Shown here in pieces: positions 1 to 64,000 of a stretch of 64,000 nt of DNA. The position numbers and the translations under genes were made by a program. The DNA comes from Aequorivita sublithincola DSM 14238. GTDB taxonomy: Bacteria > Bacteroidota > Bacteroidia > Flavobacteriales > Flavobacteriaceae. The stretch spans positions 1,515,001 to 1,579,000 of the forward strand of contig NC_018013.1 of the NCBI RefSeq assembly GCF_000265385.1, given 5' to 3'. Numbering within the stretch: the stretch's first letter is position 1; each line of letters starts with the position of its first letter. Under the pieces are notes generated by a model. It was not told the DNA's origin. It searched no databases and saw only the letters and a list, made by a program, of their open reading frames with translations.

Positions 1-1
1 G

Positions 2-2548
2 CTAACTATTTTTTCTTCGGAAGGAAATACTGAGGTAAATGCAATATGCGATGATGAAATTGAAAGCTTTACAGCGCAACAATGGCGTGATTTTTCAGAA
101 ACCAAAAAACAAGAAATTCTTTTAAAATATAGATTAACCTATTTAGCCGAAACCGAAGTAAACTGGTGTCCGCAATTAGGTACCGTTTTGGCAAATGACG
201 AAATAGTGAACGGTGTTTCCGAACGCGGCGGTTATCCAGTAATCCGCAAAAAGATGAAGCAGTGGAGTATGCGAATTACTGCTTACGCCCAGCGCTTACT
301 TGATGGACTCGATAAAATTGACTGGCCGCAACCGTTGAAAGATTCACAAACCAACTGGATTGGACGTTCAAAAGGGGCGACTGTGGAATTCAAGATTCAA
401 GATTCAAGATTCAAGATTCCAGTATTTACAACTAGGCCAGACACAATTTTTGGCGTTAGCTTTATGGTTTTGGCACCAGAACACGATTTGGTTTCAAAAA
501 TTACAACTTCCGAACAAAAAGAAGCAGTTGAAAACTACGTGGAAGCAACTGCAAAACGCAGCGAACGCGAACGAATGGCAGATGTAAAAACTATTTCTGG
601 CGTTTTCACGGGCGCGTATGCAGAGCATCCTTTTTCAGGTGAAAAACTTCCTATTTGGATTGGCGATTACGTTTTGGCAGGCTATGGAACAGGCGCAGTG
701 ATGAGTGTTCCCTGTGGCGATCAGCGCGATTATGATTTTGCAAAACATTTCAATCTGCCAATTCCAAATATTTTTAAGGATGCGGACATTTCTGAAGAAG
801 CTTATTCAGATAAGGATAATACAATCATCACCAACAGCGACTTTTTAAATGATTTAAATTATACTGAAGCCACCGAAAAAATAATTACCGCTTTGGAAGA
901 AAAAGGCGTTGGTGAAGGCAAAATAAATTACCGTTTACGCGATGCTGTTTTTAGCCGTCAACGTTATTGGGGTGAGCCGTTTCCGATTTATTATAAAGAC
1001 GGAATGCCGCACACAATTCCAACCGAATGTTTGCCATTGCGACTTCCCGATGTTAAAAAATATTTACCTACGGAAGAAGGCGAACCGCCGTTGGGACGAG
1101 CTGAAGATTGGGGTTGGGATGTTGAAAAGTTGTCGGTTGTCAGTTGTAAGTTGATTGACAACGAAACCGTTTTTCCTTTGGAATTAAACACCATGCCAGG
1201 TTGGGCGGGAAGTAGTTGGTACTTTTTTAGATATATGGAAAGTGAAAAGCGCAACGAAGTTTTCGCTTCAAAAGAAGCATTGAACTATTGGCAAGATGTT
1301 GACCTTTATATTGGAGGAAGCGAGCACGCAACCGGCCATTTATTATATAGCCGTTTTTGGGTTAAATTTATGCACGATCGCGGATTGGTTCCCGTAGAAG
1401 AACCTTTTAAAAAGCTGATAAACCAAGGAATGATTTTGGGAGAGAGTGCTTTTGCGCATAGAATAAATCAAGGTTATTATAATTACAAAGATGTTTCAGA
1501 TGAAGAATTTGAAAGATTGGATGAGATATTTGACAATCTTTTTAATATTGATTTCACTGGAAGATTAGTTTCTTGGAATTTACTTCACGGGAAAAAAGTA
1601 TTCGATGCAATTGCGGGAGAAAAATATAATCTTAGTGATGTATTTGATTTAAAAGATTTAGAATATTATTTTAAGGAAACTGGTTTTGATTCGAATAAAA
1701 TTTCCTTTACTACAACTAAAATTCACGTTCCTGTTAGTGATGTTGATTTAAAAAATCAAATAATTCTTGAGAGTTTTGCTAAATTCTATCAAGGAGAACT
1801 AGATTCAAATTCTTTATTTTTGAATAATGACGGGAAAATAGAAGTTTCAAGAGAAGTAGAAAAAATGTCCAAATCCAAATACAACGTGGTAAGTCCAGAC
1901 GATATTTGTGAACAATACGGCGCCGATACTTTAAGATTGTACGAAATGTTCCTCGGTCCGCTGGAACAAGCAAAACCTTGGAACACGGCTGGAATTACAG
2001 GAGTTCACGGTTTCCTTAAAAAACTTTGGAAACTGTATCATTCAGGGGAGAACGAAAGTTTTTATGTCTCGGGCGAAACAGCTTCAAAAGATGGTTTGAA
2101 AACACTCCATAAAACCATAAAAAAAGTTCAGGAGGATATTGAGAATTTCAGTTTCAATACTTCAGTTTCATCTTTTATGATTGCGGTAAACGAGCTCTCA
2201 GCAGAAAAATGTAACTCGCGAGAAGTTTTGGAGCCTTTGGCAATTCTTATTTCACCTTATGCACCACATATTGCAGAGGAACTTTGGGAGAAGTTGGGTC
2301 ATTCAGAAAGTATTTCTACAGCACCTTTCCCAAAATTTGAACAGAAATTTTTGGTTGAAAGCAGCAAGGAATATCCAATTTCCTTCAACGGAAAAATGCG
2401 TTATACGCTGGAATTACCGCTCGATTTAACCAAAGATGAAATAGAATCTGCCGTAATGTCACACGAGAAAACTGCCCATTATTTGGAAGGTCGCACTCCT
2501 AAAAAGGTTATAATCGTTCCCGGAAAAATTGTAAATATCGTGGGTTAA
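2..2548 (+). CDS. leuS: Leucyl-tRNA synthetase, 5'-truncated by the window edge
   Basis: Class I aminoacyl-tRNA synthetase that charges tRNA-Leu in the cytoplasm. The reading frame is open from base 2, so the start codon and the HIGH-motif region (about 120 residues by comparison with E. coli LeuRS) lie outside the window. Visible landmarks in order are the NWCP segment, the CP1 editing domain with TTRPDT and its GDxRD motif, MPGWAGSSWY, the KMSKS loop at about base 1862, and the C-terminal anticodon-binding region. Three lineage-specific insertions are visible. Two (bases 388-419 and 1128-1155) consist of heptanucleotide repeats. The third (about 1461-1716) is an AT-rich segment of roughly 85 residues just before the KMSKS region, where LeuRS proteins usually have a shorter linker. 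The frame is intact, so the enzyme is presumably functional. Identification is certain. Confidence 0.97.
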   Translation, partial: LTIFSSEGNTEVNAICDDEIESFTAQQWRDFSETKKQEILLKYRLTYLAETEVNWCPQLGTVLANDEIVNGVSERGGYPVIRKKMKQWSMRITAYAQRLLDGLDKIDWPQPLKDSQTNWIGRSKGATVEFKIQDSRFKIPVFTTRPDTIFGVSFMVLAPEHDLVSKITTSEQKEAVENYVEATAKRSERERMADVKTISGVFTGAYAEHPFSGEKLPIWIGDYVLAGYGTGAVMSVPCGDQRDYDFAKHFNLPIPNIFKDADISEEAYSDKDNTIITNSDFLNDLNYTEATEKIITALEEKGVGEGKINYRLRDAVFSRQRYWGEPFPIYYKDGMPHTIPTECLPLRLPDVKKYLPTEEGEPPLGRAEDWGWDVEKLSVVSCKLIDNETVFPLELNTMPGWAGSSWYFFRYMESEKRNEVFASKEALNYWQDVDLYIGGSEHATGHLLYSRFWVKFMHDRGLVPVEEPFKKLINQGMILGESAFAHRINQGYYNYKDVSDEEFERLDEIFDNLFNIDFTGRLVSWNLLHGKKVFDAIAGEKYNLSDVFDLKDLEYYFKETGFDSNKISFTTTKIHVPVSDVDLKNQIILESFAKFYQGELDSNSLFLNNDGKIEVSREVEKMSKSKYNVVSPDDICEQYGADTLRLYEMFLGPLEQAKPWNTAGITGVHGFLKKLWKLYHSGENESFYVSGETASKDGLKTLHKTIKKVQEDIENFSFNTSVSSFMIAVNELSAEKCNSREVLEPLAILISPYAPHIAEELWEKLGHSESISTAPFPKFEQKFLVESSKEYPISFNGKMRYTLELPLDLTKDEIESAVMSHEKTAHYLEGRTPKKVIIVPGKIVNIVG
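388..419. repeat. Perfect heptanucleotide tandem repeat inside leuS
   Basis: ATTCAAG is repeated four times exactly, followed by a partial fifth copy (ATTC). It encodes EFKIQDSRFKI at the start of the LeuRS editing domain, where other LeuRS proteins have a variable loop. Because 7 is not a multiple of 3, gain or loss of one unit would shift the frame. Confidence 0.9.
1128..1155. repeat. Second, degenerate heptanucleotide block inside leuS
   Basis: Four 7-nt units can be read in register: AGTTGTC, GGTTGTC, AGTTGTA, AGTTGAT. They encode the KLSVVSCKLID segment, which looks like an insertion between the conserved LGRAEDW and MPGWAGSSWY regions. It has the same size and unit length as the block at 388-419 but an unrelated sequence. 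Confidence 0.75.
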
Positions 2549-2587
2549 AAATTTGCACGTTATTTGCTATATTGTAACTGAAGAACC

Positions 2588-2650
2588 TTTGTGTCCTCTG
2601 AGTCTCTGTGGTGAGTTAAGTTTACCTCAGAGGCACAGAGGACACGGAGA
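2588..2650. repeat. Dispersed hairpin repeat after leuS (copy 1)
   Basis: Two 26-nt arms (2588-2613 and 2625-2650) are complementary at about 21 positions and separated by 11 nt. The arms are built of short CTCTGTG-like units. A related sequence, also in inverted orientation, lies at 56120-56170. It separates leuS from the downstream peptidase gene. It lacks a clear T-run, so I regard it as a dispersed repeat rather than a simple terminator. Confidence 0.7.
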
Positions 2651-2679
2651 GAAACAATAAACTTTAAAAAACAAAAACT

Positions 2680-3375
2680 ATGTTTGGATATTATATAATT
2701 GCAGGCCTCATTTTCTTAGTAAGTTGGTTAGTAAGCAACACACTGAAAAGCAAATTCAAAAAGTACAGCCAAGTTCACCTTCAAAATGGAATGAGTGGAA
2801 AGGAAATAGCTGAAAAAATGCTAGCAGACAGCGGAATTACCGATGTAAAAGTGGTTTCCGTAGCTGGTCAATTAACCGATCATTACAACCCAGCAGATAA
2901 AACCGTAAACTTAAGTGAAGCGGTATATATGCAGCGTAACGCCGCTGCTGCTGCTGTTGCAGCTCACGAATGTGGTCACGCAGTGCAACACGCCACAGCT
3001 TACAGTTGGCTGAAAATGCGTTCTGCGATTGTGCCTGCGGTAGGAATAGCCAGTAAATTATCCAACTTTGTAATTATGGCTGGTTTAATAATGACTGCTA
3101 TGAACATTATGGGGGTTTTAGGGAATACAATATTTTTCATAGGAATTCTACTTTTTGCAGCTACAACAGTTTTCGCGTTTATCACCTTACCAGTAGAATA
3201 TGATGCTAGTAACCGTGCATTAGCTTGGTTGGAAAGCAGTAAAATGGTAACTCCGCAAGAACACGAAGGTGCAAAAGATGCTTTAAAATGGGCAGCTAGA
3301 ACTTATGTGGTTGCAGCAATTGGTTCGCTGGCTACCTTATTATACTTCATCTCTATTTTTATGGGAAGGAGATAG
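2680..3375 (+). CDS. Membrane zinc metallopeptidase, YugP family
   Basis: Predicted integral-membrane zinc-dependent peptidase of the Zn_peptidase_2 (YugP-like) family; substrate unknown. The 231-residue length fits the family. There is an N-terminal membrane helix (about residues 3-18) and a soluble segment. The HECGH zinc-binding helix with its catalytic Glu follows at about residues 95-99. Hydrophobic segments at about 112-135 and 140-165 and one at the C-terminus complete it. It is read in the same direction as leuS, 131 nt downstream and beyond a hairpin repeat, so it is probably its own unit. A bidirectional terminator follows. Family assignment is firm; physiological role is not known. 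Confidence 0.88.
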   Translation: MFGYYIIAGLIFLVSWLVSNTLKSKFKKYSQVHLQNGMSGKEIAEKMLADSGITDVKVVSVAGQLTDHYNPADKTVNLSEAVYMQRNAAAAAVAAHECGHAVQHATAYSWLKMRSAIVPAVGIASKLSNFVIMAGLIMTAMNIMGVLGNTIFFIGILLFAATTVFAFITLPVEYDASNRALAWLESSKMVTPQEHEGAKDALKWAARTYVVAAIGSLATLLYFISIFMGRR

Positions 3376-3436
3376 AAGATTAACGTCCTGATAGCTTTCG
3401 GGATTAAATTTATGATTATCGAATTTTTGAACAAAA

Positions 3437-3463
3437 CAAAACCCATGAATTTTCGTGGGTTTT
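3437..3463. terminator. Bidirectional terminator between convergent genes
   Basis: A stem pairing AAAACCCATG with CGTGGGTTTT (one G-U type pair) is flanked by A-rich and T-rich tracts. It lies exactly between the stop codons of the peptidase gene (+) and the T9SS cargo gene (-). Confidence 0.75.
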
Positions 3464-4555
3464 CTATTTAACTACCAGTTTCTTTGTTAGTGTATCATCA
3501 CTGGTTCGAGTTGTAACGTAATAGATTCCTTTTGATAAGTTTTCTACAGAAACATGTATTGCTTGATTTCCCATAGTAAAGGTACCCGAAGCTATTTTTT
3601 TCACCTCCTGACCGAATATATTATACATTATAATATCGGCTGTTATAGTTTCTCTTAAGCTTAAATTTAGTGTAAATTGATCATTTGTTGGGTTCGGTGA
3701 AATGGATAGTGAGCCAAACAAACTTTCTTTTTTTATTGATAAAACTTCCGATAACAACTTCTGATCTGCATTTAAAATTTTACGCTGTCCTACTTCAGGA
3801 ACACTGAAAGCTAAAAATCCAACTACTGAAATTTTGGTTTCATCATAGTTGGCAGGAAGTATATATGTAAAGGTTTCAGAATATATTGATCCCGCCTCAA
3901 CGGATGATGGAATGATTCCTTCATTTCCATAGACACCTGGCAAGTTTGCGCGTAAAACATTACTGTGTTTGTATCCAACAATCGGATTTCCTGATCCTTC
4001 AAAAGGATGTCCTGGAATATTATTATAATAGTTTGTTTGATCGAAATCAGATCCAGATCCAATAACGTCGTCTTCTACTACGCTCATCACAAAGCGCATA
4101 TCTCCATTAGCAGCATCAATGAATTCTGCTGTTATTGTACCTGTAATTGTTCGTGTTGCGGAATCATAACTAATTGTAAGGTTAACTTCTGCAGGTGTAT
4201 AACTGGTCAATTGTTCTACTACATAATTCTCCCAATCAATACGATTTACTATCTCATTAGATTCACCAGTAAATTTTTTCCTATCTACCATTCCAACTGG
4301 GGTGGCGCCAATAGAGAATTCAGATTCAATTTCATTGTTGTATGCCATTCCATCAAGACTATGTATAGAGATGCCAATTACATCATCTGGGTATTGCGTA
4401 AGAATGTTTTCCATTATAAAATCTGAATCTGGACAGTAACCATTCCACGCTCCATTGAACTGTTCTAAGACAACCTTTTTTGTAGCGCCATTTGTCTGAG
4501 AGAAACTAGAATGCGCAATCAGAATTGTAAAGAATAGTAATGATATTTTCTTCAT
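3464..4555 (-). CDS. Secreted Omp28-like protein with T9SS sorting domain
   Basis: Predicted secreted or surface protein. The start at 4555 (MKKISLLFF) gives a clean signal peptide ending near SFSQ; a longer in-frame start at 4600 would add 15 residues and overlap the next gene. The N-terminal third resembles the thioredoxin-like domain of Omp28-related proteins: VVLEQF, then GAWNGYCP at the active-site position. The usual CxxC has lost its first Cys (Asn here), so redox activity is doubtful. The last 75 or so residues (SISPNPTNDQF to TKKLVVK) are a type A T9SS C-terminal sorting domain, which would be cleaved on export. It is read after the saccharopine-dehydrogenase-like gene with a 13-nt gap and could be co-transcribed. 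Confidence 0.8.
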   Translation of the reverse strand: MKKISLLFFTILIAHSSFSQTNGATKKVVLEQFNGAWNGYCPDSDFIMENILTQYPDDVIGISIHSLDGMAYNNEIESEFSIGATPVGMVDRKKFTGESNEIVNRIDWENYVVEQLTSYTPAEVNLTISYDSATRTITGTITAEFIDAANGDMRFVMSVVEDDVIGSGSDFDQTNYYNNIPGHPFEGSGNPIVGYKHSNVLRANLPGVYGNEGIIPSSVEAGSIYSETFTYILPANYDETKISVVGFLAFSVPEVGQRKILNADQKLLSEVLSIKKESLFGSLSISPNPTNDQFTLNLSLRETITADIIMYNIFGQEVKKIASGTFTMGNQAIHVSVENLSKGIYYVTTRTSDDTLTKKLVVK

Positions 4556-4568
4556 ATTTAATATTCTA

Positions 4569-5939
4569 TTATAGATGTATGTTATCAGGATTATACCCAA
4601 TGTATTTCACTTCTTCTTCGTGAAAAATAATTCCGTTTTCAGCAAGTTCTTTTAAAATAGGTTCATAAACTTCTTTTGCAATTGGAAGCTGAACTCCAGG
4701 CGTGGTTATTTCTTCATTTAAAATTTTGAGGGCTGCAATTGCAACAGGAAGTCCAACGGTTTTGGCCATTGCGGTATGGGTTTGGTCTTCTCCAATTAGC
4801 GCCATATGGCTGTCTATTTGGTGTTGTTTTCCGTCCAATTCGTAGCCAAATTTGTGATACATTACAATCATATCTTTATCATCTTCTGCTAAAGTCCATT
4901 TTTCTTCAAGTATTTTTTGAAGCGCCATTGCAGGAGTTGCGTTTTTAATGCCAATGGTTTTTTCTTTATTGAAAATATCCAAATCCAACAGCTTTTCCCA
5001 CATTAAATCGTCTTGATCTATTCTGAGCGCATAACGAAGTTTTAACTCCACAGAATCTGTTGGGGAATAGGCCAAAAACAAGTTTACAAATTCACGATAG
5101 GTCAAGTTTTCAGAATCTGGAATGGTATAAGTGTCATCAGTCATTCCAAGTTGAACAAACATATTCCAAGCCTTACTGAAACCTACTCTTCTTATGGTTC
5201 CGCGATATAGGGTAAGAATATTATCAAGCCCGTAAATAGATTGGTATTGAAGGGAATTTCTATTGGCTAATACTTCAAATTTTCCATAACCTTCAATGTT
5301 GACGAATTCAGTTCTTCGGAAAAGTCGGTGGTACGGGATGTACTTGAATTTTCCTTCCTGTATAAATTCCGCAGCGCCTCCTTGTCCCGCCAAGACTACG
5401 TTTCTTGGATTCCAAGTAAATTTATAATTCCAAAGATTATTATCACTTTCTGGAGCAATTAAACCGCCGCAGAAAGATTCAAAAAGAAGCATTTTTCCTC
5501 CTTTGGCGCGAATTCTATCTATAATTTGCATCGCACTCATATGGTCTACTCCAGGATCCAGGCCTATTTCATTCATAAAAATTAATCCTTTGGCTTCAGC
5601 TTTTGGGTTTAGCGCTTGCATTTCTTTGCTTATATATGAGGCGGTTACCATATGTTTTCCGAACTCAATACAATCCCTTGCTACTTCAATATGATAGCGT
5701 GCAGGAAGCATCGAAATTACCAAATCACTGTTTTTAACTGCTTCTTTTCGTTGCGTTTTGTTAAAAACATCGAGCAATACGCCACAGGCATTTGGATGGT
5801 TTTGAGTAAATTTTTGAGCAGCTTTTATGGATAGATCCCCAATAGTTATAAAAAGTTGCTCTTCCTCGCTTTTGTCTAGTAAATAGCGGATTAGACTGGA
5901 AGCAGACCTACCGGCACCGATAATCAATATGTTTCTCAT
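4569..5939 (-). CDS. Saccharopine dehydrogenase family protein
   Basis: NAD(P)-dependent oxidoreductase of the saccharopine dehydrogenase/reductase family. The N-terminus has a Rossmann motif (ILIIGAGRSASSLIRYLL). The middle region (FESFCGGLIAPESDNN, TWNPRNVVLAGQGGAA) matches the substrate domain of the LYS9-type enzymes. The 456-residue length is typical. In eukaryotes such enzymes act in lysine synthesis or breakdown. Flavobacteria usually make lysine by the diaminopimelate route, so a role in lysine degradation or on another amino acid is more likely here, but this is inference. It is divergent from the DUF423 gene across a 72-bp region. Confidence 0.82.
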   Translation of the reverse strand: MRNILIIGAGRSASSLIRYLLDKSEEEQLFITIGDLSIKAAQKFTQNHPNACGVLLDVFNKTQRKEAVKNSDLVISMLPARYHIEVARDCIEFGKHMVTASYISKEMQALNPKAEAKGLIFMNEIGLDPGVDHMSAMQIIDRIRAKGGKMLLFESFCGGLIAPESDNNLWNYKFTWNPRNVVLAGQGGAAEFIQEGKFKYIPYHRLFRRTEFVNIEGYGKFEVLANRNSLQYQSIYGLDNILTLYRGTIRRVGFSKAWNMFVQLGMTDDTYTIPDSENLTYREFVNLFLAYSPTDSVELKLRYALRIDQDDLMWEKLLDLDIFNKEKTIGIKNATPAMALQKILEEKWTLAEDDKDMIVMYHKFGYELDGKQHQIDSHMALIGEDQTHTAMAKTVGLPVAIAALKILNEEITTPGVQLPIAKEVYEPILKELAENGIIFHEEEVKYIGYNPDNIHL

Positions 5940-5955
5940 TAGGGGAGTTTTTTGT

Positions 5956-5963
5956 TAACTTTG
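5956..5963 (+). promoter_or_regulatory. Promoter -7 box for the DUF423 gene
   Basis: TAACTTTG matches the Bacteroidota -7 consensus TAnnTTTG, 48 nt before the start codon in the divergent intergenic region. No clear -33 TTG is visible. Confidence 0.5.
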
Positions 5964-6011
5964 CAGCATTATTTTGAAAAAAAACGAAATTACTAATTAT
6001 ACATTGTAAAA

Positions 6012-6410
6012 ATGACGGTTTTAGATAAAAATATAGCGGCAACTGGTGCAATTATTATGGCTATCACGATAGCAATTGGGGCATTTGGAGCACATGGTTT
6101 GAAAGAATTATTGGACGCTTCCGCTCTTAATACCTTTGAAGTTGGTGTTCGGTACCAAATGTATCATGGCTTGGCAATTTTAATATTAGGCCTTGCGCCT
6201 TCAATTCCAAATATCTCAAAGAAAAAGGTTTTTTCGTTTTTTCTGGTTGGTATTTTGTTTTTTTCAGGCTCCATTTATTTGCTTTCCCTGGATTCCATCA
6301 TTCCTTTTGAAACTTCGGTAATAGGTTTTGTGACTCCTTTGGGAGGTTTGTTATTTATAATAGGCTGGATTTTACTTGCTTATGGAATTTTAACGTTAAA
6401 GAAGCGATAA
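6012..6410 (+). CDS. DUF423 family small membrane protein
   Basis: A 132-residue protein with four predicted membrane helices. The family-typical opening includes the GAFGAHGLK motif near residue 30 and the VRYQMYHGLAIL segment near residue 50 (DUF423, the YgdD/YwdK type). The biochemical role of the family is not established. It stands alone between divergent and downstream promoters. Confidence 0.85.
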   Translation: MTVLDKNIAATGAIIMAITIAIGAFGAHGLKELLDASALNTFEVGVRYQMYHGLAILILGLAPSIPNISKKKVFSFFLVGILFFSGSIYLLSLDSIIPFETSVIGFVTPLGGLLFIIGWILLAYGILTLKKR

Positions 6411-6446
6411 TTATTTTTTAAATTCCGAAGTCTGTAGAAGATTTGC

Positions 6447-6454
6447 TATTTTTG
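6447..6454 (+). promoter_or_regulatory. Promoter -7 box for pckA
   Basis: TATTTTTG matches TAnnTTTG exactly and ends 25 nt before the pckA start. Confidence 0.65.
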
Positions 6455-6479
6455 TACTCTTCAAAAACTAAAACAAGTT

Positions 6480-8081
6480 ATGGTCGGTAATAACCAAACT
6501 AAAAGAATGATTTCATTGGATAACTACGGAATCAAAAACGCAAAAGTTAAGTATCAACTTTCGTCTGAAGAACTTCATGACGAAACACTGCAAAAAGGTC
6601 AAGGGAAAGAAGCTAGCAGTGGCGCCCTTGAAATAAACACAGGAGAATTCACAGGAAGATCCCCAAAAGATAGGTTTATCGTTAAAGACGATATTACGCG
6701 AGACATAGTGTGGTGGGGGAATATAAATATTCCATTTCCTCCAGATATGTTTGATGCACTTTATAATAAGGTGACAGATTATCTTTCAGAAAAAGAAATT
6801 TATGTGCGAGACAGCTATGCCTGTGCAGATGAAAACTATAAGCTGAATATTCGGGTGATTAATGAAACACCGTGGTCAAATTTATTTGCTCACAATATGT
6901 TTCTACGACCAACCGAGGAAGAATTGGCGAATTTTGCCCCAGATTGGCTCATAATAAATGCGCCGAATTTTATGGCAGATCCTGAAGTTGACGGAACACG
7001 CCAGCACAACTTTGCAATCCTAAATTTCACCAGAAAAATCGCTTTAATTGGCGGTACTGGTTATACAGGCGAAATTAAAAAGGGAATCTTTTCTGCTTTA
7101 AATTTTATTATGCCAGTTGATAAGAACACATTGCCGATGCACTGTTCTGCAAACGTAGGTGATAATGGCGAAACAGCAATTTTCTTTGGTCTTTCGGGAA
7201 CAGGAAAAACTACACTTTCCGCAGATCCAGATCGTAAATTGATAGGTGATGACGAACACGGTTGGACACCAGACAACACAGTTTTCAATTTTGAAGGCGG
7301 ATGTTATGCAAAAGTGATAAACCTTACTGAAGAGCAAGAACCAGACATTTATAATGCTATAAAACCTGGAGCCCTGCTTGAAAATGTGGTTATGAATGAT
7401 AAGGGTGAGGTTGATTTTGCAAATACCTCAATCACTCAGAACACGCGTGTAAGCTATCCAATTTATCATATTAAAAATATTCAAGTGCCTTCTATTGGCC
7501 ACAATCCTAAGAATATTTTCTTTTTAACTGCAGATGCTTTTGGTGTTTTGCCTCCAATTTCAAAATTGACTCCGGGACAAGCTGCTTATCATTTTATAAG
7601 CGGTTATACTGCTAAAGTTGCAGGTACTGAAGAAGGAATCAATGAACCAACTCCGAACTTTTCGGCTTGCTTTGGTGCGCCTTTTATGCCGCTTCATCCA
7701 ACAAAATATGCTGAAATGCTTAGCAAAAAGATGAAAGATGCGAATGTAAATGTTTGGTTAATAAACACAGGCTGGACCGGCGGTCCTTACGGCGTTGGAA
7801 GCAGAATGAAACTAAAATACACTCGAGCAATGATTGCTGCAGCTTTAGAAGGGAAATTGAAAGATGTTGAATTCGAAAAGCATCCAATTTTCAATTTGAT
7901 GATGCCAACTTCTTGTCCTGATGTTCCAACAGAAGTTTTGAACCCTAAGGAAACTTGGAAGAACAAAAAGGCGTATGACATTCAAGCGAAGGAACTTTCA
8001 GACTCTTTCAAAGAAAACTTTAAAAAGTTTGAAGCTTACGCAAATGATGAAATTCTTTCTGGAGCTCCAGCTGCGGAATAA
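6480..8081 (+). CDS. pckA: Phosphoenolpyruvate carboxykinase (ATP)
   Basis: Converts oxaloacetate and ATP to phosphoenolpyruvate, CO2 and ADP, the first committed step of gluconeogenesis. Full length at 533 residues. Visible motifs are FTGRSPKDRF near residue 58, the P-loop GLSGTGKTTLSADP near residue 238, the metal-binding IGDDEHGW that follows, and NTGWTGGPYG toward the C-terminus. It is monocistronic: an exact -7 box lies upstream and a strong terminator lies 20 nt after the stop. The ATP-dependent type is indicated by the overall sequence rather than the GTP-type fold. Confidence 0.97.
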   Translation: MVGNNQTKRMISLDNYGIKNAKVKYQLSSEELHDETLQKGQGKEASSGALEINTGEFTGRSPKDRFIVKDDITRDIVWWGNINIPFPPDMFDALYNKVTDYLSEKEIYVRDSYACADENYKLNIRVINETPWSNLFAHNMFLRPTEEELANFAPDWLIINAPNFMADPEVDGTRQHNFAILNFTRKIALIGGTGYTGEIKKGIFSALNFIMPVDKNTLPMHCSANVGDNGETAIFFGLSGTGKTTLSADPDRKLIGDDEHGWTPDNTVFNFEGGCYAKVINLTEEQEPDIYNAIKPGALLENVVMNDKGEVDFANTSITQNTRVSYPIYHIKNIQVPSIGHNPKNIFFLTADAFGVLPPISKLTPGQAAYHFISGYTAKVAGTEEGINEPTPNFSACFGAPFMPLHPTKYAEMLSKKMKDANVNVWLINTGWTGGPYGVGSRMKLKYTRAMIAAALEGKLKDVEFEKHPIFNLMMPTSCPDVPTEVLNPKETWKNKKAYDIQAKELSDSFKENFKKFEAYANDEILSGAPAAE

Positions 8082-8100
8082 TTTCAAAATATAATAGAAA

Positions 8101-8140
8101 CTAAAAAAGATCGTCTAAAGTTTGAGACGATCTTTTTTAG
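8101..8140. terminator. Terminator after pckA
   Basis: A perfect 16-bp stem (8101-8116 with 8125-8140) with an 8-nt loop. The core is AGATCGTCT/AGACGATCT, flanked by A and T runs, so it can work in both directions. Confidence 0.92.
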
Positions 8141-8213
8141 TTATGGGCCTTTCCGCCACTATTCTTGAGTTTATTCGAATTGGTCTATAAATCCCAAATC
8201 TTTCAAACGCTTC

Positions 8214-8459
8214 TTATTTCTTTTTATCTTTTTGGTATTCGTGCATTTTTAAAATGTTCTCCTTATTAAGCATATAGTCCTTAACATTTCTATCCTTCCA
8301 ACGGTGATATATAAATACTGGCATTAATACGAAGAAACCTACCATTAGTGTAAGACCGATAATTAATTTTCCAGTAGCTTCATCTTCTGATTTAATATAA
8401 AAACCGAGCCCAAGACTGATGAGTACCGCAAAAAATAATATGATGAGAAAGTATTTCAT
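8214..8459 (-). CDS. Small two-helix membrane protein, unknown function
   Basis: An 81-residue protein with two hydrophobic stretches (about residues 3-21 and 32-51) and a charged, Lys-rich C-terminal tail (RWKDRNVKDYMLNKE, ending QKDKKK). I do not recognise a named family. It starts 6 nt after the aspS stop on the same strand, so it is very likely the second gene of an aspS transcript. The topology suggests a cytoplasmic tail, by the positive-inside rule. Confidence 0.65.
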   Translation of the reverse strand: MKYFLIILFFAVLISLGLGFYIKSEDEATGKLIIGLTLMVGFFVLMPVFIYHRWKDRNVKDYMLNKENILKMHEYQKDKKK

Positions 8460-8465
8460 TGTTGC

Positions 8466-10220
8466 TTATTTTTTCAGCTCAACCTTTAAATGAAGTTCTT
8501 CCAATTGTTTTGCATCAATAGGAGCAGGCGCATCAATCATCACATCGCGACCCGAATTGTTTTTTGGGAAAGCGATGAAATCACGGATGGTTTCTTGTCC
8601 GCCCAAAATGGCAACCAATCTATCCAATCCGAAAGCAAGTCCGCCGTGTGGTGGGGCGCCGTATTGGAAGGCATCCATCAAAAAACCGAATTGTGCTTTT
8701 GCTTCTTCAGGTGTAAAACCTAAATAATCAAACATTAAGGCTTGTGTTTTTTTGTTGTGAATCCGTATAGAACCACCGCCTATTTCGTTTCCATTTAAAA
8801 CCAAATCGTAGGCATTTGCTTTTACTTCGCCTGGATTTGTGTCTAAAAGTTCCAATTGTCCAGGTTTTGGAGAAGTGAAAGGGTGATGCATTGCGTGGTA
8901 ACGGTTTGTTTCCTCATCCCATTCTAAAAGTGGGAAATCTATAACCCAAAGTGGGGCAAATTCATCACTTTTTCTTAAACCAAGTTGTTCGGCTAAGTGC
9001 ATTCTTAAAGCACTTAATTGTGTTCTCACTTTATTTTTATCTCCCGAAAGTACGCAGATTAAATCGCCAGCTTTTGCGCCGGTTACTTCTGCCCATTTCG
9101 CTAAATCTTCTTGGTCGTAAAATTTATCTACAGAAGATTTATGAGTTCCGTCGTCGTTGCAACGCGAATAAACCATTCCGGTTGCACCAATTTGTGGACG
9201 TTTTAGCCAATCAATTAGGCTGTCTATTTCTTTTCTTGTGAAAGCTTTTCCACCAGGAACTGCTATTCCAACAACTAATTCTGCTTGGTTAAAAACGCCA
9301 AAGTCTTTGTGTTGTGCAACTGCGTTTAGCTCGCCAAACTCCATTCCAAAACGAATGTCTGGCTTGTCGTTTCCGTACTTTGCCATTGCATCATCGTAGG
9401 TCATTCTTGGGAATTCGGAAATCTCAATTCCATTTATTTCTTTTAAAAGATGTTTTGTTAAACCCTCAAAAGCATTCAAAATATCTTCTTGTTCTACGAA
9501 AGCCATTTCGCAGTCAATTTGTGTGAATTCCGGCTGACGGTCTGCACGCAAATCTTCATCACGGAAACATTTTACTATTTGAAAATATTTATCCAAGCCA
9601 CCAACCATAAGCAATTGCTTAAAAGTTTGAGGACTTTGTGGAAGCGCGTAAAACTGACCTTCGTTCATTCGTGAAGGAACTACGAAATCGCGCGCACCTT
9701 CAGGAGTTGATTTTATTAAATAAGGCGTTTCAACTTCAATGAAGCCTTCATTTGAAAGATAATTACGAACAGCAATCGCAACTTTATGACGAAAAATAAG
9801 GTTTTCGCGTACTGGTTTTCTGCGTATATCTAGGTAGCGATATTTCATTCGCAAATCCTCGCCGCCGTCTGTTTCGTCTTCAATAGTGAAGGGAGGCGTT
9901 AAAGATTCGTTGAGAATGATTAATTCAGAAACCAAGATCTCTACATCGCCAGTGGGCATATTTGGGTTTTTGGATTCGCGTTCAATTACGGTTCCTGTAA
10001 CTTGGATTACAAATTCACGACCTAGTTTTGTTGCTTTTTCAATTACTTCTTTTGAAGTTCTTTCTTCATCAAAAATAAGTTGGGTGATGCCATAACGGTC
10101 GCGAAGATCTACCCAAATCATAAATCCTTTGTTGCGCGTTTTTTGAACCCAGCCTGAAAGGGTTACTTCTTCACCTATATTTTTGGCAGTTAATTCGCCA
10201 TTATTGTATGTTCTGTACAT
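8466..10220 (-). CDS. aspS: Aspartyl-tRNA synthetase
   Basis: Class II synthetase that charges tRNA-Asp. The 584 residues cover the N-terminal OB-fold anticodon-binding domain ([20 protein letters not shown]), the class II motif 2 loop ([21 protein letters not shown]), the large bacterial GAD insertion domain, and motif 3 ([15 protein letters not shown]). The bacterial-type insertion separates it from the archaeal or eukaryotic form. An -7 promoter box lies 25 nt upstream of the start. A small membrane-protein gene follows directly. Confidence 0.97.
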
Positions 10221-10245
10221 TTTATTCTGAAAAAAAATTGAGGGG

Positions 10246-10253
10246 CAAATTTA
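10246..10253 (-). promoter_or_regulatory. Promoter -7 box for aspS
   Basis: Read on the minus strand, TAAATTTG matches TAnnTTTG, 25 nt before the aspS start. No convincing -33 TTG is present. Confidence 0.5.
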
Positions 10254-10367
10254 ATAAGTAATAACTGAATTGTTGTGGTTTTGAAGGGTTTATTCTTTAA
10301 GCAGATTTATTATCACGAATGAACGAATCTTTTGATAAGAAAAACTTTGCATCCTACTTCGATAGCT

Positions 10368-11568
10368 CTATTCCTTTATAAACTTTTTCACTTTACCCTA
10401 TCCGTTTTCATCTTCAATTTTTAGAAAATACATGCCACTTGACAAGTTGGAAACATCTAGTGAAGTTTCCTTTTCGATCGATAAAGATTGGTTTCGATAA
10501 AGATTGGTTACTTAAAAGTTTGCCTTCTATGTTGAATATTCTCAGATTTAGATTCCCTGAGATGTTTTTTGAATTTAGAAACAATTCATTTTTCACAGGA
10601 TTGGGATTAATTGAAAAACCACTATCTCCTTTTGTGAGAATGCGTAACATGCAATCTTCTGAGTAATTAAAATTTGCATCTATTCGCCAGTTATTGTATG
10701 GAGGGTTATTATTAGTTGCCGCTACTTCGTCATCTACCTGTACACAATATAATTCTGTGAGCTGGCAAGGGTTTCCTTCAAATTCGCTAGGTAATGTAAC
10801 GGTTAATATTTCATTATTACCGTTTCTTGCGTCAACCGTTTCCAAGAAAAATAAATTTGTGCCATAAACTAACTCTAAGTTTACGTTGTTGCTAGGATCA
10901 ATAGTTGTAATAGGCTCACCAATATATCCATCAAAAGTACCAAAATAGAGTTCTTTTAGGAGAATATTATTGCTAACATCTAGTGAAGAGATATCAACAC
11001 CTGTTAAGTCCAAATATTCCAACAAAAGATTTTGGGATAAGTCAATTTCAGAAATAAAGGCACCATCAGCAATCAGTGTTTTAAGGTTTACATTGTGTGA
11101 AATATCAATAGTGTCAATCCAACAATCTCCCATCATTAATGTTTCCAAATTTATATTATTGGATAGATCAATATTATCCAGTTTGTGTAAAACCTGAATG
11201 TCTAAACTTTCCAAAAGAATATTGCTTGAAATATTAATTGTATATAAAGGATTTACGAGACAGAAAAGGTTTTTCAACTTTGTATTTGTTGAAGTATTTA
11301 AACTTGTTAGATTGTTTCCTCTCACATTTAAACTTTCTAAATCTGCAAAATCTTCAATGCCAGTTAGGTTGGAAATGTTTTTATACCTAACATCTAAGGA
11401 AATTAAAGTTTCAATATCATTTGTTAAAACTTGCCCGTTTCTTATGCCATCACTATCAATGCCTAAATCAATCAACGCTTGTTCAAAATTAGGATCGGGA
11501 ATGATTGTTATTCGTGCATATGAAATCGTGCTGATGCTGAATACTACAATGAGTAGTAGTGTTCTCAT
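10368..11568 (-). pseudogene. Leucine-rich-repeat surface protein with disrupted T9SS sorting tail
   Basis: Signal peptide (MRTLLLIVVFSISTISYA), then about ten 20-23-residue leucine-rich repeats of the form LxSLDVSxN. After a spacer, a T9SS type A sorting domain begins at SINPNPVKNELFLNS. The frame as it stands ends at 10414 with an abnormal tail. A perfect 16-bp tandem duplication (10478-10509) causes the shift. Removing one copy restores a textbook tail (SLDVSNLSSGMYFLKIEDENG). That restored frame then meets a TAG at 10398-10400 and continues after it with GKVKKFIKE and a stop at 10368. So two lesions affect only the sorting signal; the repeat domain is intact. The product is probably made but not anchored or secreted by T9SS. 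Confidence 0.82.
10478..10509. repeat. 16-bp tandem duplication causing the LRR-gene frameshift
   Basis: TCGATAAAGATTGGTT occurs twice head to tail with no mismatch (10478-10493 and 10494-10509). The 16-bp addition shifts the minus-strand frame by +1 within the sorting domain of the LRR gene. Confidence 0.93.
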
Positions 11569-11672
11569 AATATGACGGTTAAGAATGAGTTGATTTTTTA
11601 AAGATAAGCTAAAAACTATAAAAGCTATATTGAATTTTTTCTGTTTTAATCGAAATGCTTTTAGTAAAATAT

Positions 11673-11709
11673 AAAAACCCCTAAGAAAATAATTTTCAGA
11701 GGGGTTTTT
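11673..11709 (-). terminator. Terminator of the RND efflux operon
   Basis: AAAAACCCCT pairs with AGGGGTTTTT around a 17-nt loop that can itself pair (GAAAAT/ATTTTC). It lies 20 nt after the stop codon of the pump gene; the A-rich left arm gives the U-run on the minus strand. Confidence 0.85.
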
Positions 11710-11728
11710 AAAAGAGTTTATTTTTTAC

Positions 11729-14700
11729 TTAAGCAATCCGCTCATTAGCAGAAGCTTCCTTCGCTTTCATCTTTTTAATCTCCTTCATTCTGCGTTTTTT
11801 TCTGAATTTAATCTTCGCGCGATTCACCAAATAGAACATTACTGGAACCACGATTAATGTTAGGAACGTGGCGAACACCAATCCGAAGATTACCGTCCAA
11901 GCTAAAGGACCCCAGAAAATAACGTTGTCCCCACCTATATAAATATTTGGACTGTAATCTGTAAACAAGCCGAAGAAGTCAATGTTTAGACCAATAGCCA
12001 GCGGAATAAGTCCTAAAACCGTGGTGATCGCCGTAAGTAACACAGGACGCAAACGGGATCTTCCACCTGCAACAATGATTTCGAAGAACTGTTTTTTGGT
12101 AAGCATTTGGTCTTCGTCCATTTGAAGGTCGTCCATCTTTCGGTCTATCAAAATCTGGGTATAATCTATCAAAACAATTGCGTTGTTTACTACAATTCCC
12201 GCGAGCGAAATGATACCCATCATCGTCATAATAATCACGAAATCCATCTGGAAAACAACTAGACCGAGGAATACTCCCGCCAAACTCAAAACCACAGACG
12301 TTAAAATAATAACCGGTTTTGAAAGCGAGTTAAACTGCGCCACCAAAATCAACAAGATTCCGCCTAAGGCAAAGAATAGTGCCATTAAAAGGAAACTCAT
12401 GTTGTCTGCTTGCTCTTCTTGTTCGCCTGTAAACGCAAGGTTTATGTCTTTTGGAAGTTCGTAATTCTGCAATTCAGTTTTGAGGTCTGTTACAATTTCC
12501 GTTGGGTTGTAACCGCCAATAACGTTGGAATAAACTGTGATGGTTCTCTTTAAATCTTTTCTTTTTATAGAACTGAAAGAAGAAGTGTTCTTTTTCGAAA
12601 CCATTGCAGAAATTGGTATTTGCACAATTTTTCCTTGGTTATTTCTGAAAGTAATTGGTTGGTTGAAAAGCGCACTTTCGTCATAACGAGATTTTTCGGA
12701 GAGACGTACGTTGATTTCATAATCGTCATCATTTTCTTTATAAGTAGATACTTCTTCACCAAAAATAGCGCGACGCAACGTTTGTCCAATCTGTCCTGTT
12801 GATATGCCCAACTGACCAGCTTTTTGGCGGTCCACGGTCACATCCATTTCGGGTTTACTTTTGTTTACGTCTATTTTGAGTTCTTCAATTCCGCTTACTC
12901 CCAAACTTTCAATATACGAACGTAGATTTTCAGCTTCGCGAAGCATATCTCCATAGTTTTCGCCACTCAATTCAATGTTAATTGGGTAACCAACTGGAGG
13001 TCCGGCTGCATCTTTTTCAACAATAATGGAAGCTCCGGGAAATCCTTTTACAGACTCACGAACTTCTTCCATAACATCACTACTTTTCACGCCACGACGC
13101 AATTGGTAGTCGCGCATAGACAGTGTTATTTTCCCCTTTTGAGGCATATCGTTGCTCTGGCCACCATCTGTTTGCGGGTTTCCGGCACCTTGACCTACCT
13201 GCGAAATCGCAGATTCTACCATATAATTATAACCGTTGTCGTCATATTTCTTTATGGCATCAAAAACCCTTTTTTCAACTTGTTTCGTAAGTGTGTTGGT
13301 CTTTTCAATATCGGTTCCTTGCGGATATTCTATGTAAGTGATAATCTGGTTTGGCTCGTTTTCAGGGAAGAAAAGCACTTTTGGCTGTGCAATTCCTACA
13401 AGAACGAAAGACAAGATTAAAAGCGCAATGGTTCCGAAGAAAAACACGTAGGCTTTTCTTCCGCTTAACGCGTATGTTAGGATTTTTTCATAGAAATTCT
13501 CTAGCTTTTTAAGCGATTTGTATTGAAAATAATCAACAGCACCGGCCAATACATATTTATAAAGCCAAAGCATACCCGCTGAAAGTATCGCCAAGTTTCC
13601 GAAGCCTCTAAAGGCAGCAATATCCATTACATAACCAGCAACTAAAAGCAGAGCTCCAACACCGATAAGGATTAAACTCCAACGGATTAATTTCTTTTTG
13701 GTCATGGATTCTTCTTCCGTTTTCATAAATTCGGAAGTAAGCATAGAGTTGATAATCAGGGCCACAAAAAGCGATGACGAAAGCACGACCGAAAGTGTAA
13801 TTGGGAAATAAATCATGAACTTACCAATCATTCCAGGCCATAGACCAAGCGGGAAAAACGCCGCAAGTGTAGTTGCTGTTGAAGCAATAATAGGCCATGC
13901 AATTTCGCCCATACCTTGTTTTGCGGCTTTTCTTGGCGACATACCTTCGCTCATCAAAGTATATACGTTTTCAACCACCACAATCCCGTTGTCTACCAGC
14001 ATTCCTAGACCCATTACTAGGCCGAAAAGCACCATCGTGTTTAGCGTAAAGCCCAATGAAGAAAGTATAAACAGCGACATTAACATGGAAAGTGGAATGG
14101 CGAAACCAACAAAAAGTGCGTTTCTAAAACCAAGAAAAAACATAAGTACAATAACTACGAGTAAAACACCAAAAATGATGTTGTTTACCAAATCATTCAC
14201 TTGGTTTTCGGTTTTTATGGATTGGTCGTTAGAGAGACTTACGTGAAGACTTGAAGGCAAATAATTTTCCTGTTCCTCTTTAAGAAGCTCCTTAATTTGC
14301 TCCACGGCCTCAATCATGTTTTTACCGGCACGCTTTTTTATATCTAGCATTACAACGGGTTCACCGTATTCACGAGCGTAGGTTGTGGCGTCTTTTTCTT
14401 GAAATTTAATTTCGGCGATGTCTTTTAGGAAAATAATACCGTCGTCTTTTTTAACGACTACATTTTCCAACTCCTTTGGATCTTGGATTTCACCCGTTAT
14501 TCTGATGTTTTTCTGAACACCGTTTGTAATAATATTTCCGCCAGAAATAGTGCTGTTTTCGCCTTTTATTGCGTTTATGATATTATCAAAACTAACCTGC
14601 GAAGCGGTCATTTTGTAGATATCTACCGCAATTTCAACCTCTTTTTCTTCAGCGCCGCGAATGGTGGCTTCCTTTATTTGTGGAAGTAATTCAATTTTAT

Positions 14701-15226
14701 CTTGAAGATATTCTCCATACTCTTTCAATTGTTGAACGGGGTAATCGCCTGTTAAATTGATATTCAGAATAGGGAATTCTTCCGAAAAATTTAAGTCAAA
14801 AGCATTCGGCTCTACTTTACCGCCATTGGTTAAAATGGGCCAAGTAGCTTCCGCTTTTACAAGGTCTATCTTGTCTTTAACGGATTGTTTCGCGACGGGA
14901 ATTTCAACATTTTCTTCAAATTCAACAATGATAATTGAGTAATCTTGAAGCGTAGTTGAGGTTATTTCCTTTACGCCAGCAATGTCTTTAAATTCTTCCT
15001 CTAAAGGTTCGGTAATGAATTTTTCAACATCTTCGGCAGAGTTTCCAGGGTTTACGGAACTCACGTAAATTTTGGTCTCAATGATCTCTGGAAATGCCTC
15101 TCGCGGCATACTGTAATAGGCAAAAGCACCCAAAAACAGGATGATAGCCATAATTACATAAACCGTCATTTTATTGTCAATGGCCCAAGACGAAATGCTA
15201 AATTCTTTGTACGGATTTTTGCTCAT
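11729..15226 (-). CDS. RND-family multidrug efflux pump, inner-membrane subunit
   Basis: Proton-driven inner-membrane transporter of the AcrB/HAE type. At 1165 residues it has the typical duplicated layout: a membrane helix, a large periplasmic loop, a block of membrane helices, then the same again. It opens with the first helix after a short cytoplasmic N-terminus. The helix-4 motif GMLVDNGIVVVEN carries the Asp of the proton relay. It is somewhat longer than AcrB (about 1050), mostly through extra residues between the two halves and at the charged C-terminus. It is the last gene of the operon tetR, tolC-like, fusion protein, pump. The substrate cannot be told from sequence. Confidence 0.93.
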   Translation of the reverse strand: MSKNPYKEFSISSWAIDNKMTVYVIMAIILFLGAFAYYSMPREAFPEIIETKIYVSSVNPGNSAEDVEKFITEPLEEEFKDIAGVKEITSTTLQDYSIIIVEFEENVEIPVAKQSVKDKIDLVKAEATWPILTNGGKVEPNAFDLNFSEEFPILNINLTGDYPVQQLKEYGEYLQDKIELLPQIKEATIRGAEEKEVEIAVDIYKMTASQVSFDNIINAIKGENSTISGGNIITNGVQKNIRITGEIQDPKELENVVVKKDDGIIFLKDIAEIKFQEKDATTYAREYGEPVVMLDIKKRAGKNMIEAVEQIKELLKEEQENYLPSSLHVSLSNDQSIKTENQVNDLVNNIIFGVLLVVIVLMFFLGFRNALFVGFAIPLSMLMSLFILSSLGFTLNTMVLFGLVMGLGMLVDNGIVVVENVYTLMSEGMSPRKAAKQGMGEIAWPIIASTATTLAAFFPLGLWPGMIGKFMIYFPITLSVVLSSSLFVALIINSMLTSEFMKTEEESMTKKKLIRWSLILIGVGALLLVAGYVMDIAAFRGFGNLAILSAGMLWLYKYVLAGAVDYFQYKSLKKLENFYEKILTYALSGRKAYVFFFGTIALLILSFVLVGIAQPKVLFFPENEPNQIITYIEYPQGTDIEKTNTLTKQVEKRVFDAIKKYDDNGYNYMVESAISQVGQGAGNPQTDGGQSNDMPQKGKITLSMRDYQLRRGVKSSDVMEEVRESVKGFPGASIIVEKDAAGPPVGYPINIELSGENYGDMLREAENLRSYIESLGVSGIEELKIDVNKSKPEMDVTVDRQKAGQLGISTGQIGQTLRRAIFGEEVSTYKENDDDYEINVRLSEKSRYDESALFNQPITFRNNQGKIVQIPISAMVSKKNTSSFSSIKRKDLKRTITVYSNVIGGYNPTEIVTDLKTELQNYELPKDINLAFTGEQEEQADNMSFLLMALFFALGGILLILVAQFNSLSKPVIILTSVVLSLAGVFLGLVVFQMDFVIIMTMMGIISLAGIVVNNAIVLIDYTQILIDRKMDDLQMDEDQMLTKKQFFEIIVAGGRSRLRPVLLTAITTVLGLIPLAIGLNIDFFGLFTDYSPNIYIGGDNVIFWGPLAWTVIFGLVFATFLTLIVVPVMFYLVNRAKIKFRKKRRMKEIKKMKAKEASANERIA

Positions 15227-15241
15227 TGTGTATTGGGTTTA

Positions 15242-16402
15242 TTAGTTTTTGATGGTTACTTTTTGGCCATCGCGAAGAGTTTTTGCACCCTCCTTAATAA
15301 TGGTATCGCCTTTTTTAAGGCCTGATTTTACTTCTGTATGGTTTTCATAAGAAAGCCCCGTTTCAATAATAACACGCTTTGCGATGCCTATTGAATCATT
15401 TACAGGTTGATATAAGTAGGCGATGGTTTCACCTGCCGCATTTTCCTGTAAAATATTTTCTGGAACGGTAATGGCGTTTTCGGCGCTGTAATCGTTCACT
15501 TTTACTGTTGCGATAAGGTTTGGTTTTACTAAACCGTCTTTATTAGGAATTTCAACTTGAATATCAAAACTTCTATTGTTCGGGTTAATGTAATTGCTCA
15601 CTTGGCGTACCGTGCCAGTGAATTCCTCATTAATGGAAGCTAGGTTTACTTTTACCTTCGTGCCTTTTTTAATATTTCTAAGATAGTTTTCTGGAATAGA
15701 TGCTTTCACATACATATCGCTCAAATTAACTAAACGTATAATTGGCGTTTGGCCTGGACTAACCACTTGTCCTGGATCTGCGATAATTTCGTCAATTATA
15801 CCACTGAAGGGAGCTGTAATAACTGTTTTTCCTAATTGAGAACGCATTTGTTGGGTTGCATTTTTTGCAGCTTCGTAATTTGTTTTAGCTTGAAGAAATT
15901 GAATTTCGGAACCTATTTTTTGGTTCCAAAGTTTTTCCTGACGCTCAAAAGTGGTTTTAGCCAAAGCTAATTGAGCCTCTTGCTGCGCCACTTGGCTAGA
16001 CATTCCGCCATCGTCAATTTTTGCCAATCGCTGCCCTCTTGAAACACGCTGCCCTTCCTTAACATATACACTTATTAATACTCCTGAATACTCAGCGTTT
16101 AAAACTACGTTTTGATTTGTTTCAACATTTCCCTGAACTTCTACGTAATGTTTAAAGATGGTATCTTTTATAACTTCTGCAGTAATAAGGACCGGACGTT
16201 CCTTTTTTTCGTGAGAATCTATGTACTCATTCAGTTTGTCAATATCTGTTTTTAGATCGCGTTGCTGTTTATTTAGTTCAGCACGTTTAGCTTTTACTGA
16301 AGCCATATCGTTGGAACTGATAATTGCATCAACAGATTTATTATCACCTCCGCAAGAAATCAGTGTGATGATTGTTATTAATATTAGGAGTAATTTTTTC
16401 AT
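15242..16402 (-). CDS. RND efflux periplasmic adaptor lipoprotein
   Basis: Membrane-fusion protein linking the RND pump to the TolC-like channel. The N-terminus is a lipoprotein signal with lipobox LISC (Cys near residue 17). A predicted coiled-coil stretch (about residues 38-63) comes next. The family core follows: barrel/lipoyl segment around GVLISVYVKEGQRVSRGQRLAKID, the alpha-hairpin (about 135-190), the second lipoyl half (VITAPFSGIIDEI) and the beta-barrel. The 386-residue length is normal. It lies 15 nt upstream of the pump gene and 35 nt downstream of the channel gene, so the three are co-transcribed. Confidence 0.93.
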   Translation of the reverse strand: MKKLLLILITIITLISCGGDNKSVDAIISSNDMASVKAKRAELNKQQRDLKTDIDKLNEYIDSHEKKERPVLITAEVIKDTIFKHYVEVQGNVETNQNVVLNAEYSGVLISVYVKEGQRVSRGQRLAKIDDGGMSSQVAQQEAQLALAKTTFERQEKLWNQKIGSEIQFLQAKTNYEAAKNATQQMRSQLGKTVITAPFSGIIDEIIADPGQVVSPGQTPIIRLVNLSDMYVKASIPENYLRNIKKGTKVKVNLASINEEFTGTVRQVSNYINPNNRSFDIQVEIPNKDGLVKPNLIATVKVNDYSAENAITVPENILQENAAGETIAYLYQPVNDSIGIAKRVIIETGLSYENHTEVKSGLKKGDTIIKEGAKTLRDGQKVTIKN

Positions 16403-16437
16403 TGTGGATTTATTTAGTCTTTATGGTTGATGATTTT

Positions 16438-17817
16438 TTAGAATTTACCCTTAATTTCTTCCGAAGTAATTCGCAACTGTGGGATATTAAGCACCGTTTC
16501 AAGATTTGCTTTTTCATTGATTACTTGAAGCATCGCCTGAAAATACTGTTGCTGAGCTGAATATAGTTGCGTTTGCGCTTGGCGTAAATCAAAACTTGTT
16601 GAAAGCCCTTCCGTAAATTTTATTTGATTTTTGTTTTCAATTCGTTCTGCCAAAGCAATATTTTTCTTCGAGTTTTCATAATTATCGATTGCGAATTGAT
16701 AATTGCTTTGAGCCGTCGTTAAATCTAGTTTTATTTGCTGTTCGGTTTGCTCTAGGTCTGTTTTTGCTTGGTCTAAAGCGATGCGAGTTCTTTGATTGGC
16801 AGCGCTTCGCATTCCACTACTGAAAATAGGAACATTAAGACTAACACCAAAAACAGAAGATTGATACCAAATTTGATCGCCGTTAAAAAAAGTGAAATCT
16901 TCGCTATTTGCTGAGGTTCCATAATTGACAAAGGCAGAAAGCCTTGGAAATGCTTTGCTTTTTTCAAGTCTGTTTTCAAAATAACGTTGCTCCACAAGGT
17001 TATTCGCTATTTTATAATCTACGTTTTTCTCAACGTTTAGTGAATCGTTTAAAAGCGCTAAACTTATGTTTGCATCTGTCAATTTATCCAAATCGTCCGT
17101 TAAGGTTACGGGAGTTTCAACGTCAATTCCTAATGCGAGGTTGAACATTTGTTTTGCAATTGCTTGGCTTCTTCGAGCGTTGTTTAGCTGCGTTTCAACA
17201 TCTAAAAGCGTTATTTCCAGTTGTTCAACGCTTTCTTCTTCGGTTAGACCGTTTTCAAAAATCTTTCTGGTTTCATATAGGTTTTTTTCAAGATTGGTTT
17301 TGTTCTTTTCAAAAATATCTATCAATTGCTGCGCTAATAAAACACTGCCATAACCATTGATAACTCCTTTTCGAACCTCCAAACGTGTTTTTTCGTTGGC
17401 ATTTTCTGAAAATCTTAGAAATGCTTTTGCTGCTTTTAAGCCAACTAAATAACTTCCGTCAAAAATTAGTTGATTTAAAGTTGCAACGGCGTTTGCGTTT
17501 TGTTTTGTTCCAAAGGTAATCGGGACGAAAGTGCCGGGCTCGCCTCCGCCAAACTCTGCAGGAATGAGCGATACGGGTTGCTTCAAATTATTGTTATAAC
17601 TGATGTTACCATCAATCTGCGGAAGACCTTGAGCCGTGGTTTCCCACTTTTGTTTGATGGCTTTTGCAATGTCTCGTCTCGCATTAATTGAAGTGTAATT
17701 ACTGTCTAGAGCAAAAGTTACAGCTTCTTCCAAATTGAAACTATAGGCTTTTTTCTCCTGCGAAAAACCCATCGCGGAAAAAAGTAAGAAGCTGAAAATT
17801 AAGAGATTTTTAGTCAT
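16438..17817 (-). CDS. TolC-family outer-membrane efflux channel
   Basis: Outer-membrane factor of the tripartite efflux system. Signal peptide (ending GFSQ), then two repeats of the OEP domain rich in long amphipathic helices, 459 residues in total, which is normal. Its start overlaps the end of tetR by 8 nt, which points to translational coupling and places the regulator in the same transcript. Identification rests on length, helix pattern and gene context. Confidence 0.9.
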   Translation of the reverse strand: MTKNLLIFSFLLFSAMGFSQEKKAYSFNLEEAVTFALDSNYTSINARRDIAKAIKQKWETTAQGLPQIDGNISYNNNLKQPVSLIPAEFGGGEPGTFVPITFGTKQNANAVATLNQLIFDGSYLVGLKAAKAFLRFSENANEKTRLEVRKGVINGYGSVLLAQQLIDIFEKNKTNLEKNLYETRKIFENGLTEEESVEQLEITLLDVETQLNNARRSQAIAKQMFNLALGIDVETPVTLTDDLDKLTDANISLALLNDSLNVEKNVDYKIANNLVEQRYFENRLEKSKAFPRLSAFVNYGTSANSEDFTFFNGDQIWYQSSVFGVSLNVPIFSSGMRSAANQRTRIALDQAKTDLEQTEQQIKLDLTTAQSNYQFAIDNYENSKKNIALAERIENKNQIKFTEGLSTSFDLRQAQTQLYSAQQQYFQAMLQVINEKANLETVLNIPQLRITSEEIKGKF

Positions 17818-18421
17818 TGGTTTGATGTTCTTTGATGAATTTTTTTAAGGTGGTTAGCCCTTTTTCGGTAACAATACCTCGCAGATGATATTCTAGATAT
17901 TCTTCTGTAAGATATTTTGACGAATAACTTTCAGGAGGAAATAGCTTTTGATCTTTAATGCTGGTGATACCCAAAAAATAAAGCCGACCAATAAAGTCTG
18001 GGTTTAGATTACTTCTGTAAAGTCCTTGTGCAATACCTCTTTCAATGTTTTTTTTGGTACACTCCATCATTTTTTCAAATTGACCTTGATGGAGTTTTCG
18101 GCTAATTTCTGGGTAATACCTTTGAAGTTGATACTGAGGTGAAGATTGGTCGTCTTCAAGTTTGCGCATTATGAAAGTTTTAATATCGAAAAGTTCTTCA
18201 ATTGGGTTTTGCTCTAATGCACAAATTTCATCTATACCACTCGTTATATTATCCATTACACAAAATGTGCAGTCTTTCACTAAAGCGGTTTTGTTTTTGA
18301 AATGTGTATAGATGGTTTTTTTTGAAATGGCCATCTCTTGGGCAATCTCGTCCATTGTAACACTCTTAAAACCAAACTTTAAGAAGAGTTCTGATGCTTT
18401 CAGAATAATTTTTTCTTTCAT
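17810..18421 (-). CDS. TetR-family regulator of the efflux operon
   Basis: DNA-binding repressor, 203 residues. The N-terminal helix-turn-helix (TMDEIAQEMAISKKTIYTHFKNK, about residues 21-43) is typical of TetR; the C-terminal ligand domain is variable. I take the ATG at 18421 as start; an in-frame TTG at 18433 lies inside the promoter box and is unlikely. It is first in the efflux operon, which implies autoregulation. A 10-bp-arm palindrome over the promoter is the probable operator. The inducing ligand is unknown. Confidence 0.9.
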   Translation of the reverse strand: MKEKIILKASELFLKFGFKSVTMDEIAQEMAISKKTIYTHFKNKTALVKDCTFCVMDNITSGIDEICALEQNPIEELFDIKTFIMRKLEDDQSSPQYQLQRYYPEISRKLHQGQFEKMMECTKKNIERGIAQGLYRSNLNPDFIGRLYFLGITSIKDQKLFPPESYSSKYLTEEYLEYHLRGIVTEKGLTTLKKFIKEHQTND

Positions 18422-18430
18422 AATAGGGTG

Positions 18431-18438
18431 CAAATATA
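18431..18438 (-). promoter_or_regulatory. Promoter -7 box of the tetR-efflux operon
   Basis: On the minus strand, TATATTTG matches TAnnTTTG. A TTG lies 20 nt further upstream, the right distance for the -33 element. Only 9 nt separate the box from the tetR ATG, so the mRNA leader must be very short. Confidence 0.7.
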
Positions 18439-18444
18439 TGTCAC

Positions 18445-18472
18445 GGAAACTTTTAAAACAAAAAAAGTTTCC
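18445..18472. promoter_or_regulatory. Probable TetR operator palindrome
   Basis: GGAAACTTTT (18445-18454) and AAAAGTTTCC (18463-18472) form a perfect 10-bp inverted repeat with an 8-nt spacer. It covers the region between the -7 and -33 elements of the tetR promoter, so a bound dimer would block RNA polymerase. Size and placement fit TetR-family operators; binding is inferred. Confidence 0.65.
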
Positions 18473-18570
18473 AAAGTTTTATTTTTTAACATAACACTAA
18501 CAATCTTGCTATTTTTCGACTTTAAAACGTGGGCTTTTGTCTTGCTTGTTTTACTTTAGCCGAAAATTTT

Positions 18571-19551
18571 ATGTCGATGGATTTTTTGAAAAAATATAAT
18601 GTAGAGCTTCATCAATATCTTGAAAAGGCTGTTGCTCAAAAAGAACCGAACCAGCTTTATGATCCTATAAAGTATATCCTTTCTTTGGGAGGCAAAAGAA
18701 TTCGCCCCAAGCTTACCTTAATGATTTGTGATTTTTTTGGAACTGATTTTAAAAAGGCAATGAACGCAGCGTTGGCTGTGGAGCTTTTTCATAATTTTTC
18801 GCTCATTCATGATGACATTATGGATAATGCCCCCTTGCGAAGAGGAAAAGTAACTGTTCATGAAAAATGGGACGTAAACACCGCAATACTTTCTGGTGAT
18901 GCGATGCTAATTTTAGCCTATCAATTTTTTGAAAGCTACGAACCCAAAATGTTTCAGGAATTAGCGAAGCTTTTCAGCGAGACCGCTTTACAAGTTTGCG
19001 AAGGTCAACAACACGATATGGATTTTGAAACCCGTGATGATGTTATATTGGGGGAATACATTAACATGATAGGCCAAAAAACCGCCGTACTTCTTGGTGC
19101 TGCTATGAAAATGGGCGCTATTGTTGCCGAAGCTTCAAAGCGCGATAAGGAAATAATCTATCTTTTTGGAGAAAATTTAGGTATTGCGTTTCAGTTACAG
19201 GATGACTATTTAGATGTCTTCGGAAATCCTGAAACCTTCGGAAAACAGGTTGGTGGCGATATTATTTCGAATAAAAAAACCATTCTTTATATATTGGCAA
19301 TAAATTCAAGTACACAAGCCCAAGCGGAGGAACTTGAGCATCTTTTCAGCATAAGTCCTAAAGATGCAACAGATAAAATTGCAACGGTTAAGGAGATTTT
19401 TATTGCTTCCGGAGCAGCCAACGCAACACAATCAAAAATTGAAGAATATAGTAATTTTGCATACGCACTTTTAGATGAAATCACTATTTCCGAAGAAAAG
19501 AAGCAGCTACTTCGCAATTTTGGAAATGATTTGATGCAGCGAAACGTTTAA
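18571..19551 (+). CDS. Polyprenyl (isoprenyl) diphosphate synthase
   Basis: Trans-prenyltransferase that elongates allylic diphosphates with isopentenyl diphosphate, feeding quinone, carotenoid or cell-wall lipid synthesis. The 326 residues contain GGKRIRPKL near residue 43, the first Asp-rich motif DDIMD near residue 82 with the following RRG, and the second motif QDDYLDVFG near residue 210. I chose the ATG at 18571 (MSMDFLKK); an earlier in-frame GTG at 18529 adds an unconserved tail. Chain length cannot be decided by eye. It is divergent from the tetR operon. Its stop overlaps that of the convergent barrel gene by 4 nt. Confidence 0.9.
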   Translation: MSMDFLKKYNVELHQYLEKAVAQKEPNQLYDPIKYILSLGGKRIRPKLTLMICDFFGTDFKKAMNAALAVELFHNFSLIHDDIMDNAPLRRGKVTVHEKWDVNTAILSGDAMLILAYQFFESYEPKMFQELAKLFSETALQVCEGQQHDMDFETRDDVILGEYINMIGQKTAVLLGAAMKMGAIVAEASKRDKEIIYLFGENLGIAFQLQDDYLDVFGNPETFGKQVGGDIISNKKTILYILAINSSTQAQAEELEHLFSISPKDATDKIATVKEIFIASGAANATQSKIEEYSNFAYALLDEITISEEKKQLLRNFGNDLMQRNV

Positions 19552-20072
19552 AAATACACTCTCACAAAAGGAGCGAAAGCGCTAGCGTATATGCTTTCAT
19601 CCTGATCAAAAAGTACATCGTAACGAATGCCAATAGTAAAATTAGCACTACGGAAACCTACACCAAGAAAAAGAGCAGGATACCAATAGCTTTCGGTTAC
19701 ATCTGGGCTTCCATTAAATTTATATTTTCGGTTTACATTCAGTTCTTCAAATTCTCCAGAAAGTTGAATTTGCGGAATTATATTGTATAGAGCAAGCACG
19801 CTTCCTCCTAAAATAGTTGCGTTGGCATCGTTTTTAAAACTTGCGTACGTTCCGTTTAAAGCCACTCCCGCAGCGAACTGTTCGTTAAATTGATAAATAG
19901 CGCTGGGTGCAAGTGTTCCGCTAAAATAACCGTCTCCAAAGTTCAGGCCTATTCCTCCGCCAAACCTTAGGTGTTCCCAAAAGTCATATTGCTTCTCTTG
20001 GCTAAAGCTTTTGGCTAAACCAAGAAACAGCAGCAATAAAAGAAATATGCCAAAATGCCTGTTTTTAGTCAT
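19548..20072 (-). CDS. Small outer-membrane beta-barrel protein
   Basis: Signal peptide (ending KSFSQ) followed by about 150 residues of alternating hydrophobic strands (for example RFGGGIGLNFG, NFTIGIRYDVLF) ending in an aromatic residue (VRVYF), as in outer-membrane barrels. No enzyme motif is present. I recall similar proteins beside sucA being labelled alpha-ketoglutarate decarboxylase, probably by transfer from the neighbour; nothing in the sequence supports that. It is divergent from sucA and convergent with the prenyl synthase gene. Confidence 0.7.
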   Translation of the reverse strand: MTKNRHFGIFLLLLLFLGLAKSFSQEKQYDFWEHLRFGGGIGLNFGDGYFSGTLAPSAIYQFNEQFAAGVALNGTYASFKNDANATILGGSVLALYNIIPQIQLSGEFEELNVNRKYKFNGSPDVTESYWYPALFLGVGFRSANFTIGIRYDVLFDQDESIYASAFAPFVRVYF

Positions 20073-20147
20073 TTTCGTTGGGAATACTTTAAGAAGTATA
20101 AGCTATAAATATATAAAATCGAGCTGGATTGTTTTAGGTAATTATTG

Positions 20148-20155
20148 TATTTTTG
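20148..20155 (+). promoter_or_regulatory. Promoter -7 box for sucA
   Basis: TATTTTTG matches TAnnTTTG, with a TTG 16 nt upstream (20129-20131) and a 37-nt leader region to the sucA ATG. Confidence 0.65.
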
Positions 20156-20192
20156 TACCGTTTTATCAAAAAGACCCATTTGTATATTTATC

Positions 20193-22964
20193 ATGGATAA
20201 ATTTTCATTCTTAAACGCGGTTCACCCATCTTATATCGCGGAACTTTACGAAAAATATTTACAATACCCAGATAGCGTTGAACCCAGTTGGAGAGCATTT
20301 TTTCAAGGTTTCGATTTTGGATCAGAGAATAGTGCCCAAGAATTTTTTGGCATTGCTGAACCAGGAGAAACGCCGCAATATGACGTTGGCGCAATTTGCG
20401 CGGATGTTATAAAAGAGTTTCAGGTTGTAAGATTAATTGATGGTTACAGGACTCGTGGCCATCTCTTTACGAAAACCAACCCAGTGCGGGATCGCAGAAA
20501 GTATGAGCCAACCTTAGCTATAGAAAACTTTGGGCTTAACCAGCACGATCTAAAAGCTACTTTTAGAGCAGGTGAAATCTTGGGAATTGGAGATACAACG
20601 CTGGAAGAAATAATTAAACACCTAGAAAGCATTTATTGCGATTCCATCGGGATTGAATATATGTACATCCGGAAACCGAACGAAATTCAATGGATTCAGC
20701 AAAAACTGAATGTGAATGATAATCAGCCTAATTTTTCTCCAGAACACAAGAAACATATTCTAAAAAAACTCAATGAAGCTGTGTCTTTTGAGAGTTTTCT
20801 TCATACTAAATACGTTGGTCAAAAACGTTTCTCTCTTGAAGGAGGCGAAAGTTTAATTCCAGCATTAGATTCTCTTATTGAAAATGCAGCCGAAAAAGGT
20901 GTTGAAGAATTTGTAATGGGAATGGCCCACCGAGGTCGTTTAAGCACGCTTACAAATATCTTCGGGAAGAGCGCAAAAGATATTTTCAGTGAATTTGATG
21001 GTAAGGATTATGCGCAGGATATATTTGATGGCGACGTAAAATATCACTTAGGTTGGACTTCAAAACGTAAAACCGAATCTGGCAAAGAAATTAATCTAAA
21101 CATAGCGCCAAATCCTTCACATTTGGAGACTGTTGGAGCAGTAGTTCAAGGTATTGCTCGCGCAAAACAGGACGATCATCACAAAAACAATCCGAATAAA
21201 GTATTGCCAATTATTGTTCATGGCGATGCGGCAATCGCGGGTCAGGGAATTGTGTATGAAATTGTGCAAATGGCAAACTTAGACGGCTATACAACTCAAG
21301 GAACCATTCATATAGTAGTGAATAACCAGATAGGTTTCACCACAAATTATTTGGATGCGCGTTCTTCAATTTATTGTACCGATGTTGGAAAAGTAACGCT
21401 TTCACCAATACTTCACGTAAATGCAGATGATGTTGAAGCCGTGGTTCATGCAATGAATTTTGCTTTGGATTTCCGCATGGAATTTGGGCGTGACGTTTTC
21501 ATAGACCTTCTAGGTTATAGAAAATACGGTCATAACGAAGGCGATGAACCTCGTTTTACGCAACCAAAACTCTATAAGGCAATTGCAAAACATGACAATC
21601 CGCGCGATATTTATGCTGAAAAGCTAATTGCTGAAGGCATCATTGAAAAAGGTTATACAGACAAGCTTGAACAAGAATACAAAGACAAGCTAGAAGAAAA
21701 TCTTGAGGATTCCAGAAAAGAAGACAAAACCACCATCACTCCGTTTATGAAGGATGAGTGGGAAGGTTATGACTATGCCGAAGAAGATAAAATGATGAAA
21801 ATGGTCAATACAAAATTTGACCTAAAGAAACTTGACGAAATAGCCACAGCAATTACACAATTACCAAAGGATAAAAAATTCCTTAAAAAAATTGCTAGGC
21901 TTATCGAGGCAAGACACCAAATGTATTTCGAAGACAACAAACTTGATTGGGCAATGGGCGAATTGCTTGCCTACGGAACACTTTTAAAAGAAGGTCACGA
22001 TGTGCGTATGAGCGGTCAAGATGTGGAGCGCGGAACTTTTTCGCACCGTCACGCTGTTATAAAAGTAGAAGACAGTGAAGAAGAAGTAGTTCTCCTAAAC
22101 AACCTACAAGGCGACCAAGGGCAATTCTATATTTTTAATTCATTGCTTTCAGAATACGGAGTGGTTGGTTTTGATTATGGTTATTCAATGGCAAGTCCAA
22201 ACTCTTTGACTCTTTGGGAAGCGCAGTTTGGAGATTTCAGTAACGGAGCGCAGATAATGATAGATCAATATATTTCTGCAGCCGAAGATAAATGGAAACT
22301 TCAAAATGGTTTGGTAATGTTGTTGCCGCACGGTTACGAAGGTCAGGGCGCAGAGCATTCTTCAGCAAGAATGGAGCGTTATCTTCAGCTTTGTGCTACA
22401 GATAATATGTTTGTGGCAGACGTTACAACACCAGCCAACCTTTTTCATCTTTTTAGGAGACAGATGAAAGTTGATTATCGCAAACCACTGATTGTATTCA
22501 CTCCAAAAAGTTTACTTCGCCATCCAAAAGTAGTTTCTACCAAAGAAGAATTTGCAAACGGAAGTTTCCAAATGCTTATTGATGATGCCGAAGCGAAAGT
22601 TGCAAAAGTGAAAACATTGGTTTTCGTTTCTGGTAAGTTCTATTATGATTTGATTGAAAAGAGAGAGGAACTAAAAAGAGACGATGTTGCTTTTGTGCGC
22701 GTTGAGCAGTTATTTCCGTTGCCAACAGATGCAATGAAGAAGATTATTAAAAAATATAAAAATGCTGATGATTTGGTTTGGGCACAAGAAGAGCCTAAAA
22801 ATATGGGAGCCTATTCACACATTATGATGCATTTTGAAGAAGCAAGAGATTTCAGAGTTTGCAGCAGAAAAATGTACGCAGCACCTGCGGCAGGAAGCAC
22901 CGTTCGTTCCAAAGCAAGACACGCCAAGGTGATTGAAAATGTTTTTGATAAAGATATGGATTAA
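20193..22964 (+). CDS. sucA: 2-Oxoglutarate dehydrogenase E1 component
   Basis: Thiamine-diphosphate-dependent decarboxylase of the 2-oxoglutarate dehydrogenase complex in the TCA cycle. I start at the ATG 20193 (MDKFSFLNAVHPSYI), which gives 923 residues and the family's normal N-terminus; the in-frame codons further upstream cover the promoter. Landmarks are the substrate region HRGRLSTLTNIFGK, the ThDP segment from GDAAIAGQG to NNQIGFTT, and the second half with the transketolase-like fold (HRHAV, LPHGYEGQGAEHSSARMERYLQL). sucB follows after 170 bp of palindrome-rich DNA. The E3 gene is not in this window. Confidence 0.97.
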   Translation: MDKFSFLNAVHPSYIAELYEKYLQYPDSVEPSWRAFFQGFDFGSENSAQEFFGIAEPGETPQYDVGAICADVIKEFQVVRLIDGYRTRGHLFTKTNPVRDRRKYEPTLAIENFGLNQHDLKATFRAGEILGIGDTTLEEIIKHLESIYCDSIGIEYMYIRKPNEIQWIQQKLNVNDNQPNFSPEHKKHILKKLNEAVSFESFLHTKYVGQKRFSLEGGESLIPALDSLIENAAEKGVEEFVMGMAHRGRLSTLTNIFGKSAKDIFSEFDGKDYAQDIFDGDVKYHLGWTSKRKTESGKEINLNIAPNPSHLETVGAVVQGIARAKQDDHHKNNPNKVLPIIVHGDAAIAGQGIVYEIVQMANLDGYTTQGTIHIVVNNQIGFTTNYLDARSSIYCTDVGKVTLSPILHVNADDVEAVVHAMNFALDFRMEFGRDVFIDLLGYRKYGHNEGDEPRFTQPKLYKAIAKHDNPRDIYAEKLIAEGIIEKGYTDKLEQEYKDKLEENLEDSRKEDKTTITPFMKDEWEGYDYAEEDKMMKMVNTKFDLKKLDEIATAITQLPKDKKFLKKIARLIEARHQMYFEDNKLDWAMGELLAYGTLLKEGHDVRMSGQDVERGTFSHRHAVIKVEDSEEEVVLLNNLQGDQGQFYIFNSLLSEYGVVGFDYGYSMASPNSLTLWEAQFGDFSNGAQIMIDQYISAAEDKWKLQNGLVMLLPHGYEGQGAEHSSARMERYLQLCATDNMFVADVTTPANLFHLFRRQMKVDYRKPLIVFTPKSLLRHPKVVSTKEEFANGSFQMLIDDAEAKVAKVKTLVFVSGKFYYDLIEKREELKRDDVAFVRVEQLFPLPTDAMKKIIKKYKNADDLVWAQEEPKNMGAYSHIMMHFEEARDFRVCSRKMYAAPAAGSTVRSKARHAKVIENVFDKDMD

Positions 22965-22980
22965 AAACCCCCAACCGTAG

Positions 22981-23118
22981 AGACGCACGGCCGTGCGTCT
23001 AACACGAAAAGACGTCTAACACAAACGTACGTTTAAAACGAACGGGCAATAAAAAAAATATGAATTTCAAAATTGAAATTTCAAAAAATAAAAATAAAAA
23101 ATAGCAACCAAAGGTTGC
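22981..23118. repeat. Palindrome and repeat cluster between sucA and sucB
   Basis: The 170-bp gap contains several elements. A perfect 20-bp palindrome at 22981-23000 has half-site AGACGCACGG. CGTCTAACAC is repeated directly at 22996 and 23013. A 12-bp palindrome lies at 23033-23044. A 7-nt-periodic block runs from 23063 (AATTTCA, AAATTGA, AATTTCA, then A-rich units). GCAACC/GGTTGC forms a small stem at 23104-23118. The first resembles dispersed palindromes seen in many bacteria; origin and function are unknown. Confidence 0.75.
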
Positions 23119-23134
23119 AATAAACAATAGGATT

Positions 23135-24397
23135 ATGGCATTAGAAATGAAAGTCCCGTCTCCGGGAGAATCCATCACCGAAGTTGAAATAGCGTCTTGG
23201 TTAGTAAAAGATGGCGATTATGTTGAGAAAGACCAAGCAATTGCTGAAGTAGATAGCGATAAAGCAACCCTAGAACTTCCAGCAGAAGCTAGTGGAATCA
23301 TAACTTTAAAAGCTGAAGAAGGCGATGTTGTTGCCGTGGGCGAAGTAGTTTGCGTTATTGATACAGATGCCAAAAAACCAGGCGGCGATGATTCTTCAGA
23401 AAAAGCCGAAGAAAAACCTAAAGAGAAGAATGAGGAAGAAGCTCCCAAAAAAGCTGAAGCCAAAACACAAACTCCTTCAAAATCTTCAACTCCAAATCAG
23501 GAGCAGGATAAAAAAACGTATGCCACAGGTACACCTTCACCAGCCGCAAAGAAAATTCTTGATGAAAAGGGAGTGTCTTCAAAAGAAGTAAAAGGTAGTG
23601 GTCGCGATGGTCGTATAACAAAAGACGATGCCGCAAACGCAACTCCTTCAATGGGAACTCCAGGAAATGGTAGTCGCGGTAGTGAACGCAAAAAACTTTC
23701 TATGCTTCGTAGAAAAGTCGCTGAACGTTTAGTTTCTGCAAAAAATGAAACTGCGATGCTTACTACTTTTAATGAAGTAAATATGACCGCCATTTTTGAA
23801 TTGAGAAGTCAATACAAAGAACAATTTAAAGAAAAACACGGTGTTGGTCTTGGTTTTATGTCTTTCTTCACCTTAGCTGTAGTTCGCGCGTTGGAACTTT
23901 ATCCAGATGTAAACTCTATGATTGATGGAGATTATATGATTACTTATGACTTTAAAGACATTTCTATTGCTGTTTCTGGACCGAAAGGTTTGATGGTTCC
24001 TGTAATTCGAAATGCTGAAAACCTAAGCTTTAGAGGGGTTGAGGATGAAGTGAAACGTCTAGCAATAAGAGCTCGCGACGGACAAATTACCGTTGATGAA
24101 ATGACTGGAGGAACCTTTACAATTTCCAATGGAGGTGTTTTCGGAAGTATGCTTTCAACACCAATTATAAACCCGCCACAATCTGCAATTTTAGGAATGC
24201 ACAATATTGTGGAGCGCGCAATTGTACGTGATGGTGGGATTGTTGTCGCGCCTGTGATGTATGTTGCATTGTCTTATGACCACAGAATTATTGATGGTCG
24301 GGAGTCTGTTGGATTCTTGGTTGCAATCAAGGAAGCGCTTGAAAGTCCAGAAGAATTATTGATGAATAACAATGTTAAACGCGCATTAGAGCTGTAA
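23135..24397 (+). CDS. sucB: 2-Oxoglutarate dehydrogenase E2 (dihydrolipoyl succinyltransferase)
   Basis: Transfers the succinyl group from lipoamide to CoA in the 2-oxoglutarate dehydrogenase complex. Layout of the 420 residues: lipoyl domain with the modified Lys in DSDKATLE near residue 43; a Lys/Glu/Pro-rich linker (about 85-125); the E3-binding domain (PSPAAKKILDEKG to GRDGRITKDD); a second linker; and the catalytic core with the HxxxDG motif (YDHRIIDGRE) near the end. It follows sucA in the same direction and ends at a terminator. Whether both share one transcript across the repeat cluster is uncertain. Confidence 0.96.
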   Translation: MALEMKVPSPGESITEVEIASWLVKDGDYVEKDQAIAEVDSDKATLELPAEASGIITLKAEEGDVVAVGEVVCVIDTDAKKPGGDDSSEKAEEKPKEKNEEEAPKKAEAKTQTPSKSSTPNQEQDKKTYATGTPSPAAKKILDEKGVSSKEVKGSGRDGRITKDDAANATPSMGTPGNGSRGSERKKLSMLRRKVAERLVSAKNETAMLTTFNEVNMTAIFELRSQYKEQFKEKHGVGLGFMSFFTLAVVRALELYPDVNSMIDGDYMITYDFKDISIAVSGPKGLMVPVIRNAENLSFRGVEDEVKRLAIRARDGQITVDEMTGGTFTISNGGVFGSMLSTPIINPPQSAILGMHNIVERAIVRDGGIVVAPVMYVALSYDHRIIDGRESVGFLVAIKEALESPEELLMNNNVKRALEL

Positions 24398-24418
24398 CAA
24401 ATCCAAGAAATCAGAGCG

Positions 24419-24447
24419 AAAAATCCAACCTATAAAGCCGGATTTTT
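24419..24447 (+). terminator. Terminator after sucB
   Basis: AAAAATCC pairs with GGATTTTT around a 13-nt loop, beginning 22 nt after the sucB stop and continuing into a pyrimidine-rich tract. Confidence 0.75.
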
Positions 24448-24469
24448 CTGTTTAGTTATTAAAATCTTC

Positions 24470-24613
24470 TCAATGAAAATTAATAATTTGTATCAGATTG
24501 AGTAAAAGGACTAAAACTACTGAAATAGTTAAAATTACAAACACCACCTTATTTGATATAGTGCCAATTTGGAAATAACCTGTTTCTTCCTGCGTATAAA
24601 ATGGATTTTTCAT
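24470..24613 (-). CDS. Small single-helix membrane protein, uncertain
   Basis: Possible 47-residue protein beginning MKNPFYTQEETGYFQIG, with one strongly hydrophobic helix (about residues 22-42). A longer in-frame start at 24661 adds 16 residues. No family is recognised. The polar N-terminus plus clean helix looks like a real small membrane protein, and it lies alone between a terminator and the LuxR-type regulator gene. It could also be a chance reading frame. Confidence 0.4.
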   Translation of the reverse strand: MKNPFYTQEETGYFQIGTISNKVVFVILTISVVLVLLLNLIQIINFH

Positions 24614-24759
24614 TCTGTAAAGTTCCGTTTTTATATAGATATATAAAATACGTAGTAACACGTAATTTTTTCACAATCAATTTGCTGGGAGATAAGTGCA
24701 AGCGGTGTTTGTCTCTTGCAATTTTTATCGAGCTTCAAAACATTTTGACAATTTTTACT

Positions 24760-25404
24760 TTATAAAAGCTTCTCATTATGCTCTTTGGCCCAAATAAGTA
24801 GACTATTTGTTTTGGGTTCTAATTTAAGTTTGGTTATGATATTACTTCTGTGTTTTTCTACCGTTCTGTATGAAATGAAAAGTTGAGAGGCAATTTCTCT
24901 ATTGGTCTTGTCTTTCGCAATTAATTTCAAAATCTTTTTCTCAGAAGGAGTAAGTAGGGTGAGGTTGTTTACGTCTTCCGAACTTTCCCCAATAAGCTCT
25001 TTTATTTTTTCACTGAAAAAAGGAATACCTTCAGAAACTGTTTTTATACATATCTCAATTTCCTCTAAGGCGAATTCTTTCAAAATATATCCGAAAATAT
25101 TGAGTTCTTGTGCCTTTTTATAAAGATCTTTTTCTTTATGAAGCGTTATCAAAACGATTTTAGTTTCTAGATTTTGATTTTTGCACTTTTGCGCAATTTC
25201 AATCCCAGACATAAATGGCATCTGAATATCTAAAATTGCGATTTCAGGTTTTTTCTTCGCAATAAGATTATAAGCTTCTCTTCCGTCTGAACCACTTCCT
25301 ATAAGATTGTAGTTTTTTTCAATCAAAAAGTCGCTAAGACCCTTCAGTAGTAACGGATGGTCGTCTGCAATAATAATAGAAGGTGATGGTGTATTGTTGC
25401 TCAT
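24760..25404 (-). CDS. Response regulator, NarL/LuxR type
   Basis: Transcription factor activated by phosphorylation, 214 residues. The receiver domain has the acidic pocket (IIADDHP), the phosphorylated Asp in ILDIQMP near residue 58, and the conserved Lys in ILKEFA. The C-terminal LuxR-type helix-turn-helix runs from LTPSEKKILKLIAK to YRTVEKHRSNI. It overlaps the upstream kinase gene by 4 nt, so the two form one two-component system. Target genes are not evident from the sequence. Confidence 0.93.
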   Translation of the reverse strand: MSNNTPSPSIIIADDHPLLLKGLSDFLIEKNYNLIGSGSDGREAYNLIAKKKPEIAILDIQMPFMSGIEIAQKCKNQNLETKIVLITLHKEKDLYKKAQELNIFGYILKEFALEEIEICIKTVSEGIPFFSEKIKELIGESSEDVNNLTLLTPSEKKILKLIAKDKTNREIASQLFISYRTVEKHRSNIITKLKLEPKTNSLLIWAKEHNEKLL

Positions 25405-27410
25405 AATGGAAATTGAAATTCTAGTACTGTTCCGCTGTCTTTTTTAGAAGTTACTTTCATCTGGCCCTTCAAAAATTTGGTGCGTTCCAAAAGTGTTTTT
25501 AGGCCTAAGGATTTTACATCTTGATATTTTTCAGTAAAGTCAAAACCAACGCCATTGTCCCGAATGGATATAAAAATAGTGTTGGTGAATCTTTTTACTG
25601 AAACCTTACCGGCTTCTGCCTGAGCGTGTTTCAAGATATTACTAAGACTTTCTTGAATGATTCTATAAATATTTACTTCATCTTCTTTTGAAAAAACATT
25701 ATCTATATTGTCAATTTCGGCAGAAATGAAAAGCACGGTGTTTTCATCTATCAGGTTTATCGTATTTTCTATAGCTTTAGTTATACCGAGCTCCTGAAGC
25801 TGAAAAGGATGCAAATCGCGCGAAATAGCTCGCACTTCTTCTATAGTGTTATCTACCATCTTCTTGGTGTCGTTGTCGCCACTGGTCATTAGCTTGTTTT
25901 TAATCACCAATAATTGCTGGCCAATACCATCGTGTAGATCTTTGGAAATTCTTCTACGCTCGTTTTCTTGTGAAATAAGCAGTTTTTGGCTGAATTTTTC
26001 CTGAAGTATTTTATGGTTTTTTAAATATCTCTGATTTCGATACAATAAAACCAGTCCAAACCCAAAAAGGATAGCAATACCACCAAAAAGCAAGGCATTT
26101 TTAAAACCTGCATTGTCTTTTTCTAGAAGACTTATATTTGTGTTTTTTTCTACTAGTTCTTTTTCCTTCTTTTCGGTTTCGTAAAGTGTTTGATAATATG
26201 CAAGGGCATTTGCGGTGCTACGATTATAAATGGAATCCTTGACTTTATTCGATGCCTGGCTACTTTGAATGCTTTTTTTATAGTCTTCCAGGTCAAAATA
26301 TAGTTCGGCCAGAAATGAGTGAGAGCTCATAATTTCATCTTCCAGTCCTAAATTTTGCGCTATGCTCAGTTTTTTCTGTGCAAGTTCTAGAGCTTCTTCA
26401 TATTTGCCTGTAGTTTGCAAATATTTTGCCTTTCCACCTAAAAAGTTGAGTTCTGCAGGAGGGTTTCCAGATAAATCATAATCTAGCTGAGCTATAAGTT
26501 CTAGATGTTTTTTTGCTTCAATAACTTGGTTATGTTCGCAGTAATATTCAATCAACCGAGAATGGATACCAATAAAAGTGGAAAGTGAGGATTCGTTCTT
26601 AATGTAACTTTTTTCTGCTTTGAGTAATGATTTATATTCCAAATTCCGCTCCCCCATTTTTTTGTAGTCTAGGGCTTGGTTGTAATATTCATTCGATAGA
26701 AATTTGTCCAATTTCAGAGCTTTCATCTTCATAATCAGTGCTGCGCGTTCCTCTTTTGCCTTTTCATAAAAACCGTTCATGCTGAACATGCTTATTATGC
26801 CTTGCTGCGCAAAAACCATATAATCATACTCTTTTTTGGCTTCATACTTGGAGTATGCTGTCTTATAATCTATTCCTGCCAAAACAAATTTTCCAATATT
26901 TGAATAGGCTTGCCCTCTAAACAAATAGGCATCTGCAATTTTCAAGCTATCTTTTTTCGAAAAATTTTCAAGCGCCATATTGTAGTCTTCAATAGCTTTT
27001 TTGAAATCTACTTTAGCGTTGGCCTTTCCTCGTTTTATGTATAGGCCACCAAGCAAAGAACTATCCTTTATTTTATATCTACGTGCAAGAACGCTGTTAA
27101 TTATGGTAATGGCGTTAAGTGGATCGTTGGCATAGTTGGTGAGCGGAATCTGAAGTTTTATTGCTTTTTTGGCGGCGTATTCAATACTGTCCATCTCTTG
27201 TGCTAACGCGATATATTGGATGCTATAATTAATGAATGCGTTGCTGTCCGTATAATACGTTCTGGCCAACAAACTGTCCAGAACCGTGAGTTTTTCTAAC
27301 TTGTTTTTGGTTATGGCCAACTTGTCTTCATAGTGTTGAATATCTTGACAATACCCAGAAATAGGAGAAAGGGCAATTATAAAATGGATAATTACTATTT
27401 TTTTCAACAC
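25401..27410 (-). CDS. TPR-containing sensor histidine kinase (HisKA_3)
   Basis: Partner kinase of the LuxR-type regulator. The 669 residues contain a signal peptide (ending SGYCQ), a long periplasmic region of tetratricopeptide-like helical repeats (about 25-410), and one membrane helix (FKNALLFGGIAILFGFGLVLLY). The dimerisation/phosphoacceptor segment follows (ERRRISKDLHDGIGQQL, His in KDLHDG). Last comes an HATPase domain with N-box (IIQESLSNILKHA) and G-box (IRDNGVGFDF). This is a common Bacteroidota design; the signal sensed is unknown. The coding frames of kinase and regulator overlap by 4 nt. Confidence 0.92.
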   Translation of the reverse strand: MLKKIVIIHFIIALSPISGYCQDIQHYEDKLAITKNKLEKLTVLDSLLARTYYTDSNAFINYSIQYIALAQEMDSIEYAAKKAIKLQIPLTNYANDPLNAITIINSVLARRYKIKDSSLLGGLYIKRGKANAKVDFKKAIEDYNMALENFSKKDSLKIADAYLFRGQAYSNIGKFVLAGIDYKTAYSKYEAKKEYDYMVFAQQGIISMFSMNGFYEKAKEERAALIMKMKALKLDKFLSNEYYNQALDYKKMGERNLEYKSLLKAEKSYIKNESSLSTFIGIHSRLIEYYCEHNQVIEAKKHLELIAQLDYDLSGNPPAELNFLGGKAKYLQTTGKYEEALELAQKKLSIAQNLGLEDEIMSSHSFLAELYFDLEDYKKSIQSSQASNKVKDSIYNRSTANALAYYQTLYETEKKEKELVEKNTNISLLEKDNAGFKNALLFGGIAILFGFGLVLLYRNQRYLKNHKILQEKFSQKLLISQENERRRISKDLHDGIGQQLLVIKNKLMTSGDNDTKKMVDNTIEEVRAISRDLHPFQLQELGITKAIENTINLIDENTVLFISAEIDNIDNVFSKEDEVNIYRIIQESLSNILKHAQAEAGKVSVKRFTNTIFISIRDNGVGFDFTEKYQDVKSLGLKTLLERTKFLKGQMKVTSKKDSGTVLEFQFPL

Positions 27411-27477
27411 GAATCAATTCTTACAGAAGTAGATAAAAGTACTTAAATTATTGTGAATAAGCCTGTTCAAAAATATT

Positions 27478-27912
27478 CTATTTAATGTAGATGCAATTTC
27501 TACCGTAATCAATAACGGTTCTATGTTGTTTTAAAAAATCTGCGCCAATTATACCGTGCACGGGGCCCACATTCACCTGTTGCAGCGCTTCGTTAACATG
27601 CGAAAGATCAAAAAGAACAAAATCCATATTTTTTATCGCCCAATTTTTTATTGCGAATTCATTTTTTCGAGACAGCATGGTTTCCATATTTATCGCGCCA
27701 GCTCCTGCGGCTTTAATTAGACTTTCTTCACTAATCAATTTAAAATACTGACTATCTGTAAAACCCACGCAACTTGTGGAAGCACCCGTATCTAGTATAA
27801 AATCGCCCGAAACGCTATTAATTTTTGCTGAAAAAAGATAATGCCCAGTGGCGAGTTTTTTAAGAGGGATCCGATAAAAGCCTTGGTCTTCAAGAAATTT
27901 GCGTAATTGCAT
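27478..27912 (-). CDS. Retropepsin-like aspartic protease domain protein
   Basis: A 144-residue single-domain aspartic protease-like protein. The catalytic signature ILDTGAS lies near residue 40, and the hydrophobic GIIGADFLKQH segment near residue 118 matches the second conserved element of clan AA. Single-domain members act as dimers. No signal peptide is visible, so it is probably cytoplasmic. I start at the ATG 27912 rather than the TTG 3 nt upstream. It is divergent from tatD across 47 bp. Substrate unknown. Confidence 0.82.
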   Translation of the reverse strand: MQLRKFLEDQGFYRIPLKKLATGHYLFSAKINSVSGDFILDTGASTSCVGFTDSQYFKLISEESLIKAAGAGAINMETMLSRKNEFAIKNWAIKNMDFVLFDLSHVNEALQQVNVGPVHGIIGADFLKQHRTVIDYGRNCIYIK

Positions 27913-27947
27913 CAATTTTTTTGTGTAAAGATAGCAAACAAAATAAG

Positions 27948-27955
27948 TAGCTTTG
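27948..27955 (+). promoter_or_regulatory. Promoter -7 box for tatD, implying a leaderless mRNA
   Basis: TAGCTTTG matches TAnnTTTG and ends only 4 nt before the tatD ATG. With the normal spacing, transcription would begin at or within the start codon. Confidence 0.5.
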
Positions 27956-27959
27956 TGCT

Positions 27960-28724
27960 ATGTTAATAGATACACATACTCATCTTTATAGTGATGCTTT
28001 TGCCGAAGATCGCTCGCAAATGATGCAAAGAGCCTTTGATCATGGCATAAAACGATTTTTCATTCCTGCAATTGATTCTACTTATACGGAAGCAATGTAC
28101 TCTTTAGAAAAAGAATATCCAAAGCATGTTTTTTTGATGATGGGACTGCATCCAACTTCTGTGAAAGATAATTTTGAAGAAGAATTAACACACGTTGAAA
28201 CGCAGTTTGCAGATCGGAATTTTTATGCCGTTGGCGAAATTGGAATCGATTTATATTGGGATAAATCTACTTTAGAAATTCAGAAAATAGCCTTTAAACG
28301 ACAAATCCAATTGGCGAAAAAGCACAAACTTCCCATTGTTATCCATTGCCGCGATGCTTTTGATGAAATTTTTGAAGTCCTTGAAACTGAAAAAAGTGAT
28401 GATCTCTTCGGGATTTTTCATTGTTTCACCGGAACTTTTGAGCAGGCAGAAAAGGCGATTTCATATAATATGAAACTTGGCATTGGTGGGGTGGTTACTT
28501 TTAAAAATGGAAAGATTGATACTTTTATGAATCAAATTCCACTAAAGCATATCGTTTTAGAAACCGATTCGCCTTATCTTGCTCCAGCTCCTTTCCGCGG
28601 CAAGCGAAATGAAAGCAGTTATCTTTCGTTAGTTTGTAAAAAACTTTCAGAGATTTATGAAGTTTCGGAGGAAGAGATTGCCAGAATAACTACTGAAAAC
28701 TCTAAAGAGGTTTTCAAAATTTAA
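27960..28724 (+). CDS. tatD: TatD-family metal-dependent hydrolase/DNase
   Basis: Metal-dependent hydrolase of the amidohydrolase fold; family members act as 3'-5' exonucleases or D-aminoacyl hydrolases. The 254-residue length is typical. Metal ligands are visible: IDTHTHL at the N-terminus, Glu in GEIGID near residue 93, His in VIHCRD near residue 130, and Asp in LETDSPYLAP near residue 203. The start follows a promoter box so closely that the message may lack a leader. The asparaginase gene follows after 84 nt. Confidence 0.92.
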   Translation: MLIDTHTHLYSDAFAEDRSQMMQRAFDHGIKRFFIPAIDSTYTEAMYSLEKEYPKHVFLMMGLHPTSVKDNFEEELTHVETQFADRNFYAVGEIGIDLYWDKSTLEIQKIAFKRQIQLAKKHKLPIVIHCRDAFDEIFEVLETEKSDDLFGIFHCFTGTFEQAEKAISYNMKLGIGGVVTFKNGKIDTFMNQIPLKHIVLETDSPYLAPAPFRGKRNESSYLSLVCKKLSEIYEVSEEEIARITTENSKEVFKI

Positions 28725-28762
28725 ATATCAAGCGTCAAATTCTGTTGCGTGCTAGATTATGG

Positions 28763-28782
28763 AATTTCAATTATTTGAAATT
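28763..28782. repeat. Small inverted repeat between tatD and ansA
   Basis: AATTTCAA and TTGAAATT form a perfect 8-bp stem with a 4-nt loop. Nearly the same sequence (AATTTCAA, 2 nt, TTGAAATT) occurs at 23063-23080 upstream of sucB. Confidence 0.6.
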
Positions 28783-28808
28783 TCATTCAATAAAAAGTGA
28801 ATATCAAT

Positions 28809-29837
28809 ATGAAAACCAAACCAAACATACTCCTTATATACACCGGTGGAACCATCGGAATGATTAAGGATTTTGAAACTGGCGCCTTGCGCAATTTCAA
28901 TTTTGATGAATTGTTAAACCACATTCCAGAGCTCAAACTTTTGGATTGCATCATAACCACCAAAACCTTCCCAAAGCCAATAGATAGTTCCAATATGAAC
29001 ACAAAATATTGGGTGGAAATAGCGACTATTATTGAAGAAAATTATGAAGAAATGGACGGTTTTGTAGTTCTACATGGCAGTGATACTATGAGCTATACCG
29101 CTTCAGCCTTAAGTTTTATGTTAGAAAATTTGAGCAAACCCGTAATATTTACAGGTTCTCAACTTCCCATTGGCGATTTACGTACTGATGCAAAAGAAAA
29201 CTTGATTACTTCAATCCAAATTGCATCACTTCAAGAAAAAGGAGTTTCAAAAATTGCTGAAGTTTGCCTTTATTTTGAATACAAATTGTATCGCGCCAAC
29301 CGAACAACTAAAATTAACGCTGAGCATTTTGAAGCTTTTGCATCGCTCAATTACCCTGACCTAGTGCAAAGTGGTGTGCATTTAGTAGTAAACAACGAGG
29401 CACTTTACAGACCAAACCGAAGAAAAAAACTAAAAGTCCACAAGGCTTTAGAAAGTAATATCCTTTTAGTAAAAATGTTTCCTGGTATTGATGAAGCAAC
29501 CGTTAACTATCTTTTCGAATACCCAGAAATGGAAGGTTTAGTGATTGAAACATACGGAAGCGGGAATGTAACCAATGCGGACTGGTTTATAAATTCACTT
29601 AAAAAAGTAATAAAAAAAGGTATTCCCGTAATAAATGTGACCCAATGTTCTGGTGGAAGTGTAAATATGGGACTATATGAAACCAGCACGACATTGAAAA
29701 AAATTGGTGTTATAAGCGGAAAAGACGTTACAACAGAAGCCGCTTTAGCAAAATTGATGTATTTATTGGGACAAAAAATTTCGGCTAACAGCTTCAAAAC
29801 CATATTTGAAACCTCTTTGAGAGGAGAAATGCAATAA
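28809..29837 (+). CDS. ansA: L-asparaginase, type I
   Basis: Hydrolyses asparagine to aspartate and ammonia. The protein has no signal peptide, which fits the cytoplasmic type I enzyme. Catalytic threonines lie in IYTGGTIGM (near residue 12) and in the GSDTMSYTASAL motif (near residue 95); the family Lys/Asp residues lie between and after. I use the ATG at 28809; a GTG 12 nt upstream is an alternative. It is in the same direction as tatD with an inverted repeat between them. Released ammonia/aspartate links it loosely to nitrogen metabolism. Confidence 0.92.
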   Translation: MKTKPNILLIYTGGTIGMIKDFETGALRNFNFDELLNHIPELKLLDCIITTKTFPKPIDSSNMNTKYWVEIATIIEENYEEMDGFVVLHGSDTMSYTASALSFMLENLSKPVIFTGSQLPIGDLRTDAKENLITSIQIASLQEKGVSKIAEVCLYFEYKLYRANRTTKINAEHFEAFASLNYPDLVQSGVHLVVNNEALYRPNRRKKLKVHKALESNILLVKMFPGIDEATVNYLFEYPEMEGLVIETYGSGNVTNADWFINSLKKVIKKGIPVINVTQCSGGSVNMGLYETSTTLKKIGVISGKDVTTEAALAKLMYLLGQKISANSFKTIFETSLRGEMQ

Positions 29838-30031
29838 ATAAACCTTCGAAATTATTTTATAGCGTTGATTTTTTTTTGATATTTGGCACTCGTTTCACAG
29901 AAATATCATTTCCGACCATAATACGGATTGCATTTTCTCAGAATATTTGAAATAATTTTTTGGCTTTATATACTGCGAAAGCTTCTTCTCCCTTTAGAGT
30001 CGGGGTTAAAACTTTAAAAGGCAAAGAAAAT

Positions 30032-30119
30032 AGAGAGGTGGCCGAGCGGTCGAAGGCGCACGCCTGGAAAGCGTGTATACGCCAAAAGCGTATCGAGGGT
30101 TCGAATCCCTTCCTCTCTG
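30032..30119 (+). tRNA. tRNA-Ser (anticodon GGA)
   Basis: Cloverleaf fits by eye: acceptor AGAGAGG pairs with CCTCTCT, with G as discriminator. The D-arm is GCCGAG..., and the anticodon loop CTGGAAA carries GGA, reading UCC/UCU. The long variable arm TATACGCC/GGCGTAT-like is typical of class II Ser tRNAs. The T-arm is GAGGG-TTCGAAT-CCCTT. The 3' CCA is not encoded. Confidence 0.97.
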
Positions 30120-30425
30120 CGAATGCAATTTTTGCATAATAAATTTGTCAAAGCTTGCTTCAGCAGATTTATGAAGAGAAAAATGTAGGCAGCAAAAGTT
30201 GCTGTAATGGAATGTATTTCCAGCATAACCTTTCGAGATTAGCTTAACTAATCCAATATCGGACTATGTTCTTTAAAAAAAATAGAAAATGTAAAAGACA
30301 CGTTTTTAACGTTTTTCAAAAGAAAATAGTCTTACTTTTCTGTTCAAATTAATATTCTTGCAGATTAACTAAATTATTTTATATCTTTAAACCCTTAACT
30401 AAAATCAAACTTTAAGTCGATAGCA
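30120..30425. other. 306-bp gap between tRNA-Ser and exbB
   Basis: No coding sequence is supported. A small stem (CAGCAA/TTGCTG, 30190-30204) lies early in the gap. A near-match promoter for exbB lies at the end: TTG at 30358-30360, then 21 nt, then TATCTTTA at 30382-30389 (last base off consensus). Confidence 0.5.
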
Positions 30426-31235
30426 ATGAAAAAATTATTTTCTATTATGGCAGTTGCCGCAATCGTTTTTGTAGGCACGTTAAACGCGAACGCCGCAACA
30501 GCGCAAACTATGCCAACCAGTTCGCAAGCTCTAATTTCAGCAGCTACATTTACTATTATTCAAGATGAGCCGGCACCGGCCACAGAACCTGAAAAAGGAT
30601 TTCACCAAGAATTGAAAGAACGTTTCGTTGAAGGTGGACCTGCATTCATGGGGATTGTACTATTGTGTTTAATTCTTGGATTGGCTATTGCTATTGAAAG
30701 AATTATTTACCTTAATCTTTCTACCACAAACACTCAAAAATTGGCTCAGGATGTAGAAGACGCTTTAAACAGTGGTGGTATTGAAGCTGCCAAAGAAGTT
30801 TGTAGAAACACAAAAGGTCCAGTTGCCTCCATCTATTATCAAGGTCTTGACCGTGCCCACGAAGGTATTGACATTGCTGAAAAAGCAGTTGTTGCTTACG
30901 GAGGTGTGCAGATGGGACAATTAGAAAAGAACGTTTCTTGGATATCACTTTTCATCGCATTGGCTCCTATGCTTGGTTTCATGGGTACAGTAATCGGGAT
31001 GATTATTGCCTTTGATAAAATTCAGGCAGCGGGTGATATGAACCCTTCTCTTGTGGCAGGTGGTATTAAAGTAGCACTTTTAACAACCGTATTCGGTTTG
31101 ATCGTGGCTATTATACTTCAAATTTTCTATAATTATATTATCGCTAAGATTGATAGTATCGTTAACAGTATGGAAGATGCTTCTATCACTTTGATCGACA
31201 TGTTGTTCGACTACAAAACAAAAAACAAAATCTAA
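30426..31235 (+). CDS. exbB: ExbB/TolQ/MotA-family proton channel subunit
   Basis: Inner-membrane proton-channel subunit that, with ExbD, powers TonB-type transport across the outer membrane. The 269 residues carry an N-terminal signal-like helix and an Ala/Pro-rich segment. The three core helices are around 75-95, 172-197 and 212-240, with the conserved LAPMLGFMGTVIGMI region and GLIVAIILQIFYNYI. The extended N-terminus is longer than in E. coli ExbB. It leads a tight cluster: small membrane protein, exbD, exbD. TonB itself is not in the window. Confidence 0.9.
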   Translation: MKKLFSIMAVAAIVFVGTLNANAATAQTMPTSSQALISAATFTIIQDEPAPATEPEKGFHQELKERFVEGGPAFMGIVLLCLILGLAIAIERIIYLNLSTTNTQKLAQDVEDALNSGGIEAAKEVCRNTKGPVASIYYQGLDRAHEGIDIAEKAVVAYGGVQMGQLEKNVSWISLFIALAPMLGFMGTVIGMIIAFDKIQAAGDMNPSLVAGGIKVALLTTVFGLIVAIILQIFYNYIIAKIDSIVNSMEDASITLIDMLFDYKTKNKI

Positions 31236-31247
31236 ACAAACCTTAAG

Positions 31248-31670
31248 ATGGCATTACATAAAATTTTAAAAATAGTAGCATTGCTTCTAAGCGTTGCAGG
31301 AGTTATTTTTCTTGCAATGATCATCTCAAAAGGTGATGTTGAAGTTACTGCAACAGGCGCCGGAGTAGATGGGTTCTTGTATGTTGCTTATATCATATTA
31401 GGGCTAACCGTACTTTTCGTTCTGTTTTTTGTACTGAAAGGATTAGCTGCGGGAAACATAAAGAATACCTTGATTTCCATAGGAGCTTTTTTACTAATAG
31501 TAGTTATATCTTACGTTTTGGCAGACGGAAACCCAATGCAAATTGGTGAAGAAGTACTATCTGCTAGCGGCTCAAAATGGGTAGGAACAGGATTGTACAC
31601 ATTCTATATATTAGCGGTCATAGCCATTGGATCAATGGTTTTCAGCGGAATTAAAAAAGTAACAAAATAA
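31248..31670 (+). CDS. Four-helix membrane protein in the exbB-exbD cluster, unknown
   Basis: A 140-residue protein with four predicted membrane helices (about 7-26, 45-68, 75-95, 113-133) and short loops; there are no conserved catalytic residues that I recognise. It lies 12 nt after exbB, and its stop codon shares one base with the exbD start (TAATG), so it is translated with them. The position suggests an accessory membrane subunit of the ExbB-ExbD complex, which is inference. Confidence 0.75.
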   Translation: MALHKILKIVALLLSVAGVIFLAMIISKGDVEVTATGAGVDGFLYVAYIILGLTVLFVLFFVLKGLAAGNIKNTLISIGAFLLIVVISYVLADGNPMQIGEEVLSASGSKWVGTGLYTFYILAVIAIGSMVFSGIKKVTK

Positions 31671-32296
31671 TGGCAAGACGAGCAACACCCGAAGTAAACG
31701 CAGGGTCGATGGCTGACATCGCTTTCCTATTGCTTATCTTTTTCTTGGTAACAACTACCATAGAAAAGGATAAAGGAATCGCGAGACAGTTACCACCTAA
31801 GGAAGATGTTGTAGACCCGCCAAAGATTAAAGAAAAAAACTTGTTTATAGTTAATGTAAACAGGAGCGATCAATTATTGGTTGAAGAAAAATTGATGGAG
31901 CTTAAAGACCTTCGTCAAGCCGCAATCGCTTTTCTTGATAACGGTGGCGCACCTTCTGGAAGCCCAGAATATTGCAACTATTGCAAAGGTAAGCGAAATG
32001 CAGATTCGTCTGATAATCCCGATAAGGCTGTTATCTCTGTACAGAATGACAGGCTTACTTCTTATAAAATGTACATTGCTGTCCAAAATGAATTGGTGGG
32101 AGCGTATAATGATTTAAGAGATAGGGAGGCTCAAAGACTGTATGGTTGGAAGTTTACTGATAAAAGCAAAGATCTGGATGAAGGAAAGATAAAAGGAGAA
32201 GCAGCTAAAGAAGCACTTCAGGCAAAACTGGAGTCAATACAAAAACTTTTTCCTCTGAAACTTTCTGAAGCAGAACCTAAAAAATCTGGATCATAA
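31670..32296 (+). CDS. exbD: ExbD/TolR-family protein, first copy, with CxxC insertion
   Basis: Energy-transducing subunit with a single N-terminal membrane helix. The proton-relay Asp is in MADIAFLLLIFFLVTT near residue 17. The periplasmic part is longer than E. coli ExbD (208 against 141 residues). It contains an insertion with CNYCKGK near residues 102-108, a CxxC pair in the periplasm, and a charged C-terminal extension. The start overlaps the preceding stop. The second exbD follows after 10 nt. A disulfide or metal-binding role for the cysteines is only a suggestion. Confidence 0.88.
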   Translation: MARRATPEVNAGSMADIAFLLLIFFLVTTTIEKDKGIARQLPPKEDVVDPPKIKEKNLFIVNVNRSDQLLVEEKLMELKDLRQAAIAFLDNGGAPSGSPEYCNYCKGKRNADSSDNPDKAVISVQNDRLTSYKMYIAVQNELVGAYNDLRDREAQRLYGWKFTDKSKDLDEGKIKGEAAKEALQAKLESIQKLFPLKLSEAEPKKSGS

Positions 32297-32306
32297 CAAT
32301 TAGAAT

Positions 32307-32780
32307 ATGTCAAAATTCACAAACAAAAAAAGTAATGAATTGCCTGCGGTAAACACAGCGTCCCTTCCCGATATTGTATTTATGCTACTATTCTTTTTTA
32401 TGGTAGTAACTGTATTGCGAGATGACAATTTGCTTGTTCAGAACAAATTGCCAAAAGCAGATCAGGTAGAGAAACTTAAGAAGGACAGATCAGTATATAT
32501 TTATGCTGGTAAACCGAGCTCTAGATATGTTGATAAATATGGTGCAGAACCTAAGATACAAATTGGGGATAAGTACACAGATATTACAAACATAAAGTTT
32601 GCGTTAACTGAAGCACGCCAAAAACTACTTCCTGAACTTCAGGATAAGGTAATGGTTGCTCTTAAAGTTGACGAAAAAACAAATACTGGAATGGTTACAG
32701 ACATTAAGCAGGAATTAAGAGATCTTAACATGTTAAAGATCATTTACATTACCACTCCTGGAAATGAAATAACAAATTAG
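32307..32780 (+). CDS. exbD: ExbD/TolR-family protein, second copy
   Basis: A 157-residue ExbD paralogue. The N-terminal helix has the key Asp (SLPDIVFMLLFFFMVVTVL, near residue 22), and a compact periplasmic domain follows. It lacks the cysteine pair of the first copy. It ends the cluster exbB, four-helix protein, exbD, exbD and is followed by a strong terminator. Paired exbD genes are common in Bacteroidota and probably give hetero-oligomeric complexes. Confidence 0.88.
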   Translation: MSKFTNKKSNELPAVNTASLPDIVFMLLFFFMVVTVLRDDNLLVQNKLPKADQVEKLKKDRSVYIYAGKPSSRYVDKYGAEPKIQIGDKYTDITNIKFALTEARQKLLPELQDKVMVALKVDEKTNTGMVTDIKQELRDLNMLKIIYITTPGNEITN

Positions 32781-32800
32781 ATTTATTAATCTATAATTTT

Positions 32801-32842
32801 AAAACGCCTTGTCCTGAAGTTTTGGAGCAAGGCGTTTTTTTT
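32801..32842 (+). terminator. Terminator after the exbB-exbD cluster
   Basis: An 11-bp stem AAAACGCCTTG/CAAGGCGTTTT with a 16-nt loop, followed by a run of eight T residues. Confidence 0.92.
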
Positions 32843-32880
32843 GTTTCCCTTATTCTGAAAATACATTTATCTTTATCGGT

Positions 32881-33585
32881 ATGCAAAAGGTAATTAGAAT
32901 CAACTTTATATTATTTCTAGGATTTACTTCCTTCACCGCTTTGGCGCAAGATACTATTCGTCATGCTTCGGTGGATTCGCTTTATAGAGAGGATCAATTT
33001 TATATTGGAGTAACTTATAATGTTCCTTTAAACTTGCCTTCGGGCGCAAACACGCGAGGACTTTCTGGAGGAATTCAATTCGGATTTCTTAGAGATATGC
33101 CCATAAACAAACAACGAAACATTGCCATTGCTATTGGCGCCGGAGTTGCGCTGGATCAATTTGGTCAGAATCTTTTCATAGGTGAAACTGCGAATGACAA
33201 AACTATTTTTAGAGTTTTGGATAAGGATGTAGATTTTACACGAAACCGTTTTAATATGGCTATAATTGAAGCTCCTATTGAGTTTAGGTGGCGAACTTCA
33301 ACAGCCTCTACTTACAAATTTTGGAGAGTGTATGCTGGTTTTAGAGTTGGATATGCCTATTGGTATAAATCTACTTTTAAACAGCCTGACAATGATGTAA
33401 ACCAAACCAAAATTCCAGAATTTGATCCACTACGATTATCTGCAAACTTAAGCTTTGGATATAGTACCTTCAACTTTTTTGCTTCATATAGCATAAACCC
33501 ATTCTTCAAAGATGCTGTGACTATTGATGGTGAGGCAGTAGATTTTAGAACGCTCAAGCTAGGCCTGATGTTTTATATGCTATAG
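32881..33585 (+). CDS. Outer-membrane beta-barrel protein (PorT-like fold)
   Basis: A 234-residue protein with a signal peptide (ending TALAQ). Alternating strand pattern follows: FYIGVTYNVPL, LSGGIQFGFL, IAIAIGAGVALD, VYAGFRVGYAYWY, LSANLSFGYSTFNFFASYSI, LKLGLMFYML. This fits the Bacteroidota outer-membrane barrel family that includes the T9SS protein PorT. I cannot tell whether it is PorT itself. It lies just after the exbD terminator. Its 3' end overlaps that of the convergent membrane protein by 6 nt. Confidence 0.7.
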   Translation: MQKVIRINFILFLGFTSFTALAQDTIRHASVDSLYREDQFYIGVTYNVPLNLPSGANTRGLSGGIQFGFLRDMPINKQRNIAIAIGAGVALDQFGQNLFIGETANDKTIFRVLDKDVDFTRNRFNMAIIEAPIEFRWRTSTASTYKFWRVYAGFRVGYAYWYKSTFKQPDNDVNQTKIPEFDPLRLSANLSFGYSTFNFFASYSINPFFKDAVTIDGEAVDFRTLKLGLMFYML

Positions 33586-34185
33586 CCATAAGTTGAAAAG
33601 AATCAATTGCGGGAGCGCTCCCAACAAAATTCCTGCTCCCAATTCAGGATAGTTGTGCGAATCACTGCTTAATCGCGAAGAAGCTACCCAGCCGTTTACA
33701 AACAAGAAAAAACTAATAGTAACAAGCAAGTTTATTTTGAAATGGGCGCTCAATCCAATAAGAAACATTAAAATTCCGGCAACTCCCATTTGATGGAGGC
33801 TAACCTTCAATTTAAAAAATACCATCACCATAGCGCTGAAGGCAGAAAAAAGGATTCCTACAAAATAATAATATAGTTCAGGATCATCATAAGGGTCAAA
33901 AACCATTTTAATGATGAGAAGCAACAAAATACATTGTATCATCAATGGAAACTTTCGTTCCTTCACGTCTTTTAAATAGATGCTGTCTACAACGCGTAAA
34001 TTTTTCAGAAGAAAAAATATTACTATTGGAATTAAGATGGTAATGATTACGATTGCAAAAAGTTCCACACGCACCAATTGTGGATCTATATATTTTGGAG
34101 TTACAACATAATATAGAATGACGCCCAAAATTGGCATCAATAAAGGATGAAAAATGTATGCCGCAGCTTTTAGGAAGAATTTCAT
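33580..34185 (-). CDS. PAP2-like multi-helix membrane protein
   Basis: A 201-residue integral-membrane protein with about six helices. Near the C-terminus, SRLSSDSHNYPE follows the spacing of the PAP2 phosphatase motif SRx5Hx3D with Glu in place of Asp. VSLHQMGVAG resembles the PSGH motif, and KDVKERKFP resembles Kx6RP without the Arg. This suggests a divergent lipid-phosphatase relative, perhaps inactive. The ATG at 34185 shares a base with the rpoN stop codon (TGATG), so translation is coupled to rpoN. Function unknown. Confidence 0.6.
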   Translation of the reverse strand: MKFFLKAAAYIFHPLLMPILGVILYYVVTPKYIDPQLVRVELFAIVIITILIPIVIFFLLKNLRVVDSIYLKDVKERKFPLMIQCILLLLIIKMVFDPYDDPELYYYFVGILFSAFSAMVMVFFKLKVSLHQMGVAGILMFLIGLSAHFKINLLVTISFFLFVNGWVASSRLSSDSHNYPELGAGILLGALPQLILFNLWL

Positions 34186-35648
34186 CAAATTTCTTTTCTG
34201 AGTCTTGCGACTGGTAAATCCAACTGTTCGCGGTACTTGGCAATGGTTCTTCGGGCAATGGGATAGCCTTTTTCCAATAATATTTTGGCTAATTTATCAT
34301 CTGTAAGTGGCTTTCTTTTGTTTTCTTCAGAAATAGTAATTTCAAGAATTTTCTTTATTTCTTTAGTGGAAACATCTTCTCCTTGATCGTTTTTCATCGA
34401 TTCACTGAAAAATTCCTTAATCAATTTTGTTCCGTAAGGGGTATCAACATATTTACTATTGGCAACTCGTGAAACTGTGGAAACGTCCATATGAATTTTG
34501 TCTGCAATATCTTTCAAAATCATTGGTTTCAACTTCCGTTCGTCACCGCTCAAAAAATATTCTTCCTGATGATGCATAATTGTGTTCATTGTAACAAAAA
34601 GTGTTTGCTGGCGTTGTTTTATTGCATCTATAAACCACTTAGCAGCGTCTAATTTCTGCTTGATGAACATCACAGCATCTTTCTGCGCTTTCGATTTGTC
34701 TTTGGATTCTTTGTAACCCTTCAACATATTGGTGTAATCGTGGCTTACGTGAAGCTCTGGCGCATTTCTTCCGTTTAGGGTTAAATCCAATTCGCCATCA
34801 ACAATTTTTATTGCGAAATCGGGAACTACATGTTCCACCATTCGTGTATTTCCAGAATAAGTTCCGCCTGGTTTGGGGTTTAAACCTTCAATTTCATGGA
34901 TAGCTTCGCGAAGCTGATCTTCAGTAATATCAAATTTTTGAATTAGTTTTTTGTAATGCTTTTTGCTGAATTGGTCGAAGCAATCTCCCATAATCGCGAT
35001 TGCCAAGGCAACGGAAGGTGTTTGTTCTTTTCGCTCCAATTGAATCAATAAACATTCTTGCAAATCGCGAGCTGCAACTCCTGCGGGATCTAGTTCTTGA
35101 ACTACCTTCAGTACTTTCTCTACCTTATCTTCGGAAGTGTAAACATTTTGTGTAAAAGCCAAATCGTCAACAATATCCTGAATTTCACGACGTATATAGC
35201 CGCTTTCATCAACGCTTCCAACCAAAAATTCTGCTATTTCTTTTTCCTCTTCATCTAAACGATAGGTGCTTAATTGTTGCATTAAATGCTGCGTAAAGGA
35301 GGTTCCGGCGGCATAGGGCATTTGGCGCTCTTCATCGTCTGCGCTGTAGTTGTTTGCCGAAAGTTTATAACTTGGCACTTCATCATCACTCAAATACTCG
35401 TCAACGTTTATATCGGTTTCAATTACTTCGTTGCCTTCGTCATAATTGTCATCATATTCGTCATTGCTAAACTCATCGTCAAATTCGTTATTTTCCTCTT
35501 TTCCACCTTCTAAAGCAGGATTTTCCTCCAATTCTTGCGAAATGCGTTGCTCAAAAGCTTGCGTAGGCAATTGAATCATCTTCATCAACTGTATTTGCTG
35601 AGGCGATAATTTTTGTGAAAGTTTGAAATTTAATTGCTGCTTTAACAT
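34185..35648 (-). CDS. rpoN: RNA polymerase sigma-54 factor
   Basis: Alternative sigma factor that recognises -24/-12 promoters and needs an ATP-driven activator. The 487 residues contain region I (SQKLSPQQIQLMKMIQLPTQAFEQRI), a strongly acidic region II (about 45-95), the core-binding and helix-turn-helix regions, and the C-terminal RpoN box in ARRTIAKYREQLDLP. Its product would be required by the NtrC-type activator at 61.8-63.1 kb and by the promoter at 61551-61566. It is read downstream of asnS across a repeat-rich gap. Confidence 0.96.
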   Translation of the reverse strand: MLKQQLNFKLSQKLSPQQIQLMKMIQLPTQAFEQRISQELEENPALEGGKEENNEFDDEFSNDEYDDNYDEGNEVIETDINVDEYLSDDEVPSYKLSANNYSADDEERQMPYAAGTSFTQHLMQQLSTYRLDEEEKEIAEFLVGSVDESGYIRREIQDIVDDLAFTQNVYTSEDKVEKVLKVVQELDPAGVAARDLQECLLIQLERKEQTPSVALAIAIMGDCFDQFSKKHYKKLIQKFDITEDQLREAIHEIEGLNPKPGGTYSGNTRMVEHVVPDFAIKIVDGELDLTLNGRNAPELHVSHDYTNMLKGYKESKDKSKAQKDAVMFIKQKLDAAKWFIDAIKQRQQTLFVTMNTIMHHQEEYFLSGDERKLKPMILKDIADKIHMDVSTVSRVANSKYVDTPYGTKLIKEFFSESMKNDQGEDVSTKEIKKILEITISEENKRKPLTDDKLAKILLEKGYPIARRTIAKYREQLDLPVARLRKEI

Positions 35649-35734
35649 AGGTGTGTTTACTACTTCATAAAGTTAAAAAAAACCGGCTACTAAAATAGTG
35701 AAGTAGCTAGTTTTATCATAAAGTTGGGAAGAAG

Positions 35735-35809
35735 ACGGATGTTTGATGACGAATGACGGAAGTGTGCTTGAGTAAATTTCATCAATCATCCGTCATCTAG
35801 CATCAAACT
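35735..35809. repeat. Inverted pair of heptanucleotide blocks, asnS-rpoN gap
   Basis: Left arm (35735-35762) has four 7-nt units: GACGGAT, GTTTGAT, GACGAAT, GACGGAA. Right arm (35782-35809), read on the other strand, has GTTTGAT, GCTAGAT, GACGGAT, GATTGAT. The arms can pair over roughly 20 bp with a few mismatches, in 7-nt register. The right arm ends 3 nt from the asnS stop. Confidence 0.8.
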
Positions 35810-35812
35810 TCC

Positions 35813-37255
35813 CTAAAATTCTGCGTTTCCTGGAGTTCTTGGATAAGGAATTACATCGCGAATGTTCCCCATTCCTGTTGTAAACTGTACCAAACGCTCA
35901 AAACCAAGACCGAAACCACTGTGAGTAGCTGTCCCGAATTTACGTAGGTCTAAATACCAATACAGTTCTTTTTCATCAATATTCATGGTCTTCATCTTTT
36001 GCAACAGCACATCATAACGTTCTTCTCGTTCTGAACCACCTACAATTTCTCCAATTCCAGGAAAAAGTACATCCATTGCGCGAACGGTTTTTCCGTCATC
36101 ATTTAAGCGCATATAAAATGATTTTATATTTGCTGGATAATCAAAAAGAATTACAGGGCATTTAAAGTGCTTTTCGACTAAAAAACGCTCGTGTTCGCTT
36201 TGTAAATCTGCACCCCATTCTTCAATAATATATTTGAATTTTTTCTTCTGATTTGGTTTAGATCGTTTCAAAATGTCAATCGCTTCAGTATAGGTCACTC
36301 TTTTGAAATTGTTTTCCAAAATAAATTGAAGCTTTTCGCGAAGTTTCATCTCGCTGCGTTCAGCTTCAGGCTTGTTTTTTTCTTCTTCTAATAAACGATT
36401 TTCAAGGAATTCAAGGTCATCAGCACAGTTTTCTAAAGCGTAGTTTACAACGTATTTTATGAAATCTTCAGCTAAATCCATGTTTGCATCCAAATCGTTG
36501 AAAGCAACTTCTGGCTCAATCATCCAAAACTCTGCTAAATGGCGACTTGTGTTTGAGTTTTCAGCTCTAAAAGTAGGGCCGAAAGTATAAACTTTTCCAA
36601 GCGCCATGGCGTAAGTTTCGGCTTCCAACTGCCCGCTAACGGTAAGATTGGTTTCTTTTTCGAAGAAATCTTCTTTATAATTTACAGTTCCGTTTTCATC
36701 GAGCGGCGGATTTTTAGCATCTAAATTTGAAACGCGGAACATTTCGCCAGCACCTTCGGCATCGCTTCCTGTGATTATTGGCGAGTGCATATAATTAAAA
36801 CCGTTTTTCTGAAAGTATTCGTGAACTGCAAAAGCCAGTTTTGAGCGCGTACGCATCACGGCACCAAACGTATTGGTTCGGATTCGCAAATGGGCTTGCT
36901 CGCGCAAGGTTTCTAAAGAATGTCTTTTTGGTGAAAGAATGGTAAGCTTTACATCTTCAGGATTTGCTTCGCCTAAAACAGTCAATTTTGAAACTTGTAT
37001 TTCCACAGTTTGCCCTTGCCCTTGACTTTCCACAAGTGTGCCGGTAACTTCAATGGCAGCGCCAATGGTTACTTTCTTAAGAATTTCTTCTTCAAAATTT
37101 TCAAAATCTACTACACATTGCAGCGTTTTTATGGTTGATCCGTCGTTTAAGGCTATGAATCTGTTGCTTCTAAAAGAGCGTACCCAACCGCGAACGGTTA
37201 CATCTACGTGCGTTTTTTCGCTTTTCAACAATTCAACTATTGTTTTGTCTTGCAT
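35813..37255 (-). CDS. asnS: Asparaginyl-tRNA synthetase
   Basis: Class II synthetase for tRNA-Asn, 480 residues. The N-terminal OB-fold ([22 protein letters not shown]) is followed by the catalytic core with motif 2 ([26 protein letters not shown]) and motif 3 ([27 protein letters not shown]) at the C-terminus. The residues after motif 2 fit AsnRS rather than AspRS; aspS is present separately. A promoter box lies 19 nt upstream. The gene is followed by the repeat cassette and rpoN. Confidence 0.97.
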
Positions 37256-37274
37256 GGTATTAATTTAAGAGGAG

Positions 37275-37282
37275 CAAATATA
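37275..37282 (-). promoter_or_regulatory. Promoter -7 box for asnS
   Basis: On the minus strand, TATATTTG matches TAnnTTTG exactly, 19 nt before the asnS start; the leader would be about a dozen nucleotides. Confidence 0.6.
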
Positions 37283-37347
37283 CTTTTAAATAAAATTCAA
37301 AAAAAGCAAAAGCACCAATTTCCAAAAGGGTTAAGAGGGAATTATTT

Positions 37348-37372
37348 ACTGTGAACTGCAACTGTAAACTGC
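37348..37372. repeat. Degenerate 7-nt repeat upstream of asnS
   Basis: ACTG recurs at 37348, 37355, 37361 and 37368 (spacing 7, 6, 7) with A/G-rich filler. It ends at the stop codon of the MMPL-type gene. A weak member of the heptamer-block family. Confidence 0.5.
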
Positions 37373-39763
37373 TTACTTTATTTCCTCCCCATCATCTGTT
37401 AAAATTTCAATTGCAGGTTTTTTCATCGTTTCCTTATTCGCTATACTTCTTTCAAGAGAAAGTAGGAGCGTGGGGAGAAGTAGTAAATTGGATAACATAG
37501 CAAAAAGAAGCGTCATGGAAACCAAGCCTCCTAAAGCTACAGTTCCGCCAAAGCTGGAAATGGTAAATACCGAAAATCCGAAGAAAAGAACGATGGAAGT
37601 ATAAAACATACTCACCGTGCTTTCGCGAAGTGCTGCGTAAACAGACTTCTTGATTTTCCAGTTGTTTGCGATAAGTTCCTGCCTATATTTTGCGAGAAAG
37701 TGAATCGTGTCATCCACCGAAATACCGAACGCAATGCTAAAGACTAAAATGGTAGAAGGTTTTATAGGAATGCCCAAATAGCCCATAACTCCTGCGGTTA
37801 TGATTAATGGTAACAAGTTTGGAATCAACGAAATCATAATCATTTTAAAACTTCGGAACATCCACGCCATAAATAAGGCTATTAAGAAAATGGCCAAGGA
37901 AAGTGAAAGAATCAAGTTGTTTACTAAATAATGTGTTCCTTTTTGAAATACCAAGGCTTTTCCAGTAACCGAAACATTGTATCGCTCTGGTGGAAACACT
38001 TTATTGATTTCTTCATGAAGATCTTCCTCAATGCGGTTAAACCTGTCCGGTTTGGTATCTTTCATAAAAGTGGTAATACGGGCAAATTGCCCAGTACTAT
38101 CCACATAACTGCTCAATAGATTTGTATTTGTGTTGCTGCTTTTAGCGTATGAAAGTATAAAATTCTTTTCTTGACTATTCGGAAGTTGGTAATATTCAGG
38201 GTTTCCGTTGTAATAGGCTTGTTTTGAATATTTCACCAATTCAACCACCGAAATAGGCTTTGCGAACTCAGGAATTTCTTTTATATGATCCTGAAGTTCA
38301 TCAATTCTTTTTAAAGTAGAGAGGCTCATAACGCCTTTTTTCTTCTTCGTATCTACCATTATCTCTAAAGGCATGATGCCTTCATATTCCTTTTCAAAAA
38401 AGCGAATATCATCAAAAAAGCCAGTGTTTTTTGGCATATCTTCAATAAGGCTTCCCGAGATTTTAATTTGAAAAATCCCGATAATGCTGGTGCAAAGAAG
38501 AAGAATTGCAACTATATAAATCGTGATTCTACGGTCGCGAACCATCCGCTCTACCCAATTTACAAATTTGTTGATCCAAGTTTTGTTAAGATGCTTTAGG
38601 TGTTTGGGCTTTGGTACCGATAGATAGCTGTAGAATATAGGAATGATAAGCAAACTCAGCAAAAAGATAGCAATAATGTTGACGGAAGCCACAATACCGA
38701 ATTCACTCAACAACTCACTTTTCACCAAAATAAACGTAGCAAAACCTGAAGCTGTCGTCAGGTTCGTCATCAAAGTTGCGTTTCCGATTTTGGAAATTAC
38801 GCGTTGTAAGGACTTCGCCTGGTTTCCGTGAAGCTTTATTTCCTGTTGGTATTTATTGATGAGGAAAATACAGTTTGGAATCCCGATTACGATTATTAAA
38901 GGTGGAATTAAAGCTGTTAGCACCGTAATTTCATAATGCATCAATCCCAAAAGCCCGAATGACCACATTACCCCAATAATCACGGTACACATAGAAATAA
39001 ATGTGGCGCGCCAAGAGCGGAAAAAGAAGAAAAATATAAGTGAAGTAACAAAAAGTGCTCCTGCAATAAAGAGTCCAATTTCGTCAATAATACTTTGGGA
39101 ATTCAAGGTCCGAATGTATGGCATTCCAGAGGTGTGAACCTTTACGCCAGTGTCTGCTTCAAATTTTTTGATTAGTGGAATCAAATCCTTAATTACAAAA
39201 TCCTTACGTTCGGAAGTGTTTACAACGTCCTTCTTCATATAAATCGCCGAGCGGATGCTCTTCTTGTCCGGGCTATAGATAAGCCCGTCATAAAAAGGAA
39301 GTTTGTTGAATAGTTCGTCTTTATAGGCTGCGAGATTCGCATCCGTAAAAATGGAATCGTGAATAAAAGGCACCAATTCAAAACCTGTTGTGTCTTTTTT
39401 CTTCTCTAGTTTTTTTAGATTGCCAACGGAAAGCGTAAATTCCACCTCACTAAATTTGCCAATGTCTTCGGAAAGTTGATTCCAAGCCTTGAATTTCATA
39501 GGCGTAAAGATGGTAGAATCCTTCACACCCATAACAATCAAGTTGCCTTCTTCGCCAAAATGCGAAAGAAATTGATCGTATTCAAGATTTATAGGGTGAT
39601 CGTCTGGCAGAAGATTTGCTTCGGTATAAGTGAAGCGCATGTTCTTCCACTGAAGCGCAAGAAGCACGGTGATACCTGCAATAACAATTAATATTACGGT
39701 ACGGTTCCGTAAAATAAAACGGGCCACCCAGCCCCAAAATCCAATGCTGAAAAGTTTGTTCAA
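37373..39763 (-). CDS. MMPL/RND-superfamily membrane exporter
   Basis: A 796-residue transporter of the RND superfamily, of the MMPL or sterol-sensing-like kind rather than the AcrB kind. It has one N-terminal helix, a periplasmic domain (about 45-215), five helices (about 220-385), a second helix and periplasmic domain, and a final five-helix block. The segment FSIAFGISVDDTIHFLAKY carries acidic residues typical of the proton relay. No adaptor or channel gene is adjacent, so it probably works alone, perhaps on lipids or hydrophobic compounds. The substrate is unknown. Confidence 0.82.
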   Translation of the reverse strand: MNKLFSIGFWGWVARFILRNRTVILIVIAGITVLLALQWKNMRFTYTEANLLPDDHPINLEYDQFLSHFGEEGNLIVMGVKDSTIFTPMKFKAWNQLSEDIGKFSEVEFTLSVGNLKKLEKKKDTTGFELVPFIHDSIFTDANLAAYKDELFNKLPFYDGLIYSPDKKSIRSAIYMKKDVVNTSERKDFVIKDLIPLIKKFEADTGVKVHTSGMPYIRTLNSQSIIDEIGLFIAGALFVTSLIFFFFFRSWRATFISMCTVIIGVMWSFGLLGLMHYEITVLTALIPPLIIVIGIPNCIFLINKYQQEIKLHGNQAKSLQRVISKIGNATLMTNLTTASGFATFILVKSELLSEFGIVASVNIIAIFLLSLLIIPIFYSYLSVPKPKHLKHLNKTWINKFVNWVERMVRDRRITIYIVAILLLCTSIIGIFQIKISGSLIEDMPKNTGFFDDIRFFEKEYEGIMPLEIMVDTKKKKGVMSLSTLKRIDELQDHIKEIPEFAKPISVVELVKYSKQAYYNGNPEYYQLPNSQEKNFILSYAKSSNTNTNLLSSYVDSTGQFARITTFMKDTKPDRFNRIEEDLHEEINKVFPPERYNVSVTGKALVFQKGTHYLVNNLILSLSLAIFLIALFMAWMFRSFKMIMISLIPNLLPLIITAGVMGYLGIPIKPSTILVFSIAFGISVDDTIHFLAKYRQELIANNWKIKKSVYAALRESTVSMFYTSIVLFFGFSVFTISSFGGTVALGGLVSMTLLFAMLSNLLLLPTLLLSLERSIANKETMKKPAIEILTDDGEEIK

Positions 39764-39936
39764 AGCAATTTTTTATAGAGTTGGTAAAGGTAAGTATTCC
39801 CTATTAGTGGGAGATTTATTTTTTGGTGTATTTTGAAAGGGATGAAAGCTTTACAAACCCTTTTTGTAGATTTACGGGAATAAATGTAGAGGCTTGGTTA
39901 CATGCACATGCTAACAATTTTAACAACACAATACAA

Positions 39937-40233
39937 ATGGAGATTTTAGATTGGATACAGAATTGGTTTAAAGATAATTGTGATGGTGATTGGGAACAGG
40001 GTGAAGGGATTCAAATAACCACTTTAGAAAATCCAGGTTGGGAAATTGAAATTGATATTTCAAACACGTCTATAGCAAATATTACTATTGACGGAATACT
40101 TAATGAGAAAAGTAAAAAAGACTGGTACGGTGTAAAAATTGAGAACCAAAGATTTACAGCTTCAGGTGACGCTGGAAAACTAAAATTTTTATTAGAGTTG
40201 TTTAGAGAAATGATTGAGAAAATCGAAAATTAA
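39937..40233 (+). CDS. Immunity protein 53 (Imm53) family, orphan
   Basis: A 98-residue protein matching the Imm53 family of polymorphic-toxin immunity proteins. The family pattern is clear: WIQNWFKDNCDGDWEQGEGIQI, then TLENPGWEIEIDI, a KDWYGVKIE segment, and FTASGDAGKL before the C-terminal helix. I chose the ATG at 39937; an upstream in-frame start at 39823 adds 38 unconserved residues. Imm53 proteins neutralise a cognate secreted toxin nuclease, but no toxin gene is next to it. It sits between an exporter gene and a broken barrel gene, the kind of place where accessory genes collect. Confidence 0.8.
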   Translation: MEILDWIQNWFKDNCDGDWEQGEGIQITTLENPGWEIEIDISNTSIANITIDGILNEKSKKDWYGVKIENQRFTASGDAGKLKFLLELFREMIEKIEN

Positions 40234-40293
40234 TACAATTGCCCCTAAGCTAACCTACGCTTGCAATCAGTAGCCATAATAGGCAGACTTCAA

Positions 40294-41577
40294 TTAAATC
40301 TTTAAATTAAAAGTAAACTTAAAAGAAACATTATCCTCAAAACTAGGCAAGTTATAGTAACCATATCTGTAAGCCAAACTCAGTCCAAAACCGAGCGCAA
40401 TTTTGCTTAGCTCAAGACCCGCTTCATTATAAAAATGGTCAAGCGTGTTAAATGGAATTCCGAAATGACGGTCCGTGGCATTCATATCACCAATGGCGTG
40501 GCGAGAAAGTAGGGTTAATTCTGGTTTCCAGTTTTTGGCAAGTTTAAATCTTCTAAAAGTATGTTTCATTTGAAGCATCGCCAATTTATCTGAATAAAAT
40601 TCTCCGAAATACATAGTTTCAAAACTCTGCACACCAGCTACAGAAAAGCGTTGTGAAAGTTTATCCTTTGTTGGTTGATTTGGAAAAGCGTGAAACAAGT
40701 GTGTTAAAGGCACATCGCCTGTTGCAATTTCTCCTTGCAAGAGAAAGCTTGTGTTAGAGACATTCTTTCTTTCGATTTCATAATCCAACTTTAGTCCAAA
40801 TTTCGCATAGTTGAAATCGCTATCAGCAATACCCTTAAAACCTTTTGTAATTTGTGCGCTAACTTTCGGCAAAACGTCGGTAGCCACTTTTCTGCCATCA
40901 TCATTCACGATTGAATCCGTTTTCAACTTTGTCCGAAAAGAAAGAATTGCTTCCGCAAGTTTGTATTCGTTATATCCTTTGTTGCCTTTTATAAAATAGT
41001 AATTCTCAAAATTGCCAACATCTGTATGTTGCACACGGAGTTCCGTAAGTATTTTTGGGGTAAGCTCACTTTGAATGTTTGCCTGCCATTGGGTGTATTT
41101 ATAAAACTGGATAACATTCAGCAATCGCGGTTCAAAAAGGGAGTAAAAACGGGCATCTGTTAAAAAATCGTATGTTCCAATTTCTTTAATATCGTCTGTA
41201 TAATAAAGGCTTACCCAAGCTTTCTTTTCTTTGTTTACAAGTGCGCTACCGCCAAGACTATATTAAAAAACTTCATCTTTAAAACCGTAGGCTATGTAAC
41301 CGCCAAGCTTATAATTTTCAAAGAGTTTTTCATTGGTAACGCCTCCAATTCCTAAGCGAAAACCTTCGTGAGCGTTATATTTAAAAAGAGTTTTAAGATC
41401 TATGTCGAAGAAGCCAACTGGAAGATAACCAGTAGTAAAGGGATGTCCATTTCTTTCAGAAAAATCGGCTATTGTTTTCTTTATTCCAGTTACAGAATCG
41501 TTCCGTATATCCTTTGTTTCTTGTGCTAAAGCTGAAACGCCAATTAGGAATGTTAGAAGAAGTATTTTTTTACGCAT
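40294..41577 (-). pseudogene. DUF5686-type outer-membrane protein, short and interrupted by a stop
   Basis: The N-terminal part (41577 to 41266) has a signal peptide (ending SALAQ) and the segment TTGYLPVGFFDIDLKTLFKYN then EGFRLGIGG, typical of the C-terminal barrel of DUF5686 proteins. It stops at a TAA (41263-41265) after GFKDEVF. The same frame continues without another stop (YSLGGSALVNKEKKAW, YYTDDIKEIG) to 40294, ending in a barrel-like FKFTFNLKI. So one in-frame nonsense codon splits a gene of 427 codons. Family members usually have about 800 residues with an N-terminal carboxypeptidase-regulatory-like domain. That domain is missing here, so the gene was already shortened. Probably inactive. 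Confidence 0.8.
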
Positions 41578-41610
41578 AAAGTTTGAAGGGGAAATAATTC
41601 ATCTAAAAGT

Positions 41611-41645
41611 AAAAATAAAGCGGCATAGTTGCCGCTTTATTGTAT
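41611..41645 (-). terminator. Terminator after frr
   Basis: A perfect 12-bp stem AATAAAGCGGCA/TGCCGCTTTATT with a 4-nt loop and A/T-rich flanks, 22 nt beyond the frr stop. Confidence 0.92.
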
Positions 41646-41666
41646 TTAGTTTAACGATATTGTTAA

Positions 41667-42221
41667 TTATACCGTCATTATTTCCTTTTCTTTTTTTGCC
41701 AAGATTTCATCAATCTTTTTAATATGTGCATCGGTCATTTCTTGAACATCTTCTTCTAGGCTCTTTTGAAGGTCTTCAGAAATATCAAGATTCTTTATGT
41801 CGTTATTTGCATTTTTACGGTCATTACGAACGCCGATTTTTGCTTCTTCGGCTGCAGCTTTACTTTGTTTTGCTAAATCGCGTCTTCGTTCTTCAGTTAA
41901 AGGTGGAACACTGATAATTACACTCTCACCATTGTTCATTGGGTTGAAACCTATGTTAGCTAAATGAATTCCACGCTCAATTTCGGGAATCATTCCTCTC
42001 TCCCAAGGTTGAATGGCGATAGTCATCCCGTCTGGCGTGCTTACGTTTGCTACTTGGCTCAAAGGAGTTTGGCTTCCGTAATAATCTACCATAACGCTCC
42101 CCAACATTGCTGGTGAAGCTTTTCCTGCACGAATGTTTGCAAATTGCTTTTCAAGATGATTTAGAGCGTCAGTCATTGCTTCTTTTGCTCCGTCAATAAT
42201 AAAATCTATTTCGTCTTCCAT
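41667..42221 (-). CDS. frr: Ribosome recycling factor
   Basis: Splits post-termination ribosomes together with EF-G. The 184 residues cover the two-domain RRF fold; conserved stretches are LEKQFANIRAGKASPAML near the N-terminus, MTIAIQPWERGMI in the middle and PPLTEERRRDL before the long C-terminal helices. It lies downstream of pyrH on the same strand, the usual bacterial order, but separated by a 94-bp gap filled with repeats. Confidence 0.97.
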   Translation of the reverse strand: MEDEIDFIIDGAKEAMTDALNHLEKQFANIRAGKASPAMLGSVMVDYYGSQTPLSQVANVSTPDGMTIAIQPWERGMIPEIERGIHLANIGFNPMNNGESVIISVPPLTEERRRDLAKQSKAAAEEAKIGVRNDRKNANNDIKNLDISEDLQKSLEEDVQEMTDAHIKKIDEILAKKEKEIMTV

Positions 42222-42223
42222 GG

Positions 42224-42310
42224 GATTTAAGATTCAAAATTTAATATTTAATATTTTTTTGCCACGAATTCACGAATAAAAAATAAATAATATTCGTGAA
42301 TTCGTGGCAA
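42224..42310. repeat. Heptamer run plus 20-bp hairpin between pyrH and frr
   Basis: Right before the frr start (42224-42251) four 7-nt units are visible: GATTTAA, GATTCAA, AATTTAA, TATTTAA. Next to them a perfect 20-bp inverted repeat (42259-42278 with 42291-42310, containing CCACGAATTCACGAAT) has a 12-nt loop. No U-run follows it on the minus strand, so it is not an ordinary terminator for pyrH. It may act as an RNA structure inside the pyrH-frr message. Confidence 0.85.
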
Positions 42311-42315
42311 TATTT

Positions 42316-43023
42316 TTACAAATTAACTTTTGTTCCGATTTTTTCTCCAGAAACCACTTTTAAGAGATTTCCTTTCGTATTCATGTCAAAAACTATAATT
42401 GGCAATTCGTTTTCTTGGCTTAAGGTGAAAGCAGTGGTATCCATAACCTTCAAACCTTTTTGCAAAACATCTTCAAAACTTATAAAGTCGAATTTTGTTG
42501 CAAGTTTGTCTTTCTCAGGATCGCTGGTGTAAATCCCATCTACGCGGGTTCCTTTCAAAATAACATCTGCGCTAATTTCAATAGCTCTCAAAACTGCTGC
42601 GGAATCTGTTGTAAAATAAGGATTTCCAGTTCCACCTCCAAAAATAACTACACGTCCTTTTTCTAAATGACGAATCGCTTTTCTTCTAATAAAAGGTTCA
42701 GCAACTTCATTTATGTTGATGGCACTTTGCAAACGTGTTGGCACCTCTTCATTTTCTAAAGCACTTTGCAATGCCAGTCCATTAATAACAGTTGCAAGCA
42801 TTCCCATATGATCGCCCTGCACGCGATCCATTCCGCTACTGGCTCCAGACAAACCTCTAAAAATATTGCCACCGCCAATAACGATGGCTACTTCAACGCC
42901 TTTTTCGGTTATCTGTTTAATTTCTTCTGCGTATTCTTTAAGCCGAACAGGATCAATTCCATATTGTTGGTCGCCCATTAAGGCTTCGCCTGAAAGTTTT
43001 AAAAGGATTCTTTTGTAGTGCAT
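42316..43023 (-). CDS. pyrH: UMP kinase
   Basis: Phosphorylates UMP to UDP in pyrimidine nucleotide synthesis. The 235-residue amino-acid-kinase fold begins at [15 protein letters not shown]. Other motifs are [10 protein letters not shown] near residue 53, the [14 protein letters not shown] segment, and [16 protein letters not shown] with [14 protein letters not shown] start at 43023; a longer frame to 43119 covers the promoter and is not conserved. A -7 box lies 17 nt upstream. frr follows. Confidence 0.96.
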
Positions 43024-43040
43024 ATTTTGGGTTTGTAGCG

Positions 43041-43048
43041 CAAAAATA
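43041..43048 (-). promoter_or_regulatory. Promoter -7 box for pyrH
   Basis: On the minus strand, TATTTTTG matches TAnnTTTG exactly, 17 nt before the pyrH ATG. Confidence 0.6.
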
Positions 43049-43204
43049 ATGAAAAATATTGATGTGGTTGAAGTAATTAAAAAAGTAGTTAGGGAAATGT
43101 GATTTACTAGAAAAAGCAAATAAAATTATTTTTTTTGATGACAATTCCTAGATGATTTCGATATATGAATAGTGAACAACAATTAATCCTTAAATCTTTT
43201 TATT

Positions 43205-44602
43205 ATGAAAACACATCTATTTTATCTATTGCTTGGTTTTTCGGCCGTTGCGATGGCCCAAAACGTTGATTTAAAAGCACCAGCATCATCAGTTACTTTT
43301 CATCCTATTACTTTGGAGAAAACCCAATGTATTACAGATGCTCAAAGACAGGAGTTGGCTGTGGAAATTAAAGCTAATGAAAGAATGATTCTTGAAAAAA
43401 ATCCAGATGCTTTTAGTAATCGGAGTGCAGCGCATCCATTATTTATCCTACCTTTCCGTGCGAAGGCTGGATATAACGACTATGGTTATTATTCTCTTTT
43501 TAACCAAGTGGATCAGGATCCGGCTACTAACGGTCATTTATTAGATTATAACTGTGGGCAAAGAACCTATGATGGAGTAGGCTTTAATCACAAAGGAACG
43601 GATTATGTAGTTTGGCCTTATCCTTGGAAAAAAATGACTGAGGATGTTATGGAAGTAGTTGCCGCGGCTCCCGGAACTATTGTTGATAAACGCGATGGCA
43701 ATTTTGACCGAAACTGTCTAAACAACGGAAACAATAACTGGAACGGCATTGTACTGCGTCATGATGATGGATCAAAAACGTTATATTGGCATTTTAAAAG
43801 TGGAACACTTACCTCAAAAAACATTGGTGACTCTGTAGATGTTGGTGAATATTTGGCTGTAGCGGGTAGTTCTGGCAGTAGTGATATTCCACACGTGCAT
43901 TTTGAGGTAAATGATGCATCATTGATGCGAATAGATCCTTATGCAGGACCTTGCAATAGTCTGAATTCAGAAAGCTGGTGGATAGATCAACCGGCATATT
44001 TTGTTCCAGAGATATTGACACTCTCTACGCACAATTCAGATAATTTTGATACAGAATGCGGTGTGGATGAAAATACCTATCAAGAACTAAACTTTCATCC
44101 TGGTGAAACTGCGCGATTCAGAATTTTCTACCGCGATTTACAAATGAATGCTAATACACACATTACCGTAAATCGACCAGATGGAGCTGTGCTTTATGAT
44201 TATGATTTTGCTTCACCTTGGCCAGATTATACAGCCGTATGGGCACAATGGAACTTTCCTTTTGATAGTAGTTCTATGGATGGAGTTTATACCATTACTG
44301 CACAATTTGCGGGGAAAACCTATCAAACTTTTTTTGGCGTTAATACTAGTCTTGGGATTGAAGATTTGCAACAAGCCGAAATAAAGTTATATCCAAATCC
44401 TACTTCCAATACCGTTTTTGTTGAAGCACATTCACAGATTGAAAAAGTTGAGGTTTTTGATGTCTTAGGAAGAAAAGTATTAGACATTTCACCAAAGTCC
44501 GAAAAGACTGAATTGAATATGAGTAATTTGAAGGCTGGAATGTATATGGCCATTATCACTTCCGAAGGAAAGAAATTTGTGAAGAAAATTATGAAACAAT
44601 AA
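43205..44602 (+). CDS. Secreted M23-type metallopeptidase with T9SS sorting domain
   Basis: Predicted zinc endopeptidase of the LytM/M23 family, exported by T9SS. The 465 residues start with a signal peptide (ending AMAQ). The peptidase domain lies at about 75-260, with the first zinc ligands in NHKGTDYVV and the catalytic HVHFE near residue 236. A beta-rich domain follows. The last 75 residues (IKLYPNPTSNTVFVEA to KKFVKKIMKQ) are an intact type A sorting domain. M23 enzymes cut peptidoglycan cross-bridges or proteins such as elastin. It is monocistronic, between the pyrH promoter and a strong terminator. Confidence 0.9.
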   Translation: MKTHLFYLLLGFSAVAMAQNVDLKAPASSVTFHPITLEKTQCITDAQRQELAVEIKANERMILEKNPDAFSNRSAAHPLFILPFRAKAGYNDYGYYSLFNQVDQDPATNGHLLDYNCGQRTYDGVGFNHKGTDYVVWPYPWKKMTEDVMEVVAAAPGTIVDKRDGNFDRNCLNNGNNNWNGIVLRHDDGSKTLYWHFKSGTLTSKNIGDSVDVGEYLAVAGSSGSSDIPHVHFEVNDASLMRIDPYAGPCNSLNSESWWIDQPAYFVPEILTLSTHNSDNFDTECGVDENTYQELNFHPGETARFRIFYRDLQMNANTHITVNRPDGAVLYDYDFASPWPDYTAVWAQWNFPFDSSSMDGVYTITAQFAGKTYQTFFGVNTSLGIEDLQQAEIKLYPNPTSNTVFVEAHSQIEKVEVFDVLGRKVLDISPKSEKTELNMSNLKAGMYMAIITSEGKKFVKKIMKQ

Positions 44603-44624
44603 GTTTTATAAATTTCAATTAAAA

Positions 44625-44661
44625 AAAGAGGTCGTCTAAATAGTTTTTAGACGACCTCTTT
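44625..44661. terminator. Bidirectional terminator between the M23 gene and sdhB
   Basis: A perfect 16-bp stem AAAGAGGTCGTCTAAA/TTTAGACGACCTCTTT with a 5-nt loop between two convergent genes. Its GTCGTCTAAA core resembles the pckA terminator. Confidence 0.93.
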
Positions 44662-44684
44662 AATATTATAATTAAAAGGAAAAG

Positions 44685-45431
44685 TTAACCTTCTAAACTC
44701 GCACTTAAATATTCGCGGTTCATTCTTGCAATATTTTCTAGAGAAATGCCTTTTGGGCATTCAATTTCGCAAGCTCCAGTATTGCTACAGTTTCCGAAAC
44801 CTTCTTTGTCCATTTGCGCTACCATATTTAAAACACGTTCTGTTGCCTCTATTTTTCCTTGCGGAAGTAATGCGAACTGGCTCACTTTAGCAGAAGTGAA
44901 AAGCATAGCACTCGCGTTCTTGCAAGCTGCAACACAAGCGCCGCAACCAATACAGGTAGCTGCATTGAAAGATTCGTCAGCATCGTGTTTGTTTATGGGA
45001 ATGTTATTGGCATCCACAGTATTTCCTGAAGTATTTACGGAAATATAACCTCCCGCTTGCTGAATTCTATCAAAGGCACTTCTATCTACCACTAAGTCTT
45101 TTATAACTGGAAAAGCTTTTGCACGAAAAGGTTCAATAACGATGGTATCGCCATCGTTAAACATACGCATGTGCAGCTGACAGGTTGTTACCAATCTATC
45201 TGGCCCGTGAGGCTCTCCATTAATTTGTAAAGAGCAACTTCCGCAAATACCTTCACGACAATCGTGATCAAATTCTACAGGTTCTTCGCCTTTATTTATA
45301 AGACCTTCGTTAAGAATGTCTAGCATTTCTAAAAAAGACATATCTCCCTCCACACCATCCAGTGAATAGGTTTTTAGTTCTCCTTTTGCTTTATTATTTT
45401 TCTGTCTCCAGATTTTTAGTGTAAGTTTCAT
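44685..45431 (-). CDS. sdhB: Succinate dehydrogenase/fumarate reductase iron-sulfur subunit
   Basis: Carries electrons from the flavoprotein to the membrane quinone site. The 248 residues hold the plant-type 2Fe-2S motif (CREGICGSC and a further Cys near LVTTC) and then the two cluster-binding motifs [12 protein letters not shown] and the [11 protein letters not shown] region for the 4Fe-4S and 3Fe-4S centres. It is the last gene of sdhCAB, 3 nt after sdhA. Confidence 0.96.
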
Positions 45432-45434
45432 AGT

Positions 45435-47438
45435 CTATTTGTATGATCTCGCTTTAACTTCAATATTCTCATAATCCAATTCTTCTTTGTGAAGTACTTC
45501 GTTTCCTGGATCTCCAGTGTATTCCCAAGCGGCTACGTACATAAAGTTTTCGTCATCGCGGAGGGCTTCTCCTTCGTCAGTTTGGTATTCTTCACGGAAG
45601 TGACCACCGGCAGATTCATTTCGGCTTAATGCATCTTTTGCAAAAAGTTCTCCTAATTCTAAAAAGTCTGCCACTCGCGTTGCTTTCTCAAGCTCGGCGT
45701 TCATTTCGTTTAAGGTTCCCGGTATTTTTACTTCTTTCCAAAATTCTTCACGTAGTGCTCTAATTTCAGACATTGCTGATTTTAAATCTTCGGCATTACG
45801 CGCCATTCCACATTTTTCCCACATAATGTGACCTAATTTTTTATGGAAATAATCTACGGAATGGGTTCCTTTATTATTAATTAGTTTATCTAACAATTCG
45901 CGAACGTGGTTTTCTGCTTCGTCAAACTCTTTCGTGTCTGTTGGTATTTTCCCTGTTTTAATGTCCTGAGCTAAATAATCGCCAATGGTATAAGGCAATA
46001 CAAAATAACCATCTGCAAGACCTTGCATCAATGCCGAAGCACCCAAACGGTTTGCGCCGTGATCGCTAAAATTGGCTTCACCAATAACATAGCAGCCTGT
46101 AATTGTGGACTGTAAGTTGTAATCTACCCAAATACCACCCATAGTGTAATGCACCGCTGGATATATCATCATCGGGGTTTCATACGGATTTTGGTCAACG
46201 ATTTTTTCGTACATCTGGAAGAGGTTTCCATATTTCTCTTCAATAACTTGTTTTCCAAGTTTTTGAACTTCTTCTTTGGAAGGATTGTGGTTTCCGTGGA
46301 TGCCTGCGCGTTCTTTACCGAAACGTTCTATTGCCGAAGCAAAATCAAGGAAAACCGCTTGACCAGTCTTATTTACTCCAAAACCAGCATCGCAACGTTC
46401 TTTTGCAGCACGTGAAGCAACATCTCTAGGAACTAGGTTTCCAAAGGAAGGGTATCTTCTTTCTAAATAATAATCACGCTCTTCTGCTGACAGATCGGTT
46501 GGTTTTTTCTTGCCGTTGCGAATCGCTTCAGCATCTTCTTTTTTCTTAGGAACCCAAATTCTACCGTCATTTCTTAATGATTCAGACATCAAAGTAAGTT
46601 TACTTTGATGGTCGCCCGAAACAGGAATACAAGTTGGGTGAATTTGCGTGTAGCAAGGATTTGCAAAATACGCACCTCTTTTATGTATTTTCCACGAAGC
46701 GGTAACATTACTTCCCATAGCATTTGTAGAAAGGTAAAATACGTTTCCGTAGCCTCCCGATGCAATAACCACAGCGTGTGCAGAATGTCTTTCTATTTCG
46801 CCAGAGACCAAATCTCGAGCAATAATTCCTCTTGCTTTGCCATCAACGATTACTAAATCTAGCATTTCGTGACGGTTGTAAGGCGTTATTTTCCCTCTAT
46901 TTATTTGGCGGTTCATTGCGGCATAAGCGCCTAATAATAGTTGCTGTCCTGTTTGACCTTTTGCGTAAAAAGTACGGGAAACTAGCACACCTCCAAAGGA
47001 ACGGTTGTCTAACATTCCACCATATTCACGTGCAAAGGGAACACCCTGTGAAACGCATTGGTCAATAATATTGCCTGAAACTTCAGCCAGACGCCAAGTG
47101 TTGGACTCTCGCGAACGATAATCGCCACCTTTAACGGTATCATAAAATAATCTATAGATTGAGTCACCATCGCCTTGATAGTTTTTGGCGGCGTTGATAC
47201 CTCCTTGTGCGGCAATTGAGTGCGCGCGACGTGGAGAATCTTGATAGCAAAATGTTTTAACGTTATATCCCAGCTCTGCAAGGGTTGCGGCGGCACTACC
47301 ACCGGCCAATCCTGTTCCTATAACGATAACATCTATGTTACGTTTGTTGGCAGGGTTTACCAGATGGATATCATTTTTATGCTTTGTCCACTTATCGGCT
47401 ATGGGTCCTTTTGGGATTTTAGAATCTAATTTCGACAT
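45435..47438 (-). CDS. sdhA: Succinate dehydrogenase/fumarate reductase flavoprotein subunit
   Basis: Catalytic FAD subunit oxidising succinate to fumarate (complex II). The 667 residues include the FAD-binding motif [17 protein letters not shown] near residue 40, the covalent-FAD His in [11 protein letters not shown] near residue 72, the substrate region with HPTCIP, and the C-terminal helical domain. The length fits the Bacteroidota/epsilon-type enzyme that pairs with a single cytochrome-b subunit. It lies between sdhC (11 nt) and sdhB (3 nt). Confidence 0.96.
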
Positions 47439-47449
47439 TGCTTATTGTT

Positions 47450-48112
47450 TTAGTGGATTTGATTGAAATGAAGGTAAAGGGCAATAAAAATAAAGCCTAA
47501 CGGAATAAATATCGCGTAAAACTGGGTAAATGCTCTCAAACCTTTAGAATATTTATTGTTCCAGCCCATACTTTGGAAAGACGAAGAAAAGCCGTGCCAA
47601 AGGTGAAGCGCTAACAATACAAAAGCCAAGCAGTATAAGCCTGTACGCACTGGGCTTTCAAATTTATGAACTAACTCTGGATAATAACGAGTTGGGTCCA
47701 TTGGGTTACTTTCAATGTATTTGTGCATTATTTCTGGAAACCAAAAATCATAAAAATGAAGCCCTAAGAAAGCTAGAATTACAGCTCCGCTAATAATCAT
47801 ATTTCGAGAAGCCCAAGTTGAGTTTTTGTTTCCTTTGAAGGATTTGTAACTAATTTTTCTTGCGTTGTTATTTCTTATTTCGAGTACGATTCCCATTATA
47901 AAGTGGAAAACTACTCCAAAAATTAACACTGGTTGAAGAATAAACTGTACCAAAATATTGTGACCCATAAAGTGGGACCAACTATTAAAAGTATCGGGAT
48001 CTATAACCGAAGTAATATTGATGGTAAAGTGTTGTGCCAAGAAAAGCACAAGAAACAAGCCGGAAAGTGCCATAGCGACTTTTCGTGCAATTGAAGATGA
48101 TAATATTGCCAT
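47450..48112 (-). CDS. sdhC: Succinate dehydrogenase cytochrome b subunit
   Basis: Membrane anchor that passes electrons to menaquinone. The 220 residues have five predicted helices and several membrane His (for example LAQHFTIN, FHFIMGI, LGLHFYDFW, LALHLWHGF) that can bind two haems, as in the one-subunit type B anchors. I start at 48112 (MAILSSSIARKVAMALSG); ten more in-frame residues upstream are unlikely. It is the first gene of sdhCAB, with a well-formed promoter upstream. Confidence 0.93.
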   Translation of the reverse strand: MAILSSSIARKVAMALSGLFLVLFLAQHFTINITSVIDPDTFNSWSHFMGHNILVQFILQPVLIFGVVFHFIMGIVLEIRNNNARKISYKSFKGNKNSTWASRNMIISGAVILAFLGLHFYDFWFPEIMHKYIESNPMDPTRYYPELVHKFESPVRTGLYCLAFVLLALHLWHGFSSSFQSMGWNNKYSKGLRAFTQFYAIFIPLGFIFIALYLHFNQIH

Positions 48113-48139
48113 TATGGTTTTATTTCTAGAATAGTTGTA

Positions 48140-48171
48140 CAAAAATACGCTTCAAGTAGCTTGCTGCCAAA
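48140..48171 (-). promoter_or_regulatory. Promoter of sdhCAB
   Basis: On the minus strand, TTTG (48171-48168), 20 nt, then TATTTTTG (48147-48140): both elements and spacing match the Bacteroidota housekeeping consensus. It lies 27 nt upstream of sdhC. Confidence 0.8.
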
Positions 48172-48220
48172 CATTCTTGGTTGTTTGAAATCTATTTAGA
48201 ATTGATTTAAATACATTACC

Positions 48221-51067
48221 TTATTTTATTTCCAATTCAGAAGTTGCAGTCTTTGCGTTTACTGAAACAGTCACTTTATATTTTCCTTTTGGAAGGTAAT
48301 ATTTATCGTTTTCTGCTTTCTTTATTTTAGTGTCGGTTTTATCAAATACTTTGCTTCCTTTTTCAGAAATGGAAAGGTCGTAATCTATTATATTTACCCC
48401 TTTGGTAGCTTCATTTGAAAGATTGTGAAATTCCTTTCCATCTTCGGTTTTGAATGTTATTGTTGCTTTTCCAGCTTGCGGACTGTAAAATTGAATTTTA
48501 GTTTCTGGTTCAGATATTTCACTCCAAGCACTCCATTTACCTCCCCAACGAGGTGAAAAATTCAACGGTTCTATTTCACCTAAAACTACTTCATTTTTAT
48601 TGGTTTCATTCAATTTTTGAAGCAAAGAAATGTCTGCGATATAAATAGAACGACCGTGTGTACCCAAAACCAAATCCTTCGCTTCAGGCTGAATTACTAA
48701 ATCGTGAACCGCAACATTTGGAAGGTCTTTTGAAAATACTTCCCAACTTTCACCGCGATTGAAAGAAACATAAGCGCCATTATCTGTTCCCAAATACAAT
48801 AAATATTCATTCACAGGATCTTCTTTTATAACGTTTACTGGTGAAGCTGGCAAATTGCTGCTGATATTCTTCCAAGTCGCGCCATAATTGTCACTTACAT
48901 ATACATAAGGTTTAAAGTCATCCCAACGATAGCCGTTCAGCGTAACATAAACTCGTTCTATTTTATGAGAAGAAGCAATCACGCGACTTATCCATAAACC
49001 CTTTGGCCCCGAAGCGTCGGGAGAAATATTCGTCCAATTTCCACCGCCATCTTTTGAAACATAAACCAAACCATCGTCGCTTCCAGTGTAAAGTAATCCA
49101 AACTGAAATGGCGATTCGCTGATGGCTGAAAGCGTTCCATAAGCAACATTGCCTGGTTTTCCACCTTGTGTTAAATCTTCAGAAATAGCGGTCCAGTCAT
49201 CACCTTGATTCATGCTTCGCATTAATTTATTTCCTCCCAAATAGAGAATATCCTGATTGTGTGGACTCAACAAAATAGGTGTTTGCCAGTTAAAACGATA
49301 CGGACTATCGCCCAATTCGTGTTTTGGTTGAATATAAACGGGATCGGCGCCATTTCTATTCAATCTATAATAATTTCCAAATTGAAAACCAGTGTAAATA
49401 ATTTTACTGTTTCGGTTGTCAATCTGAACCTGCATTCCGTCACCTCCAAAAAGATTATCATACGGATATTTTCCTTCTTGTTGCCATCCCGGACTTGCTT
49501 CATAATCGTGCGGGCCCATCCAAACGCCATTATCTTGCAAACCACCGTAAACATTGTAGTTTTTTTCGTGATCTATATTTACATAATAAAACTGCCCAAC
49601 AGCCGGAGCATTATTTTTTATCCAGGTTTTGCCGTCGTCATAACTTATATTCACGCCGCCATCGTTACCATCAATTAAATGCCCAGACATTTTAGGATTT
49701 ATCCATAGCGCGTGGTGATCTGCGTGAACGTTATCGGCATCAATGCTTTCGAAGGATTTTCCGCCATCGGAAGATTTCAAAATAGGCACGCCATAAATAT
49801 ATATTTTGTTCGAATCACTTGGATCTACGTGTATTTTTCCGAAGTAATAGCCGTAGGAATAATACAAATCATCTATAAAACCATCGTGGGTTTTCTTCCA
49901 ACTTTTTCCGCCATCGGTGCTTTTGTAAACTTCAGCACCAATAACGGGCGTGTTGAATAATGTCGAATTGGCATCTTCTAAATACTTAGCAAGATCTTCA
50001 GGTTTTACAGTTCCTACACGAACCATTTGCTTTACGTTTTCGGCACGATATTTTTCTTGAAAACCATTCATTTTTAAAAATTGGTTTAGTTTTTTTTCAT
50101 CTAAAGCAAGAAAGGTAGCGGCGTTCATTTTTTTGAAATCGTCTTTGGTTAGGATGTCTGTTTCTTCTTTTTTGGCTTCTTCTTTTCGGTGAAATTGGTT
50201 ATCCACAATCAAATAAACCGTGTTATCATCCACAACTGCAGTGCCCATTCTCCCCATTCCTTTTCCTATTGGCAGGCCGCTTTTTTCTGTTGAAATTTTA
50301 GCCCACGTACTGCCCGCATCGGTGCTTTTATAAACTCCGCTTCCGTCGCCACTTCCTTCAAAATTCCAAGCTTTGCGGTCTTTGTCCCACGCAGCGGCAT
50401 ACATTGTATTAAAGTTTTTCGGATTGGCAGAAATTTCAATAATTCCAGTTTGATTATTTATGTAGAGCGTTTTGCTCCAAGTTTTTCCGCCATCGGTAGT
50501 TTTGAAAACGCCACGTTCTTCGTTAGTGGAATATAAATGGCCCACTGCGCCTAAAATCACCTCATTGGGGTTGGAAGGATTTATAAGAATACTGCTAATG
50601 TGTTGACTGTTTGTAAGCCCAATATTTTGCCAAGTTTTGCCTTTATCGTCGCTTTTCAGCAAACCGATTCCTGCGTAAGATGATCGTGAAGCATTTACTT
50701 CACCCGTTCCCACCCAGATTGTGCCGTTTTTCCAATCTACAGCTACGCAACCCACGTTTTGAGTTGGACTGTTATCCATAACTGGGGTAAAGGAAGTTCC
50801 GTTATTGTTAGTATGCCAAAGTCCGCCGCTGGCGTAACCTACATAAAACTCCGTGGGGTTGTTTGGATTTACGGCAAAATCTACCACACGGCCGCTCATA
50901 ATGCTGGGGCCAATGCTTTTAAAGGGTAGATTTTTAACCGTAGAAGCTTCTGCGAGTTGTGATTTTTGTAGCAGACCAGTTTCTAGAGCTGCTGCGGAAT
51001 TGGCTGGCTGTTGTGAAAAAGAAAGCGTGGTAACTAGACAAAGTACGGAGAGTAAAAAATTTTTCAT
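48221..51067 (-). CDS. Secreted VPS10/BNR-repeat protein (glycosyl hydrolase-like)
   Basis: A large secreted or periplasmic beta-propeller protein, 948 residues, with a signal peptide (ending LSFSQ). It contains about ten BNR/Asp-box repeats of the form S-x-D-x-G-x-T-W (for example KSDDKGKTW, KTTDGGKTW, KSTDAGSTW), which resemble the sortilin/VPS10 propeller and sialidase repeats. The family is widespread in Bacteroidota and often labelled glycosyl hydrolase, but I see no catalytic residues that prove this. A charged linker (about 295-365) interrupts the propeller. There is no T9SS tail; the C-terminus looks like a beta-sandwich domain. Confidence 0.75.
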   Translation of the reverse strand: MKNFLLSVLCLVTTLSFSQQPANSAAALETGLLQKSQLAEASTVKNLPFKSIGPSIMSGRVVDFAVNPNNPTEFYVGYASGGLWHTNNNGTSFTPVMDNSPTQNVGCVAVDWKNGTIWVGTGEVNASRSSYAGIGLLKSDDKGKTWQNIGLTNSQHISSILINPSNPNEVILGAVGHLYSTNEERGVFKTTDGGKTWSKTLYINNQTGIIEISANPKNFNTMYAAAWDKDRKAWNFEGSGDGSGVYKSTDAGSTWAKISTEKSGLPIGKGMGRMGTAVVDDNTVYLIVDNQFHRKEEAKKEETDILTKDDFKKMNAATFLALDEKKLNQFLKMNGFQEKYRAENVKQMVRVGTVKPEDLAKYLEDANSTLFNTPVIGAEVYKSTDGGKSWKKTHDGFIDDLYYSYGYYFGKIHVDPSDSNKIYIYGVPILKSSDGGKSFESIDADNVHADHHALWINPKMSGHLIDGNDGGVNISYDDGKTWIKNNAPAVGQFYYVNIDHEKNYNVYGGLQDNGVWMGPHDYEASPGWQQEGKYPYDNLFGGDGMQVQIDNRNSKIIYTGFQFGNYYRLNRNGADPVYIQPKHELGDSPYRFNWQTPILLSPHNQDILYLGGNKLMRSMNQGDDWTAISEDLTQGGKPGNVAYGTLSAISESPFQFGLLYTGSDDGLVYVSKDGGGNWTNISPDASGPKGLWISRVIASSHKIERVYVTLNGYRWDDFKPYVYVSDNYGATWKNISSNLPASPVNVIKEDPVNEYLLYLGTDNGAYVSFNRGESWEVFSKDLPNVAVHDLVIQPEAKDLVLGTHGRSIYIADISLLQKLNETNKNEVVLGEIEPLNFSPRWGGKWSAWSEISEPETKIQFYSPQAGKATITFKTEDGKEFHNLSNEATKGVNIIDYDLSISEKGSKVFDKTDTKIKKAENDKYYLPKGKYKVTVSVNAKTATSELEIK

Positions 51068-51290
51068 TGAGATTGGTTTTGGAATATGAAGGTACTTAAA
51101 TGTAATGGGTTTTGCATTGGGTTATGATAGAGAAGGGTATTGGCTCTCCTGATTTTTTTGTTTGAAAATATTAATATATACCGAAAAAGGATGCTTTCAA
51201 AAACCCATTACTATTTTTTTCAATTATATAAGCGAGGTTGCCAAAGCGTAACTATTGAACACATTTCTATCGATAAAAAATAGATTGATG

Positions 51291-52859
51291 TTATTTCATT
51301 TTGTTAAACTCCAAATCCTGAAAATCATAACTAAAATCGGTCAATGGCGAGATGGGGCTCATTGTAAATCCTTCCGCTTTCCCTTCAGTATTCAAACTGA
51401 AATTCACGAAGGCATCTGCTTTTAAAGAGGTGTCATTCCAACGCACTGCATAGGTTGTTCCTTTGTAAAAAGTCATTGTTCCAGTTAAGTCTGGAGATTT
51501 TTCGGCTTTAAAATGAAGAGTTCCGTTTTGATTACTGATTGCGACTTTGCCGAACCAAACGTCTTCGTAATTTCCTGTATAATCTTCCGGATTGGGTTTT
51601 GGAGTTTTACTTTTAAGTTGCGTTTCAATACTTTTCTCTACTTCGGCAACAATGCTTTCCTCATTCTTTTCGCCAGCCAAACGACGGTCGTTGTATTGTT
51701 TAATTCTGTCTTCGCCTTTTATGCCGAAATAGGCATCTTTTATGGAATTTGTAATAGCAGTAAACGCAGCACCACTTTGTTGATTGGTGAGCACGATAAT
51801 CCCCAAATCCATTTCTGGAATTAGCGTTACTTGGCTCACAATTCCATTTAACCCGCCAGTATGAGTAACTTGAAAATAACCGCTAACATCACTCAAAAAC
51901 CATCCTAAACCATACGCTGAAAAGTGAGTATTATAAGGCCCTTTTCCACTTCTTAAAATGGTTTGTGGTGTCCACATTTCGCGATGTACTTTACTGCTGA
52001 AAAGACTGTCCTCCAATTTCTCACCATATTTTCCATCGTTCAATTGGGCTTGAACCCAAGTGCTCATATCGTTTATTGAAGCAAAAATTCCTCCAGCGGG
52101 TGTGGCTATTTGGGTGAAAGTATCTGCCGTTAATTCCAGTTTTCCGTTTACCGGAGCGTGACCGTCAATTCTATTGTTGTCAGCTTTTATTTGAGGAATG
52201 GAAAGCAAAGAGCGATTCATCTTCAATGGTTTAAAGAAGTTTTCTGAAATATAATCGTCATAAGATTTTCCAGAAATTCTTGAAACAACTTCACCGGCAA
52301 CAATGTAAAGCAAGTTATCATAATCAAATTTACTTCGGAAGGAAGAAACGGGTTTTAAATACCGAAGGTTATGGATCATTTCGGCTTTTGTGGTTGTATT
52401 TCCTGCTGGAAAAACCATCAAATCTCCAGCGCCAAGACCGAGTCCGCTTCTATGGGTTATAAGATCGCGTATTGTAAATTCTCGTGTTACGTATGAATCG
52501 GAAAGTTGAAATTCAGGAATAATGTCTGTTACTTTGGTGTCCCAAGTAAGTTTTCCTTGATCTATAAGTTGTCCCAGCGCAGCTGTTGTAAAAGCTTTGG
52601 TATTAGAGGCTACTCCGAATAGCGTGTTTTCATTAACTGCTTCATTTGTTTTTAGGGAACGCACGCCGTAAGTGTTTTTGTGATATATCTTACCATCTTT
52701 CAAAACCGCCACTGCCATTCCAGGAACATCAAAAGTTTTCATTGTTTTTTGGACGATGCTGTCAATTTGTGAGCCGCTTAAAGCTTGTGCATTGACTGAG
52801 AAATTGAAGAATAAAACTAGAAGAGAAAGAATTGCAATTTTGGTAAATAAAGGTTTCAT
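51291..52859 (-). CDS. Serine hydrolase, beta-lactamase/class C fold, with DUF3471
   Basis: Secreted or periplasmic serine hydrolase, 522 residues. Signal peptide (ending VNAQ); catalytic domain with SxxK as SNTK near residue 86, YxN as YDN near residue 180 and HTGG in place of KTG near residue 334; then a C-terminal DUF3471 domain (from PEDYTGNY). Relatives include AmpC-type beta-lactamases, esterases and D-aminopeptidases. The DUF3471 form is usually not a resistance enzyme. Substrate unknown. It is a single gene with no clear partner. Confidence 0.87.
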   Translation of the reverse strand: MKPLFTKIAILSLLVLFFNFSVNAQALSGSQIDSIVQKTMKTFDVPGMAVAVLKDGKIYHKNTYGVRSLKTNEAVNENTLFGVASNTKAFTTAALGQLIDQGKLTWDTKVTDIIPEFQLSDSYVTREFTIRDLITHRSGLGLGAGDLMVFPAGNTTTKAEMIHNLRYLKPVSSFRSKFDYDNLLYIVAGEVVSRISGKSYDDYISENFFKPLKMNRSLLSIPQIKADNNRIDGHAPVNGKLELTADTFTQIATPAGGIFASINDMSTWVQAQLNDGKYGEKLEDSLFSSKVHREMWTPQTILRSGKGPYNTHFSAYGLGWFLSDVSGYFQVTHTGGLNGIVSQVTLIPEMDLGIIVLTNQQSGAAFTAITNSIKDAYFGIKGEDRIKQYNDRRLAGEKNEESIVAEVEKSIETQLKSKTPKPNPEDYTGNYEDVWFGKVAISNQNGTLHFKAEKSPDLTGTMTFYKGTTYAVRWNDTSLKADAFVNFSLNTEGKAEGFTMSPISPLTDFSYDFQDLEFNKMK

Positions 52860-52961
52860 ATAAAGAAATTATAGTTGGAGTTTAAAGGTATTAAATCTTT
52901 TGCTTAAATTTAGGATAACTAACCATTCACCTACAAACATTGTGTCCCTAAAAATTTTATT

Positions 52962-53582
52962 ATGACAGCTAAGGAATTTTGGGAAGAGTTCAAAGATTTT
53001 GAGGAAGGACTTCGCCACGAGATAGAATTTGTGCGGGAAGATAAAAAAATGCAGACCTTTTCATATCTATGTTCGCAGTTGGACGATTATTGTTTTGGGC
53101 TCACTCCAAATATTTTATCGCCAGAAAAGGATACTAGTAAAAACTATATTTTAACTATTTCGTGTTCTGGAAATAGAGATTTGCTAATTTATGTGAATCG
53201 TTTGGTAGAACTAGCGCCCGAAATAAAACATTGGGATATCAAAGCTTTGGTGGAGGGAAAAATAGAAACAGACCCAAAAATGATGATGGATCCGTTTACT
53301 TGTGACGGCTTTTCAATAACGCCAAAAGACATCCGTTTTACAGTTTATTCTTGGGATCCGGAGCGAGATATTTTTGATCTTTTGTTGCTACTTCCTTTGA
53401 GCCTTTCAGAAGTAGATGATGCCGAATTGGAAAATGCGTTTATAACTATTTTTGAAGAATTGTGGGGCGAACGTTTTGTAGGCGAAAAAATTAATTGTCT
53501 TTTCTTCACCCATAATGCTTCTTCTGAAGAAGATTTCTTTGAGTTGGAAATGCTTAAAGTTTGTCTTGAAAGTTTTGAGTAA
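52962..53582 (+). CDS. Unknown acidic cytoplasmic protein
   Basis: A 206-residue acidic protein without signal peptide or membrane helices. Features are a Glu-rich N-terminal helix (EFWEEFKDFEEGLRHEIEFV), a central NYILTISCSGNRDLLIYVNRLVE stretch, a DGFSITPKDIRFTVYSWDPER segment and a C-terminal acidic helix. I do not recognise the family. Codon use is like its neighbours. Its stop lies 2 nt from the end of the convergent FG-GAP gene. The weak resemblance of the layout to small intracellular immunity-type proteins is not enough for a call. Confidence 0.65.
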   Translation: MTAKEFWEEFKDFEEGLRHEIEFVREDKKMQTFSYLCSQLDDYCFGLTPNILSPEKDTSKNYILTISCSGNRDLLIYVNRLVELAPEIKHWDIKALVEGKIETDPKMMMDPFTCDGFSITPKDIRFTVYSWDPERDIFDLLLLLPLSLSEVDDAELENAFITIFEELWGERFVGEKINCLFFTHNASSEEDFFELEMLKVCLESFE

Positions 53583-53584
53583 CT

Positions 53585-56026
53585 TTAATTTTGCTTGATA
53601 AACTTCTTCGATATACTGTTTTGTTTCAAATCCTTCAATTTAATAATATAGATTCCGTTGGAAAGTGTTGCAATATTTAAGGAGTTGATACCTTCTGTAT
53701 TTTGAATACTTAAAAGATTTTGCCCCAATTCATTGTAAACAACTACTTCCACAATAATTGAATTGCTTTTAATATTTAAAATATCGCTGGTTGGAACTGG
53801 ATAAAGTACTGTAGCGTCTAAATTGTTGTCTTCCACGGCTAAAGTTCCGAAATTATCATACCATTTAAGCTTATCTCCAAGCAAAGCTCCTGCTAAAAGG
53901 TCCATTTTTCCGTTGTTGTTAAAATCGGCAGTATCAAGAGATAAGACACCATTTATATTCGTGTCGATTATATGTTGAGGGCCGAAATTTCCTTGACCAT
54001 CCATGTTTTCGTACCATGAAACAGTATCTGCTGTGTAATCTGCTACAAACACATCCAAATCTCCATCTTGGTCTGCATCGATTGTTCTGATTCCTTCTGG
54101 TGTAGTAGGAGAAGGATTAGCAATAATTTTTCTGGGACCAAAAGTTCCGGTTCCATTTATGTTTTCGTACCAAACAACCATACCTTCACGAGTAATAGAA
54201 CCAAGAATATCAATGTCTCCGTCGCCATCAAGATCTGAGTAGTAAATTTCGATAGCTCCCAGTATATTATCTTCTATAATTTTCTTCGGTCCAAAATTTC
54301 CTTGTCCATCTAAGTTTTCATACCAAGCAAACATTTTATCTTGGCTGTAAATAGCTGTAATAATATCTTTGTCGCCATCGCCATCTATATCTACCGTATG
54401 AATAGATTCTGAATATCCAATAAATCCATCAATTATCTGTGCTTGTCCGAAATTTCCCAAACCATTTAAATTTTCAAACCAGGTTAATCCCAAATTGAAG
54501 TCGAAAACAATTACATCTTTATCACCATCTGCATCTAGATCATCTGAAGTCACAAACGATGGGTCTTGAAAATCTGAAGCAAAGGGCGGTTGCTGTATAA
54601 AATTTCCTTGTCCATCTATATTTTTAAACCAAGTGGCAAGATTGTTTTCGTTCGTAGCGGATAAAACATCCATGTCACCATCACCATCAAGATCTGCCAC
54701 GAAAACAGATTGCACATAGTTTAGATTTTCGGCTACTATTCTTGTAGGCCCAAAATTACCTTGACCATCTGTATTTTTATACCAAGTAATAGTTTCTGCG
54801 TCTGCATTTGCAGAAATAGCATCTATATTGCCATCGCCATCAATATCTGCAGCTTGTACAGAATAAGATCCTTGCGCACCGTCTATAATGCTTAAAACAA
54901 TTTCAACGACGTAAGAGTTTTGCCCGTTATTTGGTGTCCAAGCTACTTTGTCTTGATAAATATTTCCAGTAATTATGTCTAAACCTCCATTACCATTTAT
55001 ATCTGCAAAATTTAAAATAGTTATTCGTTCAGTGGCTTTAAGTATTTGTTTGTTTCCAAAATCTCCTAGACCATTCAGGTTTTCATACCAAACAATGTCA
55101 CCATTCACTTGGGCTAGAATATCCAAATCTGCATCTTGGTCAAAATCTTTAAATTGAAAATAGGAAACATTATCTGCTATGAGAGTTTGTGCTGTGGAAA
55201 AATTTCCTTGGCCATTTAAGTTTTCATAATAAATAAGTTCACCGTCTTTATTGGTTACAATATCGTTATCTCCATCGGCATCAACATCAAAACCATAGAG
55301 GGCGTACACATTAAAACGGGCGTCATCAATAAGTTGCTCAGGGCCATAATTTCCTTGCCCATTCAGGTTTTCAAACCATACGGTTTTAGGCCCATAAAGC
55401 GTGGAACTTATAATATCTAAATCTCCATCGCCATCAAGATCCGAAACGGCTATATGTATGGCTCGGTCAACATTGTTGCTTATTAGATTTTCAGGGCCAA
55501 AATTTCCTTGTCCGTTTGTATTTTCAAACCAGATTATTTTATTAGTATCTGCCGAAGTTGCCAAGACATCCATATCTCCATCGCCGTCAATATCTGTAGC
55601 TATGGAATTAGAGATTCCATTTACACTATTAGTAATTAATCTTGGAGAACCAAAATTTGCGGAACCATCATTTTTAAACCAAAATATTTTTCCTTTTTCA
55701 GCTGAAGAAACTAGAATATCTATATTGCCATCGTTGTCGAAATCTACGGCACTTGCATTAAAAGGAGAAATAACATCCAAAGAAATAATTTGTTGCGCTC
55801 CCAGATTTCCAGCGCCATCATTTTTATACCAAGCAACTTTACTATCGTATTCCGAAGCTGAAACTAAATCCAAATGGCCGTCGCCATCAAGATCGGCTGC
55901 AAAAGCAGCTCTTGGAGCATTGGTGCTTCCTTGGTCTATAATAATTCGGGGATGGAAGTTTATCTGTGCATTGGAGTTAATGAATAAAGCACAGGCAATG
56001 ATTGTGGGGAGTAATAATGGTTTCAT
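53585..56026 (-). CDS. Secreted FG-GAP/VCBS-repeat protein with T9SS sorting domain
   Basis: An 813-residue surface or secreted protein. Signal peptide (ending NSNA), then about fourteen to sixteen repeats of 45-50 residues. Each carries a calcium-binding loop of the type DxDGDGDxD and a WYxNxxGxGNFG segment, as in FG-GAP/VCBS beta-propellers. The last 75 or so residues (LYPVPTSDILNIKSN to LKQNSISKKFIKQN) are an intact type A T9SS tail. Such proteins often mediate adhesion, but no ligand can be inferred. The internal repeats are similar at the DNA level, so the copy number may be unstable. Confidence 0.88.
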   Translation of the reverse strand: MKPLLLPTIIACALFINSNAQINFHPRIIIDQGSTNAPRAAFAADLDGDGHLDLVSASEYDSKVAWYKNDGAGNLGAQQIISLDVISPFNASAVDFDNDGNIDILVSSAEKGKIFWFKNDGSANFGSPRLITNSVNGISNSIATDIDGDGDMDVLATSADTNKIIWFENTNGQGNFGPENLISNNVDRAIHIAVSDLDGDGDLDIISSTLYGPKTVWFENLNGQGNYGPEQLIDDARFNVYALYGFDVDADGDNDIVTNKDGELIYYENLNGQGNFSTAQTLIADNVSYFQFKDFDQDADLDILAQVNGDIVWYENLNGLGDFGNKQILKATERITILNFADINGNGGLDIITGNIYQDKVAWTPNNGQNSYVVEIVLSIIDGAQGSYSVQAADIDGDGNIDAISANADAETITWYKNTDGQGNFGPTRIVAENLNYVQSVFVADLDGDGDMDVLSATNENNLATWFKNIDGQGNFIQQPPFASDFQDPSFVTSDDLDADGDKDVIVFDFNLGLTWFENLNGLGNFGQAQIIDGFIGYSESIHTVDIDGDGDKDIITAIYSQDKMFAWYENLDGQGNFGPKKIIEDNILGAIEIYYSDLDGDGDIDILGSITREGMVVWYENINGTGTFGPRKIIANPSPTTPEGIRTIDADQDGDLDVFVADYTADTVSWYENMDGQGNFGPQHIIDTNINGVLSLDTADFNNNGKMDLLAGALLGDKLKWYDNFGTLAVEDNNLDATVLYPVPTSDILNIKSNSIIVEVVVYNELGQNLLSIQNTEGINSLNIATLSNGIYIIKLKDLKQNSISKKFIKQN

Positions 56027-56119
56027 CCGTTTCTTTTAAAGATTCGCAATATATTAAAATTTGATTAAAGGAGAAACGATGATTGAAGTTTAAAATTATT
56101 TGGTGATTTTCTTTTTGTT

Positions 56120-56170
56120 CTATGTGACTTCGTGGTAAAATAAAACCACGGAGGCACAGAGGGCATAGAG
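56120..56170. repeat. Dispersed hairpin repeat (copy 2)
   Basis: A left arm (56120-56136) pairs with a right arm starting at 56145. Compared with the right arm, the left arm lacks one 7-nt unit (CCCTCTG). The right arm is clearly related to the hairpin at 2588-2650. It lies in the 166-bp gap upstream of the FG-GAP gene and downstream of pntB. Confidence 0.7.
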
Positions 56171-56192
56171 TTTTGAGAAGGAAGGGTTGCTT

Positions 56193-57581
56193 TTATATCA
56201 ACTTCAACTGATTAACGATTTCCTGTAAAGAAACCTTCGCATCACCAAAAAGAATACTGCAATTATCTAAACCAAAAAGGTCGTTCTGCACGCCAGCATA
56301 GCCTTTTCCCATACTTCGTTTCATAACAATTACCTGCTTACTTTCGTGGGTGCGAATAATTGGCATTCCGTAAACTGGGCTGTCTGGATTGTTTTCGGCT
56401 GCGGGGTTTACAACGTCGTTTGCTCCAATTACTAAAACAGTGTCATATTGTGCCATGTTTTCATTGCCCTCGTCCATTTCCTTTAATCGGGAATAATCTA
56501 CGTTTGCTTCAGCTAGAAGCACATTCATATGTCCTGGCATACGTCCTGCTACTGGATGGATTATGTAATCTACTTCGCAATTTCTCTTTTCTAATAATTG
56601 CTGAAGTTGAGCACAAAGATGTTGTGCTTGTGCCACTGCAAGTCCATATCCCGGAACAATCGCCACTTTTTGAGCAAATGAGAGTGAAAGAGCTGTTTCA
56701 GAAATACTAATTTCCTTTATTTCCTGCTCTTCTTCAACTGCGCCGTTTTTGCTCTTTTTAAAAGTTCCTGCAAGTACTTTCAACAACGAACGGTTCATCG
56801 CTTTACACATTAAAAGTGTAAGTAATATTCCAGCCGCGCCCACAAAAATACCACCGGCAATCATCACTTTGTTTCCGTAAACGAAACCTGCGAAAGCTGT
56901 GGCTATACCTGTAATACTATTCAAAAGTGAAATTACAACTGGCATATCTGCGCCGCCAATAGGAAGAACAAATAGCACTCCGTAAACCATTGCTAAAGTT
57001 GCCAAAACATACATAAAAGCACTAAAGCCAATAGGAATGAAGCCGAAGAAATAAAGCACTGGTAACAAAACCATTAAAACTAAGAGTATTCTTGCTGAAA
57101 AGATTACGGTTTTAGTTCGTCTGTCTTTTACTTTTCCAGCTAGTTTTCGCTCTGCGATTATACTTCCTGTTAGAGCAACAGCACCAGTTATTAAACCTGC
57201 AATAAGTAGAATTTTATTCCCTAAGACTGCTGTTGTAATATCCATTTGATTAGCTTCCACCAATCCTAAAAGCATTGCACATCCACCGCCAGTTGCGTTG
57301 AACAACGAAACTAATTGTGGCATTCCGGTCATTTCAACTTTATCAGAAAGGCGTTTACCCATCACAGTTCCCACGGCTATTGCCAAAAACATAATTATTA
57401 AATTTGTGAACGGTACAGTATCTGTTAAAGCAGCTATAAAGGTAAGAACAACAGCCAAAACCATTCCCATAGCGGCTATTAGATTTCCTGTCATTGCTTT
57501 TTTTGGGGAACTCATAAACTTCAATCCTACTAAAAAGGAAAGGGTGGCGATTAAATAACCTATTTCTATGAATGCGTGCAT
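56193..57581 (-). CDS. pntB: NAD(P) transhydrogenase beta subunit
   Basis: Proton-translocating transhydrogenase subunit that makes NADPH from NADH using the proton gradient. The 462 residues form eight to nine membrane helices (about 5-270) followed by the NADP-binding domain III, with VAIVPGYGLAVAQAQH near residue 310 and VLVIGANDVVNPAA near residue 393. It is the last gene of the order pntA part 1, pntA part 2, pntB, separated from part 2 by a repeat cassette. Confidence 0.95.
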   Translation of the reverse strand: MHAFIEIGYLIATLSFLVGLKFMSSPKKAMTGNLIAAMGMVLAVVLTFIAALTDTVPFTNLIIMFLAIAVGTVMGKRLSDKVEMTGMPQLVSLFNATGGGCAMLLGLVEANQMDITTAVLGNKILLIAGLITGAVALTGSIIAERKLAGKVKDRRTKTVIFSARILLVLMVLLPVLYFFGFIPIGFSAFMYVLATLAMVYGVLFVLPIGGADMPVVISLLNSITGIATAFAGFVYGNKVMIAGGIFVGAAGILLTLLMCKAMNRSLLKVLAGTFKKSKNGAVEEEQEIKEISISETALSLSFAQKVAIVPGYGLAVAQAQHLCAQLQQLLEKRNCEVDYIIHPVAGRMPGHMNVLLAEANVDYSRLKEMDEGNENMAQYDTVLVIGANDVVNPAAENNPDSPVYGMPIIRTHESKQVIVMKRSMGKGYAGVQNDLFGLDNCSILFGDAKVSLQEIVNQLKLI

Positions 57582-57618
57582 TTTCTTCTGAAATTATTTT
57601 GGTTGGGTTTTAAGGGAG

Positions 57619-57695
57619 ATAGGACGAAAGGACATAAGACATAGGACTGATTTTTTTGACGAAACCGTCTTATGTTCTAAGTAATTTAGTCTTAG
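57619..57695. repeat. Inverted pair of heptamer-like blocks between pnt genes
   Basis: Left arm 57619-57647: ATAGGAC, GAAAGGAC, ATAAGAC, ATAGGAC (7, 8, 7, 7 nt). Right arm 57667-57695, read on the other strand: CTAAGAC, TAAATTAC, TTAGAAC, ATAAGAC (again 7, 8, 7, 7). The arms have the same unit pattern and can pair over about 29 nt with mismatches. The cassette fills the 115-bp gap between the alpha-2 and beta genes. Confidence 0.75.
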
Positions 57696-57696
57696 T

Positions 57697-57993
57697 TCAT
57701 TTTTTAGGACTGAACATTTTGAGCATTCGTCCTGTAACAAAAAATCCTCCGGAAATATTTAGTGTACCGAGAAAAACGGCAATTCCGCCTAAAGCAAGAT
57801 TTAAATAATCGTCCTCTGGCACTCGGAGCATCACAATAACTGCTCCCACCAAGATAACACCGCTAATTGCGTTGGCGCCAGACATAAGCGGAGTATGCAG
57901 GATGGATGGAACATTGGCGATTACTTCAATGCCAATAAAGACACAGAAAATAACAAAATAAATTTCTTGAATGTGTAGGTTGATGAAATCCAT
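57697..57993 (-). CDS. NAD(P) transhydrogenase alpha subunit, part 2 (membrane)
   Basis: A 98-residue protein with three membrane helices (about 10-28, 40-58, 65-85) that corresponds to the C-terminal membrane domain of E. coli PntA, encoded as a separate gene. The sequence around SILHTPLMSGANAISGVILVGA matches this domain. It starts 3 nt after the part 1 stop. Split alpha subunits are usual in many bacteria. Confidence 0.92.
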   Translation of the reverse strand: MDFINLHIQEIYFVIFCVFIGIEVIANVPSILHTPLMSGANAISGVILVGAVIVMLRVPEDDYLNLALGGIAVFLGTLNISGGFFVTGRMLKMFSPKK

Positions 57994-57996
57994 AAT

Positions 57997-59133
57997 TTAG
58001 GCTGGTTGTAGGTTTTTGTTGAAATGTGGATGCGTCCATTCGCCTTCGTTCAATATTTGACTGCCGGTTAGTAATGGATCGTTGGTTTGGGTTTCCGCCT
58101 TTTGTTTGTATTTTAAAAAGGAAAAGAAATTATTCGAAAGCAATTTTGAAGCTGCTGCCGGAATTTCTGCAGAAAGACTTGAGTTTCCTAAAATAGTAAC
58201 TCCGTGATGTAATACAACTTCTTTGTTTTTTGAAAGTTCGCAGTTTCCACCTTGTTCCGCGGCGAGGTCAATAATAACGCTTCCGGGTTGCATTGCTTCA
58301 ACAGAGCGGGTTTCGATAAGCAAAGGTGCTTTTCTTCCAGGAATGTTTGCCGTACTTATTACGATATTTGAAGATTGAATATGATTATGAATCAATTCTT
58401 TTTGCTTTTTTTGATATTCTTCGCTTTGCTCTACGGCGTAGCCTCCAGCATTTGCGGATTCCGTATATCCTTCTACTTCTATAAAGGTTGCACCAAGGCT
58501 TCTAACTTCTTCACCCGCAGATTTACGCACGTCAAAAGCTTCCACCATTGCGCCCAAACGACGCGCAGTTGCTATAGCCTGAAGACCTGCAACACCTGCG
58601 CCTAAAACTAAAACTTTTACTGGAGTAAGCGTTCCTGCGGCGGTTGTAAACATTGGAAACACACCATCATAAATTTCGGAAGCTTTTATTACCGCTCTAT
58701 AACCTGCCAAAGAAGCCATAGATGAAAGTACATCCATAGATTGCGCTAAAGTGGTTCGAGGCAAAAGGTCTAAACTGTAAACGGTTGCGCCGTGTTTTTT
58801 GTAGATAGCGAGTTTAGTGTCATGAAAAAGAGGGTTGAAAATACCAATGAAACAACAACCTTGTTTAATTTCATCTTCATCGCTAAACGTGTGATTAATA
58901 GATACAATGGTATCTGAATTTTTAAAAATAAATTCCCGAGATTGGCTCGTAGCTCCTGCCTGAATATATTCTTCATCTTCAATTTGAAGCGTACTTCCTA
59001 GACCGGGCTCAAAAAGAATGTTGAGGTTTAATTCTCCTGCTAGACGTTTTACTTCTTTAGGCAACAAACAAACCCGCGGATCGTTTGGGGTTTTTAAGAT
59101 TCCAATGGTTTTTGGCTGTAGCTGTTCGCTCAT
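57997..59133 (-). CDS. NAD(P) transhydrogenase alpha subunit, part 1 (NAD-binding)
   Basis: Soluble domain I of the transhydrogenase, related to alanine dehydrogenase, 378 residues. Visible are the N-terminal KTPNDPRVCLLPKEV segment and the NAD-binding Rossmann motif VLVLGAGVAGLQAIATARRLGA near residue 170, followed by VEAFDVRKSAGEEVRSLGA and a C-terminal substrate-like region. It is first of the three pnt genes and 29 nt downstream of an unknown gene. Confidence 0.94.
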   Translation of the reverse strand: MSEQLQPKTIGILKTPNDPRVCLLPKEVKRLAGELNLNILFEPGLGSTLQIEDEEYIQAGATSQSREFIFKNSDTIVSINHTFSDEDEIKQGCCFIGIFNPLFHDTKLAIYKKHGATVYSLDLLPRTTLAQSMDVLSSMASLAGYRAVIKASEIYDGVFPMFTTAAGTLTPVKVLVLGAGVAGLQAIATARRLGAMVEAFDVRKSAGEEVRSLGATFIEVEGYTESANAGGYAVEQSEEYQKKQKELIHNHIQSSNIVISTANIPGRKAPLLIETRSVEAMQPGSVIIDLAAEQGGNCELSKNKEVVLHHGVTILGNSSLSAEIPAAASKLLSNNFFSFLKYKQKAETQTNDPLLTGSQILNEGEWTHPHFNKNLQPA

Positions 59134-59162
59134 AAATATTTTTTGAATTTTTTTCTACTTGC

Positions 59163-59543
59163 TTATTTCAGCAAAATATTGAAATATTCTTCTTTAACTT
59201 CTCGGTAGTCTGCTAAATGCCTCATATAAGCATTTCTGAATTTTTCATGCTCGGAGATAAAATACATATCACATTCCACGTCTTCACATTCTACAGCTTT
59301 TGGCAAGCCATCTTTATATTTTTCAAAATCTCTTAATTTTTCAGCATTTTTATCTTTTTCAGATATAAATTTTAAAAGAACAGGATGAGATTCTGAATTA
59401 ACGGTAAGTTCTGACTTTCCAAGATTTACCAAATTGGTTATTTCTTTTTCAATATAATTAAGGTGGTCAATCCAATTTTCCAGCTCTATATAATTATTTT
59501 TAAAAGTAATTGCTTCTTGAGAATCGTGATTATAAATTTGCAT
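59163..59543 (-). CDS. Unknown small cytoplasmic protein, helical
   Basis: A 126-residue Lys/Glu-rich protein, probably alpha-helical with coiled-coil tendency (residues 12-45 and 95-124). It has two Cys-containing positions in EDVECDMYF but no metal motif. I do not recognise a family. It is read between the GreA/Rnk-like gene's terminator and the pnt genes on the same strand, so it may head the pnt transcript. Confidence 0.6.
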   Translation of the reverse strand: MQIYNHDSQEAITFKNNYIELENWIDHLNYIEKEITNLVNLGKSELTVNSESHPVLLKFISEKDKNAEKLRDFEKYKDGLPKAVECEDVECDMYFISEHEKFRNAYMRHLADYREVKEEYFNILLK

Positions 59544-59568
59544 GCTATTTGTTTTAATGTTTCATTAA

Positions 59569-59610
59569 AAAAGACTTTAGACGAAAGTATTTCTTCAGCT
59601 AAAGTCTTTT
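59569..59610 (-). terminator. Terminator after the GreA/Rnk-like gene
   Basis: An 11-bp stem AAAAGACTTTA/TAAAGTCTTTT with a 20-nt loop, 5 nt beyond the stop at 59616. A- and T-runs flank it. Confidence 0.85.
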
Positions 59611-59615
59611 ATTTT

Positions 59616-60032
59616 CTATAATAGAACGTCTATGTCTATCGGTTTTTCTGCTTGCTTTACGCTTGTTATTTGCAGTTCCTTGGCTCCGTTTGGAAAATTC
59701 CAGATTACTGAATCTTCCTCGGCATAGCCCATAACTGCAGAGCCCATCGGCGCCAAAATGGAAATCTTGTTTGCCGCAATATCGCGCTCAGTTGGAATTA
59801 CCAATTGAAATTCTGTCTCCCAAGTTCCTGATTTTACCGTAACAATACTGTTGAATCGGATTACGTCTGTAGGCATTTCATCATGATCACAAATACGTGC
59901 GGTGGTCATCTCGGCACTTAGTTTTTTTAAGGAATCTTTCGTGTTTTCGTCTTTATAATAGCCGGAAACATTCAAAAGACGTTTCAAAAAAACGTATTCT
60001 TTTTTTTCCAATATCAAATTTCCATATTTCAT
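59616..60032 (-). CDS. GreA/GreB C-terminal domain protein (Rnk-like)
   Basis: A 138-residue protein with a short helical N-terminal part and the FKBP-like C-terminal domain of GreA/GreB (about residues 58-130: IVTVKS to QLVIPTERD, then SILAPMGSAVMGYAEEDSVIW). It lacks the long GreA coiled coil, so it resembles Rnk-type proteins that bind RNA polymerase without transcript-cleavage activity. It is single, between an inverted repeat upstream and a terminator downstream. Confidence 0.85.
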   Translation of the reverse strand: MKYGNLILEKKEYVFLKRLLNVSGYYKDENTKDSLKKLSAEMTTARICDHDEMPTDVIRFNSIVTVKSGTWETEFQLVIPTERDIAANKISILAPMGSAVMGYAEEDSVIWNFPNGAKELQITSVKQAEKPIDIDVLL

Positions 60033-60056
60033 CTCGTCGTATATTTTTCAATGTAA

Positions 60057-60113
60057 AATGGGACATCTTCAGGAATTGATATTCGTTTCCCGAAAAATAA
60101 AAGATGTCCCATT
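60057..60113. repeat. 13-bp inverted repeat after the glutamate dehydrogenase gene
   Basis: AATGGGACATCTT (60057-60069) and AAGATGTCCCATT (60101-60113) are perfectly complementary with a 31-nt loop holding a small TTCG/CGAA stem. It may terminate the dehydrogenase message or be a regulator site before the Rnk-like gene. There is no U-run on the minus strand. Confidence 0.7.
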
Positions 60114-60125
60114 CACAATTTTTTA

Positions 60126-61421
60126 TTATGGGAAAATTCCTCTTAAAATGTATGCCTTTTCAATTCGCGCTATTGCGATACTGAAAGCAGCGGTACGCAT
60201 ATCGATATTGTTTTCTTCGGAATATGCAGTAACTTTTTTGAAGGTAGTGCGAAGTTTTTTCTCCAGCTTCTCCAAGATTTCGTCCATTTGCCAAAGTTCT
60301 CCGTTACGGTTTTGAAGCCATTCAAAATAACTTCCTATAACCCCTCCAGAATTACACATAATGTCTGGAATTATGGTGATGCCGCGTTCTATCAATATTT
60401 TTTCGCCTTCAACGTCTGTTGGGCCGTTGGCTCCTTCAGCAATTAAAGATGCTTTTATTGACCTTGCATTATCTTTAGTAATCTGGTTGCCCAATGCTGC
60501 TGGTATGCAGATGTCGCAATCTAAGGCGAAGAAATCTTTACCTTCCATTGCAGAAGCTTCTGGGAAACCTACAATGCTGCCATTATTGGCTTTTCCGTAG
60601 TTGAAAAGATCCTCAACAGTAATTCCTTTTTGGTTTTGAACACTTCCGAAGGCATCTTGAACACCTACTAAAAGTGCACCTTCATTTTCAAGAAAATGTG
60701 CAGCCCAATAGCCTACATTTCCAAAACCTTGAACGATGAATTTTTTACCTTTTAAAGTTTCGTTGTTCTTTTCCGACCAAAATTTGATGGTTAAATATAC
60801 GCCGTAACCAGTAGCGCGATCGCGACCTTCCAAACCACCGCTACCTACTGGTTTTCCTGTAACTACGTGCTGGTTTTTAGAACGTTCGCTGGTACTTTTA
60901 GTACTCATATAAGTATCCGCAATCCAAGCCATTGTTTGGTCGTTGGTGTTTACGTCTGGTGCAGGAATGTCATGTTCTGGACCAATGTTTTCACCCAAAG
61001 CATATGTGAATCTACGCGTAATACGCTCCAATTCACCTTTTGAATATATTGAAGGATCAATCTGGATTCCTCCTTTTGCACCACCGTAAGGCAAACCTGC
61101 CAAAGAAGTTTTCCAAGTCATCCACATAGCCAAAGCGCGAGCTGCATCAATATCTACCGTTGGGTGATAGCGAAGACCACCTTTGTATGGTCCAAGTGCA
61201 TTGTTATGCTGCACACGGTAGCCTGTGAATACTTCTACCTCGCCATTGTCCATCCGCACTGGAAAGTGAATGATGATTTCGGTGTTAGTGATGCTAAGAA
61301 TTTTGCGAACGTTTGGATTCAGATCTATTTTATCTGCAGCGCTGTTGAATTGTTCCAACACGTTGTCCAACATTCCTCTTTTTAATGGTTTGGGTTTTTC
61401 CACTGTTTGTTCGTTTGTCAT
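60126..61421 (-). CDS. Glutamate dehydrogenase (hexameric, RocG/GudB-like)
   Basis: Interconverts glutamate with 2-oxoglutarate and ammonia. The 431-residue length and motifs GPYKGGLRYHP, KTSLAGLPYGGAKGGI (catalytic Lys) and the Rossmann GFGNVG near residue 240 place it in the small hexameric class with RocG/GudB. These are mostly NAD-linked and catabolic. Coenzyme choice is inferred, not proven. No housekeeping -7 box is seen upstream. Instead a sigma-54-type promoter lies 130 nt before the start, and the adjacent upstream genes encode an NtrC-type activator and its kinase. Confidence 0.93.
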   Translation of the reverse strand: MTNEQTVEKPKPLKRGMLDNVLEQFNSAADKIDLNPNVRKILSITNTEIIIHFPVRMDNGEVEVFTGYRVQHNNALGPYKGGLRYHPTVDIDAARALAMWMTWKTSLAGLPYGGAKGGIQIDPSIYSKGELERITRRFTYALGENIGPEHDIPAPDVNTNDQTMAWIADTYMSTKSTSERSKNQHVVTGKPVGSGGLEGRDRATGYGVYLTIKFWSEKNNETLKGKKFIVQGFGNVGYWAAHFLENEGALLVGVQDAFGSVQNQKGITVEDLFNYGKANNGSIVGFPEASAMEGKDFFALDCDICIPAALGNQITKDNARSIKASLIAEGANGPTDVEGEKILIERGITIIPDIMCNSGGVIGSYFEWLQNRNGELWQMDEILEKLEKKLRTTFKKVTAYSEENNIDMRTAAFSIAIARIEKAYILRGIFP

Positions 61422-61550
61422 TTTATTATTATTTAATTGTTGCCATTTCTGGCTTACTAGTTTTTATTTTCAACAATGTTCTCTGGTTTGGTGCTAATAT
61501 TCTCAAAAAACACTTTAAAACCGTGTTACTTATTGTTTGCCATTGCTATT

Positions 61551-61566
61551 GGCAATGTGTGTGCCA
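61551..61566 (-). promoter_or_regulatory. Candidate sigma-54 promoter for the glutamate dehydrogenase gene
   Basis: On the minus strand, TGGCAC (61566-61561), 5 nt, then TTGCC (61555-61551). The invariant GG and GC are separated by exactly 10 nt, as sigma-54 requires; only the last base differs from the TTGCW consensus. The predicted start is near 61540, giving a leader of about 119 nt. Confidence 0.65.
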
Positions 61567-61651
61567 TCAAATCTAATTGTCATTGAATTATGATTAAGGG
61601 GCTATAAAGCAATACGTTAAGTAATTTTAAGTAAATTTCTATTCTGAAGTT

Positions 61652-61684
61652 ATTGGGGAAAAATTCCAGCATTGGGGAAAAATT
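61652..61684. promoter_or_regulatory. Two 14-bp direct repeats, candidate activator sites
   Basis: ATTGGGGAAAAATT occurs identically at 61652-61665 and 61671-61684, 19 bp apart start to start, close to two helical turns. They lie about 112 to 144 bp upstream of the predicted sigma-54 start, the normal distance for enhancer sites of NtrC-type activators. Confidence 0.55.
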
Positions 61685-61714
61685 ACTCACCTAGATTTAA
61701 ATTTCAAAAATAAA

Positions 61715-61772
61715 AAACCAAATTCCAGAGTCGGAATTTGGAGTTTGGTTTTTGGAATTTGACATTTGGTGC
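61715..61772. repeat. Heptanucleotide block downstream of the NtrC-type gene
   Basis: Six consecutive 7-nt units at 61731-61772: TCGGAAT, TTGGAGT, TTGGTTT, TTGGAAT, TTGACAT, TTGGTGC. A shorter inverted arm at 61715-61728 reads CTGGAAT, TTGGTTT on the other strand. With the sites above it fills the 361-bp gap between the dehydrogenase gene and the regulator gene; no coding sequence is seen there. Confidence 0.8.
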
Positions 61773-61782
61773 TTTAGAAAAT

Positions 61783-63102
61783 TTATTCCTTAATTTTCCC
61801 TCGCAAGGTTTTTCTATCGATATTAAGTATTTCTGCGGCTTTGGTTTGGTTATTTCCAGTCGCAGCCAATACTTTTTCAACATACTTTTTCTCCATTTCC
61901 TTTAAGGAAAGTAGTTCGTTATCCTCTGGAAAATCTATTTGATATTTTAAGGTTTCAGGTAAATCTTTTACACCGATAGTGCGGTCGCACATAATCACGG
62001 CGCGCTGAATCACGTTTTCCAACTCGCGAATATTACCAGGCCAATCATATCTTTGTATTAGCGTTTTGGCTTCATTGTCTACCGAAATGTATCGGTCCTT
62101 ATATTCATTGCCGTATTTAAAAAGAAATTTATCTGCCAATAGCGGAATGTCTTCCTTGCGTACCCGTAGTGGTGGAACGGCGATTTCCACAACAGTTAAA
62201 CGATAAAATAAGTCTTCGCGAAAGATTTCCTTGGCAATCATTTCTCTGAGATTGCTATTGGTTGCTGCTATTACGCGAACATCAATTTTTTCAGTTTTTC
62301 GCTCTCCAACTTTCATCACTTCTTTTTCTTGAAGCACGCGTAAAAGTCGTGCTTGTACTGAAAGTGGCGCGTTGCCTATTTCGTCTAAAAAAATGGTACC
62401 TCCGTTTGCAGCCTGAAAAAATCCATCTCGATTATCATTTGCTCCCGTAAAAGCACCTTTCACATAACCGAAAAGTTCCGATTCTAAAAGATTTTCAGGA
62501 ATTCCACCACAATTCACCGCAATAAAAGGAGCGTGTGAAAATTTGCCATTGTAATGTATGGAACGTGCAACGAGTTCTTTACCAGTACCGCTTTCTCCAC
62601 TAATGAAAATTGTTGCTTTATTGTCCTTTACGCGTTCAATTATTTGGGTTACGTTTTTGATGGCTTCACTTTCGCCAATTATTTCGTCGTATTTTTTTAC
62701 TTCTAAAGTTTCTGTCGTATTTTTTTGCTTTGTTTTTGTAGAAAGTGATTTTAGAACACCTTGTTTCAATTCTTCTTTTGTGAAAGGTTTTACCAAATAA
62801 TCTACCGCGCCAGATTTTATTGCGGAAAGCGCATTTTGTATTGAAGGATAACCCGTAACAACCAGTTTTGGCATATTTGGGTAATGTTCCGAAGCAAATT
62901 GAATGAGCTGAAAACCATCTACTTCGGGCATATTTAAGTCCGTAATCAGTAAATCAATTTCTGTATCGCGTAAAATGGCGACTGCTTCTTTTACCGAAAC
63001 TGCTTTATATGAATGGTAGTCAAGCGAATGTAAATGCCGCTGAATCAATTCCAGGATATTGATGTCGTCATCTACTATCAGTATGTTTTCTTTTTGAAGC
63101 AT
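61783..63102 (-). CDS. NtrC-family sigma-54-dependent response regulator
   Basis: Phosphorylation-controlled activator of sigma-54 promoters, 439 residues starting at 63102 (MLQKENILIVDDD; 21 further residues upstream would run into the kinase gene). The receiver domain has DDD near the start, the phosphorylated Asp in LLITDLNMP near residue 53 and LVKPF. The AAA+ domain has Walker A GESGTGKE near residue 160, the sigma-54 contact loop GAFTGA near residue 213, and the arginine-finger region. The Fis-type helix-turn-helix (NQTKAAEILNIDRKTLRGKI) ends it. It lies 7 nt after its kinase gene. Its likely target is the adjacent dehydrogenase gene. Confidence 0.95.
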   Translation of the reverse strand: MLQKENILIVDDDINILELIQRHLHSLDYHSYKAVSVKEAVAILRDTEIDLLITDLNMPEVDGFQLIQFASEHYPNMPKLVVTGYPSIQNALSAIKSGAVDYLVKPFTKEELKQGVLKSLSTKTKQKNTTETLEVKKYDEIIGESEAIKNVTQIIERVKDNKATIFISGESGTGKELVARSIHYNGKFSHAPFIAVNCGGIPENLLESELFGYVKGAFTGANDNRDGFFQAANGGTIFLDEIGNAPLSVQARLLRVLQEKEVMKVGERKTEKIDVRVIAATNSNLREMIAKEIFREDLFYRLTVVEIAVPPLRVRKEDIPLLADKFLFKYGNEYKDRYISVDNEAKTLIQRYDWPGNIRELENVIQRAVIMCDRTIGVKDLPETLKYQIDFPEDNELLSLKEMEKKYVEKVLAATGNNQTKAAEILNIDRKTLRGKIKE

Positions 63103-63109
63103 CAAAAGT

Positions 63110-64000
63110 TTATTGTTTTGGAAAAGTAATAATAAAAACGGCACCTGTGGGATTGTTGGCCACATAATCTATGGTGCCGCGATGACTGCGAATAATTCCG
63201 TGAACCACGCTAAGCCCAAGTCCAGAGCCATCGCCAACGCTTTTTGTGGTGAAAAATGGTTGAAATATTTTCTGAACATTTTCCGCAGATACTCCTGGAC
63301 CTTCGTCTGAAATTTTAATTACAATTGTTTTCTTTGTTTCCTCCAAGGTTATTGTAATCAGTCCATCTTTCGGAGAAAAATAGATTGCGTTTAGCACCAA
63401 ATTAAAAATAACTTGCGTTATTTGGATGGTGTCTGCCTTCAATAAAACCTCATCTTTTGGTAAATTGATTTTGTACTTTAATTCGTTCTTTTTAAAAGTG
63501 GGGTCCAGCAGATTCATTGCTTCATTTATAACTGGAACTATATTCGATTCACCCAAATTTTGAGGCATTTCGCAGGCAAAGAACATTAATTTTTTTACCA
63601 CTTCGCGGGAGAAAATAGCGCTGTTTATAATCTTATCAAGATCTTTCTCTGTTTGGGGGTTGTGCGGTTCTTTACTTTTTAGAAGTTCCGCGAACCCTAG
63701 AATATTTGCTAAAGGGGTGTTGAGTTCGTGGGCTATGCCTGCGGTAATTTCGCCCAAAATACTTAAGCGATCTGCATGCTCCATTTTCCGTTTTATGACC
63801 GCCTCATTTTCACGTAAAGAAACGCGTTCCAGCAAATCACCTACATTGATAGCCACGTTTTGCAGCAGTTGTTTTTCTTCTTTTAAAAAATCCTTTTTCA
63901 CATATTTATCCGCAGGATAGTGAATTTTAATAAACCCTTTTGGCTGATTAAAAACGTTGATTTTACATTCAATAAAAACCGTTTTACTAGGCAACGCGGA
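63110..64000 (-). CDS. Sensor histidine kinase (NtrB-like), cut by the window end
   Basis: Partner of the NtrC-type regulator. The frame stays open to the window edge, so the N-terminal sensor region is missing. The visible part has the end of a sensor domain (possibly GAF-like: FIKIHYPADKY), a coiled coil, and the HisKA segment with the phosphorylated His in GIAHELNTPLANI. An HATPase domain follows with N-box (FNLVLNAIYFS), G1 (ISDEGPGVSAE) and G2 (GDGSGLGLSVV). No membrane helix is visible in this portion. A TTG at 63994 is not a believable start. The signal cannot be inferred. Confidence 0.92.
   Translation of the reverse strand, partial: SALPSKTVFIECKINVFNQPKGFIKIHYPADKYVKKDFLKEEKQLLQNVAINVGDLLERVSLRENEAVIKRKMEHADRLSILGEITAGIAHELNTPLANILGFAELLKSKEPHNPQTEKDLDKIINSAIFSREVVKKLMFFACEMPQNLGESNIVPVINEAMNLLDPTFKKNELKYKINLPKDEVLLKADTIQITQVIFNLVLNAIYFSPKDGLITITLEETKKTIVIKISDEGPGVSAENVQKIFQPFFTTKSVGDGSGLGLSVVHGIIRSHRGTIDYVANNPTGAVFIITFPKQ

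Follow-up and report, generated by a model that had tools for sequence, protein, structure and literature searches.

Repeat Blocks in the Window

The window, that is, the whole stretch of 64,000 nucleotides of the Aequorivita sublithincola DSM 14238 genome analyzed here, carries short repeat blocks inside leuS, in spacers and at the ends of ORFs, and around pntB, nine of which had been listed as heptamer blocks by a sequence-only reading. Two of them lie in leuS on the plus strand: a perfect (ATTCAAG)x4.6 block read as IQDSRFK (388-419), and (AGTTGTC)x3.7 (1128-1153), which is one allele of a variable loop. At 42224-42256, about 4.6 units of ATTTAAT/GATTTAA/GATTCAA are adjoined by a perfect 20-bp hairpin, TTGCCACGAATTCACGAATA (42259-42310), a near copy of which is found at L047:19309. 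On the minus strand, GGAATTT-type heptamers at 61688-61771 form an inverted pair with a terminator-like stem and a T tail; the array at 61733-61769 reaches 5.3 copies at 73% and is accompanied by an inverted arm. The GGAATTT-type pattern has nine hits elsewhere in the A. sublithincola genome and none for the reversed pattern, in a search whose 3-mismatch limit leaves the window copy itself outside. The stretch at 23063-23103 shows 6-8- and 14-nt periodicity. Among the five blocks exceeding chance it ranks last, because it is A-rich, its lag 6 scores nearly equal to lag 7, and its lag 14 scores higher.

The remaining four were not confirmed as heptamer blocks. The inverted pair GACGGATGTTTGATGA / TCATCAATCATCCGTC (35730-35809) lies between two minus-strand ORFs. 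In an ACTG-cored block at 37348-37372, where the minus-strand ORF 37373-39763 has its adjoining 3′ end, the units run 7+6+7 and the TRF period is 13. After the pntB stop, 56120-56170 had been read as two arms that differ by exactly one 7-nt unit; it is instead a CTCTGTG-type hairpin of 8-9-nt units, and by eye similar hairpins stand at the orthologous place in three of 20 relatives (L021, L027, and L028). Upstream of pntB, CATAAGA/AGGACAT blocks form an imperfect hairpin on the minus strand (57619-57695), and by eye several relatives carry in its place a plain hairpin, CATAAG...CTTATG, with T after it. Another CTCTGTG-type hairpin, of 7-9-nt units and absent from the earlier list, lies downstream of leuS on the plus strand (2591-2645).

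Excess of the Seven-Base Period

Period scans were scored with a mismatch value of -2 (strict) or -1 (lenient). At strict scores of at least 12, the window has three period-7 segments (388, 1129, and 42224), where 0.0 were expected, and none at periods 5, 6, and 8-11. At lenient scores of at least 14 there are five (388, 1129, 23063, 42224, and 61696-61768), against an expectation of 0.1 and a maximum of 1 across 20 simulations, and at lenient scores of at least 16 three period-7 segments and none at periods 5, 6, and 8-11. Thus, the listed blocks at 388, 1128, 42224, 61715 and, weakly, 23063 beat chance as heptamer arrays, but the other four do not: 35735 scored only 10 (lenient, period 7), where 1.6 segments are expected in the window, and 57619 only 8, where 10.2 are expected.

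A larger sample of 464 kb of the genome, consisting of the window and 20 evenly spaced 20-kb stretches, was compared with ten order-3 Markov simulations. At strict scores of at least 12, period 7 gave 11 intergenic and 5 coding segments against 0.0 and 0.0 expected, period 14 gave 8 and 3, period 21 gave 9 and 1, and all other periods reached at most 3 in either class. In this sample, period 7 exceeds the simulated background and, its own multiples aside, all other periods. Tandem 7-nt copies in excess of a random model are a feature shared with heptanucleotide long simple sequence repeats. Chance acting on an AT-rich composition may seem adequate for the four of nine listed blocks that fail to beat it, but it is already excluded for the arrays, with 16 segments observed where 0.0 were expected and with another array of the genome, L227, running to about 21 near-perfect units; as a general account its probability is virtually nil. 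Array L238 (28.6 units) contains a run of N and was excluded. By a crude ORF call, 40 of the 52 placed arrays (53 in all) are intergenic.

The seven-base step is outstanding in the A. sublithincola genome but not in every relative. Around pntB in 20 relatives (340 kb), of which 17 are named Aequorivita, periods 6, 12, and 18 gave 3, 4, and 3 segments vs. 2, 0, and 2 for periods 7, 14, and 21. Five "rich" and fifteen "zero" genomes were also compared; they had been picked by hits in an earlier repeat-pattern search, and 5 of the 20 stretches chosen in one sampling step did not exist. In G005 (140 kb), period 7 was primary in no segment and period 8 in eight; an 8-nt ruler there was rejected, as all eight arrays sit at one place.

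Inverted Partners and Folding

The blocks had been described as often occurring in inverted pairs, and a process that makes inverted partners had been suggested. Neither is general: an inverted match of at least 15 nt within 120 nt was found for 3/53 arrays and 1/424 controls, and most arrays have no partner. With at least 13 nt the counts are 6/53 and 7/424, and with at least 12 nt 8/53 and 22/424. Compared with shuffled versions, folding is stronger in five stretches containing listed blocks (z -3.05 to -7.2), including 35730-35809 (z -4.2) and 57619-57695 (z -3.05); shuffles folding as well numbered 3/200 for 57600-57720 and 1 for 56110-56180. In 42215-42320, the strong hairpin (z -7.2) adjoins the listed block and is not the block itself, and the unlisted stretch 2580-2660 reaches z -8.25. 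We take the inverted pairs to be mostly hairpins or terminators with arms built of heptamer units. Hairpins as a general source of the 7-nt period were considered and found unconvincing: in 17 strong hairpins from the 464 kb, identity was 0.320 at lag 7, 0.329 at lag 8, and 0.24-0.31 at lags 3-6.

Several of these pairs fold well, one with a T tail, although terminator-like sites in 56000-62000 do not outnumber those in shuffles (5 vs. 4.6). Of 40 arrays, 16 lie directly at a stop codon where 9.1 would be expected, by a distance window chosen post hoc, in a position test from which the 12 coding rows of 52 were omitted; start codons showed no enrichment in it (6 vs. 7.3 expected). These observations would suit arrays kept by selection as terminators, three-frame stop backups, or protein-binding sites. 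Such selection is nevertheless decidedly unlikely, as related species differ erratically in whether a given place has an array, the text of the units is not conserved, and 15 of 50 units contain no stop on either strand.

Orthologous Spacers

Four spacers, selected for a long array in G000, were sought in 27 relatives and recovered from 10-22 of them, so that with G000 included spacers A, B, C, and D are represented in 23, 20, 22, and 11 of 28 genomes. Spacer A, which follows the stop codon of one gene, holds (AGTAGTC)x12 in G000, AGTAGTC x7.6 in G011, AGTGGTC/AGTAGTC x6.7 in G016, (GCTGTAA)x10 in G008, (TTAGCAA)x8 in G006, and a CAAATAC type in G026; 17 of the 23 recovered spacers have no heptamer array. 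By eye, the stop codon lies within the first unit in G000 and G006 and within the first, 8-nt, unit in G008. Spacer C holds (TAGTTTG)x7.9 in G000, (TAGTTGA)x19 in G008, and (GTTGTCG)x4.6 in G016. Spacer D holds (AGGGATT)x7.7 in G000, (GTAATGA)x3.6 in G022, and GTAGTGA in 8.4 copies in G021, 5.4 in G001, and 3.3 in G007, with shorter forms by eye in G018 and G015; in G021, GTAATGA is found only as the first unit of the GTAGTGA array. At spacers A, B, and D, species differ from one another by whole units in the copy number of a locus. Of 30 arrays in the four spacers, one was dropped as a run of N; period 7 is found in 22 of the other 29, or 18 of 25 without G000, not all of them independent.

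These spacers show that different heptamers have been born in place at one spot, several of them starting at the stop codon of the gene. The claim of 7-nt tandem copying with text that differs by place is thereby borne out, as births, copy steps, and homogenization of units are all seen at orthologous positions. Since different repeats arise at the same spots, the 7-nt step seems due to a copying process and not to a mobile element. Because separately born texts mostly step by 7 in Aequorivita spacers, unit length becomes separable from unit sequence.

Repeats inside leuS and metH

The block at 388-419 occupies the stretch that leads up to the TTRPDT motif in the LeuRS editing domain and aligns without gaps to T. 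thermophilus LeuRS 1h3n. In relatives it is replaced by other repeats; its units are all ATTCAAG in the window, whereas in G015 a block of equal length has mixed CAAA/CAGA units. The block may be old, because 70 of 101 readable public LeuRS sequences from several genera, a list biased toward the window's own text, have IQNSEF-like text of the same length at this position. At the second site (1128-1153), the window allele has 38 residues between anchors, as plain alleles do, and simple heptamer alleles leave the plain length unchanged at both sites. An inverted heptamer pair in leuS gives 39-40 residues vs. 24, a loop longer by 15-16 residues, and non-heptamer palindromes in metH lengthen the protein in frame. 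The first leuS site was recovered from 27 of 28 genomes (G014 is broken over contigs) and the second metH site from 21 of 28. Dispersed palindromes, TCGAGCGCAGTCGAGA and CCCCCTTTGGGGGCAAGGGGG among them, take the same positions in other species at the leuS, metH, and spacer sites. At the leuS and metH sites, repeat turnover reaches into essential proteins.

Rickettsia palindromic elements are in-frame repeats tolerated inside essential genes, where they lengthen the protein. The inverted heptamer pair of leuS, the metH palindromes, and DUF559 inserts resemble them in this respect, but the simple leuS heptamer alleles, which keep the plain length, do not. As separate observations, LeuRS and MetH loops carry interchangeable in-frame repeats, and DUF559 is carried by some LeuRS, MetH, and RecG proteins. 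The number of DUF559 copies and the count of AGTNGTC gave rho 0.36 and p 0.058, and no link is claimed; no literature was found linking DUF559 to leucyl-tRNA synthetase or to Bacteroidetes repeats.

In leuS, allele class shows no tree signal: it changes 14 times, against a mean of 15.6 for shuffled classes (P 0.20), on a tree of leuS alone with several weak branches. This would suit interspecies homologous recombination over conserved flanks as the explanation of the allele patchwork, but that explanation is very unlikely, since recombination moves alleles and makes neither new period-7 texts nor graded copy numbers.

Recurrence of Units and Candidate Agents

That the units are unrelated between loci, as had been stated, holds only in part: 17 locus pairs have a common class where 1.92 are expected, an excess that rests partly on one genome (G065). 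The units of 50 arrays fall into 38 classes. AGTNGTC is present in 19 of 28 genomes, with 324 overlapping hits vs. 1 for the reversed pattern. With so many classes, there is no shared conserved palindromic unit of the REP/RAYT kind, and the units abut without the unique spacers of CRISPR or other spacer arrays. Units show no strand asymmetry, the mean absolute keto skew being 0.324 vs. 0.344 in random local heptamers. A count of units on the leading strand (11 vs. 4) was discarded because the assumed origin is not supported by GC skews.

Identical units at unrelated loci and genomes would be accounted for by a RAYT-like or other mobile family whose enzyme copies preformed heptamer blocks to new places, and so would the dispersed palindromes and the 15-16 loop residues added by the inverted pair in leuS. 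By eye, several arrays also have right-hand flanks with A runs and TAAACT octamers in common, L229 in the manner of spacer A. Against this, the unit text of spacers A and D derives from the local gene end, flanks in 20 stretches with arrays are mostly dissimilar by eye, and simple leuS heptamer alleles match plain alleles in length. REP/RAYT elements are intergenic palindromes, and REP-like repeats are present in the genomes examined; the arrays differ from them in having many units and mostly no inverted partner. The expectation that a RAYT-like enzyme gene would follow the repeats was not upheld for AGTNGTC, the only array family counted per genome across the genus: RAYT (PF01797) number and AGTNGTC count are uncorrelated (rho 0.11, p 0.56, 28 genomes). 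Six of nine RAYT-free genomes have AGTNGTC hits, and a seventh, G007, has none, yet carries long arrays of other heptamers. On this measure RAYT was rejected as the agent, and a mobile family in general is quite unlikely.

Probably, the heptanucleotide repeats are born in place by a slippage-type local duplication with a preferred step of 7 nt. We infer that the agent is replication slippage. A short pre-existing repeat, at several loci one that overlaps a stop codon, would duplicate to a few units, and the young array would then gain, lose, and homogenize units. Arrays would persist where neither text nor length is constrained, namely just after stop codons, in spacers, and in terminators, and also in protein loops when the unit contains no stop in whichever frames are read. 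MutS is present in 28 of 28 genomes, and therefore no loss of mismatch repair has to be assumed; MutS is not known to handle 7-nt loops. Several observations count against birth by local duplication. First, recurrence of units at unrelated loci (17 vs. 1.9 pairs) is not predicted by random seeds. Second, slippage alone gives no reason for 7. Third, period 7 does not lead everywhere, as in the pntB region of relatives and in G005. Fourth, the leuS block at 388 may be too old for a recent birth, judging from the public LeuRS sequences. An activity of the cell that measures out 7 nt and favors particular unit texts (AGTNGTC, GG[GA]ATTT, AGGGATT, ATTCA[AG][AG], and AACCTGA), writing and rewriting short tandem blocks at gene ends and in protein loops across the Flavobacteriaceae, is unlikely; on this reading the recurring texts would reflect its template or sequence preference instead of chance seeds.

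Relation to Known Heptamer Repeats

This repeat architecture had been taken as undescribed for Bacteroidota, which is wrong. According to MacGregor (2015, PMC4679880), TAACTGA direct repeats occur in five Bacteroidetes including A. sublithincola DSM 14238, as well as in Beggiatoaceae and Cyanobacteria, and other heptamer repeats occur in TAACTGA spacers of A. sublithincola and Gramella forsetii. No literature was found joining heptanucleotide tandem intergenic repeats with Flavobacterium. That study resembles the present case in having heptamers in spacers and in naming A. sublithincola; for both sets of that species, which have other heptamers beside them, the A. capsosiphonis counterpart is without obvious repeats (PMC4679880). 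It centers on one unit, with Beggiatoaceae copies mostly upstream of start codons, whereas the Aequorivita arrays have many units and are often at stop codons.

Heptanucleotides are the most abundant class of long repeats in most genomes (Mrazek 2007, cited in PMC4679880), and their dominance among long bacterial repeats has been a standing question since 2007 (MacGregor 2015, PMC4679880). As cited there, the long repeats of Mrazek (2007) are alike in their over-represented 7-nt unit, their scatter between species, and the polymerase slippage proposed for them; the Aequorivita arrays differ in that orthologous spacers show different units at one place, at stop codons, and in that in-gene and inverted forms are compared across species. 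The question of heptamer dominance thereby becomes testable with a few cultured species. The GGGNATC repeats known from Xanthomonas and the Nostoc repeats GGGGA(T/C)T (Rehm 2015, PMC4692102) also combine conserved and variable unit positions and include some inverted pairs, but they represent one G-rich family per genome studied, whereas Aequorivita has many texts.

Heptamer periodicity in the genome

The 7-nt period, first proposed from the sequence alone, is borne out in a 464-kb sample of this genome composed of the window (positions 1,515,001-1,579,000 of one 3,520,671-bp contig) and 20 evenly spaced 20-kb stretches. At a score of at least 12, period 7 gives 11 self-match segments in spacers and 5 in ORFs (16 altogether) versus 0.0 expected each from ten order-3 Markov simulations. 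It ranks first, ahead of 14 and 21 with 8 and 9 spacer segments; all the remaining periods give at most 3. The primary period of this genome's 44 arrays is 7 in 16, 14 in 2 and 21 in 5. Examples of arrays are (AGTAGTC)x12, a run of roughly ten AGTGGTC, (TAGTTTG)x8 and (AGGGATT)x7.7.

Period 7 does not dominate everywhere. Across 340 kb surrounding pntB in 20 relatives (20 named loci encoding a pntB relative, 17 of them from Aequorivita), periods 6, 12 and 18 give 3, 4 and 3 segments, and periods 7, 14 and 21 give 2, 0 and 2. The genome G005 has no array with a primary period of 7 in the 140 kb examined; its eight period-8 arrays all lie at one place. Period-7 arrays are present in 4/5 family members with matches to a GGAATTT pattern and absent from 300 kb of fifteen members without a match, both sets having been selected by this pattern, which matches 27 of 120 genomes.

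Only some of the blocks listed by the sequence-only reading are heptameric. The blocks at 388, 1128 and 42224 exceed chance under strict scoring (mismatch -2; 3 found vs 0.0 expected in the window), and lenient scoring (mismatch -1) adds those at 61696-61768 and 23063 (five vs 0.1 expected), the last of which is A-rich and also shows periodicity at further lags. The others did not hold: the block at 37348 has a 7+6+7 structure, that at 56120 is built from 8-9-nt units, and those at 35735 and 57619 are weakly periodic hairpins. A terminator-type stem with a T tail lies at 61718-61741 on the same strand as the genes on either side, and terminator-like matches in the stretch around it are no commoner than in shuffled sequences. 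Near-identical perfect hairpins, CCACGAATTCACGAAT...ATTCGTGAATTCGTGG, occur at two separate places, 42259-42310 of the window and 19309-19356 of the fetched stretch L047, and related half sites at genome positions 3215 and 1344928.

Different heptamers at one orthologous place

Four orthologous intergenic spacers (A, B, C and D), all carrying arrays in the window's own genome (G000), were recovered as 23, 20, 22 and 11 copies among 28 genus genomes including G000. Spacer A, which lies directly downstream of a stop codon, carries AGTAGTC in G000 (12 copies) and G011 (7.6), GCTGTAA in G008 (10), TTAGCAA in G006 (8), mixed AGTGGTC/AGTAGTC units in G016 and a CAAATAC-type array in G026; the remaining 17 of the 23 copies have no heptamer array. 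By eye, the opening unit of the array contains the stop codon in G000, G006 and G008, this unit being 8 nt long in G008. In spacer B, AGTGGTC is present in five species (6.7-11 copies) and a hexamer in one further species, and other species have a REP-like palindrome; spacer C holds TAGTTTG (7.9), TAGTTGA (19) and GTTGTCG (4.6) in three species. In spacer D, AGGGATT (7.7 copies in G000) is replaced by GTAGTGA in three other genomes (8.4, 5.4 and 3.3 copies; by eye, shorter in two more) and by GTAATGA in G022 (3.6 copies); at this spacer the array, judged by eye, supplies the gene's stop codon. Period 7 is found in 22 of the 29 arrays over the four spacers, or 18/25 without G000, counts in which one unit's arrays in several species are possibly not independent. 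Therefore, the text changes at orthologous spacers and the period mostly stays, and the comparison of the same intergenic regions, suggested by the sequence-only reading for close strains, reveals differences between species in unit text and copy number.

By eye, the place of the 61715 block, recovered from 18 relatives, holds GGAATTT hairpins, GATTTC hexamers, and CAATACT or CCACTTC blocks, and that of the 57619 block is a plain CATAAG...CTTATG hairpin in several relatives, from which the CATAAGA units at 57619 could have grown. Heptamer-to-heptamer transitions lie at 16065-16220 and 17344-17442 of L124 and 5999-6110 of L044 (fetched stretches); text switches between adjoining blocks (for example, AACCTGC to AACCTGA and ATTACTA to CTACTCA) are, by eye, in one 7-nt phase.

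Possible origin of the arrays

The arrays probably arise by in-place, slippage-type duplication with a 7-nt step. Local duplication is thus the part of the earlier guess at a copying process that we retain, but the proposed RAYT-like enzyme does not track the repeats: RAYT (PF01797) matches are found in 19/28 genus genomes, and their count is correlated neither with matches to AGTNGTC, a recurrent heptamer family (rho 0.11), nor with REP-like TCGAGCGCAGTCGAGA (rho 0.14). The latter, at no more than 1 mismatch, has 1-90 matches per genome in 28/28 Aequorivita and none for the reversed pattern. MutS was found in all 28 genomes.

Unit sequences had been thought unrelated between loci. Their text does differ at orthologous places, but 17 locus pairs share a unit class versus 1.9 expected, with no more than 8 in any of 300 draws, and AGTNGTC has 324 overlapping matches in 19/28 genomes versus 1 for the reversed pattern. 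Around arrays in 20 fetched stretches, mostly of AGTNGTC type, flanks are mostly dissimilar by eye, and several right flanks have A runs and TAAACT octamers in common. Recurring texts do not fit local seeding, which should yield random texts; such texts are either more prone to slippage or the product of a different kind of copying.

Heptamer repeats as a kind are already known from the available parts of two papers. TAACTGA heptamers, with other heptamers beside them, have been described with A. sublithincola named (MacGregor, 2015; PMC4679880), so the architecture is not new to Bacteroidota as had been supposed, and GGGNATC heptamers occur in part as inverted pairs, like some arrays here (Rehm, 2015; PMC4692102). 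Mrazek (2007), as reported in PMC4679880, found that, in most genomes, no other class of long repeat is as common as heptanucleotides, and suggested that 7 nt might be the length of the stretch that the polymerase holds. The same-place, different-text comparison does not appear in those parts of PMC4679880 or PMC4692102.

Inverted pairing and position relative to genes

Blocks had been described as often in inverted pairs. Folded inverted blocks do exceed shuffled sequences in stability, but a long inverted partner lies near only 3/53 arrays (vs 1/424 controls); pairing is therefore a real but minor companion of the arrays. A stop codon is touched by 16 of 40 intergenic arrays versus 9.1 expected from random placement in the same spacers, where touching means an array edge from -25 to +8, a range set after the list was seen, so that P = 0.005 is optimistic. 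Start codons show no excess (6/40 vs 7.3). Upstream of start codons in several spacers (loci L175, L177, L189, L190, L229 and L232) are runs of 8-9 nt built around a TAAC or TAAACT core (for example, AATAACTCAATAACTT), close in kind to the TAACTGA repeats of MacGregor (2015).

Repeats inside LeuRS, MetH and RecG

The leuS 388 block lies directly before TTRPDT and aligns without gaps to T. thermophilus LeuRS. At this point, of 27 genomes, 7 have heptamers, 7 an inverted heptamer pair or what remains of one, 8 a DUF559 domain, 2 a repeat of TCGAGCGCAGTCGAGA type and 3 plain sequence; simple heptamer alleles have the plain length and inverted pairs are longer. Allele class is distributed without signal over the leuS tree, with 14 changes against a mean of 15.6 in shuffles (P 0.20). 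IQNSEF-like text of the 26-residue length occurs there in 70 of 101 readable LeuRS from several genera (among the best 120, with search words drawn from this same region), suggesting that the block may be old and perhaps merely homogenised in the window's genome.

By our reading, the leuS 1128 point has four allele kinds in 27 genomes, namely heptamer (6), REP-like (2), CCCC-type palindrome (7) and plain (12), heptamer and plain alleles being all of the same length. Read likewise, a loop in metH holds ATTCAGA heptamers in 6 of 21 genomes, CAAATCC heptamers in 6, REP-like repeats in 2, CCCC palindromes in 4 and, in 3, a different REP-like repeat accompanied by remnants of heptamers; within this loop, a 42-nt in-frame insert distinguishes G019 from G022.

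An in-frame DUF559 (PF04480) domain, mostly between translated CCCC...GGGG palindromes, is found within Aequorivita LeuRS (loci L061-L065 and L073-L075), MetH (L198-L199) and RecG (L097, L098, L103 and L105), and PF04480 is among the domains of 10 of the best 120 public LeuRS. Among the species compared, at plus-strand loci only, leuS residues ~427-505 (window ORF 188-2548) differ almost wholly in sequence and length.
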